A stretch of DNA of 64,000 nucleotides from positions 115,076,680-115,140,679 of the forward strand of contig CP092863.1 in NCBI GenBank assembly GCA_030710605.1, written 5' to 3'. Origin of the DNA: Cordylochernes scorpioides. Lineage: Eukaryota > Arthropoda > Arachnida > Pseudoscorpiones > Chernetidae. The position numbers and the translations under genes are program-made. The notes under the pieces were generated by a model. That model was not told where the DNA came from. It saw only the letters and a program-made list of their open reading frames with translations, and searched no databases. Of the stretch, positions 1-64,000 are shown piece by piece (position 1 is the first letter of the stretch; every line of letters starts with the position of its first letter).

Positions 1-27
1 GGCCGAAAAACTACCTCCGAGGTTTTG

Positions 28-47
28 ATTGGCTAATGGTGACGTCA
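28..47. promoter_or_regulatory. CCAAT box plus CRE-like palindrome
   Basis: ATTGG (inverted CCAAT) at 28-32 is followed at 40-47 by a perfect TGACGTCA palindrome, the CREB/ATF site. Such pairing is typical of promoters, but no transcript can be assigned. The remaining bases to about 380 hold no gene that I can see. Confidence 0.3.
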
Positions 48-383
48 TCGCCTTTCTTTCTCGCCTTTTCTTTACCTTTTTTCCCCGGGTTAAAATAATG
101 CGCGCCATCTATTGACAGAAAAGTGAACTAGATTTTTTTTCGGCGTTGTGTGTGGGGTTCGCTTTAATTAAACTTTTACTAGCTTATTTTTTGTGTGTGT
201 GTGTTTTTTTTTAATATTTGCGAAGAAGAGAAAAACCATAAAGCATCTTAAATACCGAAAAATATAATAATACATTTAGATGGTATCATCTATCTTAATT
301 TTTCACATTTCTTGTACTGTACACCTTACCTGAGAACTCGTTTGTTTCCGACACAAATATAAAAAATAAGTAAATAAGGAATA

Positions 384-960
384 ACTTACCTTTAAAACTT
401 GTTTAATTCTTTGTTGTGTCTTCTTCATAGGTGGTGATCCCAAGTCCTCGCTTATCGGTGGCTCCTGTCAAAATATTGGTTCGTTCTTGTGTGTGATGTG
501 GTGTGAAATAATACTTAACAATACTATAATACACACTCAGCAGAGAGTCTCAAAGCAGACCTCAATTCCCAACCGACTTACCCATTGTTGGACCGGTGGA
601 AACAATATTTTATAGAGCGTTCCTATAATTTTAATATATGTGATATCTTGGGACCTCTGGGACCAGTGTTACCTGATGCTAGACGAACCTCGATGTCACC
701 TCTACCGTGCAGTCGTGGTGGAAGGCGATACAGTTGGGCCAAAGGTGAAATAAACAAACAGAGATTCCACTAAGAAGCGTCTGAACGTCAAGAAGGAATG
801 GGACGAGGAGGTTTCTGGCAGGAAAGGGTTTACCTCTATAGGAGCGGCTTGCGCGGGCTGGAACTGAAACAAAGGACTCTCTAACTAACTGAGGCTTGGG
901 GCCTCCTTTTATAGCCTCACTGGGTCCAAGCAGGTCACTGTCCTTTTCTGACGTAAACAG
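384..960 (-). promoter_or_regulatory. TATA/Inr promoter with downstream splice-donor-like sites (gene 5' end or LTR)
   Basis: On the minus strand a strong TATA box (TATAAAAGG, 906-914) lies about 25 nt before an initiator-like TCAGT (888-892). A GC-richer leader follows, then ATGG|GTAAGT (ATG at 583-585, donor 576-581) and a second good donor AAAG|GTAAGT at 384-389. The layout, with a poly-C run upstream of the TATA box, resembles the LTR-like promoter at 28112. It may be a retroelement LTR and leader or a host first exon. No protein is recognisable; frames are short. Confidence 0.35.
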
Positions 961-1411
961 GGGGGGGGGGGGGGAGTTACATCATCCAGGAGGGCCACGA
1001 CTTCGTAAAAATTGGACTGTGCTCGATAGGCCTACTTTCTTATTCTCACTTAGGCCTGATTAGTTTTAGCCTTAATTTTCTCCTGTTATTCTCCATTCCT
1101 TCTATCTGTACAGTTACTATACTTTATTAGATTCTTACGCGGTACAGATTGATGTTATTTGATGCTTTCTATTTGCAGTAAATAACAAGTTATATACAGT
1201 CACGTGGTGAAATATGTGGCAGTAGATATCTGGATTATTTACAACAATTCCATGGTCTTAAATCATCACATATATTTATATTAAAATAAGCTAAAATATA
1301 AATCTATCTCCCATATACATTACATATATAATATATATTTAAATATTTTCATTATTAAAAAAAAATAAATAAATAAAAGGAAAATGGATTTGGATCCACA
1401 CTCAGTAGAAA

Positions 1412-1619
1412 TACACTCATGGACAAAACTTAAGAGGAAGTTGTAACTTTTAACATGTACATCGGGAATATAACTCTGAAAGATATTACAGGGACCTTTA
1501 TTGAAGACACACGAGATAACCAAGTGTAAACAGCTTCTGTCTCCAAAAAAAAAAACCGACGACAGGCGACAAAAACTTTCCACTTTCTTAAGTTCTGTCC
1601 ATGAGTGTATAATATACAT
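1412..1619. mobile_element. MITE family A, full copy
   Basis: Non-coding element of about 208 bp with inverted ends beginning TACACTCATGGACAAAAC. Related copies occur at 9966, 27844, 40451, 41782, 47152, 55905, 57306 and 63814. Shared internal motifs are CCCGATATACATG, AGATATTACAGTGACC and ACACGAGATAACCAA. There is no coding capacity; I infer a cut-and-paste non-autonomous transposon. Confidence 0.8.
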
Positions 1620-2662
1620 AAACAAACATTTGAAAAATAATTTTAAAAAGGTGTGAATTATTAAATACTAGTAGAAAAGCCCGTCCAAGGACGGCTAGAG
1701 CAGATGGATTCCTAATTCTATTTCTCACATTCCTTTTTGATACTTAATAATATGTAATCGGAAGCGTTCGAGGTAAAAGGTAAATATGTTAACTTTTCTA
1801 TTAGTTAAAATGATATTTTATATATTTTATAATTTTTCAAATCGACATCAAAATTGTTATTATAATTTAAAAAGAACAGTGAGCCCGAGATAAAAAATAT
1901 ATATTCGCAGTTTTTTTGTTACCAAACAAACCAAATATGATCATAAATATCGAATATAAAGTTATAAGTAAAAAACAATTGAGCTATATTAATTAATATA
2001 ATAAAGAGAAATGGTCATTCTTTTTTCTTTATATGTAGGTTTTGCAACTTTAAGGCATTTATAAGAGACAACAATAAAAAACAATAATATAAGACAACAC
2101 AATTTAATTTTTTACTTTAACAACATTTTCATTTTTAGATTTTCTTTGAAACTCTAACATCAATATGTTTTCGTTATTGAAAAACCTTAATTGGAAATAA
2201 CATTATTCTTACTATTTTATTTAGTGTGTACTCTCAGTTGTACTCTCACGGCATAATATCAACATTTTATAGTATAGTGTAAAAATGCAAAAAAAAAAAC
2301 GTTACACTATAATATAACACTATATAATATAACAATGTGACATAGATCAATTTTTTCGATATATATTGAAATTTTATTCTATTTTATTTTGAGCGTCTAT
2401 TTTGAATATTCACTAAATATCGAAATGAATATTAACTAAATATCGAATAAAGAATATAAATATTTAATAAAATAAAAAATACGCATAGGCATATTTAATA
2501 TGAGCAATATTAAAATAGCCAATTTCTGGCGTAATTAAATATTGGCGTATAAAATAGAATATTAAGAGAGTAGTTAGGGAACAAACATACATACAGACAA
2601 ACAGACATTTTATGAAAAATGACCTTAACAAAATAAAAACGGTGCTAAAATGAAAAATGTTA
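1620..2662. other. AT-rich stretch without gene
   Basis: No credible coding region. Near 2545-2600 lies a motif (GAGTTAGGGAACAAACA) that recurs at about 6920 on the other side of the piggyBac element, so the flank is itself repetitive. Confidence 0.6.
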
Positions 2663-3991
2663 TTAACCCGGCAGCGGTCGCGCCCTCTTTTATACCTTGA
2701 AAGGTCGCGGTGGGTAAAATTTACCCACTTTTTAAAACCTAAATAAATCAAATATTATTTCCAATATTTTTATTGTTTTCTATGTTAGAATAATGATTTG
2801 TCTATTAAATAACTTTACATAAAATCCTGAGATATAAAAATCATATTTTATTTATTTTATTAATAACAAATCAAAATATCAAATATTTATGATATATTTG
2901 ACTATTTATGAAAATAAAAATATATATTGAAGATAGGTTATAAAATATAAATTTGTATGAAAGTTATCACTTCCTTTCATAGAAATTAGGACTTGTTTCG
3001 TCCTTTATGACATTCTTGACAAATTATTACAGAGTGTTCCTTACACAAAAAAGCAAAACAGTACTGGCAATGTTGAATAGTTTTTCTGTCCTTTTTTTTC
3101 TTTCTGGCATTTCTTGCATCGATGTCTTTCTCCTATTTTTGGCTTTTTAGATGGACCAGGCTCTAACAAATTAAAAATATCGGATGCCTTTTCCTTTATT
3201 TCACATGGCATTCTTCCGCTTACTGTGCGAACTTTGACCATCTCTTCAATAAGATCTAAGGATAAGGTTTTCAAAAAATGACGTCTTGATTTAACCTTTG
3301 ATGCGTTGCCATTTGCAAAATTAATTATCTGGGAATTTATTGCCCCAATATTTAAAAGTGAATAAAAAATAACCATGGGCCATCTTGAATTTCTAGCACA
3401 GTTATATGTAGCTGTCATTTCGTCCATCATATCTACACCACCCTTTGTCATATTATAAAACATTATCATCTCTGGCTTTTTAAATTCTCCCGTTGAATCA
3501 TCTATATTTGCATCGTGGTGCAGAGTTGAAAGCATAAGTACAACTTTATTCTCTTTAGGCTTGTATGAAAGAAGTGTCATTTCACTTTGAAAGCCAAAAA
3601 CACTAGTGTGTACATTTCTACCTCTGCTGATGACAAACTCTGAGGGGATTTCCTTTTTATTTCTTTTTAAGGTACCAACAATTATTAGTCTATATTGTTG
3701 TAAAAGTTTTAGAGCTAAAGAATAACTGGTGAACCAGTTATCCATTGTTACATTGCGGCCAGTTCCCTTGATTGGCTCACACAATCGTTCCACAACGTCA
3801 CTTGGACTTTTGCTGACATTGTAAGGACCTTCAGGGTTTTTTCCTGAATAAATCTCCAAGTTACAAGTATAAAACATTTTTTGAATCCACGAGAGCAAAT
3901 AATTTTATTCTATATTTATTGTGTTTACTCGGAATATACTGCCTGAAATTGCATTTCCCTCTGAAAGCGTCAAACTTTTCATCCACCGTTA

Positions 3992-5401
3992 TACACTGCG
4001 TGACATTGAAAATGGAACACCAAGAAATAGTGGCCAGAAAGTGATGAAACTCGGCAGACAGAGAGAGAGACAGGGACAAACAATAAGTGATCTTTATTTC
4101 AAAATGATAGTCATAATACAGAGCGAGAACGGCGTCGGCTTAGTAGCAAGTAGGACCACCGCGGACGGCGATGCACACAGCAACACGTCTAGGTAGAGAG
4201 TCAATCAGAGTACGGAATAGTTCTGAGGGATGGCTCAACCATTTGCCACAGTTCGTCTTCTGAACGCGGCTGTGGCAAGGCATGCAAACGGCGTCCAATG
4301 ATGTCCCAGACGTGCTCGATTGGTGAGAGATCAGGAGAGTACGGTGGCCAGGGAAGCATCTGTATATCTTGCAGAGCTTGTTGGCTAATGCGAGCAGTGT
4401 GCGGTCGGGCGTTATCCTGCTGATAAAGGGTATTGGGCACCCCCTGAAGGTAGGGGAGTGTCACCGGTCGCAGCACATCATCAACGTATCGTTGGGCCGT
4501 CATAGTGCCCTGAATACGAAGTAAAGGTGACCTGGAATCATACGCGATTGCGCCCCAAACCATGATTCCACGTTGTCGCACGGTGGGGCGTTCCACAATT
4601 GCTGCCGGATTGGACCTTTCTCCACGTCGACGTCACACGCGTACACGGCGACTATCACTGGACAAGCAGAAACGCGACTCATCTGAGAACACGACCCTGT
4701 GCCATTCCGTCATCCACGTCGATCTAGCCCGGCACCATTCCAAACGTTGGCGCCTATTCGGTGGGGTCAATGGCAGTCTTCTTAGCGGACGGCATGAGTG
4801 CAAGCCATTAGCAACCAATCGACGGGAAATGGTTCTGGTCGAGATGGAATGATCTAGGGTGTCTTGCACAAGTTGCAGGATGGCGGTATAATTGGCTTGT
4901 GGGGCCGCCACTGCTTGTCGAAGGATACGCCGATCCACACGTGCTGACGTCACTCTGGTTGCACCGGCATTCCTATAAATTGCCACATTTCCTTGTTCCA
5001 ACCATCTTCTCCACAGTCGGTGCACCGTGGACGCACCAAGGTGTGTATCAGCTGCGATTTGACGTATGGACCAACCTGCCCTTTTCAGTCCGATCACCAT
5101 GCCCCTCGTAAAAGCGTCTGTCTGCTTGAACTGCCTCCGTTTACGATGACCTGGCATTCTCTGTTATTACACGTGTCTTTTGACACAAGAACAAAATTTC
5201 TACAATGATTTTCCTTGAAGAAATAACGACACGAATACTGTCCTTTCTGCAATTTCCTGCCTTATATCTTACTCCAAGTGCGCACGAGAGCTGCGCATTT
5301 TACATCATTTGCATAACTCGGTTAGGCGCGTCTACCCTGAAATTTGCATAATTTTCTGGCCACTATTTCTTGGTGTTCCATTTTCAATGTCACGCAGTGT
5401 A
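3992..5401 (-). mobile_element. Tc1/mariner-superfamily element nested in piggyBac
   Basis: Perfect terminal inverted repeats of about 49 bp, beginning CACTGCGTGACATTGAAAAT, lie just inside TA dinucleotides at 3990-3993 and 5400-5403. The element is about 1.4 kb, with a single transposase frame on the minus strand. Identical inverted repeats suggest a fairly recent insertion into an already present piggyBac gene. The exact TA is ambiguous because TATA occurs at both ends. Confidence 0.92.
4201..5157 (-). pseudogene. Tc1-like transposase with one in-frame nonsense codon
   Basis: One frame runs from ATG 5157 to the stop at 4201, about 318 codons, a normal Tc1 length. It is interrupted only by TGA at 4633-4635 (codon 175), where related proteins carry Trp; a single TGG to TGA change explains it. 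The N-terminal half has paired helix-turn-helix domains (SIRQIAADTHLGASTVHRLW, about residues 30-50). Catalytic residues are Asp159 (FSDESRF), Asp248 (QQDNARPH) and Glu281 (SPIEH). By my count the spacing between the last two is 32 residues, not the 34 usual for Tc1. Otherwise the gene looks intact. Confidence 0.9.
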
Positions 5402-6534
5402 TATTCCGAAGGAGAATAATGCTTTTGGCAATTTTTACAGAAGTATCAAAAATCAATCTCACAGCTGCTAATTTATCTTGACGAAGTCTTTCATTTCTTG
5501 TAGCTTTGTCATCAAAACGAATTACTCTGAGAAGAAAACGGAATCTGTTTTCAGACATTCTACACAATTCAAATATATTCAAAGATATTCTACACAATTC
5601 AAATCCAGTACTATCTCTTGCCCATGCATCATCTGTATTCAATTTATTCGCTTTCATGACCCCAAGAAAGTAAATAATTCCCAATAAAGCTTTAATTTCA
5701 TGTAGGTTTGTCAAATTAGCATCTCTTTCTCTGCTATAGTTCTGCTGAATATTCCTAATGTAAATGTTAGTATTTGTAACTATGCATTCAAGTATATTGT
5801 CATCTATAAAGAGATTCCAACAATCTAATATCGATTTAGCATTTTTTGCTTCACCCTTTACCCCTGGTAGATGGGTGATAATATTTTCACTGCGAGTTCG
5901 AACATTTTTTGGGGGAAGAGCTTTCTTCCATTTAGTCTTTTGGTCCTTTCCTATATAGTAATTGAAGCTTGGATCCTCATTGTTTTCTTCTTCTGATAAT
6001 GTATACTTTTCAGTGTCTGTACTCCAATTCCTCTCTTCTATATGATCATCAGTTTCTGATTCCTCATCATCGGGATTTGGAATATTATTATCATAACGGA
6101 GAAAATCAGCATTTGAAAGCATTTTATGTGAAATAATGTAAAAAGAGGAAATAAAATATAAATCCTACCTTATTGTTGGAAGAAATGATTGTATTATTGC
6201 ACTTGGGGCAGCAAAACCAAACAACAAGAAGCCAGAAAGTAACTCGAAACTTATTTACGCAAACCCAAACCAAAAGCGTTAAAAGGTCGCGCTGGGTAAA
6301 AATTACCCATTGACGAGAACTCAAAAGGTCGCACTGGGTAAAATTGACCCAAACATGCTAATAAAATGAATATATGTCATAAAATTAAAATTATAGGTTT
6401 ATTATAATATTCTTTAGATAGATTTAGAAAGGTACTGAGAATATATTTTAAATATGTATATTTTTTAATATAGAAATATTTTCGAAAAGTTCCTTCTGGG
6501 TAATTTTTACCCATTGCGACCGCTGAAGGGTTAA

Positions 6535-7210
6535 AGTGTAAAATTTACTAAAGATTACTAAGATTTACTAAAATGAAAAATGTCGTCGTTAAAAGTACGC
6601 ATTTAAATATTTAGACTATAAAAATTAGAAAAGAGAAGGCAAGTATGAAAAGTATTTAAAGTGTAAATTATGAATATTATCAAATATGTTGCTGATGTGG
6701 CTAGTGTAAATTACGAATATTTATATATCAAATTATTTCGTTTTATTTCAATCAATGGCCGAGCGTGTCGCTAACGTCGAGCTTAACGTCGAGCTAAATG
6801 CGTATTTTTGCTAACTGCGTTGTTTTTAAAAGTTTAAATATAATTTTGAAGTTACCTGAATAATTCCGGGACTAAATGTAATATGTATACGAAATATTGT
6901 CGTATAAAATAAAAATATTAAGAGAGGAGTTAGGGAACAAACAAACATCCAGACTACGTAACTTGAACACGTGACACAGAATGGACCAATCCTATTCGGC
7001 TTCAACGAACAAACGCTTTATTATTAAATATTTAATATTTTAAAAAGTCATATCCTGTGACTGCTCACATTGATAAAACAAGGAAATGGTTAGACCAAAT
7101 CAACGAACCTAAATCAACGTTTAGTTCATATTTTGTCCACAAGAAGACTTCTGTACGATCAAGGAACCTGGGTTAGCCTAATAAATGTGAGAGCAAGTAA
7201 CCAAACTTAG
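6535..7210. other. No gene seen
   Basis: AT-rich non-coding sequence. It includes a second copy of the GAGTTAGGGAACAAACA motif near 6920 and two GTCGAGCT repeats at about 6776-6795. Confidence 0.5.
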
Positions 7211-7325
7211 CTCTGGCACATTTGTAAGTGCAAAAGTCAAACTACTTTTCACATGTGTAAACATGTTTCATACTTACAGTAAAGGCAGTCACCATCCCAC
7301 CATGATTATCATGACCTGTACTAGA
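7211..7325 (+). repeat. Interspersed repeat shared with 34453-34575
   Basis: The segment beginning CTCTGGCACATTTGTAAGTG and ending near CCACCATGATTATCATG is repeated with substitutions at 34453-34575. It is non-coding and of unknown class. A hammerhead-like remnant (stem GGTAACAACGTCGTTACC, then AAAACATCACACAC) lies just downstream at 7400-7435 and resembles the element at 48545. Confidence 0.6.
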
Positions 7326-7435
7326 GATAATTTTTAAAAAGTTAGTTCACAAAAAAAAAAAATTAATATGAATGTTATTGCTTGATTGTATGTAATATTT
7401 TGGTAACAACGTCGTTACCAAAACATCACACACAA

Positions 7436-8529
7436 TAATACAAATTGGTATTAATATTAATAATATATTTTTAAAATTATATTTTAAATAATAACAATAA
7501 TAGACAAGAGTTTTATTTTGAAAAAAAAAGAGATAGAGTGAAAGAAAAATTCGCGCTAAATAGTTTAAAAACCTATCAACAGATGGCGCGCAATGTCAAC
7601 ATATTTAAACAAACATCTACTTATATAAAGAAAAAGAAGAAAAAAAAAAGGCATCTCCTTATTATGCAACTTTTTCTTTTTTTCCTAATTTATCCACCTG
7701 ATCTCAGTACAATTTCACTTTTGTCCTATTTTGCATATCTACCTTTATGTGTGATCTCTAAAACAAAAAACAAAACTAAAAGAAAAAACATTAATTAATA
7801 GTTAATCCATAAATTAGCTTGAGAAGAGAACACACTCTTCCTTATATAAAAAAAAAGTCTTCATAAAAAAAATCGCTAAATTCACATTTTATTGCTTTTT
7901 TTTTTTCATCCCCGTATAAAGTGCAAGGATTTTTTCCCAGAGATGTTACATCACGACTTGGCAATAAAAAAAAAAAGAGAAATTGTATATATATATAGAC
8001 GACTCTGTGAACGCTATAGAAAGGGAAATATATTCCCGTAGGGTTGTATCATGGTAAAAAAGAAGAAATAAATAAATAAAAAACATCTAACTCTTTGATC
8101 TCGTTAATCTGATCAAGCAACAAATTATCTTCTTTGAATCCGGTCACCCTGGAAACCCCCGGCAATTACTTCAAACGGATAAAAAAATTCGCTGCTCTCG
8201 GAATTTTTATTTATTTTTGACCAAATACAAAGAAGTTTTTCTAAATATTTGTATGTATGGATAGCAGGAATAGTCTTTTTTTATATAAATATTTTATTAG
8301 ATATATAGAAAGGAGTGAGAGAAAGAGGGATTACGTTTTTTTTTATATAAAAATGTGTTTTGATTCCTGTTTAAAATTTATTTTGATCTTTTATTCTGTG
8401 AATTATTGGAAATATCTGGTGGGTGTGTGGGGGTTAAATGTATGTGGCAACTCTTTTGTATTTGAGTGAAGTCATTCTATTAGAAAAAGAAAAAATGGAA
8501 ATTTTACTTTAGATTTTGTAAAATAATAT
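7436..8529. other. No gene seen
   Basis: Low-complexity AT-rich sequence with A and T homopolymers; short open frames only. Confidence 0.5.
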
Positions 8530-8960
8530 ATCTGTGCGTGGTTTGTTTATATATATATTGTGTGTGTTTTGTTTTATGTATTTTGTGTATGTGTTCGTGT
8601 TATATTTGTATGTCTGTTGTGTTTGTACATGTGTGTTATATTTGTATGCATGTTGTGGTTGCATATGTCGCTTCTGTTTTGTGTTGTGTTTGCATAGATT
8701 GATTCTGTTGTGTGTTTTGTTTGTGAATGCATTGTATTTGTGTATGCATGTTGTTTTGTGTGTATATGTTGTGTTTATACGCTTTATGGTCGTGTGTTTT
8801 TTTATATGCATATTGCGCTTGTGTGTACCTACTGTTATTCGTGTATGTATGCCGTGTTTGTATGTGCGTACACATTTATACAAGTCATGTTTGTGCATAT
8901 TGATTATTTTTATGTTTGTGAATATTTCGAGAAAATTTGTTGATAACAAACGCGTGTTTT
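8530..8960. repeat. TG/TTGTG-rich low-complexity tract
   Basis: Degenerate repeats of TGTGTTTGTATG-like units extend over about 430 bp. The bias keeps several frames open on both strands, all strongly repetitive (Cys/Val/Tyr or Thr/His/Asn). I read none of them as genes. Confidence 0.8.
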
Positions 8961-9754
8961 TTGTGTTGTCTATTTAGAATAAATTCATTATAGATAATAG
9001 AAGAAATTCATAAAAACATGATCAGCGTATTACAGATTGTACTTCAATGACTCAACAAGGTGGTCAAAGATAAATATATTTAAGACAAGAGACGTATGTG
9101 TTTGACTTAATTTATAAATAAAAAAAGGTTGGCCACAACAGTATGTAAATATTTATAGGAACATTCAGCCCATATGTAATTATGTTAGTTGGGAACTTTG
9201 CCATCTAAAACGTATCATTTGAACGATGGTCAAGATAAAGTCATTTGGTTATTTTATTACCTGATCTTTCTTCATTATTTTATATTAAGGGCCATGAGAA
9301 ATATCCCCTCCACCATTCACGTATATATATATTTTTTTCAAAAATTGTTTATAACACACAAAGAATGTAATATATATTTTCTCCCCCTTTCAATATCATT
9401 AATAATTAAAATATGTAAATAATAATTTGTATATAAAAATAGTATTTATCATCAATTTATTATCGTGATAATCCTGTTGAAGTACTGACAAGTCCAAAAG
9501 CTTGAAAATAAATAATTTGAACAAGAAACTTAGCCCTGGAATCTTTATTTACTTTATAATATTGAATGAATCGCCATTTGACTCAAACTGGTTTTTGTCG
9601 TAATAAAGAAAGACATGGATTACCTCTCAGTTCTTGTATTTAAACAGTAAAACATGGTATAATAGCGAACCCCAAAGAAAACAAACCTTTAATTCGCTAT
9701 ATGATATTTTACTATAATATTGAGATTATATTAGATTTAGGAAATGAAAGCATT
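8961..9754. other. No gene seen
   Basis: AT-rich. A fragment at 9565-9595 (GAATCGCCATTTGACTCAAA) matches the tail of fold-back family F found at 25345 and 61815. Confidence 0.5.
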
Positions 9755-9905
9755 AAAGCACGAATGTTTCTTATAAATACAAAACAAACTTCTACTGTCC
9801 TTACTGCGATATAAAAATATATATTGGGAGGGCCTGGATCATCAGTGGTAAACCCTCCCAGCGGTTTCGCCAATTTAATCTACCAGACCGCTTTAAAAGA
9901 TAGAT
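9755..9905. repeat. Fold-back family B, partial copy
   Basis: Contains TTCTACTGTCCTTACTGC, GGGAGGGCCTGG and ACCCTCCCAGCGGTTTCGCC, the hallmarks of a family also seen near 17930, 18776, 22650, 39620, 44150, 45530, 46080, 48276, 58390 and 61119. Non-coding. Confidence 0.7.
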
Positions 9906-9965
9906 AAATATTCTTTTTCCTTGACAATACAAAAATGGCTTTTCACAAAAATCCCCCGATATAAT

Positions 9966-10485
9966 CTACATCATGGACAAAGCTTAAGGAAGTTGTACCT
10001 TTCAGCATGTATTTCGGGATTGAGACAATAACTCTGAAAGATATTACAGTGACCTTTATTGAAGATACACGAGATAACCAAATGTGACTAAACTCATGGA
10101 CAAAACTTAAGGACGTTGTACCTTTAAACATGTATATCGGGATTCAGACAATAACTCTGAAAGATACACTTATGGAGAAAACTTAAGGAAGTTGTACCTT
10201 TTAGCATGTATATCGGGATTCAGACAATAACTCTGAAAGATACACTTATGGAGAAAACTTAAGGAAGTTGTACCTTTTATGATGTATATAGGGATTCAGA
10301 CAATAACTCTGAAAGATACACTTATGGAGAAAACTTAAGGAAGTTGTACCTTTTAGTATGTATATCGGGATTAATAACTCTGAAAGATATTACAGTGACC
10401 TTTATTGAAGACACACGAAATAACCAAGTGTGAACAAACGAAATCAAAGATTTTTCCACTTCCTTAAGCTTTTTCCATGAGTGTA
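9966..10485. repeat. MITE family A with internal tandem amplification
   Basis: Starts at an end-like CATGGACAAAGCTTAAGG. The unit running from the terminal motif through GTATATCGGGATTCAGACAATAACTCTGAAA is then repeated about three times (10160-10380, period about 75 bp), and the element ends with the opposite terminus CATGAGTGTA. It is a tandem expansion of one MITE end. Confidence 0.8.
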
Positions 10486-11310
10486 TATATATATAAATGA
10501 AAATTTAAATCACTGCGTTCGTGAAAATAATTATTTCCTATTTTTTAGATAATATCAGCTCTCGAAACATAATAATTTTGGCGGGAAAACAAATCATTCT
10601 ATACCGAGTAAGGGAAAAAAAAGTAAAAAAAAATGAAAATTCATTTCAAATGTCGATTAGAACCTTCTCTCTATAGGAATTCTTTCTAATTAAGATGAAA
10701 ATTACTCTCTGTTTAAATAACAGAAAAGCTAATAAATTTCCCGCCATTAAAAAAAAAAAATTCCTTAAGCCTAATACGAGCAGACGATGATGGCAACAAT
10801 AATTCGTTAGGCCTAGCTCTTGGCGGAAATAAATCTTGCCGACTATTGCCTTCGGTGATAAAGGGACTTTTTATCATTTTTTTAAGTAAAAGGAGAGGGT
10901 ACGTCCATTTTTCATGGACCGACTTAAAATAAATAGGACCCCGTAGGTTCCCTGGTTTTTAAACGAGAGATAGGAGGAAGGACTTGTAACATCTATTTTT
11001 ATTGAGGTGTCGCCAGGCTTTGTTTTTTTTTTTATACTTCTCTGACGAATTGTTTCTTACACTTCACAGAGGATTTTTTTCACAATGACCATTCGACCGG
11101 ATGGTTGGCTTTTTTCAACTTTGATAAGTTTTAGCTATTGACATGTTTTTTTATTATTATTATTATTATTTCACTACATTATGTTATAAAAATGTCTTTT
11201 GATATTTGATAAGATGTTGGAATTTTTTTTTTACGAATGGAATTTAAGAAGTTTAAAACTTATTAATTTTTTTAATTAAGAAAATTGTGATATATATATG
11301 TTTATTATAT
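10486..11310. other. No gene; GC-richer unique patch near 10770-10940
   Basis: Mostly AT-rich. The 10770-10940 patch has higher complexity and a TTAGGCCTAG motif but no open frame of note. It could be a host non-coding element; unproven. Confidence 0.4.
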
Positions 11311-11650
11311 TGTTACATCATGATTAATGGCGTATTTCTTATATTAGTTTTAATATATTTGAAATTTAAATTATATATTTATTTATTTTTATATAAAATA
11401 TTCTATGATATTTATTTAAAACAGATTATTAATTTATCATAATTTGTATTTAGGTACACTGTGACTTCACTGCTCTCTTTGATGTGAGAAAATAAAAAAA
11501 GGATTCTGGTGGCTACTTAAAGAAGACTTATCTCGTTATTCCCTTTTATAAATTTCTAGGATGGTTGAAACACGCTCTGGTAAGATGCAGGACCCAGCAC
11601 AGGAGAGAATCCAGGCTGAAGAGTCTGCCAAACCGCAACCTGGTGCAACA
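11311..11650 (+). repeat. 5' LTR of the gypsy element
   Basis: TG...CA boundaries. A TATATAAAAT box near 11390 and AATAAA at 11491-11496 suggest U3, then a short R, then U5. The gag start codon at 11561 lies inside this LTR, so the last 90 nt of U5 encode the Gag N-terminus. Confidence 0.95.
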
Positions 11651-12709
11651 ATTGGTAGAGATGCTAGTTCCGACCCAGTTGTCCTGAATCCCAACATCGA
11701 CATCCCCAAGTATGATGGAACGGAAGAACCTCGCCCATGGATTGAATCTCTTGAAGAAATTGGCTTCTTGTACCATTGGGCAGACTACATTATCTCTCGT
11801 TATGCCGCCATGAACATGACGGGAAGCGCTAAAACCTGGTTGAATTTACACAAAGCTAGTTTCACGAGCTGGGAAAATATTAAAATCCGCCTCATTCAGG
11901 ATTTTTCTTTGGACGCGAATAAAGAAGAACTTAGAATGAAGCTCAACAGAATGCAACACTGGAATGAACCAGCAATCAGGTTCGCGGAAGACATTCTAGT
12001 GTTGTGCAACAAGGTTGACCCCGCAATGGAAGAAGAAACAAAAATTGAACATGTTATTGGAGGACTGAAAAAAGAGTACTCATTCGCGCTCTACCTGAAC
12101 CCTCCTAAAACGACCGATGACCTTCTTGTCGTGTGCAAGAAAATGGATTATTTTGAAAAGAAGTATCGGGAACGTGTGGAGAAATCCAGAAACCTATATA
12201 ACGGTCCACGCTATTCTAGACCCCAACAACAATCGAGGTACGTGCCGCCGACTGCCGCACGAAACTACCAGACCACTTCCAGGCCCCAAGCCCCTGTTTC
12301 CAATAATTACAAGAACGACTCCCCTCCTACCCCCAGACAGTATCGAAACAACTTTCCCCAGCCCTCTACCCCTAGACGTCCTTATAATCCTAACTTTGTG
12401 CCGAAACCAAACCTTCAGAGAAACACTTACAATAAAAGCCAAGAAGTGAGCAAAAATAGGACGGAAGATGGAAGACCAATCTGCTTTAAATGTAACAAGC
12501 CAGGGCACGTGGCCCGTTATTGTAGGGTCAAGTTTATAAGAATCCTAGAAGAGGATCCAGCAGATACCCAAGAGAAGGTCGAAGAAAAATGCCAAATGAA
12601 TGAAACCTCAGAGAAATCAGGACCTCGGCTTTATGCTGATGTATGTCATAGCACACAGACAAATATTCCTACCCGGAATAGATATTCCGTGTTGGAAGAT
12701 TTAAACTAA
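11561..12709 (+). CDS. gag: Gag polyprotein of the gypsy element
   Basis: 382 residues from the ATG at 11561, which lies within the 5' LTR, to TAA at 12709. The middle has the Trp- and Leu-rich character of a retrotransposon capsid (residues about 50-210). A Pro/Arg/Asn-rich basic segment (about 220-300) precedes one CCHC zinc knuckle (Cys308, Cys311, His316, Cys321), which binds RNA during particle assembly. The last codons form a slippery heptamer directly before the stop, so Gag is probably the main product and Gag-Pol the frameshift product. The C-terminal tail of about 60 residues after the zinc knuckle is acidic. I see no damage. Confidence 0.93.
   Translation: MVETRSGKMQDPAQERIQAEESAKPQPGATIGRDASSDPVVLNPNIDIPKYDGTEEPRPWIESLEEIGFLYHWADYIISRYAAMNMTGSAKTWLNLHKASFTSWENIKIRLIQDFSLDANKEELRMKLNRMQHWNEPAIRFAEDILVLCNKVDPAMEEETKIEHVIGGLKKEYSFALYLNPPKTTDDLLVVCKKMDYFEKKYRERVEKSRNLYNGPRYSRPQQQSRYVPPTAARNYQTTSRPQAPVSNNYKNDSPPTPRQYRNNFPQPSTPRRPYNPNFVPKPNLQRNTYNKSQEVSKNRTEDGRPICFKCNKPGHVARYCRVKFIRILEEDPADTQEKVEEKCQMNETSEKSGPRLYADVCHSTQTNIPTRNRYSVLEDLN
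12700..12706 (+). promoter_or_regulatory. -1 ribosomal frameshift site TTTAAAC
   Basis: The heptamer reads T TTA AAC in the gag frame and is followed immediately by the gag TAA. The pol frame is -1 relative to gag and is open from 12682, just after a TAG at 12679-12681. U UUA AAC is a canonical eukaryotic -1 slippery sequence. A downstream pseudoknot was not tested. Confidence 0.8.
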
Positions 12710-15700
12710 GCGTCGCGCCTGAATCTGTCAATCAAAGCAAGTCGACCATAAACGGAATCAAGAAGTTGGACCCTAAATACAAATTAAAAATTAATGTGGA
12801 CAAGATAGGGACTTTTGAAGCTTTGGTTGATACAGGTGCTGACCTCTCAGTGGTCGACCTCAGAACGGCCCTCGATACAGGCCATGGTATAAGTAAACTC
12901 GCAAAAATTTGTGCAGGACCCGATGGAAAAAAATTGGACATGGTAGGAAGTATATTTTTAAATATAAAAATTGATGACGAAACATTATCACACAACTTTG
13001 TGATATTGAAAACGCATTTACGGACATTAATTCTTGGGAGAGATTTCCTTAAGAAAATGAACGCAAAAATAGATTGTAAGCAAGAAACTATAAAATATGA
13101 TTTGACGAATAATCATGACGAAATCAATTTTGAAATGTTGAAAATAAAGAGTGCCAAGGATTCCATTGTACCGGAATGTTCCATGAAATTGATCAAGGCA
13201 TTGGTAGAAACAGAGGATGGAGAATATATTATCGAAGAGAGCAGCAAAATGTTTCAAACAAATGGACTTCGTCTAGCAAGAAGCTTGATCAATGTTATAA
13301 ATAGGGAAACACACATCTGGATAACTAATCCGTATCCTCGACCGTTAAAAATAATGAAAAACCAAACATTGGCTTTTGGAAGTAGTCCAGCGAAAATAAA
13401 TGTGAGTCGAGAAAGAGAGGTAGAAAAGAACGAAGAACCTAGATTCCAAATAAACGAAAATCTTTCACCAAAGGAACAGAAGGAGTTAAAACAAGTTTTA
13501 GAAAGGTATGGAGATCTTTTTTCATCGAGATTAGGGAGAACCAATTTGGCAAAACATCGGATAGACACAGAAGACGCGAAGCCAATTAAACACAAGCCTT
13601 ACCGGGTAAGTGCTAAAGAACGAGATATTATAAAAGAGCAAATTGACGAGATGCTTACAGAAGGCATAATTAGGCCATCTTCTAGCCCCTGGTCTTTTCC
13701 AGTTATATTGGTCAAGAAGCGAGATGGTAAATACAGATTTTGTGTGGACTACAGAAAACTGAATAATGTGACGGTAAAAGATGTCTATCCGATCCCTAGA
13801 ATAGACGAAGTTATGGATACTCTCCAAGGATCTACACACTTCTCAGCAATAGACCTCAGATCTGGATATTGGCAAGTTGAAGTCGAAGAAAGAGACAAAG
13901 AGAAAACAGCTTTCACTACAGCGCATGGATTATATGAATTCAACGTGATGCCTTTTGGACTTTGTAACGCGCCTGCTACCTTTGAGAGAAATATGGAGAA
14001 TATGCTTGGAAATCTGAGATGGCAAATTTGTTTGTGTTATCTGGATGATGTTATCATATATAGCCCGGATTTTCCAACGCACCTCAAAAGACTTGAAGCT
14101 GTTTTTAGATGTTTTCGTGAATCTAATTTAAGGTTAAACGACAAAAAATGCCGATTTGCTTTTGAAGAATTGGAGATTCTCGGCTATATAACGAGCAAAC
14201 ATGGTATAAAACCCGCGGAACATAACATCAAAGCTGTCAGAAATTTTCCTCGGCCCAAAAAGGTCAAAGAAGTACAATCCTTTTTGGGAATGTGTTCATA
14301 TTATAGAAAATTTATCAAAGACTTTTCAAAAATTGCTGACCCTTTGACCAACCTTATAAAAAAAAGTGTATCATTTACCTGGACAGAAAGACAAGAGGAA
14401 GCGTTTCAAACCCTAAAAACAGCACTATTAAGTCCACCAATTTTAGGTCACTTCAATCCAAATGCACCTACTTATGTTCATACTGATGCGTCCAACATCG
14501 GCATAGGTGCAACACTTGTCCAAGACATCGGTGGTGAAGAGAAGGTGATCTCATATTTGAGTCGTACCCTAAGTAAAGCGGAGCAAAATTATTCAACCAC
14601 TGAAAAAGAATGTCTGGCCGTTGTCTGGTCAATGTCAAAATTACGACCCTACCTTTATGGAAGACACTTTAAAATAGTAACAGACCATCACGCCTTATGC
14701 TGGCTCAAAAACTTGAAGGATCCAACAGGTCGATTGGCAAGATGGGCATTGAAAATTCAAGAATATGACTTCGATATAATACATAAATCGGGAAAGAAGC
14801 ATCTGGACGCCGATGGCTTATCTAGGGGGCCCTTACCAGAAACTGATTGGGATGAGGATTTTGAAAGGCTATTTTTAAATCAAATAACAGACGAAGAGGA
14901 TAAATTTATCGAAAGTGTTAAGAAAAACCTTAATGGAAGCAGGCGATCAATTGCGCAAAACTTTAAAGAAGAAGATGGATGCCTCTTTAAGAAAAACCCG
15001 AACCCTGAAGGCAGGGCGTGGTTGCTTGTGGTTCCAGAGAATAAAAAGAGAGAAATTATGAAAGAATATCACAATCATATGTCGAATGGCCATCTGGGCG
15101 TCGCCAGAACCATGTACCGAATAAAGAGTAAATACTTTTGGCCATCCATGCTAAAGGATGTCTCAGAATTCGTTAAGACGTGTCACCTTTGCCAAAGTAG
15201 GAAAGGCTCAAACCAATTACCTTCTGGACTACTACAGCCCATCCCCCCAGCCAACTTTCCTTTCGAAAGAATTGGAATTGACTTTGTTGGTCCACTACCA
15301 TCTACGAAAAACAGGAAAAAATGGATAATCGTGCTGTCGGACTACTACACTAGATATGCAGAAACAAGAGCAGTCTCGGAAGCAACAGTGAAAGAAGTTT
15401 CTAAATTTCTAGTAGAGGATATTTTTCTTCGGCACGGAGCCCCACAATATCTTATTAGTGACAGAGGCTCTCAATTTACCAGTAATTTAATGAAAGAGGT
15501 GATGAAAACGTGCAAGATTAAACATTGCTTCACAACGAGCTATCATCCCCAGACTAATGGATTGACAGAGCGGTTAAATAGAACATTGATCAATATGCTC
15601 AGTATGTATGTGAACACTGATCAGAAAAATTGGGACGAAATACTCCCATTCATCACTCACGCTTACAATACTACAATTCAGGAAACCACAGGATATTCTC

Positions 15701-16173
15701 CCTTTTTCCTGATGTTTGGAAGAGAACCCACGTCTCTTTTGGACGACAGGAATATCTCGGTGGACATTGACAAAGATGATTATGATGAATACATAAAACA
15801 TCACTTAGACAAAATAAACAGAACAAGAAAATTAGTTATTAACAACACAATAAAGACTCAAGAAAGAATGAAAAAGAACTATGACAAGAAACACATGGAA
15901 AGAAGCTACGAACCAGGAGAATTAGTAGCAGTTTGGACACCAATTAGGAAAATAGGAAAGTGTGAGAAACTACTGAGAAAATATTTTGGCCCATATAGAA
16001 TATTAAAGAAGCTGTCCAACGTAAATTACTTAATTGAACCAAAAGATAATCCTGGCCAAGACCCATTGATTGTCCATGTCTCAAGAATCAAACCCTATTT
16101 TGAAAGAATTGATGAGGTCAATCACGAGGACGTGACGACCTCTGGAGAGGGGGAAGTGTTACATCATGATTAA
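12706..16173 (+). CDS. pol: Pol polyprotein (protease, reverse transcriptase, RNase H, integrase)
   Basis: Read by -1 frameshift from gag. There is no ATG near the start, and TTG 12766 is used below only for numbering. Aspartic protease: DTGAD at 22-26. Reverse transcriptase: RFCVDYRKLN near 330 and catalytic YLDD at 425-428. RNase H: Asp574, Glu613/Glu615 and Asp640. Integrase: zinc-binding His769/His771, His776, Cys806 and Cys809; catalytic Asp839, Asp899 and Glu935, with exactly 35 residues between the last two; and a C-terminal GPY/F-type module (KYFGPYRI, then IVHVSRIKPY). There is no chromodomain and no env. The order protease-RT-RNaseH-integrase defines Ty3/gypsy. The stop TAA (16171-16173) lies inside the 3' LTR. 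The reading frame is intact. Confidence 0.95.
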   Translation, partial: LSVAPESVNQSKSTINGIKKLDPKYKLKINVDKIGTFEALVDTGADLSVVDLRTALDTGHGISKLAKICAGPDGKKLDMVGSIFLNIKIDDETLSHNFVILKTHLRTLILGRDFLKKMNAKIDCKQETIKYDLTNNHDEINFEMLKIKSAKDSIVPECSMKLIKALVETEDGEYIIEESSKMFQTNGLRLARSLINVINRETHIWITNPYPRPLKIMKNQTLAFGSSPAKINVSREREVEKNEEPRFQINENLSPKEQKELKQVLERYGDLFSSRLGRTNLAKHRIDTEDAKPIKHKPYRVSAKERDIIKEQIDEMLTEGIIRPSSSPWSFPVILVKKRDGKYRFCVDYRKLNNVTVKDVYPIPRIDEVMDTLQGSTHFSAIDLRSGYWQVEVEERDKEKTAFTTAHGLYEFNVMPFGLCNAPATFERNMENMLGNLRWQICLCYLDDVIIYSPDFPTHLKRLEAVFRCFRESNLRLNDKKCRFAFEELEILGYITSKHGIKPAEHNIKAVRNFPRPKKVKEVQSFLGMCSYYRKFIKDFSKIADPLTNLIKKSVSFTWTERQEEAFQTLKTALLSPPILGHFNPNAPTYVHTDASNIGIGATLVQDIGGEEKVISYLSRTLSKAEQNYSTTEKECLAVVWSMSKLRPYLYGRHFKIVTDHHALCWLKNLKDPTGRLARWALKIQEYDFDIIHKSGKKHLDADGLSRGPLPETDWDEDFERLFLNQITDEEDKFIESVKKNLNGSRRSIAQNFKEEDGCLFKKNPNPEGRAWLLVVPENKKREIMKEYHNHMSNGHLGVARTMYRIKSKYFWPSMLKDVSEFVKTCHLCQSRKGSNQLPSGLLQPIPPANFPFERIGIDFVGPLPSTKNRKKWIIVLSDYYTRYAETRAVSEATVKEVSKFLVEDIFLRHGAPQYLISDRGSQFTSNLMKEVMKTCKIKHCFTTSYHPQTNGLTERLNRTLINMLSMYVNTDQKNWDEILPFITHAYNTTIQETTGYSPFFLMFGREPTSLLDDRNISVDIDKDDYDEYIKHHLDKINRTRKLVINNTIKTQERMKKNYDKKHMERSYEPGELVAVWTPIRKIGKCEKLLRKYFGPYRILKKLSNVNYLIEPKDNPGQDPLIVHVSRIKPYFERIDEVNHEDVTTSGEGEVLHHD
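16144..16156 (+). promoter_or_regulatory. Polypurine tract
   Basis: GGAGAGGGGGAAG directly abuts the TG of the 3' LTR, the position expected for the plus-strand primer. Confidence 0.85.
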
Positions 16174-16496
16174 TGGCGTATTTCTTATATTAGTTTTAAT
16201 ATATTTGAAATTTAAATTATATATTTATTTATTTTTATATAAAATATTCTATGATATTTATTTAAAACAGATTATTAATTTATCATAATTTGTATTTAGG
16301 TACACTGTGACTTCACTGCTCTCTTTGATGTGAGAAAATAAAAAAAGGATTCTGGTGGCTACTTAAAGAAGACTTATCTCGTTATTCCCTTTTATAAATT
16401 TCTAGGATGGTTGAAACACGCTCTGGTAAGATGCAGGACCCAGCACAGGAGAGAATCCAGGCTGAAGAGTCTGCCAAACCGCAACCTGGTGCAACA
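16157..16496 (+). repeat. 3' LTR of the gypsy element
   Basis: Matches the 5' LTR base for base as far as I can read. It carries AATAAA at 16337-16342. The pol stop codon is in its first 17 bases. Confidence 0.95.
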
Positions 16497-16500
16497 ATAT

Positions 16501-17640
16501 TTAAATATATATATACTAGACGAATGGCCCGGGCAACGCCCGGGTTTTACCCGAGTGCGTATATATTTTAAAAACGTTTTAATTCAAATACTATTCGTTA
16601 CAATTATAAATTGGCGCCATGGATGTCACTCTTGTGAAACGTCCCGTTCCAAACTGTGTGTTTTTAAAATGTTTTAATTAAAATACTATTTGTTACAATT
16701 ATAAATTGGCGCCGTGGATGTCTCTCTTGTGAAACGTCCCGCCCCAAACTGTGTGTGTCTTGAAAATATAAAAATAAAAATGTGAATTTTCATAAAGATT
16801 TCATCATGTCGATTTTTTTTTTTTGCATTTCACCTACTAAATCGATAGAGATAATTAGATTTGCAACATGAACTTAGGTATATTGACTAAATAGAAAACT
16901 GCATAGTAATAAAGATCATTTTTTAAAGGCACCATATCGTTTTTTTTCAATAAAATCGAAACAAAAATTAACGATAAATAACGATAATTGCCTTAAAAAG
17001 AAATTGCCTTAAAAAAAAGAAACATTCGCGGTGATTTTGTCTTGCATTCGTTTATACAATTATTATATACGAATGACCCGGGCAACGCCCGGGTTTTACC
17101 CGATTAAATGCTTTTATTCAAATACTATTCGTTACAATTATAAATTGGCGCCGTGGATGTCTCTCTTGTGAAACGTCCCGCCCCAAACTGTGTGTGTCTT
17201 GAAAATATAAAAATAAAAATGTGAATTTTCATAAAGATTTCATCATGTCGATTTTTTTTTTTGCATTTCACCTACTAAATCGATAGAGATAATTACATTT
17301 GCAACATGAACTTAGGTATATTGACTAAATAGAAAACTGCATAGTAATAAAGATCATTTTTTAAAGGCACCATATCGTTTTTTTTCAATAAAATCGAAAC
17401 AAAAATTAACGATAAATAACGATAATTGCCTTAAAAAGAAATTGCCTTAAAAAAAAGAAACATTCGCGGTGATTTTGTCTTGCATTCGTTTATACAATTA
17501 TTATATACGAATGACCCGGGCAACGCCCGGGTTTTACCCGATTAAATGCTTTTATTCAAATACTATTCGTTACAATTATAAATTGGCGCCGTGGATGTCA
17601 TTCTTGTATAATATATAAATGAGTTTTAAAAATTGTAAAA
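16501..17640 (-). mobile_element. Helitron 3' ends in tandem
   Basis: On the minus strand a GC hairpin (CCCGGGCGTTGCCCGGG type) sits about 10 nt before CTAG at 16516-16519, the hallmark of a Helitron 3' terminus. The unit GAATGACCCGGGCAACGCCC recurs near 17073 and 17509, defining repeats of about 437 bp that share TTGGCGCCGTGGATGTC and AACGTCCCGCCCCAAACTG blocks. No Rep/helicase coding is present, so these are non-autonomous. The gypsy element landed about 16 bp outside this terminus. Confidence 0.75.
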
Positions 17641-17648
17641 AAAAAAAA

Positions 17649-17719
17649 TGCATCGGCCGGGAATCGAACCCGGGCCGCCCGCGTGGCAGGCGAGCATTCT
17701 ACCACTGAACCACCGATGG
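17649..17719 (-). tRNA. tRNA-Gly(GCC)-like gene
   Basis: A 71-nt cloverleaf on the minus strand has A-box TGGTTCAGTGG, anticodon loop with GCC, and B-box GGTTCGATTCC, all standard for animal tRNA-Gly(GCC). The one flaw is base 1: the first acceptor position reads C against C72, where G1-C72 is expected; the other six acceptor pairs form. A T-run expected for Pol III termination is present just beyond the 3' end as an A-run on the plus strand. It could be a functional gene with an odd first pair, or a recent pseudogene. Confidence 0.85.
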
Positions 17720-17789
17720 TTATGAAAAATCCCATCCGTGAGCTTAAGACAGACAGAATAAGGCAAATATATAAGTAGATTTCTTATTA

Positions 17790-18140
17790 TAAATTAATCT
17801 GTGTGTATTTGTTCCATTGTTATGCAAATTTTGTTCGATACATAGATACAATACCCTCCCGTTTCCAAAATAACCTTACTAGGTACCGCTCAAAAAGAGC
17901 AACCAAGTTATGCTATTTCCAACAAAGAAAGTGTCCAATACTGGGAGGGTTCATTACTGATGAGCCAGGCCCTCTCATCAATTTATCATTGCATTGTGAG
18001 GCCAGTAGATAATTGTTTAATTTCAAAAATAATTATACGCGTCTAAAAAAGTTTCAATTTCTTATAAGACAAACATTCTACTGTCCTTACTACGGTCAAA
18101 AATATTGGGAGGGCTTAGCTCATCAGTATGAATCCAATTT
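17790..18140. repeat. Fold-back family B copy interrupted by a LINE tail
   Basis: Family B blocks (CTGGGAGGGTTCATTACTGA, TTCTACTGTCCTTACTAC, ATACGCGTCTA) surround a minus-strand LINE 3' tail at 17868-17925 (TGCTCTTTTTGAGC hairpin and CCTAGTAAGGTTATTTT). The tail matches that of the LINE ending near 20790. Confidence 0.65.
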
Positions 18141-18763
18141 CTATGTAAAAGCTAATATTCATAGTTTGCTTAAATAACATAACTAATATTCCATACTTCA
18201 GTGACGAATTTATAAACAGAAACGTCTAATACAGTATTGGAGCTCTAAAAATGACCTTAACTCTATATATATTTAATATTCCTTTACTTAGGGGGGGGGG
18301 GGGGAAAGGGAATTAGGAAAATAATTCACACGCAGACGGTGAGAATTGTATGTTATGCAAATTTTAACAGCAGAAGAAAATTTTAATTAAGAGCAGACGC
18401 GTATATTGGCATCCAAGATGGCGTCTAATATAGCGGTTCCACGCGCGCAGGTGACTAACTGCGTCCATTTGGGCCCCTCCATAAACATTCTTGTTTAGCA
18501 AGCAAAATATTCCTCAAAGCATAAATGGCAGACCATTTGTCAGGCCCTTCATTTTAAGAGGTCCTATGACGTCTCTTTTTAGCGGTTGACTTAGTCCTTG
18601 GCTGGTCAATAGTCCTATTTGAATATTCTTTTAAAAAATAATCACTGATTAGTGAGGAATTTTATTAATAAAATCGGATTGAGATATAGAATTTTAAAGA
18701 AATATATTTACGTGATTTGTTCCCCCCGAATATACAACTCTACATATGTAAATACGGACAAAT
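18141..18763. other. No gene; G14 tract and YY1-like motif
   Basis: A run of about 14 G lies at 18291-18304. The patch 18400-18600 is GC-richer and contains CCAAGATGGCG (18413-18423), a YY1/Pho-type core. No open frame supports a gene. Confidence 0.4.
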
Positions 18764-18775
18764 ATGTTAAACAAA

Positions 18776-18975
18776 TTATATTATGATGCGCGCCATCTGT
18801 TATGAATATTCGAAACTATTAAAGACGCGTATGATTCTTTTGAAAATAAAACCGCTGGGAGGGTTCACCACTGATGAGCCAGGCCCTCCCTTTAATTTTT
18901 CCATTGCAGTAAGGGCAGTAGAAATTGTTTAATTTTCAAAAGAATCATACGCGTCTATAATAGTTTCGAATATTC
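18776..18975. mobile_element. Fold-back family B, copy with 12-bp target duplication
   Basis: ATGTTAAACAAA flanks both sides (18764-18775 and 18976-18987). The outer arms (GAATATTCGAAACTATTA and the inverse GAATATTCAT end) are inverted, and one side carries an extra tail (TGATGCGCGCCATCTG). CTGATGA sits near the centre and GAAA lies about 45 nt further out. Non-coding. Confidence 0.8.
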
Positions 18976-19046
18976 ATGTTAAACAAAGTTTATGTATATA
19001 ATTTTTATGTTTTCAATATATATATTTTAAATTTATTTACAAAAGT

Positions 19047-19150
19047 CTGGGTGCTGCGCTACCAGGAGTATAGGAGCTCCATCTATGCTTCTTTTCTTCC
19101 TGTGGTGAATCTGTATAAGACCGGTGGTCTTAATAAAGCTTTGTGTGTGT
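19047..19150 (+). repeat. LINE 3' tail, family L1 (hairpin plus AATAAA)
   Basis: Ends with AAGACCGGTGGTCTT (a perfect hairpin) and AATAAAGC. The same tail occurs at 38697-38812 (+), 39416-39480 (-), 55405-55470 (-) and 61357-61500 (-). Read as 5'-truncated LINE copies. Confidence 0.75.
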
Positions 19151-19202
19151 GTAATTTACAAAAGTCTCTTTTATTTTTAATCTCTTATTTATTACTCGAT
19201 AT

Positions 19203-20618
19203 TTGCAGATACGTGTGACAATTTACACATGTATATATTTCAACCATATTCTCGAATCACTAACCAGCACTTTTAATGCCTCATTGAAACTCGCATACTT
19301 CCCGAACAACTGGAAAACATCGATTATTTGTCCCATACTAAAACAAAGTAAATCAAAATACGACCCAGCAAGTTATAGACCCATTTCCCTCCTACCTGTC
19401 ACCTCCAAACTATTTGAAAGAATAATTTTAAGAAGAATAAAAAAAGCACTCAGCGACGAACATCCCCTCAGGCCCGAACAATTCGGGTTCCAGCCAAAAC
19501 ACTCAACCCTTCATCAACTTGTGGTCGTCACGGAGAAGATAAGAAAGGCTATGGAATCAAAACAATTAACAGGAGGCATCTTCTTTGACATCTCCAAGGC
19601 ATTTGACAAAGTTTGGCACGAGGCCCTCCTATATAAAATGGCAAAAAAGAACCTACCTGGAGACATCATCCGAATGACAAAAAGCTTCCTCTGTGACAGA
19701 AACTTTAGAGTAAAAGTCAAAGATGTTCTGTCAACCCCAAGGAAAATTCGAGCAGGAGTCCCTCAAGGGTCAGTCATCGGCCCCACCTTCTTCAATATTT
19801 TTATCGATGACTACCCATGCCCCGATGGAATGTCCCTACATCTATACGCAGACGATGCCGCAACTCTAGTCTCAGCCTTCAACCTCGATACCATCTATCT
19901 CAAACTTCAAGAAGCACTGGTATTCGTTAATATTTGGTGCGACGAATGGCGGGTTAAATTGAACCCACAAAAAACCGAAGCTATACTCTTCTCAGACAAA
20001 AGACTAAAAGTGAAGAAGCCCTTGGAAGACCTAGGCTACCCTGATGAACCCATAAAATGGAAGGACAGCGTCCGCTACCTGGGCGTCATCCTTGATCAAC
20101 ACCTGACCTTCCAAGAACACGTGCAAAACCGAATAAACCTCGCAAAAGCAGCCCAGCACCGACTAGCACTATTTTTAGGGAACAAGAGCAAACTGTCCCT
20201 ACACTGCAAACGTACCATATACACGTCTATTATAAGACCAATCCTAACCTACGGCCACCCAGTCTTCATAACCGCAAACAAAACTACACTGAAAAAATTC
20301 GAAAGTTTCGAAAACCAGGTATTAAAGAAAATAATAGGTGCCCCATGGTTCGTCAGAAGTAGTATCATCAGAAAGGACCTCAATTTAGAAAATATAAATG
20401 ATTTTATAATAAAACAAGCTTTCAACTTTTACGATAAATCTGAAAATCTCGAAAATATTACATTCAGAGAAGCCTGTAACTACAAACAAGAACTGAAGAG
20501 AAGGAAACCAAAGCCAAGGCAACTCCTATATCGATTGAGAACAAATGTAGAAAAATGGAAAAATCTTAAGAAAAAACACGTTAAAGAAAAAAATAATAAT
20601 AATAAAAATAAAAAATAA
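19203..20618 (+). pseudogene. LINE ORF2 reverse transcriptase, 5'-truncated
   Basis: Recognisable coding begins about 19230 (the first Met is not the native start) and stays open to TAA 20618. Reverse transcriptase signatures are SYRPISLLP, FFDISKAFDKVW (motif A), AGVPQGSVIGP (motif B) and YADD at residues 215-218 (motif C), followed by thumb and C-terminal sequence (YLGVILDQHLTF, SIIRPILTYG). These are typical of the Jockey/CR1 group of non-LTR elements. The endonuclease and N-terminus are missing, as usual for truncated insertions. The frame itself is intact, so the copy is young. The C-terminus ends in a Lys/Asn-rich low-complexity tail. Confidence 0.9.
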
Positions 20619-20800
20619 CAGAACATATTAGAAAAGAGAACACACCGATTTAAAGACCGCGCGCCAGGCCCTAACCTTGTAGAGATGTGAATACCCTGTC
20701 AATGTGAAGAACGTGTACATATAATTCATTGTTAATATCATAAGCTAGGTTGCTCTTTTTGAGCGACACCTAATAAAGTTATTTTTGAACTGGAACTGGA
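20619..20800 (+). repeat. 3' UTR and tail of the LINE (family L3)
   Basis: The tail carries the hairpin TTGCTCTTTTTGAGCGA, then CACCTAATAAAG, and ends in short GAACTG repeats. Related tails are at 17868-17925 (-) and 26150-26210 (+). Confidence 0.75.
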
Positions 20801-20827
20801 ATGTATATATTTATATATTTACATGTG

Positions 20828-21247
20828 AAAAAAATAGTACAAATGTGATATTGTACTGGGATAAGGTGCATAAATTATGAAAAAAAGGCATCTCCTTATC
20901 GTGCAACTGAAAGTTGCTGATGGATTGCGCCATCTATCGGAATAAATATCAATTTTCGACAATTCTGGAATAATAAAAAATTAACGAGAATAGTTGATAT
21001 TGTCACGTGGAAAATTAGGGAAGACCAACTTCGGGATGAGACAACAATTTATTTCAGGCAAGAACAAACTATAAGTGATGAACAATAGATAAGCAAAAGA
21101 GGGAAGTGTACAGAGTATAGCAAAATATAAACATAAAAAATAATACTCTGCTAATAAAATAATGAATACTATGTTACAATATTTATTCCGATAGATGGCG
21201 CAAGCCATCAGCAACTTTCAGTTGCACGATAAGGAGATGTCGTTTTC
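20828..21247. mobile_element. Fold-back family C with 13-bp target duplication and nested solo LTR
   Basis: ATATTTACATGTG flanks both sides (20815-20827 and 21248-21260). The arms (GGCATCTCCTTATCGTGCAA inward, and its inverse) face each other. The left side alone carries a tail containing GTGATATTGTACTGGGATAA. A 178-bp insertion splits the right arm at 21001-21178. No coding. Confidence 0.85.
21001..21178 (-). mobile_element. Solo LTR, 178 bp
   Basis: Bounded by TG...CA and flanked by ATAT on both sides (20997-21000 and 21179-21182). Uninterrupted relatives read GTTGATATTTATTCC, so one ATAT is the target. Read on the minus strand it starts TGTAACATAG, has AATAAA and ends CACGTGACA. It is probably a gypsy-type solo LTR. 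Confidence 0.8.
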
Positions 21248-21310
21248 ATATTTACATGTGTATATTTAGGAAATCATGTATGTATATAAGTAGAACTAGG
21301 ATTCAAAATT

Positions 21311-21352
21311 CCCGACTGAGGAGAGAGACAGCCAGTCACTGAAACGTCGAGA
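21311..21352 (+). ncRNA. Hammerhead-like motif (CUGAGGA core), family K
   Basis: CTGAGGA (21316-21322) fits CUGANGA. A GAC/GTC stem with loop AGCCA forms the middle of stem II, followed by GAAA (21341-21344) and CGTC. Stem I is weak here. A relative lies on the minus strand at 25549-25592. Activity is uncertain. Confidence 0.5.
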
Positions 21353-21411
21353 GTTAAATAAACCATTGGTTGATGTGCCAGCTGTGTTTTTTACCAAACC
21401 AACTTACAACG

Positions 21412-21890
21412 ATTTGATTTCCGATAAAAAATCATATTTAAAGTTTAATTCATTTTGTAAATACATTCTTAACTTTCTACAAAATCTGGATTTCTAGTGT
21501 TTTCATGTGTTGAATAATGTAAATAACTTATTTTCGGCTACATGAACTCAGTAGATTTTGTTTAAATATATACTACGAATAAAAGATTACATGAGGAGCT
21601 TCTTTTTCGATTTATTGCGAGCTTTCGAACCTTTCGGTTCTTCTACAGGCGTGGATAGCATGAATATACTAACTCTATACTAAGCGTTAGTATATCCATG
21701 CTATCCACGACTGTAGAAGAACCGAAAGGTTCGAAAGCTCGCAATAAATCGAAAAAGAAGCTCCTCATGTAATCTTTTATTCGTAGTATATATTTAAATA
21801 ACTTATGTAAATAAACTTTTCTCCTTGTTTGGCGTAAGTATCCCTTGCGGGATATAGCGCTTTGGAAATAAAATAATTGTAATAATTGTA
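21412..21890 (+). repeat. LINE 3' region, family L2, interrupted by a fold-back
   Basis: Matches 44746-44955. The tail has hairpin TATCCCTTGCGGGATA, then GCGCTTTGGAAATAAA and ATAATTGTAA repeats. It is split at 21531-21794 by another element. Confidence 0.8.
21531..21794. mobile_element. Fold-back element G (264 bp) with 11-bp target duplication and two hammerhead-like cores
   Basis: TAAATAACTTA flanks it at 21520-21530 and 21795-21805. The intact relative at 44746-44955 has the site once. The arms are inverted and meet at CATGAATATACTAAC...GTTAGTATATCCATG. Each arm carries CTGTAGA, stem GAACC/GGTTC with a GAAA loop, then GAAA-GCTC (plus strand 21711-21740; inverse in the left arm near 21627-21655). 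The left side has an extra tail of about 36 nt. Confidence 0.85.
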
Positions 21891-22082
21891 ACTTACAACC
21901 AACAGATGATCTTCAAAAAAAAATTACTTTTAGTTTTTTGTGTATTTAGGTTGATTTAAAGGTAGAAATAGAAATTTAAGCTTTATTTATTTAAATGGAT
22001 TTTATTATATTACACCGTATTAGATGCAAACTCAAGAATTACAATAGAATAATGATGATGATAAGTCATATATTACACGATA

Positions 22083-22445
22083 TCTATATATATAAAAATC
22101 AATGTTTGTATGTTTGTTTGTTTGTTTATATGTCCGGTATACAAATTCGCAGTAGTTCACTAATTCAAACCAAAATTTCCATACATAGGTAAAAAATACG
22201 GGGAAGACGATAGGCTATTTTAAAAAATATATAAATCAATTATTAAAACTATATATTCCCAATTATTCTACTTAGCTCACGAACAGCGCCCTCTATCAAA
22301 GATTAGGTTAAATTATGCTGATGTAAACAAAAATAGATAATGCTAATAACAAACAATTATAAAAACAATCTTATCTAAATATATATCACTCGGGTAGATA
22401 TGCACACGGGTCAATCCCGGGGCGAAGCCCGGGTCACCCGTCTAG
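22083..22445 (+). mobile_element. Short non-autonomous Helitron, complete
   Basis: Starts TCTATATATATAAAAATC at 22083 and ends with hairpin CCCGGGGCGAAGCCCGGG, then CTAG at 22442-22445. It is inserted between A and T, as Helitrons require, and is 363 bp with no coding. Confidence 0.8.
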
Positions 22446-22639
22446 TATACAATATATCACAGAATAATAATATGTAGTTTTAAAATTATTAAAATATACG
22501 ACATAGTTAAGCTAACCTTTATCGTCATGTAGAGAGAAATGACTTTTTGAACAAAAATACCTGTAAATATGCAACTATGTAACTGATAATTTGGGGCCAA
22601 TGAGTTTTAAAACTCACACATATATAGGAAATTTGATCT

Positions 22640-22770
22640 ATTTTTGACGTCTATGATTCTTTTTTGAAAAATAAATCATTTTTCTACTGCCCTTACTACA
22701 ATGATAATATAATGGGAGGGCCTGGTTCATCAGTGCTAAACCCTCCCAGCGGTTTCGCCAATTTAATTTA
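22640..22770. repeat. Fold-back family B, partial
   Basis: Contains TTTTTCTACTGCCCTTACTAC, GGGAGGGCCTGGTTCATCAG and CCTCCCAGCGGTTTCGCC. Confidence 0.7.
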
Positions 22771-23102
22771 AGATATATCGATGATCGATATATCTAGATA
22801 AATAAAATAGAAATGTAGGTTTAATCCGCATACATATTTTCACAGTAGTTAACCCATATATATTGACAGAATTTTTATCAGGTTCTTTGTTGATGCTTGT
22901 TCATTGCTGATGACTACTATATATGTTTAGGCTTAACTGTAAATCAATTTTTCTTTTGTTGCATACACCGCCGTATCTCTCCAAAGAAGGGAGAAAGGGT
23001 GGACAGGTAGAAATAAGCAACTAATGGGCATACCATCAGCAACGACAGCTGCTGTATTCTGTTAGTCACACAAGGCTTTTTGAAATCTCTGTTGTTGTTG
23101 TT

Positions 23103-23440
23103 GTGTCCAATGAAGAGCTTCAGATGTCTCCATACATCTCTATCACAGCAATGTTCTCTATCTTGAGTGTGTATACTGTATTGTTGTTGTTGTCGTGTCC
23201 AATGAAGAGCCTCAGATGTCTCCGTACATATCCATCACAGCAATGTTCTCTATCTTGAGTGTGTATACTGTATTGTTGTTTTTGTCGTGTCCAATGAAGA
23301 GCCTCAGATGTCTCCGTACATCTCTATCACAGCAATGTTCTCTATCTTGGGTGTGTATACTGTATTGTTGTCGTGCCCAATGAAGAGCCTCAGATGTCCC
23401 CATGCATCTCTATCACAGCAGTCGCAATGTCCACTATCTG
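23103..23440 (+). repeat. Tandem repeat, about 92-bp period, four copies
   Basis: The unit starts GTGTCCAATGAAGAGC (23103, 23195, 23287, about 23370) and includes CATCTCTATCACAGCAATGT and ATCTTGAGTGTGTATACTG. Short open frames on both strands are by-products of the repeats. Confidence 0.85.
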
Positions 23441-23729
23441 CTCTTCATTGGAAAATGGGTGCCGTTGCTACGTTAGTCACCTTGGAAACGAACCAGAATT
23501 TGGTCGAATATTCCAAAGGTCCAGGGGGGACCGCAAGGAGGTTTTTAATCTCTCTTAACCATGCATTTAAAAAAAACTCTCTTAACCATAAAAAAATATT
23601 TGCGAGTCATAATTAAAAAAACTTTTAAAATATAAAAAATCTTTAATTTCAAGTGTCACTATCTAAGTTGGAGCATCACGTACTATGGATTTGTGATTGG
23701 TGAATAAGAGTAAAAAAAAGGTGGAAGAC

Positions 23730-23880
23730 GTATTTGCATATTGGACAGGTCCGGTAGCCGGCAAACTAGGCTAATATCCTCTCTAATGAATCCGCCCATT
23801 AGGTTCATAATTATCCGTCGGGCCGATTATTGGTACGTTCCATCAGGCCTGCCTCATCCCTCCTATCTAGTTTAAAGCCT
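23730..23880. other. GC-richer unique patch, possible regulatory element
   Basis: Contains an ATTTGCAT octamer (about 23742) and several ATTA/TAAT cores between 23784 and 23835 in otherwise complex sequence. No coding frame. Regulatory function is only a guess. Confidence 0.25.
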
Positions 23881-23899
23881 GGATATCTTCTTTCTTTAT

Positions 23900-25230
23900 T
23901 CTTAGAATGGAATGTGTACAAATATCTCTCAAGTTTTATACTATAGTATCAAATTAATTCATCTAACTCAAATTGCCATGTGCTATTCAATTTTCTGAAA
24001 ACAAATAAAATCGCTGGGTACTATGAATTCAGTTTGGCGAGATAATGACAAAAAAAGGAACGCAGTAAAAAAAGTTGGACTCGACAGTACTGGTTACTAT
24101 ACGTCACCCAATCTCTGGGCCAACGTAGTCAGTCGAAGGATATTGTCCTACGCCGTAGCCTGTACCTACTCAATTTACATATACTCTGTTTTATACTGAG
24201 AACGGAATGTGTACGAATGTTGCTCGAATGTTTTACTGTAGTATGATATTAATTCATCTAACTCGAATTGTCATAAGCTACTCGATTTTCTGAAACCAAA
24301 TAAAATCGCTGAGTACTATAAATTCAGCTTGGGTAGATGATGACAAAAAAGAAACCCAGTAAAAAATGTTGGACTCGACAGTACTGGCTACATTGTGCTA
24401 TACAGGGACCAACTGAGTCAGGTGAAGAATATTGTCCTCCGTCGTATCTTAAACCTACCCAATTTACATATACTCTTTTTTATACTGAGAACGGAATGTG
24501 TACGAATGTTCCTAGAGTTTTACACTGTAGTCTGATATTAATTCATCTAACTCGAATTGTCATGGGCTATTCGATTTTCTTTAATAAAACCGTTAGTCGC
24601 TATAAATTCGACTTGAGGAGATAATGACAAAAAAGGAACGCAGTCAAAAATGTTGACTCGACAGTACTGGTTACATTGTACTAAACATGGGCCAACGTAG
24701 TCCGTCGAAGGATATTGCCCTCCGCCGTACCTACCCAATTTACATATACTCGACTTTTTACTGATGACGGAATATGTACGAATATTCCTCGAATGTTTTA
24801 CTGTAGTCTCTCAATTTATCTAATACAAATTGTCCCTAAACTCAATTTTATGGAAAAATAAAATCGTTAGTCGATATAAATTCGGCTTGGAGAGATAATA
24901 ACAAAAAGGAACGCAGTCAAAAATGTTGAACTCGACTGTACTGGTTACTATCGTCACCCATCATTCTGGGCCAACTGAAGTCCGTCGAAGGATATTGTCC
25001 TCCGCCGTAACTACCCAATTTACATATACTCCGTTTTATACTAATGACAGAATGTGTACGAATGTTCCTCGAATGTTTTACTGTAGTCTGATATTAATTC
25101 ATCTAACTCAAATTGTCATGTGCTACTCGATTTTCTTTAATAAAATCGTTAGTCGATATAAATTCGACTTGAGGAGATAATGACAAAAAATTAACAGAGT
25201 CAAAAAGGTTGGACTAGACAGTAGGATATT
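23900..25230 (+). repeat. Tandem array, units about 275-298 bp
   Basis: GAATGTGTAC-type starts lie at about 23909, 24207, 24495, 24770 and 25050. Units share TTACTGTAGT, ATTAATTCATCTAACTC, AATAAAATCG and TTGGACTCGACAGTACTGG. About 4.5 diverged copies; non-coding. Confidence 0.85.
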
Positions 25231-25250
25231 TTCACAACAAAGGATACTCT

Positions 25251-25359
25251 TTATATAAAAGGGCGTACCTGGATCTGTAAAGAAAAAAAAACAATTTTTT
25301 CTTTACAGATCCAGGTACGCCCTTTTATATAATCTTAATTAATGGATCGCCTTTTGACT
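25251..25359. mobile_element. Fold-back family F, short copy with 13-bp target duplication
   Basis: CAAAGGATACTCT flanks both sides (25238-25250 and 25360-25372). An almost perfect palindrome (AAAGGGCGTACCTGGATCTG and inverse) is followed on the right only by a 27-nt tail containing ATGGATCGCCTTTTGACT. A longer relative is at 61648. Confidence 0.85.
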
Positions 25360-25509
25360 CAAAGGATACTCTGGATATTTTTACCTCTCAGAATATTGGA
25401 ATACAAAACTGCTGTGTTCAACATGTAAGTTTAATATTTACAACATCCCAGTACAGGGCCGACGTGAACTAATTTTCAATCATTTTGATTATCATTTGTT
25501 GGAAGTAGA

Positions 25510-25690
25510 TTCAGAGACAACCACAACAACCAATGGTTTATTTAACTCCTGACATTTCAGTGACTGGCTGTCATTCTCTTCAGGGGAATGATTACTTTGA
25601 ATCCTAGTTCTACTTATGAAGGGTCGGGAGTTAAAATTAACTATTGGTTGATGTGGCTGTGTTTTTTTTTTATCTCCGCGAGTTTTCCAT
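25510..25690. mobile_element. Fold-back family K with hammerhead-like motif
   Basis: Inverted arms share ACCAATGGTTTATTTAACTC. On the minus strand CTGAAGA (25577-25583), a TGAC/GTCA stem with loop AGCCA, and GAAA (25555-25558) followed by TGTC resemble a hammerhead. The right arm lacks it. Confidence 0.55.
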
Positions 25691-25718
25691 CATTTACACG
25701 AAAATAAACATTTTAATG

Positions 25719-25901
25719 AAAAATAGTACCAATGTGATATTGTACTGGGATAAGGTGCATAAATTATGAAAAGGCCTCTCCTTATCGTGAAACTAAAAGT
25801 TGCTGATGGGTTGCGCCAGAATAGTTGATATTTATTCCGATAGATGGCGCAAGCCATCAGCAACTTTCAGTTGCACGATAAGGAGATGCCTTTTTCACAA
25901 A
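25719..25901. mobile_element. Fold-back family C, deleted centre
   Basis: Flanked by AACATTTTAATG (25707-25718) and AACATTTTTATG (25902-25913), one mismatch. The arms GCCTCTCCTTATCGTG and inverse are present, with a one-sided tail on the left. The centre is deleted. Confidence 0.7.
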
Positions 25902-26149
25902 AACATTTTTATGTTAAAAAAAAAAAGAATAAAAATTCAGACCAAATTTTTAGCCCTCAATGATGATGTTGAAAAAGAAACAATTTAAAAGCATTAAAAC
26001 AAACTCGATACAAAAACTTTACACTTAATATCAAAACAATAGTCGGTGGACAAGTAGGTAACACCCTCGATTCCCGACAGTCATGAACCAGGATTGAATC
26101 CCACGTTAACATTTTGTTTAATATATGAATAACCTTCACATTCATTGTT

Positions 26150-26210
26150 GTAAATATCATAAACTAGGTTGTTCTTGTTGAGTGGTACCTAATAAAGTGA
26201 TTTTGGAATA
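26150..26210 (+). repeat. LINE 3' tail, family L3
   Basis: AACTAGGTTGTTCTTGTTGAGTGG then ACCTAATAAAGTGATTTTGGAA matches the 3' end of the LINE at 19203. The rest is truncated. Confidence 0.7.
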
Positions 26211-26219
26211 AAATACATA

Positions 26220-27843
26220 AGTTCTTTGAATTAAAATGCTAAATGCTGAAATATTCATTACCTTAATGCTTTATATGAGAAAAAAAGATGTCTAAAAAAA
26301 TAAAAACTCTATAAAAACTATTTTATTAATACAAGTTAATTTTTTAAAAAGATTTTTCTTTTTCATTTCAGAACTAAAAATTATCGAATTTTTGAAAGAT
26401 TGGAAAAGCCTTTTACTTATTAAAGGTTGATATATATTACAAATATAACGCAGGAATTATTATTCCTTTCCTTTTCTTCCTCCATCGTAATAAATCGATT
26501 TTATACATATAAACATTTTTTTTTATGTTAATTTCTCAATTTTTTATTTAAAAAAAAAATCCAAAAAAAAAAAGATAATAATAATAATAAATAATGAAAC
26601 ATATTGAAAAAAAAATAAAATTTTAAAAATATATTTATTTTTTTATCATTAACTTTATAAACAATCAGACGATTCTTTTTAATCGATCGTCTGATTCGTT
26701 ATTTTATTCTAAGAGATGATCGTCTGTGGTTTGAAATTAGGCCTAGAATATAGAAAAGGGAAAGATAAGGAAAAAAAGAAAGTGGAAACGCCGTCTGATT
26801 TAAATTTCCTTTTTCAAGAGAACGCCCAGATTTAATAGGAGTCGCTACGCATTGTAATGCCTAAAGGGGATGGATGGATGTACACGCCTTTTTCCTGTCC
26901 ATAGTCAAATGTTAAAGTTAAGCAGACGCCTTCCACACTCATAGATAGAGAAAACTTTTAATATAATAAAAATTTAATAAAAAAAGATTAGCAATTAAAA
27001 GCGCGGGCGATATAGTTATTTTTAAAAAAAAACTTGAGAGAAAATATGAAAAAACAAAAAATTAATATAGAGAAGAAACCCCCAGCAAAAAAAAAAAAAA
27101 AAATGGTATAGCCCTTATTTGCATAGCTTTTGTTGTTTAATTAACTCGACGATCTACATACTTAATTAACTTATTAAAATATTTTTTTAAATATATATAT
27201 TTATTAATTTACCACTTCATTAATCAATTTCATTTTCGTAAAAAAAAAAAAAATATTTTTTTTTCTCCCTCCGAGCTATTAATATTATTTGGACAACATT
27301 TCATTAAGGTTATCCAATTAACTTATTCCTTGCCCCCCCCCCCCCCCCCCCCCCCCACACATACCATTTAAAACAAAATGATTTTTATTGATTTTGAAAA
27401 AAAAAATCTGTGATGATACTCTTTTTTTTTAAATCAAATTAAAAACTCATAAGTGTATAAAGAAAAGTGAGAGTTATAAATATATATTAAGAGCTCTTAA
27501 AAAATATTTTTTTCTATCGTATAAAAAAATATATATAGATTTAAAAACACTGCAAAAAAAAACTATATTATAAAACTATTAAAATTATTAAAATTTATTA
27601 AGATTAGATATTTATCGACTTTTTTTTTTCATTTATGTAATTCATCTCTATGAATTATATCATACTCAGATGTATATTTAAAAAATTATTAAATATATTC
27701 AGCATTTTTTTTATAGAAAGCGAGAATATTACAAGTAAAAAAATGGAAATACTTTTTGACATTTTAGGGTCTTGAGTTCACATTAGGATCTATTTAGAAA
27801 CAAGGAATATAATTTTAAGATAAAACTGTGAATTTGAAATGTA
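26220..27843. other. No gene; AT-rich with poly-C tract
   Basis: Homopolymer-rich. Repeats of an ATCGTCTG/CAGACGAT motif (26663-26696 as an inverted pair, 26716, 26793) lie in a moderately complex patch to 26950. A C-run of about 25 lies at 27332-27356. No supported coding. Confidence 0.5.
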
Positions 27844-28053
27844 TACACTCATGGAAAAAAACTTAAGGAAGTGGAAAGTTGTTGATATCGCCGGTCGTCT
27901 TTTTTTTTTTTGAAGGAGACAGAGACTTTTCACACTTGGTTATCTCGTGTTGTCTTCAATAAAGAACACTGTAATATCTTTCAGAGTTATTGTCTCAATC
28001 CCGATATACATTCCCTAAAGACAAAACTTCCGTAAGTTTTGTCCATGAGTGTA
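27844..28053. mobile_element. MITE family A, full copy
   Basis: Inverted ends TACACTCATGG at 27844 and its inverse at 28053, with internal TGGTTATCTCGTG, TCTTCAATAAAG and TATCTTTCAGAGTTATTG. Confidence 0.85.
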
Positions 28054-28111
28054 TATATAAGTGTATAATATGTGTATATGTGTAAGTGTATATATATGTA
28101 ATATGTAAATA

Positions 28112-29001
28112 TGGTAATTTAAACCAACAACCCCATACTGTCTATATAACTTGTAATAAGATTGTCATGTTGTATATAGAAACACATCTATAAATAATTA
28201 TGCGCATGATTAATCTGTGTCATTGCATCACCTATGTAATGTAATTTGTACAAAGTGGATAAATAAATAAAATCTGTAATAGATTTAAGAGTTGAGCTAA
28301 AGCACAGATCGAGCATAGTATTGCCAAAACAACAGAGTCTAAATATGGAAGTCATAAATCAGGTAGATTCACAATTCCCACGACAGGCCACCCACACTGT
28401 CACATGTGGTGGAATGCAGAGACCCCTCTCACACCTGGACAGGTAAAGGCGCCCTTTCTCAAACGCCCCTGTCACATAAGGTCCCCCCCCCCCCGTCTTT
28501 AACCTATAAATACATCACCTGACAGTGGCTTGACAGTTCAGTACAGTTTAGTTTAGTTCACCCTCAGCGAAGCTCACGTCGGTTGTCACCAAGGTCCTCC
28601 TCATTCACCATGTAGACTAGTAAGGACTCTTCTATCTCCATCTTTCGCTCCCGGCTCAACTTTTATCTGTTTACGGAACTTTCTTAGTGCAACTGTGTCT
28701 TCGTTTTTTGTGTATGGATATCCCCAAGCTTTTCCACTCTGCCTCGACCACGACTGCCTGTATTTTGTGAGAACTTTTAAAGGTCTTCCAAGGTGCAGAG
28801 AGGTACTGGAAAACTCTACATCCTGACTGTTCCTCTTGGTCAACACAGTACAACAAGAGCTACCAGGACTTCAACATTATTTCAGTAGTCGACAGTATCT
28901 CTACAAAAGCTACTGGAATTCTCTCATCTCTCATCTTCATTACATGAGTCGACAGGATACTACAAGTCGACAACAACCAAACATTCAACTCTAACATTAC
29001 A
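28112..29001 (+). repeat. Left direct repeat (LTR-like)
   Basis: Contains TATAAATA (28505-28512) and an arthropod-type initiator TCAGT (28538-28542), preceded by a C12 run. The short open frames on the minus strand are identical in both repeats and look non-coding. Confidence 0.6.
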
Positions 29002-31583
29002 TGAGCCGACAGGATGACCAAAACGATGGATGACACAACGAAGAGGTAAGAAGACTGTTCAGATAGGAAGCGAGAAAGAGCGAAGATGGAGGAACAAGCC
29101 CGACCATTCTAACGAAACGTCCAAGCAATCTCTCCCCAAGATATTTACGGAAGAAAACGCCGCCCCAACGGACTTCCGCATACCCGCTAACCGATCGCCA
29201 ACGTCGGGAGCAAGCTGACCGCGCCAACGACAGCCCCGATATTCCCGCAAGTCATGGAAACCGAGCTGCGATGTGACCCAAACCCTGTGACAAGTTCCAC
29301 ACCTTCGACTTGACATCGTCGAGACAATGATCAAGGCAACAAGCGACAAACAACTTTCCAGAATCTACAAGCTTCTACAAGTCCAACATGGAGCGACTTC
29401 CACGTCAGCAGGAAAACAACCAAAGAACACGTCTCCTGACTGAACTTTCATCCAAATTGTAAGTTTTTAAAAAAACCTACCTTAACTTTATCCTCAAGTT
29501 CAAAACTTGATTCCCTATAAATTTTGTATTTATATTTTCACTTTAAGCATTTTAAAATCAATTTTTACCTTTTTTATACCATTTTTTAATTCAATTTTTA
29601 AAACTTTCACATTTTAATTGATCAAATTTACTTTAATTTTTAATCAGATTATAAATTTCAAGTTATTACTCTCAATTTTACTTAAAAAAAAAAATTTTTC
29701 GCCCATCACGCTTTTTTACCATTTTTACTAATCTTACATGTCGTTCTTAAATTTATCTAAAAATGGCATTATCCAAATCTACAACTTAAAAAAAAATCAT
29801 TATTATTATTAAAAAAAAAAAAATCTCATTCATCATATTTCTCAACTTATTTTTGTTTTACTTATTAGTTATCTTTATACAAAAGACCAATATCTTTATC
29901 AATTCTTAAAATTTGGTAATGTTCACCATTTTAAGTAAGCGCCCAATTCAAATTATTTGTAACTCTCACGACATTGCCCTTTTATAAGAATCATTTTAAT
30001 TATCATAATCAACAATTTAAAAAGTATATTCAAATTTTAAATATAAATTAACATAGGTGAAACGCATTTTTTTTTAATTGCAAAAATCGGAAGATACAAT
30101 ATCTTCAAAAACACCACTAGGGAAAACAACTATCTTTCCCAAAACAAGTTGAAAATAAAGATTCCCTCCACTTCATCGCCAGTAGCTAAATTAGGTCACA
30201 ACCTAACAAACTTATTAACAACATTTTATTCTAACTTAGATACACTCCCTCGTCTCTACTTTTTACATGCATAATTAAGCATCAATAAATCTCTCTCAAC
30301 AAATGTTATAACGCTCACACATCACTTTATACAATTGGCAACAATTTTTAGTGCGCGACTTAACACACAAATCCAAATCTTGAGCCACACAAGCCTCCAC
30401 TTAACTCTATATCGTCGCCACAATTAAATAATTTCACATTAAACTTGCCACATCCACTAACAGTCAAATATTCTCTCGATGTGTTTCATACAACAACCAC
30501 CCATGACTTTAGTAAATTTGTTATTTATGGCGAAAAAGGTTAGATTTTGTACCAAACTAAGACTTCACGTGACACCTTTTCATTCACATTTCTCACTTCG
30601 TGTCACAGTGCCACACCACAAAACTTTTTCACTTTTCAGGCCAAAGACGCCTTCACGCCTGTGACACCACATCTCAACTCAAAGCGTGTCCACGTTGAAA
30701 GTCGAACTTTCACCACACATCTAAACCTGACATCACCTAATAACATTTTTTCTAAGTCTAAACTAAATGCGAAACACAACAACTACAAACACCGAGAAAA
30801 TCATATCTTTCAATTATAGCAGAAAATTGCCAACTCAACAAAAGGAGAATATCTTCTCTCCCCCCTCAAGCAGTCATCTTGACCGCTAGCTTCATGATCG
30901 CCATTTTAAACAAATGTTTCAAACCAACCATTTAGATTTCCTCGAGAATCTCACAAATCTCACCAACGAGATATCACAACACAACATACATTAAACATTT
31001 TACATGTTAAATTGATAACACCAATTAAAACAATTTGGTTAAGTCTTATATAGACTTTTTAACGCGAAAGAGAAATCATTCTCTACATACCAGCATTGAG
31101 GACAAACGAAAAGATCATTTCACATATTCCCAGTTTCAGAGTCATAGAAACACCGACGTTACCAAAGGGATATAATCTAGTCACACACCACAACTGTAAC
31201 TTTTCGTCAAAAGAGACAATTTTTGTTCAATTTTACACTACTTAAAATTTACCCAATCATTAATAACCTTCAATTATATTATAAATTTTGTATAAAATCT
31301 TGAATAATTATTCTTATTCTTACCTTTCAATTATATAAACAAATTTTTTAATCCAACATTTAAAAAAAAAAAAAACCTTCAATCAAATTTACTTTTATTT
31401 TCATGATATTATTTTAGTATTGTAAAACATCTAATTGTTTCAAAAATTATTTTTATTTTATTATTTATTATATATTTTATATATTACAGGTTTAATTTTG
31501 TCCACTTACACTTTTTGTACCCGCAATCATATTTCTATATTTCTATTCACTATATTTTATTTGTTTAAATACCTTTATTATCT

Positions 31584-32262
31584 TGATAAAGAAAGAAAAA
31601 TCAAAGATAAGGAGGATAAGTTTCTTTTATGAACAAATGATCAAGCTTTCGGGCACAAAGTCGCCCTTCTACAGGAATAAAATTATACAAAATCAAGATT
31701 CATCTATATATATACAAATATTTAGCATAAATAATAAATAAATATTAGAAAATATAGAGATAACATTTAAGTTTTATGTCTGATGTACGAATCAGGTAAA
31801 TCAAGTGAGAGTCTCGTGTCTCGAGTGTAAGGCCTTAACAAATTATTTTTAAGAGAAAAAATTATATTTTATGTGTGATATACAAAATAAATAATAAGAG
31901 AAATGTGAATATGCTAATATTTGGTATAATGTGTATATCACACATAAAATATAATTTTTTTCTCTTAAAAATAATTTGTTAAGGCCTTACACTCGAGACA
32001 CGAGACTCTCACTTGATTTACCTGATTCGTACATCAGACATAAAACTTAAATGTTATCTCTCTATTTTCTAATATTTATTTATTATTTATGCTAAATATT
32101 TGTATATATATAGATGAATCTTGATTTTGTATAATTTTATTCCTGTAGAAGGGCGACTTTGTGCCCGAAAGCTTGATCATTTGTTCATAAAAGAAACTTA
32201 TCCTCCTTATCTTTGATTTTTCTTTCTTTATCAAGTTACTCCAGAGGATTTTAATTTATTTA
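31584..32262. mobile_element. Fold-back element H (679 bp) with 13-bp target duplication and two hammerhead-like cores
   Basis: ACCTTTATTATCT flanks both sides (31571-31583 and 32263-32275). Inverted arms of nearly 300 bp surround about 60 bp. The right side alone has an extra tail of about 28 nt. Each arm has CTGTAGA-A-GGGC...GCCC-GAAA-GCTT: plus strand 32143-32174, minus strand 31643-31674. Non-coding. Confidence 0.85.
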
Positions 32263-32698
32263 ACCTTTATTATCTGACAAAGTTTATCATCCACTATCGG
32301 GCATCTACAACATCGTTTTCAACAATCATATTCTTTAACCAATTCCTATATTTTTCATCACTATCTTTTCAGTCATTGCGTCACATCAAAGTAGAAAAAC
32401 GACAGCACTGCTTGACAATTTTATTTTTTTGATTTCGTAATTCAACAAACTCTTTGAGAACACCGTTCCCCAGACTTACAAATCCAAACTTCTGGTCTGA
32501 ACACGTTTCAAAAGTTTATTTCATTTCATCCGCAGAGCAAATCACCAACGCATACACAAGCGTTCACTTTTTTCAACTTTCAACTTTTTTTTTCAGCTCT
32601 AGCGGACCACATTCAACCTTTGAATTCGAGTCAAGTCAGATCACCTACTGTCGCTACAATTCTACTTATCGCACGGCTCTATTTCACTCCTTTCTCAA

Positions 32699-33060
32699 TC
32701 ATATTAATAAGCAACTTTTCTTCAACAACTTTTAACCCAATAATCCTAAAATTGTGAAAAAACACTGTAACCCTTATATAGGATCGCAAGTGAAACATTG
32801 CCAAGGAAGACAACTCAAGTCTATATCCTCGCTTTGCACCTGGATCTGAGTATTTGGTTTACATGGGCACTTCTAACAATTACATATTCTTCAACAACTT
32901 TTCAACCTAATAACACTACAATTGTGACAAAGCACTGTTACCCTATACAGGATCACAGGTGAAACATTGCCTAGGAAGACACTCAAGTCCATATCCTCGC
33001 TTTGCACCTGGACCTAAGTATTTGATTGCATGTGTAAATCTCACAATTGCTTATTCTTTA
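32699..33060 (+). repeat. Tandem duplication, about 170 bp, two copies
   Basis: Both copies carry CTTCAACAACTTTT, GTGAAACATTGCC and ATATCCTCGCTTTGCACCTGG. It lies inside the LTR-like element. Confidence 0.8.
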
Positions 33061-33324
33061 ACTACTAACCCTGTCCAACGCCCACCAATATTCTCTTAGA
33101 ATGTGAATTTTTATGTCATCATTTTATCTTAATCATCTTTTTTGTTAATCAAACAAAATGTCATTTTTATTTCACTTTATATATCCAACAAATATCATCT
33201 TGTTATAGCCTTTTTAACCCTCACAGTTTAAATTAATTAAAAGAAATTTTAATTACTTACCTGTGTTAGAGAGGCTTTACCCGCCTAAACCCGGATAAAC
33301 CCTTTCACTCCCGGGGCCCATCTA

Positions 33325-34221
33325 TGGTAATTTAAACCAACAACCCCATACTGTCTATATAACTTGTAATAAGATTGTCATGTTGTATATAGAAACACAT
33401 CTATAAATAATTATGCGCATGATTAATCTGTGTCATTGCATCACCTATGTAATGTAATTTGTACAAAGTGGATAAATAAATAAAATCTGTAATAGATTTA
33501 AAGAGTTGAGCTAAAGCAGAGATCGAGCATAGTATTGCCAAAACAACAGAGTCTAAATATGGAAGTCATAAATCAGGTAGATTCACAATTCCCACGACAG
33601 GCCACCCACACTGTCACATGTGGTGGAATGCAGAGACCCCTCTCACACCTGGACAGGTAAAGGCGCCCTTTCTCAAACGCCCCTGTCACATAAGGTCCCC
33701 CCCCCCCCCCCCCCGTCTTTAACCTATAAATACATCACCTGACAGTGGCTTGACAGTTCAGTACAGTTTAGTTTAGTTCACCCTCAGCGAAGCTCACGTC
33801 GGTTGTCACCAAGGTCCTCCTCATTCACCATGTAGACTAGTAAGGACTCTTCTATCTCCATCTTTCGCTCCCGGCTCAACTTTTATCTGTTTACGGAACT
33901 TTCTTAGTGCAACTGTGTCTTCGTTTTTTGTGTATGGATATCCCCAAGCTTTTCCACTCTGCCTCGACCACGACTGCCTGTATTTTGTGAGAACTTTTAA
34001 AGGTCTTCCAAGGTGCAGAGAGGTACTGGAAAACTCTACATCCTGACTGTTCCTCTTGGTCAACACAGTACAACAAGAGCTACCAGGACTTCAACATTAT
34101 TTCAGTAGTCGACAGGATCTCTACAAAAGCTACTGGAATTCTCTCATCTCTCATCTTCATTACATGAGTCGACAGGATACTACAAGTCGACAACAACCAA
34201 ACATTCAACTCTAACATTACA
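33325..34221 (+). repeat. Right direct repeat (LTR-like)
   Basis: Near-identical to 28112-29001, with C18 in place of C12. TATAAATA is at 33725-33732. It ends in TA-rich simple sequence. Confidence 0.6.
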
Positions 34222-34452
34222 TATATGTAATATATGTATATGTAATATATATAATGTATATAATATGTATATGTAATATGTGTACGTGTATATATGTATA
34301 TATAAGTGTATAATATGAGTGTATATATAAAATTTCTTGTGTCCCCCTTTTCTATAATATATCACGGTTTTATATAATTTTAAAAGCAACTCAATACTTA
34401 TCGTAATATATTACATAGGTAGGTATGTAAATGAGAAAATCTCTCAAACGGG

Positions 34453-34660
34453 GTCTCTGGCACATTTGTAAGTGCAAAAGTCGAACTGCTTTTCACGTGT
34501 GTAGACATGTGGTGTACTTACATTAAAAGCAGTTGCCTACTTCTACCCACCATGATTATCATGGCCTGTACCACATGTACTATGGATAAAAAACTTCTTT
34601 TACGTCGATACATATAAATTCAACTTTGTCACCGACCCGAGTTCGCTAGTTTAAAGATCA
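34453..34660. repeat. Interspersed repeat shared with 7211, plus fragment of a fold-back
   Basis: CTCTGGCACATTTGTAAGTG and CCACCATGATTATCATGG match 7211-7325. 34625-34655 (TTTGTCACCGACCCGAGTTCG) matches the element at 46737-46948. Confidence 0.6.
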
Positions 34661-34739
34661 ATGTAATCACGGTGTTTTAAAATAACAAATGATAATTTCA
34701 TATAGTACATAAATCAGTTTATATAATATATATAATCTG

Positions 34740-34839
34740 NNNNNNNNNNNNNNNNNNNNNNNNNNNNNNNNNNNNNNNNNNNNNNNNNNNNNNNNNNNNN
34801 NNNNNNNNNNNNNNNNNNNNNNNNNNNNNNNNNNNNNNN
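34740..34839. other. Assembly gap (100 N)
   Basis: 100 unknown bases. The first base after it continues a Penelope-like sequence nearly identical to 37507 onward, so repeat collapse or a join error is likely here. Confidence 0.99.
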
Positions 34840-36353
34840 TGGACAGGATGGTTTCTTCAAGGTCGGTTTTACATATGCAAAGGATATCATCGACATATCG
34901 TCGCCAGAAAAGAATGTCATCACAATGGAGGTTGCAGACCCATTTATCTATTCTGGTCATAACCAGCTCAGCAGCTATGGAGGAGAGGGGGCTTCCCATA
35001 GGCGATCCCCTTATCTGTTTGAAATGGATATGGTCAAAGGTAAAGGTGCTCATGTTTAAGCATATCTGTGAGAGGGATGTGATAGAGTTGGTCTTGACGG
35101 GATCTGTGTTGATGGAAACCAAAAATTGGTTGAGGCTGTCAATTATCAGGTGATGGGGGAGACTGAGGTATAGGGATGAAACGTCAAATGAACACATGGT
35201 GAAGTTTTGGGGGGGGGTGTAGGCCGGTTATTTCTTGAATGAGTGTGGGGGTGCTGGAAACTGTGAGATTACTTCTATTGTTGTTTAAAAGAGGTGAGAG
35301 ATAATTTGAGAGGTACTTAGCTAGGGGGTAGGCGGGAGAGAGGTGATACGCAATGATAGGGCGCAGAGGGACAGAAGGTTTGTGGACCTTGGGAAGGCCG
35401 TAGATGTAGGTACCATTGGGGAGATTAGTGGTAAAGGACTTGTGTTCCTCCGTTGAGATGAGACTGGTTCTTTTCATTCGGTTGAGAGAGGACTTGAAGG
35501 TTTTTAGTGCTATTGTGCTCTCTTGTGCGGAAATTTGAGAAAAAGTGGCTGTGTCCTGCAATATTTCCAAGATTTTGGCGTGGTACGAAGATCGGTCTAG
35601 GATTACGGTGTCAGTGCCCTTATCTGATCTGCTGATGACAATTGAACGTTGTTTCATTAGTCTGCGGAGGGCCTTGGATTCAGTTTGGGAATTTGGGGGT
35701 GGGGGGAGAGGTCTCTGGAGTACCCGGGATACATGGTTTCTGATGGCGCATCTGTCTTGATGGTTATGATTCTTAACGGAGGCCTCTATTCCACTGATGA
35801 TCCTGGGTATATCGGGTTTGGCGGGAAGTCGATATTTGAGGCCTTTAGAGAGGAGACTGTTTTCAGCAGGGGTGAGGGTTACGCTAGACAGATTGATGAT
35901 GTTGTTTGAAGCCTCGGGGTTGGCATATTTGTGATCGAGTGGGAAGGAGTATTTTTGGGACCAGAACGCTAGCTTTTTATCGTGTCTAAGCTGTATACTT
36001 CGGTCTTGTACCTTAATATCTGAGGTGGTTCTTTCTATGAGAGCTGTGAGATCAGATTCATGAACGTTTTGGGAGGTTAGGCATATCAGCCCTTTGATTG
36101 ATTTGGTGAGGAATCTAATTTGGGAAAGGCAACCTTTAGTTCTTGCCCGTAAGAGTTGCCATTGGATTCTTCTTATAAGTTCTGCTGAGAAGGGGTTTCC
36201 AACAGGATCCTTTACACGGAGGGATGGAGGGATAAACACTAGCCGTTCACATAGCTGGTTGAACTTTAAATGGCAACGCCATTTGGCGAGTTGAAGAGAT
36301 TTCTTGTGGATGAGGAACTTGTATCTGTCGATTTCGCCTCTAGGAAGAGCCAT
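34840..36353 (-). pseudogene. Penelope-like element, N-terminal region and reverse transcriptase (copy 2)
   Basis: Starts at ATG 36353 and runs as an open frame to 35184. One-base slippage in a G/C run at 35206-35215 moves the reading into the next frame, which carries SFDVSSLYLSLP (motif A), QIRGSPMGSPLSSI (motif B) and RRYVDD (motif C) until the N gap. Earlier motifs are RSDKGTDTVILD and YGLPKVHKP, typical of Penelope reverse transcriptases. The GIY-YIG endonuclease expected downstream is lost in or beyond the gap. It is almost identical to copy 1 over the shared 250 bp. Confidence 0.88.
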
Positions 36354-36716
36354 AATAAATACGAAGAATTAAACTCAATTGATTAATAGTAAAAAACTTA
36401 AAACTCTTCCGGTGTACAGCTTATGAAAAAACGTATCATTAAATGGAAGATAGGTATCTTTTATTTGTAAACGTTACGAGCTTTCGGGCAAACGCCCTTC
36501 TACAGGTTTGACAGAAATTAAGGCGAGAGACCGACCTATATACAAGGGATGATTTACATAATAAGCAATTTTTATAACTTAGCAGTAAGAATTTTTAATT
36601 TTTAATAAGTAACTATTGTATTGATATGGTAATAAGATGTTGTATACTAGATTTTTAACTATGTAAAAAAGGAATAGATTAACTTGAAACAAAGATATCA
36701 TAAATTTCAGGAATTT
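36354..36716 (-). repeat. Penelope junction region (pseudo-LTR) between two tandem copies
   Basis: 363 bp separate the endonuclease stop of copy 1 from the start codon of copy 2, the head-to-tail layout typical of PLEs. It carries a hammerhead-like motif on the minus strand (CTGTAGA 36499-36505, GGGC/GCCC stem, GAAA 36482-36485, GCTC). Confidence 0.75.
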
Positions 36717-37759
36717 CTATTTTCTATTTATGCTTTTAAGTTTGGTGGATACTATGGATTCTAACATTAATCTTTGGTGTAGGTTGGGTATGTTACGGTA
36801 ATGGATAGTGGGGTGGTTGGTATTAAAAGAGTGGCCAGTGGATGCAACATGCTGATAGATGAGGGAACGTGGGTCGTTGTTATTAATGTTGCGGGTGTGT
36901 TCTGACATTCTAATGGCGACGGTTCTACCTGTCTCACCCACATAAGTGGCGGAACAATGTTCGCATGAGACAGAGTAGACCGCCCCAGAAGAATCCAGAG
37001 GACTGAGTTGGGTACCAGTTTTTGTAATGGGGTGTCGGAGAAGTGAGTGGATACTGGGGGTATTAATGAAAAAGGTGCGAATGCCAAATGGCCTGATGAG
37101 ACGGGAGATACTAACTGTTAAAGGAGAATAGGGCAACATGCAGGTAGTCCTGAAGACTGGGGGAGGATTGGAGGGGGCGGGAGAATAGGTATGTTTATTA
37201 ATGAATGTTAGTGGATAGGAGGCGGCGGTGAGATGGAGATGATACGGGCTTTTTCTGTGGTTTTAAAGATGGGTAGAGAGCAGTGTGTGTGAAGGCGCCT
37301 GGTGAGTGTTTTAACGATGTTAATTTTGTGTACTATGGGGCAGAAGGAGTAGAAATGGGTGTAGGTGGGGGTACTGCTATTCTTGTAGTATACTGTGGTG
37401 TGGAATGATGCCGGGGTACGTATGATTAAGATGTCTAGGAAGGGAATGATGTGTCCCTGTTCTTTTTCCATGGTGAACGAGAGGTTAGGGTTGTAACTGT
37501 TGAGGGTGGACAGGATGGTTTCTTCAAGGTCGGTTTTACATATGCAAAGGATATCATCGACATATCGTCGCCAGAAAAGAATGTCATCACAATGGAGGTT
37601 GCAGACCCATTTATCTATTCTGGTCATAACCAGCTCAGCAGCTATGGAGGAGAGGGGGCTTCCCATAGGCGATCCCCTTATCTGTTTGAAATGGATATGG
37701 TCAGAGGTAAAGGTGCTCATGTTTAAGCATATCTGTGAGAGGGATGTGATAGAGTTCAT
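36717..37759 (-). pseudogene. Penelope-like element, RT C-terminal half and GIY-YIG endonuclease (copy 1, 5'-truncated)
   Basis: From the 5' break at 37759 the frame carries RGSPMGSPL and RRYVDD of the reverse transcriptase and continues to about 37230. A frameshift between 37210 and 37260 leads into the frame ending at 36717. That frame encodes the GIY-YIG domain: VYSVSC, a Cys-x2-Cys (CEHC), YVGETGR, then MSEHTRN and YQHVASTGHSF. PLEs use this nuclease to nick target DNA for primed reverse transcription. The 5' break joins directly to an inverted copy of the 3' end, a known PLE habit. Confidence 0.88.
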
Positions 37760-38140
37760 TACCGTAACATACCCAACCTACACCAAAGATTAATGTTAGA
37801 ATCCATAGTATCCACCAAACTTAAAAGCATAAATAGAAAAATAGAAATTCCTGAAATTTATGATATCTTTGTTTCAAGTTAATCTATTCCTTTTTTACAT
37901 AGTTAAAAATCTAGTATACAACATCTTATTACCATATCAATACAATAGTTACTTATTAAAAATTAAAAATTCTTACTGCTAAGTTATAAAAATTGCTTAT
38001 TATGTAAATCATCCCTTGTATATAGGTCGGTCTCTCGCCTTAATTTCTGTCAAACCTGTAGAAGGGCGTTTGCCCGAAAGCTCGTAACGTTTACAAATAA
38101 AAGATACCTATCTTCCATTTAATGATACGTTTTTTCATAT
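37758..38140 (+). repeat. Inverted arm of the Penelope 3' end with hammerhead-like motif
   Basis: Inverse of 36415-36800, beginning inside the endonuclease C-terminus (ATTACCGTAACATACCC). On the plus strand CTGTAGA (38056-38062), A, GGGC/GCCC (38064-38067 and 38072-38075), GAAA (38076-38079) and GCTC form a hammerhead-like fold with U in place of A at position 6. Confidence 0.8.
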
Positions 38141-38199
38141 TCATTATATTTACGCGGTCTCACACAATTCTGGCCTAAAACTACCCGTTTAATGATTTT

Positions 38200-38435
38200 T
38201 CAGGATGCCTTAATGACCAATTTTTTGGTCGTTGAGGTACAGCTTGCAACACGCTGATGAGGGCCAATAGCCCGAAACGCGTCCGTGGTTAGCTTTTCTT
38301 GATTAATCAAGAATGGGTATTTGGTCAATTCTGGAATAATAAAAAATCAACGAGAATAGTTGATATTTATTCCGATAGATGGCGCAAGCCATCAGCAACT
38401 TTCAGTTGCACGATAAGGAGATGCCTTTTTCTTAA
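38200..38435 (+). mobile_element. Family C single arm with its complete hammerhead end
   Basis: Runs from the hammerhead at 38241-38294 through GGGTATTTGGTCAATTCTGG to the family C arm ending GATAAGGAGATGCC. It shows that family C elements derive from a sequence whose inner end is a ribozyme. A partial relative lies inverted at 55498-55670. Confidence 0.75.
38241..38294 (+). ncRNA. Hammerhead ribozyme, canonical core
   Basis: CTGATGA (38254-38260); stem II GGGC/GCCC (38261-38264 and 38270-38273) with loop CAATA; GAAA (38274-38277); a self-complementary CGCG as minimal stem III; cleavage expected after GTC (38281-38283). Stem I pairs CACG (38250-38253) with CGTG (38284-38287), and AGCT with AGCT further out. 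All core bases match the consensus. A two-base-pair stem III suggests action as a dimer, as described for PLE hammerheads. Confidence 0.85.
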
Positions 38436-38696
38436 TATATTACTTTGAAACTTGTATATATAGATTATTTATGATGTAAAGGGTGTTTGTTCAAATTCAC
38501 AAATAAAAGTTAGAATTTTAAATACAAAATGCAAGTTTAAAATAGAATAAAAATGTAAATATTTACTACATTTGTACCACGTGCCATTTTTTAAAATTCA
38601 AAGGCATCCTACTTTGCATATAATTCGAGTTGCACGTAGTGTTGTATTGCTAGATTGGTTTCGCTTTGGAATAAAAGGTTTATTTCCACTGGACAT

Positions 38697-38812
38697 GCAT
38701 CGGACCTGGAGACTGTTGTTGGGTTCTGTGCTGCCTGGAGTATAGGAGCTTTATCTATGCTTCCTTCCTGTGGTGAATCTGTATAAGACCGGTGGTCTTA
38801 ATAAAGCTATGT
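38697..38812 (+). repeat. LINE 3' tail, family L1
   Basis: CGGACCTGGAGACTGTTG at the start, AAGACCGGTGGTCTTAATAAAG at the end. Confidence 0.75.
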
Positions 38813-38892
38813 GTGTAACCTCCATTTTCTCTCATCTTTATCTCCCTAGGTACACATAATAGCGCATGCCAACAAACACAAATCTATATTAT

Positions 38893-39114
38893 TTATAATT
38901 GAAAGCGATTTTTCTGTATCCAAGTTAATTTAAATAGTCTTTCAACTGGCAAGTCGCCAAGACTCTTTGGAGATAATTCTGTATAAAAGACGTTTAAACT
39001 ATTTGAAAAGATACCGGAGTTTCTATCAGTTTTTCTTCTTTCGTTTATAACTTTCAATACAATTATGTTTTCTTTATAGTGACAAGCAAGCGAGCTTTTA
39101 AACAAAGTCGCCAT
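38893..39114 (-). other. Unrecognised small open frame, 73 codons
   Basis: ATG 39114 to stop 38893, of mixed composition with a basic stretch (NERRKTDRNSG). It lies between a LINE tail and a fold-back in otherwise repetitive sequence. No domain is recognised and no splice context is obvious. It may be chance. Confidence 0.15.
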
Positions 39115-39178
39115 TATACTGGGTTCTCAAATATATCATAAAGGAAATATAGACTGCTTATATACACATATACAGCTT

Positions 39179-39415
39179 CAAATAAAAAGACATATATTGG
39201 ATCAAAATATAATTTGTTTTACCAATACTTCAGTTGTCTAACGCCAACCTTTATCAAGATGTTATAACATATTTAATGTGTATCAACAATATGTGTTATA
39301 ACACCTTGATAAAGGTTGGCGTTCAGCCAACTGAAATATTGGTTAAATAAATGATATTTTGATCCAATATATGCCTTTTTAATTAAAGATTTATTTATGG
39401 ATTGCTCTATTTTCA
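39179..39415. mobile_element. Fold-back element E1 (237 bp) with 11-bp target duplication
   Basis: ATATACAGCTT flanks both sides (39168-39178 and 39416-39426) and lies in a minus-strand LINE L1 tail, so the pre-insertion site is clear. The arms (ACATATATTGGATCAAAATA and inverse) face each other. The right side alone has a 34-nt tail with ATGGATTGCTCTATTTTC. Hammerhead-like motifs occur in both arms. Confidence 0.88.
39301..39345 (+). ncRNA. Hammerhead-like motif with UUGAUAA core
   Basis: TTGATAA (39306-39312), A, stem GTTGGC/GCCAAC, GAAA (39333-39336), TATT. Stem I is ACC/GGT. Relative to CUGAUGA, C3 is U and G8 is A, so the C3-G8 pair of the folded ribozyme is replaced by U3-A8. The opposite arm (39221-39262, minus) has the same core but GAAG in place of GAAA. 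Confidence 0.55.
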
Positions 39416-39480
39416 ATATACAGCTTTATTAAGACCATCGGTCTTATACAGAATCAGCGCAGGAATGAAGCATACAAGAC
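39416..39480 (-). repeat. LINE 3' tail, family L1
   Basis: AGCTTTATTAAGACCATCGG and CTTATACAG, the inverse of the L1 tail. It carries one copy of the E1 target duplication. Confidence 0.7.
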
Positions 39481-39610
39481 CGCTCCTTTTCCAGGATGGT
39501 GTCTTCCCAAAATACACCATCTACAGGACCAAAGAGACCTCAACAGACCACCTCTTGGAATGTATGGGAGCCTCAAAACAAGACCTGTATTCCAAACCTA
39601 CCAAAAGTGT
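39481..39610 (+). pseudogene. LINE C-terminal zinc-finger fragment
   Basis: Encodes STDHLLECMGASKQ, the His/Cys motif seen at the C-terminus of many non-LTR ORF2 proteins. No reverse transcriptase remains. Frame limits are unclear. Confidence 0.4.
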
Positions 39611-39614
39611 AATT

Positions 39615-39760
39615 TTAATCCATGAATTCAGTCATTCAGAATGTTTATTTTACACGTAAAACAGACTTTTACTGTCCTTACTTATTTATTGGGAGGGTTT
39701 AGTTCATCAATGGTGAACCCTCTCAGCGGTTTCGCCAATTTTATCTACCAGACAGCTTCT
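39615..39760. repeat. Fold-back family B, partial
   Basis: TTTTACTGTCCTTACTTATT, GGGAGGGTTTAGTTCATCA, AACCCTCTCAGCGGTTTCGCC. Confidence 0.65.
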
Positions 39761-40124
39761 TAGATCTCCAATACTGTATAAGCGTATGTCCATAATTTAC
39801 TAAAATATTGTATAACTATACAATGGGATAATAATTTAAAAATTCATTGAACAAGTATTCAAATAGTTTATAGTAAAATATGTAAATAAGTCAAAATTCA
39901 AATATTATCTAAAGGATAAAGTATCTTCTTCCTCTCTTGATAGATTCGCATATCAAAATGTGAGAGAGAAACCCAGACATCTGTCACATCCTATTTACAT
40001 ATACCATATGGTTGTATTATGCAAATTACACGGAGATTTGGGACCGTTGTTTCTTGAAAAATAAAGATAGAGTAATCTTCATATATCTCTATCTCTATAA
40101 ATATAAATATATATTTAAATAATA

Positions 40125-40235
40125 AAAAGGCATATATTGGATTGAATGAATATATGTATTTGCCAATATACACCATTTTATTATCTAAATATTTGAATAT
40201 GGATTGTTCTATTTTTAATATAAATATATATAGAT
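40125..40235. repeat. Family E fragment
   Basis: AAAAAGGCATATATTGGATTG and TATGGATTGTTCTATTTT correspond to the two ends of E elements; no hammerhead core is kept. Confidence 0.6.
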
Positions 40236-40450
40236 TTTAAATTTCAATTCAAGATGTCACACACATAGAAAGGCCTATGGATTTAAAGATTTAAAGGTTT
40301 AAAGATTTATTAAAAGATTAAAATATTTATATATATTCTTACTTAAAAAGCGAAATACAAATTACTAACTATTCAGAGAGCCAAATACAGTTCGTTAATA
40401 TATTTTTGAAGGTAAATATTATATAGCAATATTATATATATTTATTTATA

Positions 40451-40604
40451 TACACTCATGGACAAAACATAAGGGAGTGGAAAGTCTTTGATGTACCGGT
40501 CGTCTTTTTTTTTCTGAGGTTATCTTGTATGTCTTCAATAAATGTCACTGTAATATCTTTCAGAGTTATAATCCCGATATATATGCTAAATGGCACAACT
40601 ATGT
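40451..40604. repeat. MITE family A, truncated
   Basis: Begins TACACTCATGGACAAAAC and stops in the middle where a tRNA-like sequence follows. Confidence 0.75.
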
Positions 40605-40685
40605 AACCTGCCCAAGGCGGGAATCGAACCCGGGTCTTAGCATTCGAAAACCAACGGTTTAGACGATCCTTCCACCGACCCCCGG
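40605..40685 (-). repeat. tRNA-like sequence (degenerate)
   Basis: On the minus strand it has a good B-box (GGGTTCGATTCCC) and an A-box-like GTCGGTGGAAGG, but the acceptor and anticodon stems pair poorly. A tRNA pseudogene or SINE head is more likely than a gene. Confidence 0.45.
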
Positions 40686-41164
40686 CTTCTCTATAAGTAA
40701 ATTGACCCAGTAGATAACCATAAAATCCACCCACGAGGTTTATATTGGAAAGAAGAAAGTCACGTGCTTCGCATTGTCCAATAAACTGCCCCCTTTTTTC
40801 CCTCTCTGCCAAAATTTATTTTTATTGATTAAAAGCCCTATAATAGGATTTGTGAAAATCACCTTTTAAATAAATTAAAAACCTGTTTTCTTTTTTTTTA
40901 TAATAAAGTTTAGAGAAAACAAAAAAAAAAAAAAAGAGTTAAACGGATAAAAAAAAAGGTTTTCTGTGTAAATTTTTTGACGTAATTATAAATAATTAAT
41001 GTATTGAGTAATCTTTTTTACGTAATGAATAAAAAATCGATTTAATATAATATATAAGCTTTAATCTATACTATTAGAAAATGGACAAATTTCAACGCTA
41101 TTGCTTTTTAGTGTGATCTATGTGTTTGTGTGTCTATTGTTTACCTGTTTTAGTGAGATGTATT

Positions 41165-41602
41165 ATAATACAATATAATGCGGCTTATGATTGTAGAACG
41201 ACATTTGAAAATTATCCCGCATGTGTTTCTTTTGAACGAAAAATCTAAATTTATTTTAAGGAGAAATAACGACTATTTCTAACCTTAGGGATGAAGTATG
41301 AAAGGATGAATTGTGAAGAGTAATGATAATCGGAAAAATAAAGTGTCCAGGGATGGGAATCGAACCCACAGTGTTCCGCGAACGACATTTGAAAATTATC
41401 CCGCATGTGTTTCTTTTGCGGAACACTGTGGGTTCGATTCCCATCCCTGGACACTTTATTTTTCCGTTTATCATTACTATTCACAATTCATCCTTTCATA
41501 CTTCATCTCTAAGGTTAGAAATAATCGTTATTTCTCCTTAAAATAAATTTTGATTTTTCGTTCAAAAGAAACACATGCGGGATAATTTTCAAATGTTTTA
41601 CA
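41165..41602. mobile_element. tRNA-derived SINE as a head-to-head inverted dimer
   Basis: Two inverted SINE copies meet at truncated tRNA-like heads (CCCACAGTGTTCCGC and inverse, 41365-41432). AGATGTATT flanks both sides (41156-41164 and 41603-41611). The left side has an extra tail of about 37 nt. Open frames here merely translate the repeat. Confidence 0.75.
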
Positions 41603-41935
41603 AGATGTATTGTATTTGTTGTCTTAAAATAATAACCTAATTGTTAGAAAATACTTGACAACAATTGTCACTTTAAAACCCTTTCGAGCTAAAAAAAGAC
41701 TCTCTTTGTCTGTGGCGTTTTAACGCTAAAAAGAGACAAATCATAGGCAGATTCTATGTGCAAAATGTTATATAAGAGCTCTACACCCATGGACAAAGAA
41801 GGTTTGTACCTTTTAGCATGTATATCGGGACAATAACTCTGAAAGATATTACAGTGACCTTTATTGAAGACACACGAGATAACAAAGTGTGAACAACCTC
41901 TGTCTCCTTAAGAAAAAAAAATATACAAGGTGCGT

Positions 41936-42863
<928 letters not shown>

Positions 42864-43609
42864 TATATATACTTGTATATAGACGACCTGCGACATCAAA
42901 GACTTCCCACTTCTTCGAGTTTTGTCCATGAGTGTAAATTGGTTGAAGAGCAGGTAATAAGAAAAGCCATTCCCACTTCTGTTTAATATTAATTTCGCTC
43001 TAATTGTAAAAATACATCTTTTATTTAAAAGAAATAACAGTAAAATTGGATAATTCCATTCTCTTAATATATATATATATATATATGTCAATGTGAGAGT
43101 ATGTAAATACGGCATGGTAACGTTAGGAATCATATTGAGCTTCGCTGAACTTTCGGAATATACCTTTTTCAATACAGAAGCGCTCATCACCATCAACCTT
43201 TTTCAAACTCTTCCTAGAAAACATTAGTTACATGATTATAATGACCTCTGTACGTCATGTGTAACTTGGATATATAAGAACACCAATAGAAAAACTTGTT
43301 CTGTTCCAGGAAAGCCGAGTGGATAAACACTAAATTTAACAGCACCCCCTGGTGTAGACAGCGCCAATTATCGGAAACCCCATTACAGAGGTCCCCCCCC
43401 TCTCTCAAAACATCTACGCCGTTATGACAGAAAACATTCCGTAAATAACTCAGCTCTGATTGGTTGCTTCCTTACTGAAGTGTGTTCGCTTCCCTAGTTG
43501 CATACCCTACCCAAGTAACACTCAAAATTTTCTTATTTACATATATAGTACATACATATATATGGAATGAGATATATAATGTATAAAAATATATGCGTTA
43601 GATATTATA

Positions 43610-43858
43610 ATATAATGCGCCTTGTGATTGTAAAACGACATTTTAAAATTTATCCCGCATGTGTTTCTTTTCAACGAAAAATCAAAATTTATTTTAAGGA
43701 GAAATAACGATTATTTCTAACCTTAGGGATGAGGTATGAAAGAATGAATTGTGGAGAGTAATGATAAACGGAAAAATAAAAGTGTCCAGGGATGGGAATC
43801 GAACCCACAGTGTTCCGCTTACCGGGCAGATGCCATGTCCACTAGGCTACTCTGGACA
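43610..43858 (-). mobile_element. tRNA-derived SINE
   Basis: The minus-strand head folds as a tRNA: A-box TAGCCTAGTGG (43839-43849), B-box GGGTTCGATTCCC (43794-43806), anticodon stem TCTGC/GCGGA with loop CCGGTAA (GGT, Thr-like). A conserved body of about 160 bp follows (TTATCATTACTC, GGTTAGAAATAATCG, CACATGCGGGATAA) and an AT-rich tail. Other copies are at 41165-41602 and 45628. Confidence 0.85.
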
Positions 43859-44139
43859 TTAGATATTATGTAAAAATAATTATCGCGCCATATGTAAATA
43901 AGAAAATAATAATAATTTAGCGTTAAATACTTTCTTTTCTTGAATACAGATGGCGTGATGATTTCTCATATTCAATTTAGGCCTAACAGGCTATTTTATT
44001 AGTTTGGATAAAAGCATTGCTCGATGCAATTGTTTATATTTCTATGATCCTCTAATCTTATACGTCCATAGTTTCCTTAAACACAGAGTATTCCCATATA
44101 TTATCATTTACATGAACAGAATAATCTAATACAATAAAA

Positions 44140-44250
44140 CAGAAATTAGGTAGATTAAACTGATGAAACCACTAAGAGGGTTTACCACTGATGAGCCAAG
44201 CCCTTCCAATATTTTCTGTCGTAGTAAAAGTATAAAATAAGGCTAATTTT
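44140..44250. repeat. Fold-back family B, partial
   Basis: AGGGTTTACCACTGATGAGCC and a following CTTCCAATATTTTCTGTCG. Confidence 0.6.
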
Positions 44251-44280
44251 TTACATATCATTATACATACATTTTACATA

Positions 44281-44456
44281 CAGTAGAACCTCCATGAGAG
44301 GATACTCACGCTAGAGGACACCTCTACACAAAGGACAGTTTTCATTTGTAAAATTATCATTTTTACTATTAAACAACTCTCCAGTAAGAGGACAGCTCTC
44401 CATAAAGGATACTTTAGTTCTGCAAATCAGGTGTCCTTTACAGGAAGGTTCTACTG
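44281..44456. mobile_element. pogo-like MITE, complete
   Basis: 176 bp flanked by TA (44279-44280 and 44457-44458). Ends are CAGTAGAACCTCC and the inverse of CAGTAGAACCTTC. Interior motifs (GAGGACACCTCTAC, AACTCTCCAGTAAGAGGACA) match the element that seeds the minisatellite at 54402. Confidence 0.8.
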
Positions 44457-44589
44457 TATTTCTAAATTTTTTTTTTCTATTTGGCACACACCAAATTAAT
44501 TTCTAAATATTACCAGAAATATAATCCTCTGTATCAATTAGATCAATCAAATAGAAATCTCTGAGGTTTCCTTATTACACTTTTATCCT

Positions 44590-44955
44590 CGGAAATTTCA
44601 AAAGTTTTTAAAAATAGAATAAAGGCAGTGGAGGATTCAAGTTGCTTTTGTGGTATTGAGGAACAATCCCATTTTTTAAATTTAAGATTGCCCAGCATTT
44701 CAAGATTATAGAATGAAGAATTAACGAGTTGTTTGTGAATTTAACGATTTGATTTCCGATAAAAATCATATTTAAAGTTCAATTCATTTTGTAAATACAT
44801 TCTAAACTTTCTACAAAATCTGGATCTCTAATGTTTCCATGCGTTGAATAATGTAAATAACTTATGTAAATAAACTTTTCTCCTTGTTTGGCGCAAGTAT
44901 CCCTTGCGGGATATAGCGCTTTGGAAATAAAATAATTGTAATTGTAATTATCCTC
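44590..44955 (+). pseudogene. LINE L2 fragment: ORF2 C-terminus and 3' tail
   Basis: 44620-44700 encodes AVEDSSCFCGIEEQSHFLNL, a Cys-x-Cys...His motif of a LINE C-terminus, soon stopped. The 3' UTR matches 21412-21890 and ends with hairpin T-ATCCC/GGGAT-A, GCGCTTTGGAAATAAA and TAATTG repeats. It provides the empty site for element G. Confidence 0.7.
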
Positions 44956-45529
44956 GGAGATTTATATTTGATTAATCTAATTTCTAAATTTGTAAAAAAA
45001 TAAATACATATATCATTATTCATCATTTCCCAAAATATACAGTAAATACTTCACAACATTACATTTTCTTTTTTATAAAATTCAAACAACACAAGAAAAA
45101 GAGAATAACTTGAAAAAATGATAATATATAAAAGAATTTCCATAAATAGTTGTGCGAAAAAATTCGATATCGGTTAAAAACATGCCAATGGACTTATAAA
45201 AGGACGTTGCCTTGACAATACATCGCTGGAAATATTAAAAAATAAATAAATTTTAAAAAATATTCGCCCTCAGCTTGGCTAAAGGAGGGGGGATATTGAA
45301 TAAGGAGTTGAGTGGCAGATATGAAAGTATTTGATGGATTCTTCTTTTCTATTCTTCTTTTTTGTCTTCTTGTCATCCTATCAAGACATTGTTACCTAGT
45401 CACGTGACATACCTATACACAACAATCCTATATAATACAAGACGATAACGTGCCGTATATATATATAAGAAAATGGAAGCATTATAAAGCGCACGAATGT
45501 TTCTTTTAAACAAAAAAATATATTATCAT

Positions 45530-45880
45530 ACATTAGCGCGCCATATCTGTTATGAATATTCGAAACTATTATGATCTAGGCCCTTCCATTAATTTTTTCC
45601 ATTCCATTCCATAAGGACAGTAGAATTTATAATACAATATAATGAGGTTTATGATTGTAGAACGAAGTTTGACAATTTTACCGCATGTGTTTCTTTTGAA
45701 CGAAAAATCGAAATTTATTTTAAAGAGAAATAACGATTATTTCTAACCTTAGGGATAAAGTATGATAGGATGAATTGTAAAGAGTAATGATAAACGGAAA
45801 AATAAAGTGTCCAGGGATGGGAATTGAACCCAAAGAATCATAAGCGCCTTTAATAGTTTTAAATTTCGTATAAACATATA
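45530..45880. repeat. Fold-back family B interrupted by a SINE
   Basis: Left part 45530-45622 (GAATATTCGAAACTATTA, TAAGGACAGTAGAA) and right part from 45836 (AATCATAAGCGCCTTTAATA) belong to one B element. A truncated minus-strand SINE at 45628-45834 lies between them. Confidence 0.65.
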
Positions 45881-46079
45881 TATTGCTGATTAAACCAAAT
45901 TTGCATAATTTATATGCATATGTGCTAATATAGTAATATGCAAATAAAAGCTCGTTAAGTTTCCATTTGAATGCATTTTAAAAGGAGATATGCCACTTTT
46001 GGTATATTTACATATATTAAAAACAAAAAATGCATATCCTGATCCTCTCACATGAGCATTCTAGATCGCAGAGTGCCAT

Positions 46080-46260
46080 CTAGTTTCGCCAGTTTAACAG
46101 CTGAGAGGGTTCATCACTGATGAGCCAGAACTTACAATTATTTTATCATTGCAGTAAGGGTAGTAAAAAATATTTTATTTTAAAAAGAAACATAAGGGAC
46201 AAAAATAGTTTAAATTTCTTATAATAGATGGTGCGCTAATGCATCATATAATTGCATATG
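46080..46260. repeat. Fold-back family B copy
   Basis: TTTCGCCAGTTTAACAGCTG, GAGGGTTCATCACTGATGAGCC, CATTGCAGTAAGGG and a closing ATGGTGCGCTAATGCATC. Confidence 0.65.
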
Positions 46261-46736
46261 CTCCCATTGTGCAAATATGGCGGCCTACATTTGGATAGAT
46301 GGCGGTAGTGCATCTTTGAAAGATGGAAGAAGGAGATTAGGAAGTTTGCCATCACCGCCTCCATTAGCTTACAAAGACATTTTTTAAGAAATTGGGAAAA
46401 AACAACACTAATCCCTCCAAACCTCTTACAATATATTTTAAGATATTGTAAGTTTTTTCATCAAAGAAGCTCTTAAAAATTGTTTTAAAACGTCTGGGAA
46501 TTGAAATAAATGGAAAATATTTTCAATTATTTCTACTTAGATATATATTATAAGTTTTTATTTTAGAAATCTCAAATACACAATAATACATCTCAGAATA
46601 TAAAATTGTCCACATTTCGAACATGTTAAAAATGTAATAAACTTTAAACCTAAATATGTTTCGATCCATTATATATAGGCGTGTGTAGAAATTTTGCTGG
46701 GGAGATATTCATCTATATAAAAAAAAAAAAAGATAA

Positions 46737-46948
46737 CCTCTCCCGTCAAAATAGACGCTAAAACTAAGCACAATTCATTGACCGTCTCCGCAAACTAGCG
46801 GAATCGTTGACAAGGCCAACAATATTAACTTTAGCAAATTTAGAACGTTCACCTAATGTTGTGGCTTTGTTACCGACCCGAGTCCGCTAGTTTGTTGAGA
46901 CGGTCGATAGATAGCGCTTAGTTTTAGCGTCTATTTTGACGGGAGAGG
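46737..46948. mobile_element. Terminal-inverted-repeat element, 212 bp
   Basis: Ends share a perfect 33-bp inverted repeat starting CCTCTCCCGTCAAAATAGAC. Further matching inner blocks (GACCGTCT, AACTAGCGGA) continue the fold. A fragment occurs at 34625. Non-coding. Confidence 0.75.
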
Positions 46949-47059
46949 TGAATTTTGTAGAATGTTAATATAGAGTTAACTCTCTGTTGTATATAAGCTA
47001 TGCAAATTCTAGTTACAGTATGTATATAAGATCATATTTTTGTCAGTGTTCTTTGTAAT

Positions 47060-47098
47060 TTACACCAGTCGAAGGACCGTGAGATTCGAAACCCCAAA
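47060..47098 (+). ncRNA. Degenerate hammerhead-like motif (CAGUCGA)
   Basis: CAGTCGA-A-GGA...TTC-GAAA, then a polyadenylation-like AATAAAAG at about 47115. The order and spacing match the other PLE-type ends, but the core is off consensus. Confidence 0.35.
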
Positions 47099-47151
47099 AT
47101 ACTGTCTCCTAATAAAAGACACTTCTCTCCTCCATACTTTTTATTCGTAAT

Positions 47152-47349
47152 ATCCACTCATGGACAAAACTTAAATAAGTTGATCCTTTTAGCATGTATA
47201 TCGGGATTATAACTCTGAAAGATATTACAGTGACCTTTATTGAAGACATACGAGATAACCAAGTGTGAACAGCCTATGTCTCCTCCAAACAAACAGACGA
47301 CCGGCGACATCAAAGACTTTCCACTTCCTTAGGTTTGTCGATGAGTGTA
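47152..47349. mobile_element. MITE family A, full copy
   Basis: CACTCATGGACAAAACTTAA at the left and GATGAGTGTA at the right, with the family's inner motifs. Confidence 0.8.
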
Positions 47350-47362
47350 TATATATAAATAT

Positions 47363-47513
47363 TTAATTAAAAAGGCATATATTGGATCAAAATATCATGA
47401 TATAGAATATCAATGGATATAGAGCAATCCATAAATAAATCTTTAATTAAATCAATCCAATATATGCCTTTTTATTTGAAGATTTATCTATGGATTGCTC
47501 TATTTTCAAAACA
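47363..47513. mobile_element. Fold-back element E2 with 12-bp target duplication
   Basis: ATATATAAATAT flanks both sides (47351-47362 and 47514-47525), inside or next to simple sequence. The arms GGCATATATTGGATCAAAAT and inverse meet without a hammerhead. The right side alone has the tail GATTTATCTATGGATTGC. Confidence 0.75.
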
Positions 47514-47644
47514 ATATATAAATATGTATCAAAAATGGTACCTCTCTCTTTAAAAATGCATTATAACAATATATTTGGTTTATTGTCCAGTACAAAACAT
47601 AAAGGTGATGAATATATATCAAATTTCGAAGCTGGTCTTGACTT

Positions 47645-47839
47645 ATGAAGCCATATAACAAATCCATGATATTCATAGAAACCTTTAAAGTTTTTAACAA
47701 GAGAATCTACCGGGATGATTCTGTTAGAGTGAACAGTCTAGATAACACATTGTTATGTGCCTCCATTTATGACGGAGAACTTACTTTTTCTATCACCAAA
47801 ATGATAAGGCACAATTTGGATTATTCTATATACAGTTAG
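47645..47839 (+). other. Unrecognised small open frame, 64 codons
   Basis: ATG 47645 to TAG 47839, of mixed composition without repeats. A stop precedes it in frame. No known domain, and no splice sites that I can defend. Possibly a degraded TE or chance. Confidence 0.15.
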
Positions 47840-48159
47840 GAGCGTCATTCTTCATCAGTCATCTCTGTCACCGTTTGCTTTTTTTTTTTTTGGAATGGCG
47901 CCCTTCTATTGGTCGGCTACGATCACGCCACCTTTGCCCCCCCCCCCCCCCCCCCCATCATGCCCCCCCCCACTCGCTTTTTCGTTTTTGTAACCATTGT
48001 GTTGGGGCGGGTCGCTCCTTAAATAAATGCATATATTAGTTAATAACTAAATGGAATCCTCTCTTTCTTTTTCCCAGTAAGAGACGCCTACGGAAGCCAA
48101 CAGTACATAGACAGATAAAGCACATAGGCTATAGTTATTAACTAAAATATGCATTTATT

Positions 48160-48250
48160 TAAGGCACCAATTTATAATTGTAACAAATAGTATTTGAATA
48201 AAAACATTCAATCGGGTAAAACACGGGCGTTGCCCGGGTCATTCGGCTAG
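48160..48250 (+). mobile_element. Helitron 3' end fragment
   Basis: AATTTATAATTGTAACAAATAG and the hairpin before CTAG (48247-48250) match the family at 16516-17600, here on the plus strand. Confidence 0.7.
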
Positions 48251-48275
48251 TAGATTATAAATACAAGGTAATAAT

Positions 48276-48545
48276 TAATGATGCATTATCGCGCCATCTG
48301 TTATCAAAATTCGAAACTATTATAGACGCATATGATTTTTTTTTAAATAAACAATTTCTACTGCCCTTACTGCAATGGAAAAATTAAAGGGAGGGCCTGG
48401 CTTATCATTTTCCATTCACTCATCATTCACCACTAATGAGCCAGGCCCTCCCTTTAATATTTCCATTGCAGTAAGGGCAGTAGAAATTGTCTATTTTTTA
48501 AAAGAATCATACGCGTCTATAATAGTTTCGAATTTTGACATGGTA
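48276..48545. mobile_element. Fold-back family B, nearly perfect inverted copy
   Basis: Arms of about 125 bp (from CGAAACTATTATAGACGC through CTACTGCCCTTACTGCAATG to GGGAGGGCCTGGCTTATCA) mirror each other. The left side alone carries the tail GATGCATTATCGCGCCATCTG. Confidence 0.75.
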
Positions 48546-48900
48546 ATAAGAACAAATCCAAATAAATAAATAGTGTGTGACGTTTCGGTAACAGCGTTGT
48601 TACCATCTTCAGACAAAAGTACTGAATCCATATTTACCATCTTCAGACAAAAGTACTGAATCCATTGTTACCATCTTCAGACAAAAGTACTGAATCCATT
48701 GTTACCATCTTCAGACAAAAGTACTGAATCCATTGTTACCATCTTCAGACAAAAGTACTGAATCCATTGTTACCATCTTCAGACAAAAGTACTGAAGTAC
48801 TTTTGTACTTTTTTTCAGTACTCTTGTCTGAAGATGATAACAACGCTGTTACCGAAACGTCACACACTATTTATTTGAATGTGTTATTATTACCCTGTGT
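48546..48900. mobile_element. Fold-back element J with two hammerhead-like motifs and a 34-bp minisatellite
   Basis: Outer arms (CACACACTATTTATTT and inverse) enclose hammerhead-like motifs on each strand: minus 48578-48616 (CTGAAGA 48606-48612, GGTAAC/GTTACC, GAAA 48583-48586, CGTC) and plus 48823-48868 (CTGAAGA 48828-48834, GAAA 48854-48857, CGTC). Between them a 34-bp unit starting TACCATCTTCAGAC is repeated six times (48601-48797). Confidence 0.75.
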
Positions 48901-49103
48901 TTATCATCAAAATTAAACCTTCAAATACAATACTATATCGGTATTAAAATATAAATATTTAAATTATAAATGACGTACACCACCACCAGGATTTGTGAAA
49001 AGGAAAAAAAAAACTTCATTTTTCAAAATATTTATAGGGATTGCTCCCACTTCATCAATTTATTGCACAATAAACTTAAAGTTAAACTTCACAGATCTAT
49101 ATA

Positions 49104-49347
49104 CACCCATACCTCGCTTTGCGTCGGGGTTACGTTCCAAAAAACACGATTCAAATTGAAACGACGCAAAGTGAAAATATGTGAAGGCGCAATCAAAAAC
49201 AAAAGTGTTGCCATATTTTAGGAAAAAAAAATTAAAGACTCGAATCCAAAACAACGCAACTTCGAAAATCTAACGATGCACAGTGAAAATCAGTAAAAAT
49301 TAAGCAGCGACCCAACTTCGAAAAAAACGCAAAGCGAGGTATTGGTG
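49104..49347. mobile_element. MITE with pogo-type ends, 244 bp
   Basis: Ends CACCCATACCTCGCTTTGCG and inverse of CACCAATACCTCGCTTTGCG, flanked by TA (49102-49103 and 49348-49349). Non-coding; family not otherwise seen in the window. Confidence 0.75.
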
Positions 49348-50512
49348 TATATGCCCTTTATTATATAAATATATTCAATATATCGCATTTTGACTCAAAG
49401 TTTAAAAAATAGCCAATATGCAATATAGTTATAGATGTCAAATTAATTAAATTCCCGAAACAACTGAAATAATTTGCTACTGATGAGTCAGACATACCTT
49501 TTAATATCTTTTATTGAATGTATAAAGATATTTTCATATAATTATTTTTTAATATCGTCGATTTTTTCTTCTCATTTATAAACTTTTTTTCAGATTTTTT
49601 TTTAATTCACAGATAACTTTTATTTTTGTTATGGAATCGGTTCATCACATTGTATTCGTTATTTCATTGTAATGTATTTTTTTATTGTATAAAAAAGTTT
49701 TTAAATCTATATTTGGATGAGAGAGATAACGCGCTTAGGATCCATCTCATTGGTTACTTCTCGTGAGCCAATTAGAATGAGTGTTTTCCATGGGTAGGGG
49801 TAGCATGGATAAAAGTTGGAAGCGATAAACACCTCAAGACATATCGTTACCTCCCATTTTAACAAAAATAGAACAATTAATTCCCAATCAGCTATTTAAA
49901 CAATTAAAGATATACCATAAAAAATATTTAATTATATTTATAATTAACCAAAAGTATATCCCATTATATACTTAATTATTATAATAATAACCACAATATA
50001 GTTAAAATTAACTAAAGTTAATATAGAATTTATATAAAATAAGAACAAATAGGTATTTTATTGAAGCATGAATAATATTAAATGCAATATTATAACTTTA
50101 AAAGTTAATCTTTAAAATTCGCACGCATTTGAAAATATACGCGCGCAAAAATATATTTATTAATATAGCATTTACTACCTATTTTAATTTATGGTGAAAA
50201 AAGTTTATATTAGAAAAGAAATATCTTATTGAATAATTAGGATAAGTTTTATATATAGCCAAATATAAATTTATGAATGTTTTTGTAATATTAAAATTGA
50301 AAATAATGAAGATATTTCAAAATATATTTTAAACATCTTCTTTTAAATTTTTTTTCTTAATCTAAACAATGTTGTTTAAAATAAATGTGAAAAGAGTTTT
50401 AAAAGATATTTTAAATGAATAAAATTGAAACAAAATAATTCACACTATATTGAATAATAATGTGGGTAAAAAAAAAGAATAAAGTATTACCTTTAGCATA
50501 AGATGAATTTAA

Positions 50513-50707
50513 ATTGACGGCGTAGAATTAAAAGAAGTTTTTAAAAGAATAAGAAAAAGTTTAAAAGGAAAAGAGAGCAGAAGAATATTAACTTGCCGCC
50601 GTTCAATCGAATCAGACAAGAGTGAGGTAAACAATATCGCAGACGACTCACCGAGTTGGCCTGGCGCCGACTCCAGCGCCTCTAGCGGCAGCGATAGCAG
50701 CGCCTGA
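50513..50707 (+). CDS. Candidate terminal exon (64 codons, no ATG)
   Basis: After TAA 50510-50512 the plus frame is open to TGA 50705-50707. The first half is basic (VFKRIRKSLKGKESRR), the second acidic and Ser-rich (WPGADSSASSGSDSSA). The 3' part is strongly GC-rich in an AT-rich setting. An acceptor candidate TAG ends at 50525 but has a poor pyrimidine tract. The minus strand is also open (ATG 50748 to 50509) and has a good donor G|GTGAGT near 50650-50656, so the coding strand is uncertain. No family is recognised. Confidence 0.3.
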   Translation: MDGVELKEVFKRIRKSLKGKESRRILTCRRSIESDKSEVNNIADDSPSWPGADSSASSGSDSSA

Positions 50708-53375
50708 TTCCAATTTGTTTGTTCTTTTTTATTTTTTCTCTCGATCATAAAGGGGAAAAAAGAAACTAATCGAGAATAAATATGGAGAGAAATGGTTTTA
50801 TGGTATAGATATGTTTAATGATGATAAATTTAAGTTAGGGGAAAACGATTTATCAATGACTTTTGTCAGTAAAAGGATAATATTAATTTAATTTTCTTTT
50901 CTTTCTCTATTTGTAGTTTTATCTTTTCTATTCTTTAAACCTATTTTATTCCTTCTTTTCTCCAAATAAGTATATATGTAAATAAAAAGATTTATAATAC
51001 TATATATATATATTTCTGAAATATAATTTTATCTACGAATATTTAGTTAAATATTACTTTATTTTACTTTCACTGCGTAAACAATAGATTGGAAAAATAA
51101 ATCTGAAACTTTTTCCTCCCCTCAAATCTTATTTGGAAAATGCAATTTCATTTTTGCAAGAGTGGTTTTAAAATTTATAAGGTAAACTTTGAGAATGGTT
51201 TCGCGATAAATTTCAATTTCTCTTTTTTACAATCTCTTCTTTGGAGTTTTAGAAAAATTATACAATATTCGTTCCTAGAATAGATGAAATGGTAAAAGGT
51301 TTCCGACCATATTTTCTCAACAAATATCTATTAAATCTGATCAACACACACACATATGACATATATTTTTCTAATTATATATACATACTTGTTGTTAGAT
51401 TATCAGAGGTTAAGATCTAGTATATAAATTACACATATCAATAAAATTTGAAATATTACAAATAACCTTTTTAAGTATATATATAAACACAATTTGATAA
51501 CATCATTATTTTTTATTGATAAGTTTTGTAATATAATTTTGTAATACCTTTGCGCTATTTTTCTCTAATATAAAATGGAAGAATTTAAAATATCTTTTGA
51601 TTTAAATATTTAGGTTTGTTACTACATTAAATTCTGTCAAATTTATATACTATTCACTTTTAAACGATACATAAAACTTCTAATTTATTTTTGTCAGGCA
51701 TAAAATGTTTGCGATTTTTCATGTAAAAAAAGTGAGCGAATATGCGATTAAAATATTTAGTCGTTTTCTTGAAAACAAACAAAATTTAAAGATTTATTTT
51801 CATAATTTACTAAATATATGTGTGAGATGTGTGTGATAATATCAAAAAAATTCTGAAATTTATTTTGCTTATTAATAAAATATATACACACATTTTAAAT
51901 CCTTATAGATTATTTATATTTTAGCGATTTTATCAATAACGTATTTAAGAAATTCTATTTATTATTTTAAAATATATATAAACTACAATATGAAATTAAA
52001 TATTTATAGATATTTTGAAAAATTGTTTCAAAATTATTACGCTAGATACAAATTAGTACATTTTTTTTCTTTAAAAACGAGTTTTTTTTCCCAAAATTTG
52101 AAAAATCGACATTTGTGTGTAAATACGTTTTCTCAATATTCCATAAATTTTAAAGAAAAGTTTTTCTACAGGCTTATTGATAGATATCGTTATTAGATTG
52201 ATTTTAAAAATTCATTTTGGGTGTGTGTGTATATTTTTAATTTAAAATACTTTAAAATATATTTATATGCTTTTAACATAATTACTTTTCTTTTGAAGCC
52301 AATACACAAAGGCAATTTATCTATGAATCATTTTATTATTCTATGAATATATGAAAGACAGTGTGTCCAAATATATATTGCCGTCATTAAAATCAAATGA
52401 AGTGTTCCATCAATGTAGACTCTACTTGCTATTACTAAAAGATGTAAGTTAGCCACTTTGCTAAATGAGCACGCGTACAATTTCCTTTTTGGTTTAATTA
52501 TCCTCACTCAACTTAGATGCATACAATCCGATTTATCTGTAAAAAATACGTCAGAATCAACTCAAAACTAGCATTTTTTTTATAATTTCAAATTCATTGT
52601 TTTCCTCATTTTTGGTTAATATAGTCAGGGAACCTTTTTTTTTTTAATTTTACTGCTTAATTTGTGTAATTCACAGAACTTTTATCATCATATTTGTTGG
52701 TGTTTGGGCAATAAATATCAGCCATGTTTTTTAATCGTGGACACGATATTTTTCTTTTTTATTTAACATTTTCGAACTAAAAAAAATACTCTTGGTATTT
52801 TAACCTAAATAATACTTCACACACATATACGATATTCTTTTCCTAAAAATTTCAAATAGATCATATTGGCGTTTAAGCTTGAAATTCTGAATTTGAAAAA
52901 TTTCCTTTTCAAATTTATAAATGCCAATGGGGAGAATTATTTTATACGAAACAGTGTTTTCATCGAAATATATTAGAAATTATTAATTATTATTTAAGAT
53001 ATATATATATAATTATATGTGATTATTATATATATTATATTTTATAATTATTAATTTTATAAAGGAATTCATATTAATAGTAAAATACAAAAATATATTT
53101 GACATAAGCTGGAAAAAAATCGAAATATTTTATTAGTTTTTGTAAATAATATTTGAAAACAATATGTTTAAAACATATTTATATCGACATGTTATTGAAC
53201 TATTTAATTATAATTTTAAAAACTAACTTTTTTCTTTTAAAATATGGTACAAAATATGTGATATTAAATATATATTGTGTGGTCAATTTTTTTAAAAACG
53301 ATCTTTAACCATTTTGTTTTAATATAGTTGAAATGTATTCTATATATAGATAATTTTGAAGAAAGCTATATTCAG

Positions 53376-53474
53376 ATTTATTTTTTGTTTTTCAGAAAAG
53401 AAAAACCAGGTAAGGCAATATTAATACCTAAAATATTCTTTTCAGAAGCAATTTTACCGTGTATTAAGGTAATG
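53376..53474 (+). other. Two closely spaced microexon-like intervals
   Basis: A T-rich tract ending TTTTTCAG (to 53395) precedes 14 nt (53396-53409) and GTAAGG. Then TTCTTTTCAG (to 53445) precedes 23 nt (53446-53468) and GTAATG. Splice-site quality is good, but the 36-nt space between them is too short for most introns, so at most one pair is likely to be used. Confidence 0.2.
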
Positions 53475-54401
53475 AACACTCTCTAAATTAATACAAGAAA
53501 AAAAAAAGCAAACGAAAATACTAGGGAAAAAAACACGCAGAGTAAAATGACACGCAAATTACTCCCCCATTTCAAACGTTTAGAATAAGAGAAGTTCTAT
53601 ATAAAAAAGAGCCCATATGTAAAATAGATTAAGTTACATAGCTTTTAGTGAGTATTGCCTTTAAGAGCATTTCCAATTTTACTGCAGCAAACTTCTAATC
53701 TTATAATGAGAAGCAAACGAAAATGAATTCTTTGCCTTTTTAATGTTTTTTTTTTCTATGAACTTCAAATTAAAATAATTGTTTGCTTTTAAATTCGTTC
53801 TTTTTTTTATATATTCGTGTCAAAATACTTATATTAACATGTAAATTATTACTTAGAAATATTTGGATTTTATTAAAATGTCTTTATTTTTTTAAAAAGG
53901 AATATTTAAATTTGAAAATAAAAGCAGTTTTGTATATAATGTCAAAAACATTTCAAAACGCTTTTCAATTTAAATATTTTAATATATGAAAAACACACTA
54001 TGGAGGAAATATATAATAGCGTATTATTAAAGATTAAGGATTTATTTTCTAAATATAATATCATATTTTCTTTTGTTAAAATATATTGATATTATATTAT
54101 AAAATTTATATAAAAACACAATGTTCCTGTTTTTAATAAAAAATGTTGGAGTACGCGCACTATTTTCTAAAAATAATAAAAAATGTGTTATTTTAGAAAT
54201 TGATTATGTTTGTTTTTAAAAAGGCTTGATTTAATATTTTAATATATAGAATATTTCCAGTGTATATAACTTTTTGATATTAGTATAGTTATTTTTGAAT
54301 TAAATAAGTATATATTTTTTTGTATTTCACTATGAGATTATTTTTAAAAATGTCATAGAATACTTTTATAATGTTTCGAGAAGGCCTTTTTTTTTGTGCT
54401 A

Positions 54402-54584
54402 CAGTAGAACTTCCCTGTAAAGGATAACACCTAATTGCTGAGCCAAAGTGTTCTTTAGGGAGAGAGGTGTCCTCTTACTGGAGAGTTACTAAATAGTAAA
54501 CATGATAATTTTACAAATGAACACTGTCCTTTGCAGAGAGGTGTCCTCTAGCCGGAGTGTCCTCTCATGGAGTATGTTATACTG
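54402..54584. mobile_element. pogo-like MITE that seeds a minisatellite
   Basis: Begins CAGTAGAACTTCCCTGTAAA after TA, and ends TATACTG followed by TA (54585-54586). It matches 44281-44456 in inverse orientation. Confidence 0.75.
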
Positions 54585-55190
54585 TAGAGAGATGTCTTCT
54601 CATGGAGTTTCTACTGTAGAGAGGTGTCCTCTAGAGGGAGTGTCCTCTCATGGAGTATGTTATACTGTAGAGAGATGTCTTCTCATGGAGTTTCTACTGT
54701 AGAGAGGTGTCCTCTAGAGGGAGTGTCCTCTCATGGAGTATGTTCTACTGTAGAGAGATGTCTTCTCATGGAGTTTCTACTGTAGAGAGGTGTCCTCTAG
54801 CGGGAGTGTCCTCTCATGGAGAATGCTATACTGTAGAGAGATGTCCTCTCATGGAGTTTCTACTGTAGAGAGGTGTCCTCTAGCGGGAGTGTCCTCTCAT
54901 GGAGAATGCTATACTGTAGAGAGATGTCCTCTCATGGAGTTTCTACTGTAGAGAGGTGTCCTCTAGCGGGAGTGTCCTCTCATGGAGAATGTTATACTGT
55001 AGAGAGATGTCCTCTCATGGAGTTTCTACTGTAGAGAGGTGTCCTCTAGCGGGTGTGTCCTCTCATGGAGTATGTTCTAATGTAGAGAGGTGTCCTCTAG
55101 CGGGAGTTTCCTCACATGGAGTATGTTCTATTGTAGAGAGATGTCCTCTAGCGGGAGTGTCCTCTCATGGAGTATGTTCTACTGCATTTA
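54583..55190. repeat. 83-bp minisatellite derived from the MITE end
   Basis: Units starting TGTAGAGAGATGTC lie at 54583, 54666, 54749, 54832, 54915 and 54998, exactly 83 bp apart, then less regular units to about 55185. Each unit has two MITE-end halves (CTCATGGAGTTTCTACTG and CTCATGGAGTATGTTATACTG). Open frames here are repeat artefacts. Confidence 0.9.
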
Positions 55191-55404
55191 TAAAATATTT
55201 TAGGCTTTTAAGACAACATTTTCTTCTCTTCTTCTTCCTCATCTAAGTCAACATTTTGAAGTGTAATGAATATTTTTACTTGTATAATATCAGCACTTTA
55301 TAACGCTCTTAATCAATTGTTTGTTTATTACATAACACAGGCTTATATCCTGTATAGAATTTTGCGTGTAAATGTTAAAACTATTGTATATATATACACA
55401 CAAA

Positions 55405-55470
55405 AAGCTTTATTAAGACCACCGGTCTTATACAGATTGACCACAGGAAGAAAGAAATCATAGCCTATTT
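55405..55470 (-). repeat. LINE 3' tail, family L1
   Basis: AGCTTTATTAAGACCACCGG and CAGATTGACCACAGGAAG, inverse orientation. Confidence 0.7.
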
Positions 55471-55497
55471 TATATACATGTTTTCATATATATATAC

Positions 55498-55670
55498 ATA
55501 TATTAAGAAAAAGGCCTCTCCTTATCGTGCAACTGAAAGTTGCTGATGGCTTGCACCATCTATCGGAATAAATATCAACTATTCTCGTTGATTTTTATTT
55601 ATTCCAGAATTGGCCAAATACCCATCCTTGGTTAATCAAGAAAAGCTAACCACTGACGCGTTTCGGGCTG
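55498..55670 (-). repeat. Family C single arm with truncated hammerhead
   Basis: The arm GGCCTCTCCTTATCGTGCAA leads inward to GGTTAATCAAGAAAAGC and GACGCGTTTCGGGC, the GAAA half of the hammerhead at 38241. The CTGATGA half is missing. Confidence 0.7.
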
Positions 55671-55904
55671 TATATTTTGCTATATATATACGTATACATA
55701 TATGCAAATCATTTCTCGTAGTATAGAGAGGGATATTGAATATATATTATTTATATATTTATTTTAAAAATGTGTGCGTGTGTGTAATAATATTTTAACG
55801 CATTTGTTAATGAATATTTAAGGAAATTAAAATAGCATTTTATAGTTCAAAAACATGGTCATGATATTAATAACATTTTTTTGAAAGTTATAATATTTTC
55901 TATT

Positions 55905-56335
55905 TACACTCACGGACAAAACTTAAGGAAGTGGAAAGTCTTTGATTGTCGCCAGTCATCTATTCTTTTAAGGAGACAAAGGCTGTTCACATTTGGTTAT
56001 CTGGTGTGTCTTCAATAAAGGTCACTGTAATATCTTTCAGAGTTATTGTCTCAATCCCGATTTACATGTTAAAAGGTACAACTTCCTTAAGTTTTGTCCA
56101 TGAGTGTATCTTTCAGAGTTATTGTCTGAATCCCGATATACATGCTAAAAGGTACAACTTCCTTAAGTTTTGTCCATTAGTGTATCTTTCAGAGTTATTG
56201 TCTCAATCCCGATATACATGCTAAAAGGTACAACTTCCTTAAGTTTTGTCCATTAGTGTATCTTTCAGAGTTATTGTCTCAATCCCGATATACATGCTAA
56301 AAGGTACAACTTCCTTAAGTTTTGTCCATGAGTGT
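55905..56335. repeat. MITE family A with internal tandem amplification (about 76-bp units)
   Basis: A full copy followed by extra end units TGTATCTTTCAGAGTTATTG...TTTTGTCCATTAG at about 56105, 56181 and 56257. Confidence 0.85.
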
Positions 56336-57305
56336 ATTTACCTATACATTTAGGAAGAATACGTATTAATAATATACTTACATAACTATTTTATATAAAA
56401 TATACATATTTCCACAAAATAAAAAAAGAGAAGTCTTTCTTACAATATTTTAGTTTAAAATTTCGGTAAATAAACCTCTCATCTAAAAAAAAAAAAAATA
56501 ATATTCTAAACAAGCCCGCATATTTTTTTTTAAAAACTTCTTTTGTAATATAAAATTTCAGTAGATTAAAAAAATATGTTTTTTTTTTTTAGAATTTTGT
56601 TAGCTCGGAGTTTATTTAAAACGAACCAATTGTGAGAAGATTTCATTAAAAATTCTTTCATTAAAAGAAAACGTTGTGGGAAAACTTGGAAAAATAAAAC
56701 TTTTTTTCTATAAAAAAACATAATTATAACATATATATATTCTTGGTAAAAAATAAAAATAAGCAGACGAACATTTTAATTATACATTTTGATGGCACTT
56801 TAACATAAGTGTTAAAAAAAATATACGTTTAAAAGTGTGTGAAAGATAATTTTTATACACCAAANNNNNNNNNNNNNNNNNNNNNNNNNNNNNNNNNNNN
56901 NNNNNNNNNNNNNNNNNNNNNNNNNNNNNNNNNNNNNNNNNNNNNNNNNNNNNNNNNNNNNNNNGAAAGTTTTGGAAAAAAACGGCATTAAATATTTAAA
57001 AATGAGAAATGACATTAAAACTTTATTTTTCTTCCATCTTCAACACGACGTAATTTCATATAATTAACTCCAATGAACAGAGTAAATTTCTCCCATTTTT
57101 TTGTTAAATATTAGATCATTTTTAAATGAGATTGTAATAAAAATTTCATATTGGGCTTATTTGAAGATAATCATGTTTTAATTGATGATTTTGGTATTTG
57201 AGAAAAGTTATTTTATAGAGAATAAACTTTTTCGTTTTATGTTTTAATCTTTTTTTTTCACACAGTGGTGCAATATGTTGTTAAGAAATAGTTTATATTG
57301 AAGTA
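56336..57305. other. No gene; contains assembly gap
   Basis: AT-rich with homopolymers. 56865-56964 is a 100-N gap. Confidence 0.6.
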
Positions 57306-58083
57306 TACACTCATGGAAAAACTTATGGAAATGGAAAGTATTTGATGCACCGGTGGTCGATTTTTTTTTAGGAGACAGAGGCTGTTCACAGTTGGTTATC
57401 TCGTGTCTTCAATAAAGGTCACTGTAATATCTTTCAGAGTTATTGTCTGAATCCCGATATACATGTTAAAAGGTACAACTTCCTTAGGGTTTGTCTATTA
57501 GTGTATATTGGTTATCTCGTGTGTCTTCAATAAAGGTCACTGTAATATCTTTCAGAGTTATAATCCCGATATACATGCTGAAAGGTACAACTTCCTTAGG
57601 TTTTGTCTATGAGTGTATATTGGTTATCTCGTGTGTCTTCAATAAAGGTCACTGTAATATCTTTCAGAGTTATAATCCCGATATACATGCTGAAAGGTAC
57701 AACTTCCTTAGGTTTTGTCTATGAGTGTATATTGGTTATCTCGTGTGTCTTCAATAAAGGTCACTGTAATATCTTTCAGAGTTATTGTCTGAATCCCGAT
57801 ATGCATGCTGAAAGGTACAACTTCCTTAGGTTTTGTCTATGAGTGTATATTGGTTATCTCGTGTGTCTTCAATAAAGGTCACTGTAATATCTTTCAGAGT
57901 TATTGTCTCAATCCCGATATGCATGCTGAAAGTTACAACTTCCTTAAGTTTTGTCTATGAGTGTATATTGGTTATCTCGTTTGTCTTCAATAAAGGTCAC
58001 TGTAATACCTTTCAGAGTTATTGTCTCAATCCCGATATACATGCTGAAAGTTACAACTTCCTTAAGTTTTGTCCATGAGTGTA
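57306..58083. repeat. MITE family A with tandem amplification (112-118-bp units)
   Basis: Starts with a normal MITE end (TACACTCATGG). The unit TTGGTTATCTCGTGTGTCTT...TTTTGTCTATGAGTG is then repeated about five times (starts near 57509, 57621, 57733, 57851 and 57969), closing with a regular MITE end. Open frames translate the repeat. Confidence 0.88.
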
Positions 58084-58199
58084 AAACACATTTTCTCGAT
58101 AAAGATTAATTATTTTGAGTTAAAATAACTTTCATGATTTTAATTGGCATCTATCAATAAAATCTGTAAGAATAAATTTTGGATATGTGTGTTTCTTTT

Positions 58200-58590
58200 C
58201 ACATATATTATCGAATAATATCTACAGACCTTACTACAATGACAAAGGTTTATCATTTTATCATTGCAGTAAAGACTGTACAGATATTGGTCGAAAATAC
58301 TTATGTCCATAATCAAAGCTTATGTCCATAGTTCATCTAAAATACCCATTCCAAGAGTCTAGCATCAGTATCACTAAAAAAGGAAGATCGAAAAATGCAA
58401 TATAGCAGCGGTATGGTAGATTAAACTGGCGTACCCGCTGGGAGGGTTCACCACTGATGAGCCAGGCCCTCCCTTTAATTTTTCCATTGCAGTAAGGGCA
58501 GTAGAAATTGTTTAATTTCAAAAAGAATTTTACGGGTCTAAAATAGTTTCTAATTTTCATAACAGATGGCGCGCTAATGCATCATGATAA
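58200..58590. repeat. Fold-back family B copies
   Basis: A small fragment at 58205-58290 (CTACAGACCTTACTACAATG and inverse) is followed by a fuller copy 58390-58585 with CGCTGGGAGGGTTCACCACT, GAGCCAGGCCCTCCC and end AGATGGCGCGCTAATGCATC. Confidence 0.65.
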
Positions 58591-58697
58591 TATATGTAAA
58601 TAGACAATTTAAACAATTTTATTGATTCTTTTAATCAAATTTTACAAAGGTGGAAAAATAAAAGAGTAAAAGGGCATATAAAATGTAAGGGAATATA

Positions 58698-59983
58698 TTG
58701 GGAGTACAAATAAGTTTTGAGGGATTTGCAAAAGAAGCCACAACAAATATTATATAAATAGCATCGGACCTTGTGTAAGGTTTCATGTTAAGGCTTCATC
58801 ATTTCCCCAAAAAAATCAGAAGGAGTCTTTCCACTCAAGTGTAAGGAACTTATTTTTTGGTGCTCTAACCATGTCAACCTTTTTGCCAACAAACACAATT
58901 TGCGGGAAGCGCTGCTTTTTTTTTTTTATTTGAAGAAAAGTGCAACTGATGGACATCGATTGCTGTGTGAGCATATGGTAAACATGCTCTTTCAATAAAA
59001 TCATGTGAGTACTGGGTTCGGCGTTTCAAAAGTGGCGATTTTGACCCCAAAGACGAAGAACGCGGAGGGAGGCCAATAAAGTTCGAAGACGCTGAGTTGG
59101 AGGCTTTATTGGACGAAGATTCAAGCCAAACTCAAGAGGAGCTCGCTGAAGCCTTGGGAGTGACTCAACAAGCGATTTCGAACCGTCTCAAGGTCATGGG
59201 TATGGTGCAAAAACAAGGAAATTGGGTTCCATATGAACTCAAGCCAGGAAACATCGAGCGCCGTATTTGCACGTGCGAACTACTGCTCAAAAGACAAAAT
59301 CGGAAGGGTTTTTTTGCATCGAATCGTGACGGGGGACGAAAAGTGGATTCACTACGACAACCCAAAGCGCAGAAAATCTTCGGTTAAGCCCGGTCATGCA
59401 TCAACTTCAACGGCCAAACCGAATATTCATGGCAAGAAGCTAATGCTGTGCATCTGGTGGGATCAGCTCGGAGTGATCTACTATGAGCTACTTCAGCCTA
59501 ACGAAACCATCACTGGAGAACGTTACCAACAACAATTAATGCGATTAAGCCGAGCATTGAAGATTAAACGCCCACTATATGCCAAAAGACATGACAGGGT
59601 GATCTATCAGCACGACAACGCTCGGCCACATGTTGCAAAAGTTGTCAAGGAGACTTTGGAAGCGCTTCAATGGGATATCCTACCCCACCCGCTGTATTCA
59701 CCAGACATTGCTCCTTCAGACTACCACATGTTCCGTTCGATGACACATGGCCTGGCCGAGCAGCACTTCACTTCTTACGAAGAGGCGAAAAATTGGGTCA
59801 ATGTTTGGATCGCCTCAAAAGACGAGGAATTTTTTCGACACGGATTCCGTATGCTGCCTGAAAGATGGGAAAAAGTCGTAGCTAAAGATGGACAATACTT
59901 TGAATGAAATATATTGTACTGATTTCTCTGAATAAAGCTTCGAATTTATAAAAAAATCCCTCAAAACTTATTTGTACTCCTAA
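58698..59983 (+). mobile_element. Mariner element, full length
   Basis: 1,286 bp, the usual mariner size. Inverted ends TTGGGAGTACAAATAAGTTT and TTAGGAGTACAAATAAGTTT are flanked by TA (58696-58697 and 59984-59985). The transposase is damaged. Confidence 0.92.
58940..59907 (+). pseudogene. Mariner transposase with frameshifts
   Basis: The N-terminus near 58940-59005 is scrambled by frameshifts. From about 59008 the frame reads WVRRFKSGDFDPKDEERGGR and the second helix-turn-helix (LAEALGVTQQAISNRLKVM). A one-base indel in a T7 run at 59308-59314 shifts the reading into the frame that ends at 59907. That frame has the catalytic Asp of VTGDEKWI, the Asp of YQHDNARPH and the final Asp of SPDIAPSD, with 34 residues between the last two, the mariner DD34D signature. 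The catalytic residues are intact and only the reading frame is broken. Confidence 0.9.
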
Positions 59984-60006
59984 TATATAGTTGTGTACAA
60001 ATGTCT

Positions 60007-60324
60007 TCAGCAAGGAAGGCTTCCCCACCTTGAGAGAGTCCTCCTCCAGACAAGGTCTTCTTGTACACTCCTCAGTTCCGCGCCGAGGAAGTACCTATAG
60101 ATGTGTGTCTTGGCAGACGCCAGGATGGTGTCATCGTCTAAGCTATGCCCGAAGACACAGCCCTGCAGGTCAGAGGGGATGATGGTAAAAGCCTCCCGGA
60201 TGAAAGGCCTGATGTAGCGGCAGGACCAGTACCGGTGAACCAGCGACAGGTCGCCGGACCCACAGGCGATGCAAGACTGTTGTGCCGATTCTGGATGGGG
60301 CAGGGCATGCAGTATAGAAAACAT
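60007..60324 (-). pseudogene. LINE ORF2 C-terminal fragment
   Basis: Encodes a Cys/His knuckle (CIACGSGDLSLVHRYWSC) followed by RYIRPFIREAF, the zinc-binding C-terminus of non-LTR ORF2 proteins. Reverse transcriptase is absent, and the first Met is not native. Composition is much GC-richer than the surroundings. Confidence 0.55.
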
Positions 60325-60492
60325 ATTTCCAAAATAACTATTGTCACAGATTTTATTAAAGTGTGAAATATTGTCTTAAACACAAGGCAATAAATTCAAG
60401 ATTAGGATCTGACATGGTAGAAGAGATATAGCCACGTTTGAAGTGTAAAAGGGAGATCAAGAGGAACGTGGTGAGTTTCTTTATTGAGCGGT

Positions 60493-60531
60493 ACACAAGC
60501 TTTCGGACGTCACCCGTCCTTCATCAGGTGT
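60493..60531 (-). ncRNA. Hammerhead ribozyme of PLE-2
   Basis: Minus strand: CTGATGA (60521-60527), one A, stem II GGAC/GTCC (60516-60519 and 60505-60508), GAAA (60501-60504), GCTT (60497-60500). Stem I pairs ACAC (60528-60531) with GTGT (60493-60496). The core is canonical, with CUU as the cleavage triplet and a palindromic AGCU closing stem III. Confidence 0.8.
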
Positions 60532-60810
60532 TGACATGAATAAGAAGGAGATGCTATATTTATAAGCGACAGTTTAAAAATATTAAAAACAATCTGATGC
60601 ACGCCCGCGAGAGCACATGTTAATAACAAAAAATATAAAAAATTGTTTTCAATTTTACTGTGTATAAATATCAGCCCGTTGAAAATCTGCATACCTAAGA
60701 CGAAGTGAGAAAGGCGGACAACGAGAGGCGAAGACAAAAGCAAGAAAAAACAAAAATAAAAATAAAAAAATAAAAATAGAAAATCAGCGGAATAAAGATA
60801 AAGTTAAAAG

Positions 60811-61115
60811 TTACGAAGAAGGTGTATCTGAGGTAGAATAAAAAACAGAATATTGGGGCGGGAGGTCAATCTTTCTGTTGAGGCTGGGGGTAGTATTAGA
60901 AACAAGGGCCTCAAGAACTAAGCGTTGGTATTTGTTTGCTATATCGCTATAAACGGGGGTTGTATTGTCGAGATTGAAGGAATGTCCGGACTCGGCGATA
61001 TGTTGGTATATGAGCGATTTTTTGTCTTTCGAGCGGATGTTACGGGCGTGTTCACTGGCTCTGATGGCGATTGTTCGGCCTGTTTCTCCAATGTAGTGTA
61101 AATCACAATAGATAT
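60811..61115 (-). pseudogene. GIY-YIG endonuclease domain of PLE-2, truncated
   Basis: Begins at the break with LHYIGETGRTIAIR, then SEHARNI and YQHIAESGHSF, and stops at 60811. The first Tyr block of the domain and all the reverse transcriptase are missing. Upstream codons in the same frame belong to the inserted family B element and give a false start. Confidence 0.85.
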
Positions 61116-61118
61116 CTA

Positions 61119-61330
61119 TCAAGCACGAATGTTTCTTATACAAGTAAAAAAATAAACTTTCTACTGTCCTTGCTGCAATGAGAAATTCTCCACTGATGAG
61201 CCAAGCCCTCAGAATATATATTCTCATTGCAGTAAGGACAGTAGACAATTGTTTAAAATCAAAAAGAATCATACGCGTCAAAAATAGTTCATATTTCTTA
61301 TGACAGATGGCGCGCTAATGCATCGTATTA
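61119..61330. repeat. Fold-back family B copy
   Basis: CACGAATGTTTCTTATACAA, TCTACTGTCCTTGCTGCAATG, CACTGATGAGCCAAGCCCTC, inverse CATTGCAGTAAGGACAGTAG and end AGATGGCGCGCTAATGCATC. Confidence 0.7.
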
Positions 61331-61356
61331 TATATTGAGTTATAAATACACACACA

Positions 61357-61500
61357 GGTTTATTAAGACCACAGGTCTTATACAGATTCAACACAGGAAG
61401 GAAGCATAGATAGAGCTCCTATACTCCAGGCAGCACAGAACCCAACAACAGCCTCCAGGTCCGACACAGTGGCCACACCGTACATAGGTTAACGTATCAC
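61357..61500 (-). repeat. LINE 3' tail, family L1
   Basis: TTTATTAAGACCACAGGTCT, GGAAGCATAGATAGAGCTCC and CAGCCTCCAGGTCCGACACA. Confidence 0.75.
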
Positions 61501-61647
61501 TGAAAAGACGAGTGTGGAATCAGCCGTGTTCTAGTCTTCACTTTCCTCATCCAAATGGACCAGGACATTCGGCGATTTCTATTAATCTCCTCCGAACTGT
61601 GACTGCGGCCTTGTAAGTTATAAAATACCATCATATATGTTTATATA

Positions 61648-61835
61648 TAAAGGTGTACCTGGATCTGTAAAGAAAAAAAAAATCTCAAAATATTTCGAGA
61701 GATTGCTCCCTCTTTATCAATTTTTTTTTTTGAGAATTTTTGAGAAAAAAAAAATGTTTTTTTTTTTTTTTTTACAGATCCAGGTATGCCTTTATATATA
61801 AACTTAATTGATGGATCGCCTTTTGACTCAAACTA
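61648..61835. mobile_element. Fold-back family F, longer copy with hammerhead-like motif
   Basis: Arms GTACCTGGATCTGTAAAG and inverse, plus the right tail ATGGATCGCCTTTTGACTC. On the minus strand 61684-61720 reads TTGATAA (61714-61720), A, GAGG/TCTC stem, GAAA (61693-61696), TATT: the U3-A8 core again. A degraded relative (TTGATGA core, UAAA in place of GAAA) is at about 49018-49062. Confidence 0.65.
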
Positions 61836-61949
61836 AATTTAGCTAAATTTGCATACCAACCCTTTGTGCATATATCAATTGTGTTGATATATTTTTTATA
61901 TTTTCATCTAACTAACTTGCATACTAATTCTGTACATATTTCAAATATC

Positions 61950-62040
61950 TTTCTTTTCTTTTCTTTCAAATTTTTTGTTTATCTTTAAAGTGTAAGTGTC
62001 CTATGGGGACATAGCGCTTTAAGTCGAAATAAAGAACAGG
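61950..62040 (+). repeat. LINE 3' tail, L2-like
   Basis: Hairpin TGTCCTATGGGGACA then TAGCGCTTTAAGTCGAAATAAAG resembles the L2 tail with a different stem sequence. Confidence 0.55.
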
Positions 62041-62231
62041 CTATGGTATATGCCAGGACAAATCTATGGATCTTTTGATACCTTTGAGTTTCTTAGTGAG
62101 TAAAGTTTCCAGCACAATGCGCGCCTGGTTTATTTATACTTATTAAAGGGTTCACTACGATATTGTGACGAAGAAATAATTTATTATTCAATTTAATTAT
62201 TCAATGAAAATATTTGGAAACAGAATTATTA

Positions 62232-62532
62232 ATATGAAAAAAGGCATCTCCATATCGTGCAACTGAAAGTTGCTGATGGCTTGCGCCATCTATCGGAATA
62301 AATATCAACTATTCTCGTTGATTTTTAATTATTCCAGAATTGGCCAAATACTATTAATCAATAATAGGTATTTGGCCAATTCTGGAATAATTAAAAATCA
62401 ACGAGAATAGTTGATATTTATTCCGATAGATGGCGCAAGCCATCAGCAACTTTCAGTTGCACGATAAGGAGATGCCTTTTTTCATATTTATGCACCTTAT
62501 CCCAGTACAATATCACATTTGTACTATTTTTT
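62232..62532. mobile_element. Fold-back family C, complete inverted pair
   Basis: CAGAATTATTA (62221-62231) and CAGATTTATTA (62533-62543) flank it, one mismatch. The arms are nearly perfect and meet at ATTGGCCAAATACTATT...GGTATTTGGCCAAT. A tail on the right only contains CACCTTATCCCAGTACAATA. Confidence 0.75.
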
Positions 62533-62549
62533 CAGATTTATTATTTGTA

Positions 62550-63180
62550 AAATCATCATTTAGTTACCTAGCTTGCTTGCTCGATATTCCCTAGCTGTAG
62601 ATAGTTTTGTTGAGTTGTTAATATTTGTCGACTGGTCGTGGTGACATCATCAATAAATACTTTCACATCTTCAGATATACAAAGACTTGATTTCTACGCT
62701 ACAATATATAAAGTAAGAAACATAAATTTCTAAATGATTATCATCAAAAAAACGTATAGATGGAGAAATATGGTAATGTAAAATTGCGGGCGAGGCTTTT
62801 CTCTTCCCAGTTTTGCTAGCCGTTTAGTGAAAAAAATCAATATTCTCTGATGGCTGTTAACAAATTGGATGTCCCACAAGCCGTGAACTTCTTCTGCTTC
62901 TTCTTTCCTTATGTGGATATATACGGTCATCTTGGTGCTCGAATTGGTTCTGTTCTTAATAAACATCACATTCAGATGGTTTTTTTTTTGCTTTTCCCTG
63001 CATCCTAAGGTAGTCATCCTTTTCTTAGAACAAATTTGTTTACATAGATAAAGAGGAAAGAATTTTGTATAATAATCCTCTAATTCGCTAAGAAAAGTTC
63101 TAATTATGTGAATATTTACCCGCATATATATATATATGTCATAATATTACTCTTCCAGGAATAATAAAGTAAACCTAGAG
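62550..63180. other. No supported gene
   Basis: A polyadenylation-like AATAAATAC lies at about 62653. A 131-codon open frame on the minus strand (62730-63125) has no recognisable domain and AT-driven composition, so I leave it out. Confidence 0.4.
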
Positions 63181-63590
63181 TCAGCCCAGAGAGAAACAGC
63201 AGCTAAAGTCCAGTCATTTGAGACACCAGCGACATTCCATGGGGTGACCACAGGGGCGTTATTTGGAACCTCAGGACTAATTAAGACAGTTGAGGATTTT
63301 TTGTGTGCGATACGAACGGGCGGCCGCTCAGCGGCGGGCAGGCCGGCTGTCCCCCTATCTCTCTCTCTCTGGTTGTCTGGGATTCCTCTACCAAATTGTG
63401 GTGTGCTTATTTCTCTTTCCCCACCTTATTATTTTATTATTGCCACATATATATATATATTATGCTCTAGTTTCTTGGATAGTAGCCTGTTGAAGGAGGT
63501 CATAGTCCGAAAGCTTGCCGATTATACAGCACTAATAAAAGAAACTCGTCTCCGTTAAACTTTTATTCCTTCTTCAAGATCACATTCTCA
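63181..63590 (+). mobile_element. Penelope-type 3' end with hammerhead-like motif
   Basis: At 63487-63520: CTGTTGA, A, GGA/TCC stem, GAAA (63509-63512), GCTT, followed by AATAAAAG at about 63533. It is the same module as the other PLE ends, with U at position 6. Upstream 63300-63380 is GC-rich and non-coding. Confidence 0.5.
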
Positions 63591-63607
63591 ACAACAAATT
63601 GAATATA

Positions 63608-63787
63608 GTAAAAGAAAAAGGTATCTCCTTATCGTGCGACTGAAATTTGCTGATTGGCTTGCGCCATCTATCGGAATAAATATCAAACGCAAGCCATCAG
63701 AAACTTTCGGTTCCTAAATAAGGAGATGTTCTTTTTCTTAATTTATGAACCTTATCCCAGTACAAAATCAAATTTGTACTTTTTTTT
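63608..63787. mobile_element. Fold-back family C, deleted centre
   Basis: CAAATTGAATATA (63595-63607) and CAAATTTAATATA (63788-63800) flank it, one mismatch. Short arms, with the tail GAACCTTATCCCAGTACAAA on the right only. Confidence 0.7.
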
Positions 63788-63813
63788 TCAAATTTAATAT
63801 AATGTCTCATCTA

Positions 63814-64000
63814 TATACTCATGGACAAAACTTAAGGAAATGGAAAGTCTTTGATGTCGTCGGTTGTCGATTTTTTTTTTTTGGGGAGGGAGACAGAGGC
63901 AATTTTGTTCACACTTGGTTATCTCGTGTATCTTCAATAAAGATCATTGTAATATATTTCAGAGTTATTGTCTGAATCCCGATATATACATGGTAAAATA
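63814..64000. repeat. MITE family A, cut by the window end
   Basis: TACTCATGGACAAAACTTAA through TGGTTATCTCGTG and TTATTGTCTGAATCCCGATA. Confidence 0.8.

Follow-up and report, generated by a model that had tools for sequence, protein, structure and literature searches.

The closest described systems are Penelope-like elements (PLEs). For Poseidon PAc of Anolis, a coding element studied in vitro, the protein cuts and extends both strands, reverse transcription starts at two adjacent internal sites with the tail between them, and a hammerhead lies near these start sites (PMC11167929). In vitro, no difference in reverse transcription start was found between the two strands and hammerhead mutants had no effect on insertion; the tail is called optional in one place of the report and is placed in most inserted copies elsewhere (PMC11167929). 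The parts of that report drawn on here do not describe a paired use of the two sites in one insertion, or non-coding users. The EN+ PLEs of Adineta vaga (Pen2a_Av and others) resemble the elements presented below: their pLTRs are inverted head to head, their duplications are short, one of the inverted pLTRs can bear a 31-bp tail, palindromes lie at the junction and unrelated sequences are captured between solo pLTRs (PMC3846280). In the sections of that paper considered, however, the tail is described as optional and duplications, where present, measure 8-10 bp, whereas duplications in our element E are mostly of 13-14 bp and exactly one tail is found in all its two-ended copies. Our alpha family, with its 338-nt tandem repeats, type I hammerhead core and GC content of 0.39, resembles metazoan non-LTR retrozymes (PMC7229834, PMC7761336). 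Alpha is also found in fold-back form with PLE-type ends, a signature not given in the portions of the retrozyme literature used here, where PLEs are named as strong candidate mobilizers (PMC7229834).

Fold-back elements of the window

The window, i.e., the whole stretch of 64,000 nucleotides analysed (Cordylochernes scorpioides, contig CP092863.1), had been described in a first-pass annotation as carrying fold-back elements with target duplications and a one-sided tail, and this overall pattern was confirmed. The elements concerned are as follows, the strand being given where one was assigned:

18764-18987, element A (beta family): 12-bp duplications, left tail
20815-21260, element B (alpha fold-back): 13-bp duplications, left tail from 20828
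21520-21806, element C (gamma): 12-bp duplications, left tail 21532-21557
25238-25372, element D (zeta): 13-bp duplications, right tail 25333-25359
25707-25914, element H (alpha fold-back): imperfect duplication (11/13), left tail
31571-32275, element E: 13-bp duplications (31571-31583 / 32263-32275), arms 31584-31930 (left, 3' end facing outward) and 31932-32233 (right), tail on one side reaching 32262
39168-39426, element F (epsilon): 11-bp duplications, right tail of about 35 nt
44743-44942, plus strand, uninterrupted LINE copy that corresponds to the empty site of element C (96% along 201 nt spanning the junction)
47351-47525, element G (epsilon): 12-bp duplications, right tail, extra piece of tail sequence inside
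62221-62545, element I (alpha fold-back): imperfect duplication (11/13), right tail
63595-63801, element J (alpha fold-back): duplication 12/13 (63595 / 63789), right tail

All seven perfect duplications sit where they had been placed, with lengths of 12, 13, 11, 13, 13, 11 and 12 bp; for the pair 21520/21795, the match extends from 11 to 12 bp. An exact match that long corresponds to 0.5-2.3% of random placements per element, for a search space of about 100 nt on each side. Three further duplications, credited with one mismatch, are present but weaker than claimed: 25707/25902 and 62221/62533 each show two mismatches in 13, and the partner of 63595 is 63789 instead of 63788. In all ten listed elements, the extra tail was read on one side only. 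The uninterrupted LINE copy does represent a once-occurring site, although its coordinates shift from 44746-44955 and it belongs to element C. The description of the elements as unrelated in sequence needs qualifying: B, H, I and J form one family, F and G another, and certain ends show relationships (of E to a coding PLE, of epsilon to zeta, of beta to a tRNA SINE). Against the 11-13 bp first given, duplications in E are mostly of 13-14 bp.

The same plan was also recognized in a SINE fold-back (41156-41611) and a second beta fold-back (48267-48549). Their duplications, of 9 and 8 bp, are exceptions to the plan, as are two-tailed copies and missing duplications. In a mixed set of 17 fold-backs, seven attain a 12-bp duplication and four lack any of at least 8 bp; within the window, fold-backs 61628-61814 and 46729-46956 gave no duplication in the same test as the other fold-backs.

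Element E and the coding PLEs

The following features carry coding PLE sequence or a hammerhead-like core:

34840-38139, minus strand, coding Penelope-like element PLE1: RT and GIY-YIG over several reading frames
48564-48876, fold-back: hammerhead-like core CTGAAGA..GAAACGTC in the left arm (48612, minus), 34-bp minisatellite inside
60411-61080, minus strand, second PLE fragment: endonuclease-like frame; hammerhead core CTGATGA..GAAA (60527) in the 3' end

PLE1 adjoins an assembly gap (34740-34839) and displays inverted 3' ends head to head (36422-36803 / 37757-38139, 99.7%). Pfam detected RVT_1 in 34841-35227 (7.9e-9) and, under the cut-off, RVT_1 in 37211-37777 (26.6 bits) and GIY-YIG in 36720-37262 (19.5 bits), with no Pfam match in 35187-36368. 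The L031 ORF matched RVT_1 (1e-11) and GIY-YIG (5.6e-4), and copies sharing the arm of E at 98-99% encode RT (RVT_1, 1e-11) and GIY-YIG in one 707-aa frame, all GIY-YIG matches being below the Pfam cut-off (20.6 bits vs 22.6 for this frame). RT and GIY-YIG in one frame upstream of the arm, which characterize a PLE, were thus found for E. In the second PLE fragment, frame 60811-61080 contains a GETGRT motif recognized by eye and gave no Pfam match.

Element E contains the 3' end of an RT/GIY-YIG PLE twice, the two meeting head to head. Its arms share 98-99% identity with the 3' ends of copies of a coding PLE, and both contain a hammerhead-like CTGTAGA..GAAA motif (31674, minus; 32143, plus). 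E is no miniature family but an autonomous PLE in doubly 5'-truncated form. Among 35 E loci, 28 display both ends and seven have one end or an incomplete arm; counts on ends, tails and duplications refer to the 28 two-ended copies. Every one of these is head to head and has exactly one tail of about 29 nt and a perfect duplication of 12-17 bp (mostly 13-14 bp), with 28 different target sequences. E thereby combines the pLTR arrangement with inverted copy and tail and the target site duplication that are characteristic of PLEs. Since the E end and tail align with the PLE1 3' end running into the 5' UTR of the next copy (171 columns, score 93, 0/200 shuffles), the tail corresponds to sequence downstream of the pLTR.

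The lengths of the two arms of a copy are correlated (Spearman 0.74, P 6.6e-6). Source-variant differences between the arms of one copy numbered 11, against a mean of 37 and a minimum of 22 after re-pairing (500 shuffles), and the rarer variant was carried by both arms 11 times, against a shuffled mean of 1.1 and a maximum of 12 in 500 shuffles. Some arm pairs are near-equal (1578/1576, 1544/1560) and others severalfold unequal (1043/2556). The tail arm is the longer one in only 7/28 E copies (P 0.0125) but reaches further in 14/21 alpha copies, hence no general rule on the longer cDNA can be drawn. Structure, single tail, duplications, arm correlation and the PLE identity of E can be taken as shown.

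The first interpretation, in which PLE machinery performs target-primed reverse transcription from both nicks and the two cDNAs are joined head to head, is partly supported overall. It is well supported for E, because a GIY-YIG PLE of the same genome has the sequence of these arms at its 3' end and because ends, tails and duplications behave as in the PLE literature; for alpha, epsilon, beta, zeta and the SINE the link is structural only. As for the hammerhead-like cores attributed to several elements, the strict core was found in the alpha unit at 38254 and, on the minus strand, at 60527 within the 3' end of the second PLE fragment and at 48612 within fold-back 48564-48876. In E and C, only the related CTGTAGA..GAAA motif occurs, with the core changed, and element A, which has CTGATGAG without the remaining core, is not called a hammerhead.

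Putative retrozyme, SINE and other non-coding families

Besides the elements listed above, the non-coding families are represented by:

38154-38440, plus strand, tail-less alpha unit, hammerhead core 38238-38303
41156-41611, SINE fold-back: 9-bp duplications (41156-41164 / 41603-41611), left tail 41165-41200
43598-43869, minus strand, solitary SINE copy of the same family: tRNA part 43784-43856, 11-bp duplications (43598-43608 / 43859-43869)
48267-48549, beta fold-back: 8-bp duplication GGTAATAA, left tail
55497-55671, minus strand, second solitary alpha copy, ending inside the hammerhead

First-look candidate places numbered from 990 to 2994 per family, 40 of which were scored in each. Elsewhere in the genome the alpha unit forms tandem repeats of about 338 nt (including a 338/339-nt trimer; GC 0.39) with the core CTGATGAG-GGC..GCC-CGAAAC-GCGTC, a stem I of 4-6 bp and a type I hammerhead, for which Rfam HH9 scored 22.5-26.5 bits, under the gathering threshold of 52. 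Tandem repeats of 150-450 bp with a type I hammerhead define retrozymes, and by its sequence alpha can be classified as a putative hammerhead retrozyme, like those of animals. Of its 2994 candidate places, 20 were fetched; 18 of these copies have one full tail, two have two (L051 and L061), and 11/20 have exact duplications of at least 11 bp. In epsilon, one tail was found in 21/21 copies (F and 20 fetched) and exact duplications of at least 11 bp in 9/20. In gamma, one full tail was scored by match coordinates in 40/40 places. The beta fold-back 48267-48549 sits in an arm of fold-back 48564-48876, the other arm of which (48814-48908) serves as an empty site (99 nt, 88%).

The SINE has a tRNA-related head (cmscan, 47.8 bits in the window and 39.5 bits in L086), and a 39-nt piece of its 3' end recurs at the junction of the fold-back (41380-41418). 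It resembles tRNA-derived SINEs in this head and in the clean duplications of 11-12 bp, seen in only 2/13 solitary copies, but differs from them by its head-to-head fold-backs, mostly one-tailed (6/8 readable; L088 and L089 are two-tailed), and by tandem dimers with a 46-nt spacer.

No stop-to-stop frame of at least 120 aa was found in the window copies of alpha, gamma, epsilon, beta and zeta, which lack RT and endonuclease frames and are therefore not filed as PLEs. The sharing of the outer arm with the 3' end of a GIY-YIG PLE, borne out for E, was not detected for alpha, epsilon, beta, zeta and SINE, whose ends gave no match above shuffles against PLE1 (116, 672, 93, 473 and 495 of 1000 shuffles, respectively; comparison with PLE1 and E), and no coding PLE with such ends was found in the comparison of terminal stretches with PLE1. 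For gamma, the terminal stretch and tail of element C did not match PLE1 either (897/1000 shuffles). However, C contains a core, CCTGTAGAAG..CGAAAGCT, common to PLE 3' ends, and its motif region matches PLE1_right, PLE3 and PLE4 (z 5.5-9.1, 0/200 shuffles; 1-2/200 for PLE1_left), PLE3 and PLE4 being 3' ends in which no coding frame was seen. The tie of C to PLEs thus appears confined to this short motif region.

A model of insertion and its alternatives

Taken together, the fold-backs are very probably insertion products of Penelope-type retrotransposition, and we infer that the small families (alpha, gamma, epsilon, beta, zeta and SINE) use PLE proteins in trans. According to this model, a GIY-YIG PLE protein, likely as a dimer, would nick both strands of an AT-rich site, mostly 13-14 bp apart in E, and each freed 3' end would prime reverse transcription inside the RNA. 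One strand would start at the outer start site, leaving the tail, and the other at an inner site about 25-50 nt upstream, leaving none. Both cDNAs would extend to the 5' limit of one shared template, a truncated or ribozyme-cut RNA, before being joined head to head, gap repair yielding the duplication. The observed plan fits the two internal reverse transcription start sites published for a PLE (Frangieh, 2024). Two points are new: nearly every insertion carries a single tail, and PLE-type insertion signatures are present in a putative retrozyme and in a SINE.

The cDNAs might instead come from two independent RNAs, each freely choosing its start site. The two products would then be separate, in keeping with two discrete start positions, with severalfold arm differences (1043/2556) and with the few two-tailed copies in alpha and SINE. 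However, free and equal choice predicts that half of the copies have two tails or none, against 0/28 in E (0.5^28 = 4e-9), and the arms share source variants, although RNAs from one locus would do so too; we regard this alternative as improbable. Much less probable is a snap-back, in which one target-primed cDNA folds at its 3' end and copies itself into a perfect palindrome. Near-equal arms in some copies, shared source variants and the further-reaching tail arm of alpha (14/21) would agree with it, but a self-copied cDNA should bear the tail at both ends, against one tail in 28/28 E copies, and the primed tail arm should never be shorter, against 7/28 E copies in which it is the longer one; the tail-less end would have to be made by a fixed, self-primed stop 29 nt short. 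An equally slight probability is given to LINE-type target-primed reverse transcription with twin priming as the source of the inversions, the SINE and small families being ordinary LINE parasites. Duplications of 9-14 bp are a LINE-like trait as well, as are tRNA-headed SINEs, and a LINE RT frame lies in the window (19155-20618). But twin priming leaves one 3' end, unlike the two outward 3' ends found here. The pair of one tailed and one tail-less end is a published PLE feature in the passages cited (PMC11167929, PMC3846280). Least credible are MITE or foldback DNA transposons, in which the palindromes would be terminal inverted repeats on which a transposase acts. Despite long inverted arms, many candidate places and the lack of frames of at least 120 aa in the small window copies, the ends are asymmetric rather than symmetric (one-sided tail in 28/28 E, 18/20 alpha and 21/21 epsilon copies), duplications have no fixed length (12-17 bp in E), the arms differ in length between copies, and long E copies encode RT and endonuclease, which contradicts this view for E.

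Returning to Penelope-type insertion, a broader proposal is that in any productive PLE insertion each DNA strand takes one of the two start sites of a single RNA, and that this machinery also mobilizes animal retrozymes and a tRNA-headed SINE in trans. We advance it tentatively, rating it slightly below an even chance. If true, the one-sided tail would be the rule and not an option, retrozyme RNAs would be used either in circular form or after cleavage by the hammerhead that they carry, and head-to-head fold-backs would represent a whole class of PLE-dependent parasites. In the literature excerpts consulted, the mechanism of PLE integration is called little known, and PLEs are named as no more than a strong candidate for mobilizing animal hammerhead retrozymes. 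Each fold-back preserves the two ends of one insertion, so that these copies bear directly on the mechanism, through the two start sites, one per end, the two cDNAs from one source and the joining of ends. Alpha, in turn, ties retrozymes to PLEs by a common insertion signature, for which any animal genome can be searched.

Element E and its coding relative

Four features of the window, beyond the fold-back elements A-J, are needed for the argument:
34840-38139: coding Penelope-like element (PLE1), containing frames for reverse transcriptase (RT) and GIY-YIG, as well as inverted 3' ends of its own arranged head to head
38154-38440: solitary copy of family alpha, i.e., a single unit and not a fold-back, bearing a predicted hammerhead core
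43598-43869: tRNA-headed SINE, occurring as solitary copies, tandem dimers and fold-backs
48267-48549: fold-back of family beta, sitting in one arm of the fold-back 48564-48876, with an 8-bp duplication

The right end of E was aligned with the 3' end of PLE1 over 171 columns (score 93, 0/200 shuffles), the alignment spanning a hammerhead-like motif, a stretch resembling a poly-A signal, the arm end and then the tail, the extra stretch found outside the arm at one outer end. This tail matches the sequence following the PLE1 arm in the PLE1 tandem, and the halves of E share 98-99% identity with the ends of genomic copies encoding RT and GIY-YIG endonuclease. Hence, the proposal of the first-pass annotation that the arms share the 3' end of a GIY-YIG PLE is borne out for E, but its view of the fold-backs as miniature PLE derivatives is not borne out for this element: because its ends match both PLE1 and the RT/GIY-YIG-encoding copies, E is, on sequence comparison, an autonomous PLE copied with truncation on both sides. 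Direct repeats of 900 nt (28110-29002 and 33323-34222, 99%) enclose E, so that 28110-34222 may be an LTR element that received E as an insertion.

The window corresponds to 115076680-115140679 of contig 1 in an assembly of 2.62 Gb and 24 contigs, the whole of which was used, the family counts resting on the top 40 candidates by score in each search and on the copies picked for fetching. For E, the best 40 of 1067 candidates were scored (92 matches) and 35 loci were examined, 28 with both 3' ends in the fetched stretch and 7 without. Loci L026, L027, L029, L030, L034, L037 and L040 (one end or incomplete arm) stand outside the counts of 28; L002-L008, L023 and L024, duplicates of other loci, were left out, and L011 stands outside the junction count. 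L092, which runs off the end of its fetched stretch, was also dropped. Tail flags and the ends behind the arm and duplication statistics were entered by hand, the tail count being repeated by script. In all 28 two-ended copies the arms meet head to head and their 3' ends face outward, and all carry the tail, of about 29 nt, at exactly one end. Since the query holds both end types and the best match in the listed copies was mostly the tail-less end, no reason was seen for a search bias toward one-tailed copies. Perfect duplications flank 28/28, with 13 bp in 13 copies, 14 bp in 12 and single cases of 12, 15 and 17 bp; no two are the same, and A+T makes up 80%. Within a narrower fixed frame, at least 11 bp were duplicated in 26/28 copies vs. 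0.13% of mismatched flank pairs. In place of the 11-13 bp initially proposed, duplications in E are mostly 13-14 bp long.

Duplications and tails across the families

In the window, the seven perfect duplications of the first-pass annotation were all recovered at their positions (random placement null of 0.5-2.3% each); its three imperfect ones are present but weaker than claimed. An uninterrupted LINE copy (44743-44942) is the unbroken counterpart of the LINE split by the element 21520-21806. The empty site of the beta fold-back 48267-48549 was found in the other arm of the fold-back 48564-48876 (99 nt, 88%). The latter also contains a 34-bp minisatellite (48597-48796), whose unit has part of a hammerhead-like core (TTGTTACCATCTTCAGA, plus strand); the ribozyme region may be the source from which this array expanded. 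When 17 fold-backs, taken partly from the window and partly from DNA fetched elsewhere, were tested jointly, exact duplications were of 12-13 bp in 7 and 8-11 bp in 6, and none was found in 4. Duplications of 12-13 bp together with a one-sided extra stretch occur in a SINE fold-back (L030), in beta (L031, L037 and element A), in zeta (L009 and element D) and in L034, a relative of the window fold-back at 46729.

The one-sided tail is confirmed beyond E. In epsilon (elements F and G; best 40 of 2647 candidates scored, 82 matches; 20 fetched, to which element F was added), the full tail of 33-35 nt is on one side in 21/21, the tail-less side running 7-22 nt into the provisionally marked tail, whose boundary had been set too early. 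Exact duplications reach at least 10 bp in 11/20 (null 1.8%) and at least 11 bp in 9/20. In alpha (elements B, H, I and J; best 40 of 2994 scored, 82 matches), 18 of the 20 fetched copies are one-tailed and the other 2 are two-tailed; at least 11 bp are exactly duplicated in 11/20 (null 1.3%), counting both L047 and L048, which have one duplication in common and look like a segmental duplicate. Alpha junctions vary between copies. For gamma (element C; best 40 of 990 scored, 80 matches), tails were judged by match coordinates: in 40/40 scored places the match on the opposite strand starts at query 31-55, the tail being 13-38, so that tails are one-sided by coordinates. A DNA-transposon reading was rejected because one-sided tails make the ends asymmetric, because duplications and arms differ in length between copies, and because the long copies of E encode RT and endonuclease instead of a transposase. 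The searches turned up no coding partner for alpha, epsilon, beta (best 40 of 1487 scored, 104 matches), zeta or the SINE. Viral contigs scanned for exact motifs of beta and alpha gave nothing, and neither did a PLE1 endonuclease scan or a phage search with E. Rfam microRNA matches on the fold-backs were read as palindrome artefacts.

Elsewhere in the window, a gypsy-type LTR retrotransposon (11311-16498) has 342-nt flanking repeats (11311-11652 and 16157-16498) that are 100% identical, hence a recent insertion. One gypsy-type protein of the window matches proteins named Cordylochernes scorpioides at up to 99-100% identity, which makes this pseudoscorpion very likely the host. Transposase remnants of piggyBac and Tc1/mariner types lie at 3041-6164, 4201-5163 and 58971-59907, the Tc1-type frame being named by eye. 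Copies of 18764-18987, 21520-21806, 39168-39426 and 43602-43866 recur at 98-100% about 74-115 kb further on contig 1 (C1:115171426, 115172610, 115231077 and 115227545), pointing to large segmental duplications.

Predicted hammerhead units and the tRNA-headed SINE

The claim that several elements carry hammerhead-like cores stands in part. Three strict cores were found in the window vs. 0.1 expected (20 simulated sequences), and a relaxed core added both E arms (5 vs. 0.35 expected); the window scan gave no strict core in A, B, D, F, G, H, I or J, and a hammerhead in A was accordingly rejected. These hammerheads are predictions, and the core is altered in E and C. With the solitary alpha copy as query (best 40 of 2871 candidates scored), copies were found at 93-97%, several in tandem with a spacing of about 338 nt and some inverted. 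The monomer is 338/339 nt long (GC 0.39), with a predicted core CTGATGAG-GGC..GCC-CGAAAC-GCGTC and a stem I of 4-6 pairs; Rfam HH9 was matched at six units of L103 and L106 with 22.5-26.5 bits, below the gathering score of 52. By these predicted features, alpha fits the description of animal retrozymes, for which PLEs have been proposed as mobilizers (PMC7229834; PMC7761336).

In monomer coordinates from the predicted cut, readable alpha 3' ends (14 loci) fall at 157-158 without tail and 197-204 with tail, with one tailed and one tail-less end in each of the inverted pairs, L103 and L104; their duplications are AT runs of little proof value. At the 5' side, 21/24 copies were mapped (B, H and J were not mappable). 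Of their 42 arm ends, 6 lie within +3 to -4 of the predicted cut and none extends beyond it by more than 4 nt on the upstream side, in a search whose query had no upstream sequence, so that copies with longer centres would rank lower. This hints that arm ends may be bounded by the hammerhead cut. Limits at monomer 196-210, adjoining the outer RT start site, were observed in 6/16 readable cases (L103, L109, L111, L112, L114 and window 38154); a single passage around a circular template would account for them, which is suggestive only.

For the SINE (best 40 of 2364 candidates scored), one tail was found in 6 of 8 readable fold-backs and two in L088 and L089, with duplications of 9-13 bp in 5/8. 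Clean duplications flank only 2/13 solitary copies (11 and 12 bp). L090 and L091 are tandem dimers with a 46-nt spacer after the tail, and L099 and L100 are parts of tandems, since another unit's tail precedes their tRNA head. It is as if the transcript ran past the RT start sites and were copied in tandem, as in PLEs. The SINE 3' end resembles that of beta (2/1000 shuffles).

Probable origin from two cDNAs

Within a copy of E, arm lengths correlate (Spearman 0.74, P 6.6e-6). At 20 source-variant columns, arms of one copy disagree 11 times and agree 310, vs. a mean of 37 disagreements for re-paired arms (minimum 22 in 500 shuffles); rare variants common to both arms number 11 vs. a shuffle mean of 1.1 (maximum 12). 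The simplest reading is that of two cDNAs begun at two distinct sites, either on a single RNA or on RNAs transcribed from one source locus. A single cDNA folding back and copying itself was rejected, as this would double the tail, which is unseen in E. The 27 E junctions comprise 2 blunt ones, 5 with one filler nucleotide and 20 overlapping by 1-13 nt, the overlaps being BLAST boundaries of which 7 are 1 nt and maybe due to chance. The tail-less arm of E is longer in 21/28 (P 0.0125); alpha shows the opposite trend, the tail-less arm reaching further in 7/21 and the tail arm being mostly longer.

Two cDNAs joined head to head are in line with published PLEs. A PLE protein, in purified form, was shown to cut both DNA strands and to extend them, with RT beginning at two neighbouring internal sites whose intervening stretch is the genomic tail; start sites were alike on both strands, and hammerhead mutants were without effect on insertion in vitro (PMC11167929). 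In rotifer Penelope, inverted terminal repeats (pLTRs) lie head to head, duplications measure 8-10 bp, and one of the pLTRs may bear a tail, described as optional (PMC3846280). The fold-backs are very probably Penelope-type insertion products. The few clean duplications of solitary SINE copies and the mostly longer tail arm of alpha speak slightly against this and against the wider reading below. Open-licence literature, covered by titles and opening lines, yielded nothing on tRNA SINEs mobilized by PLEs, on fold-backs of retrozymes or on an obligate one-tail rule. What is new here is that in this genome the tail, optional in rotifer Penelope, is single in nearly every insertion, as though the two RT sites were shared out between the strands. 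That one tail per insertion is the rule, and that the same PLE machine moves retrozymes and the tRNA-headed SINE in trans, is a tentative reading to which we give credence just short of favouring it.
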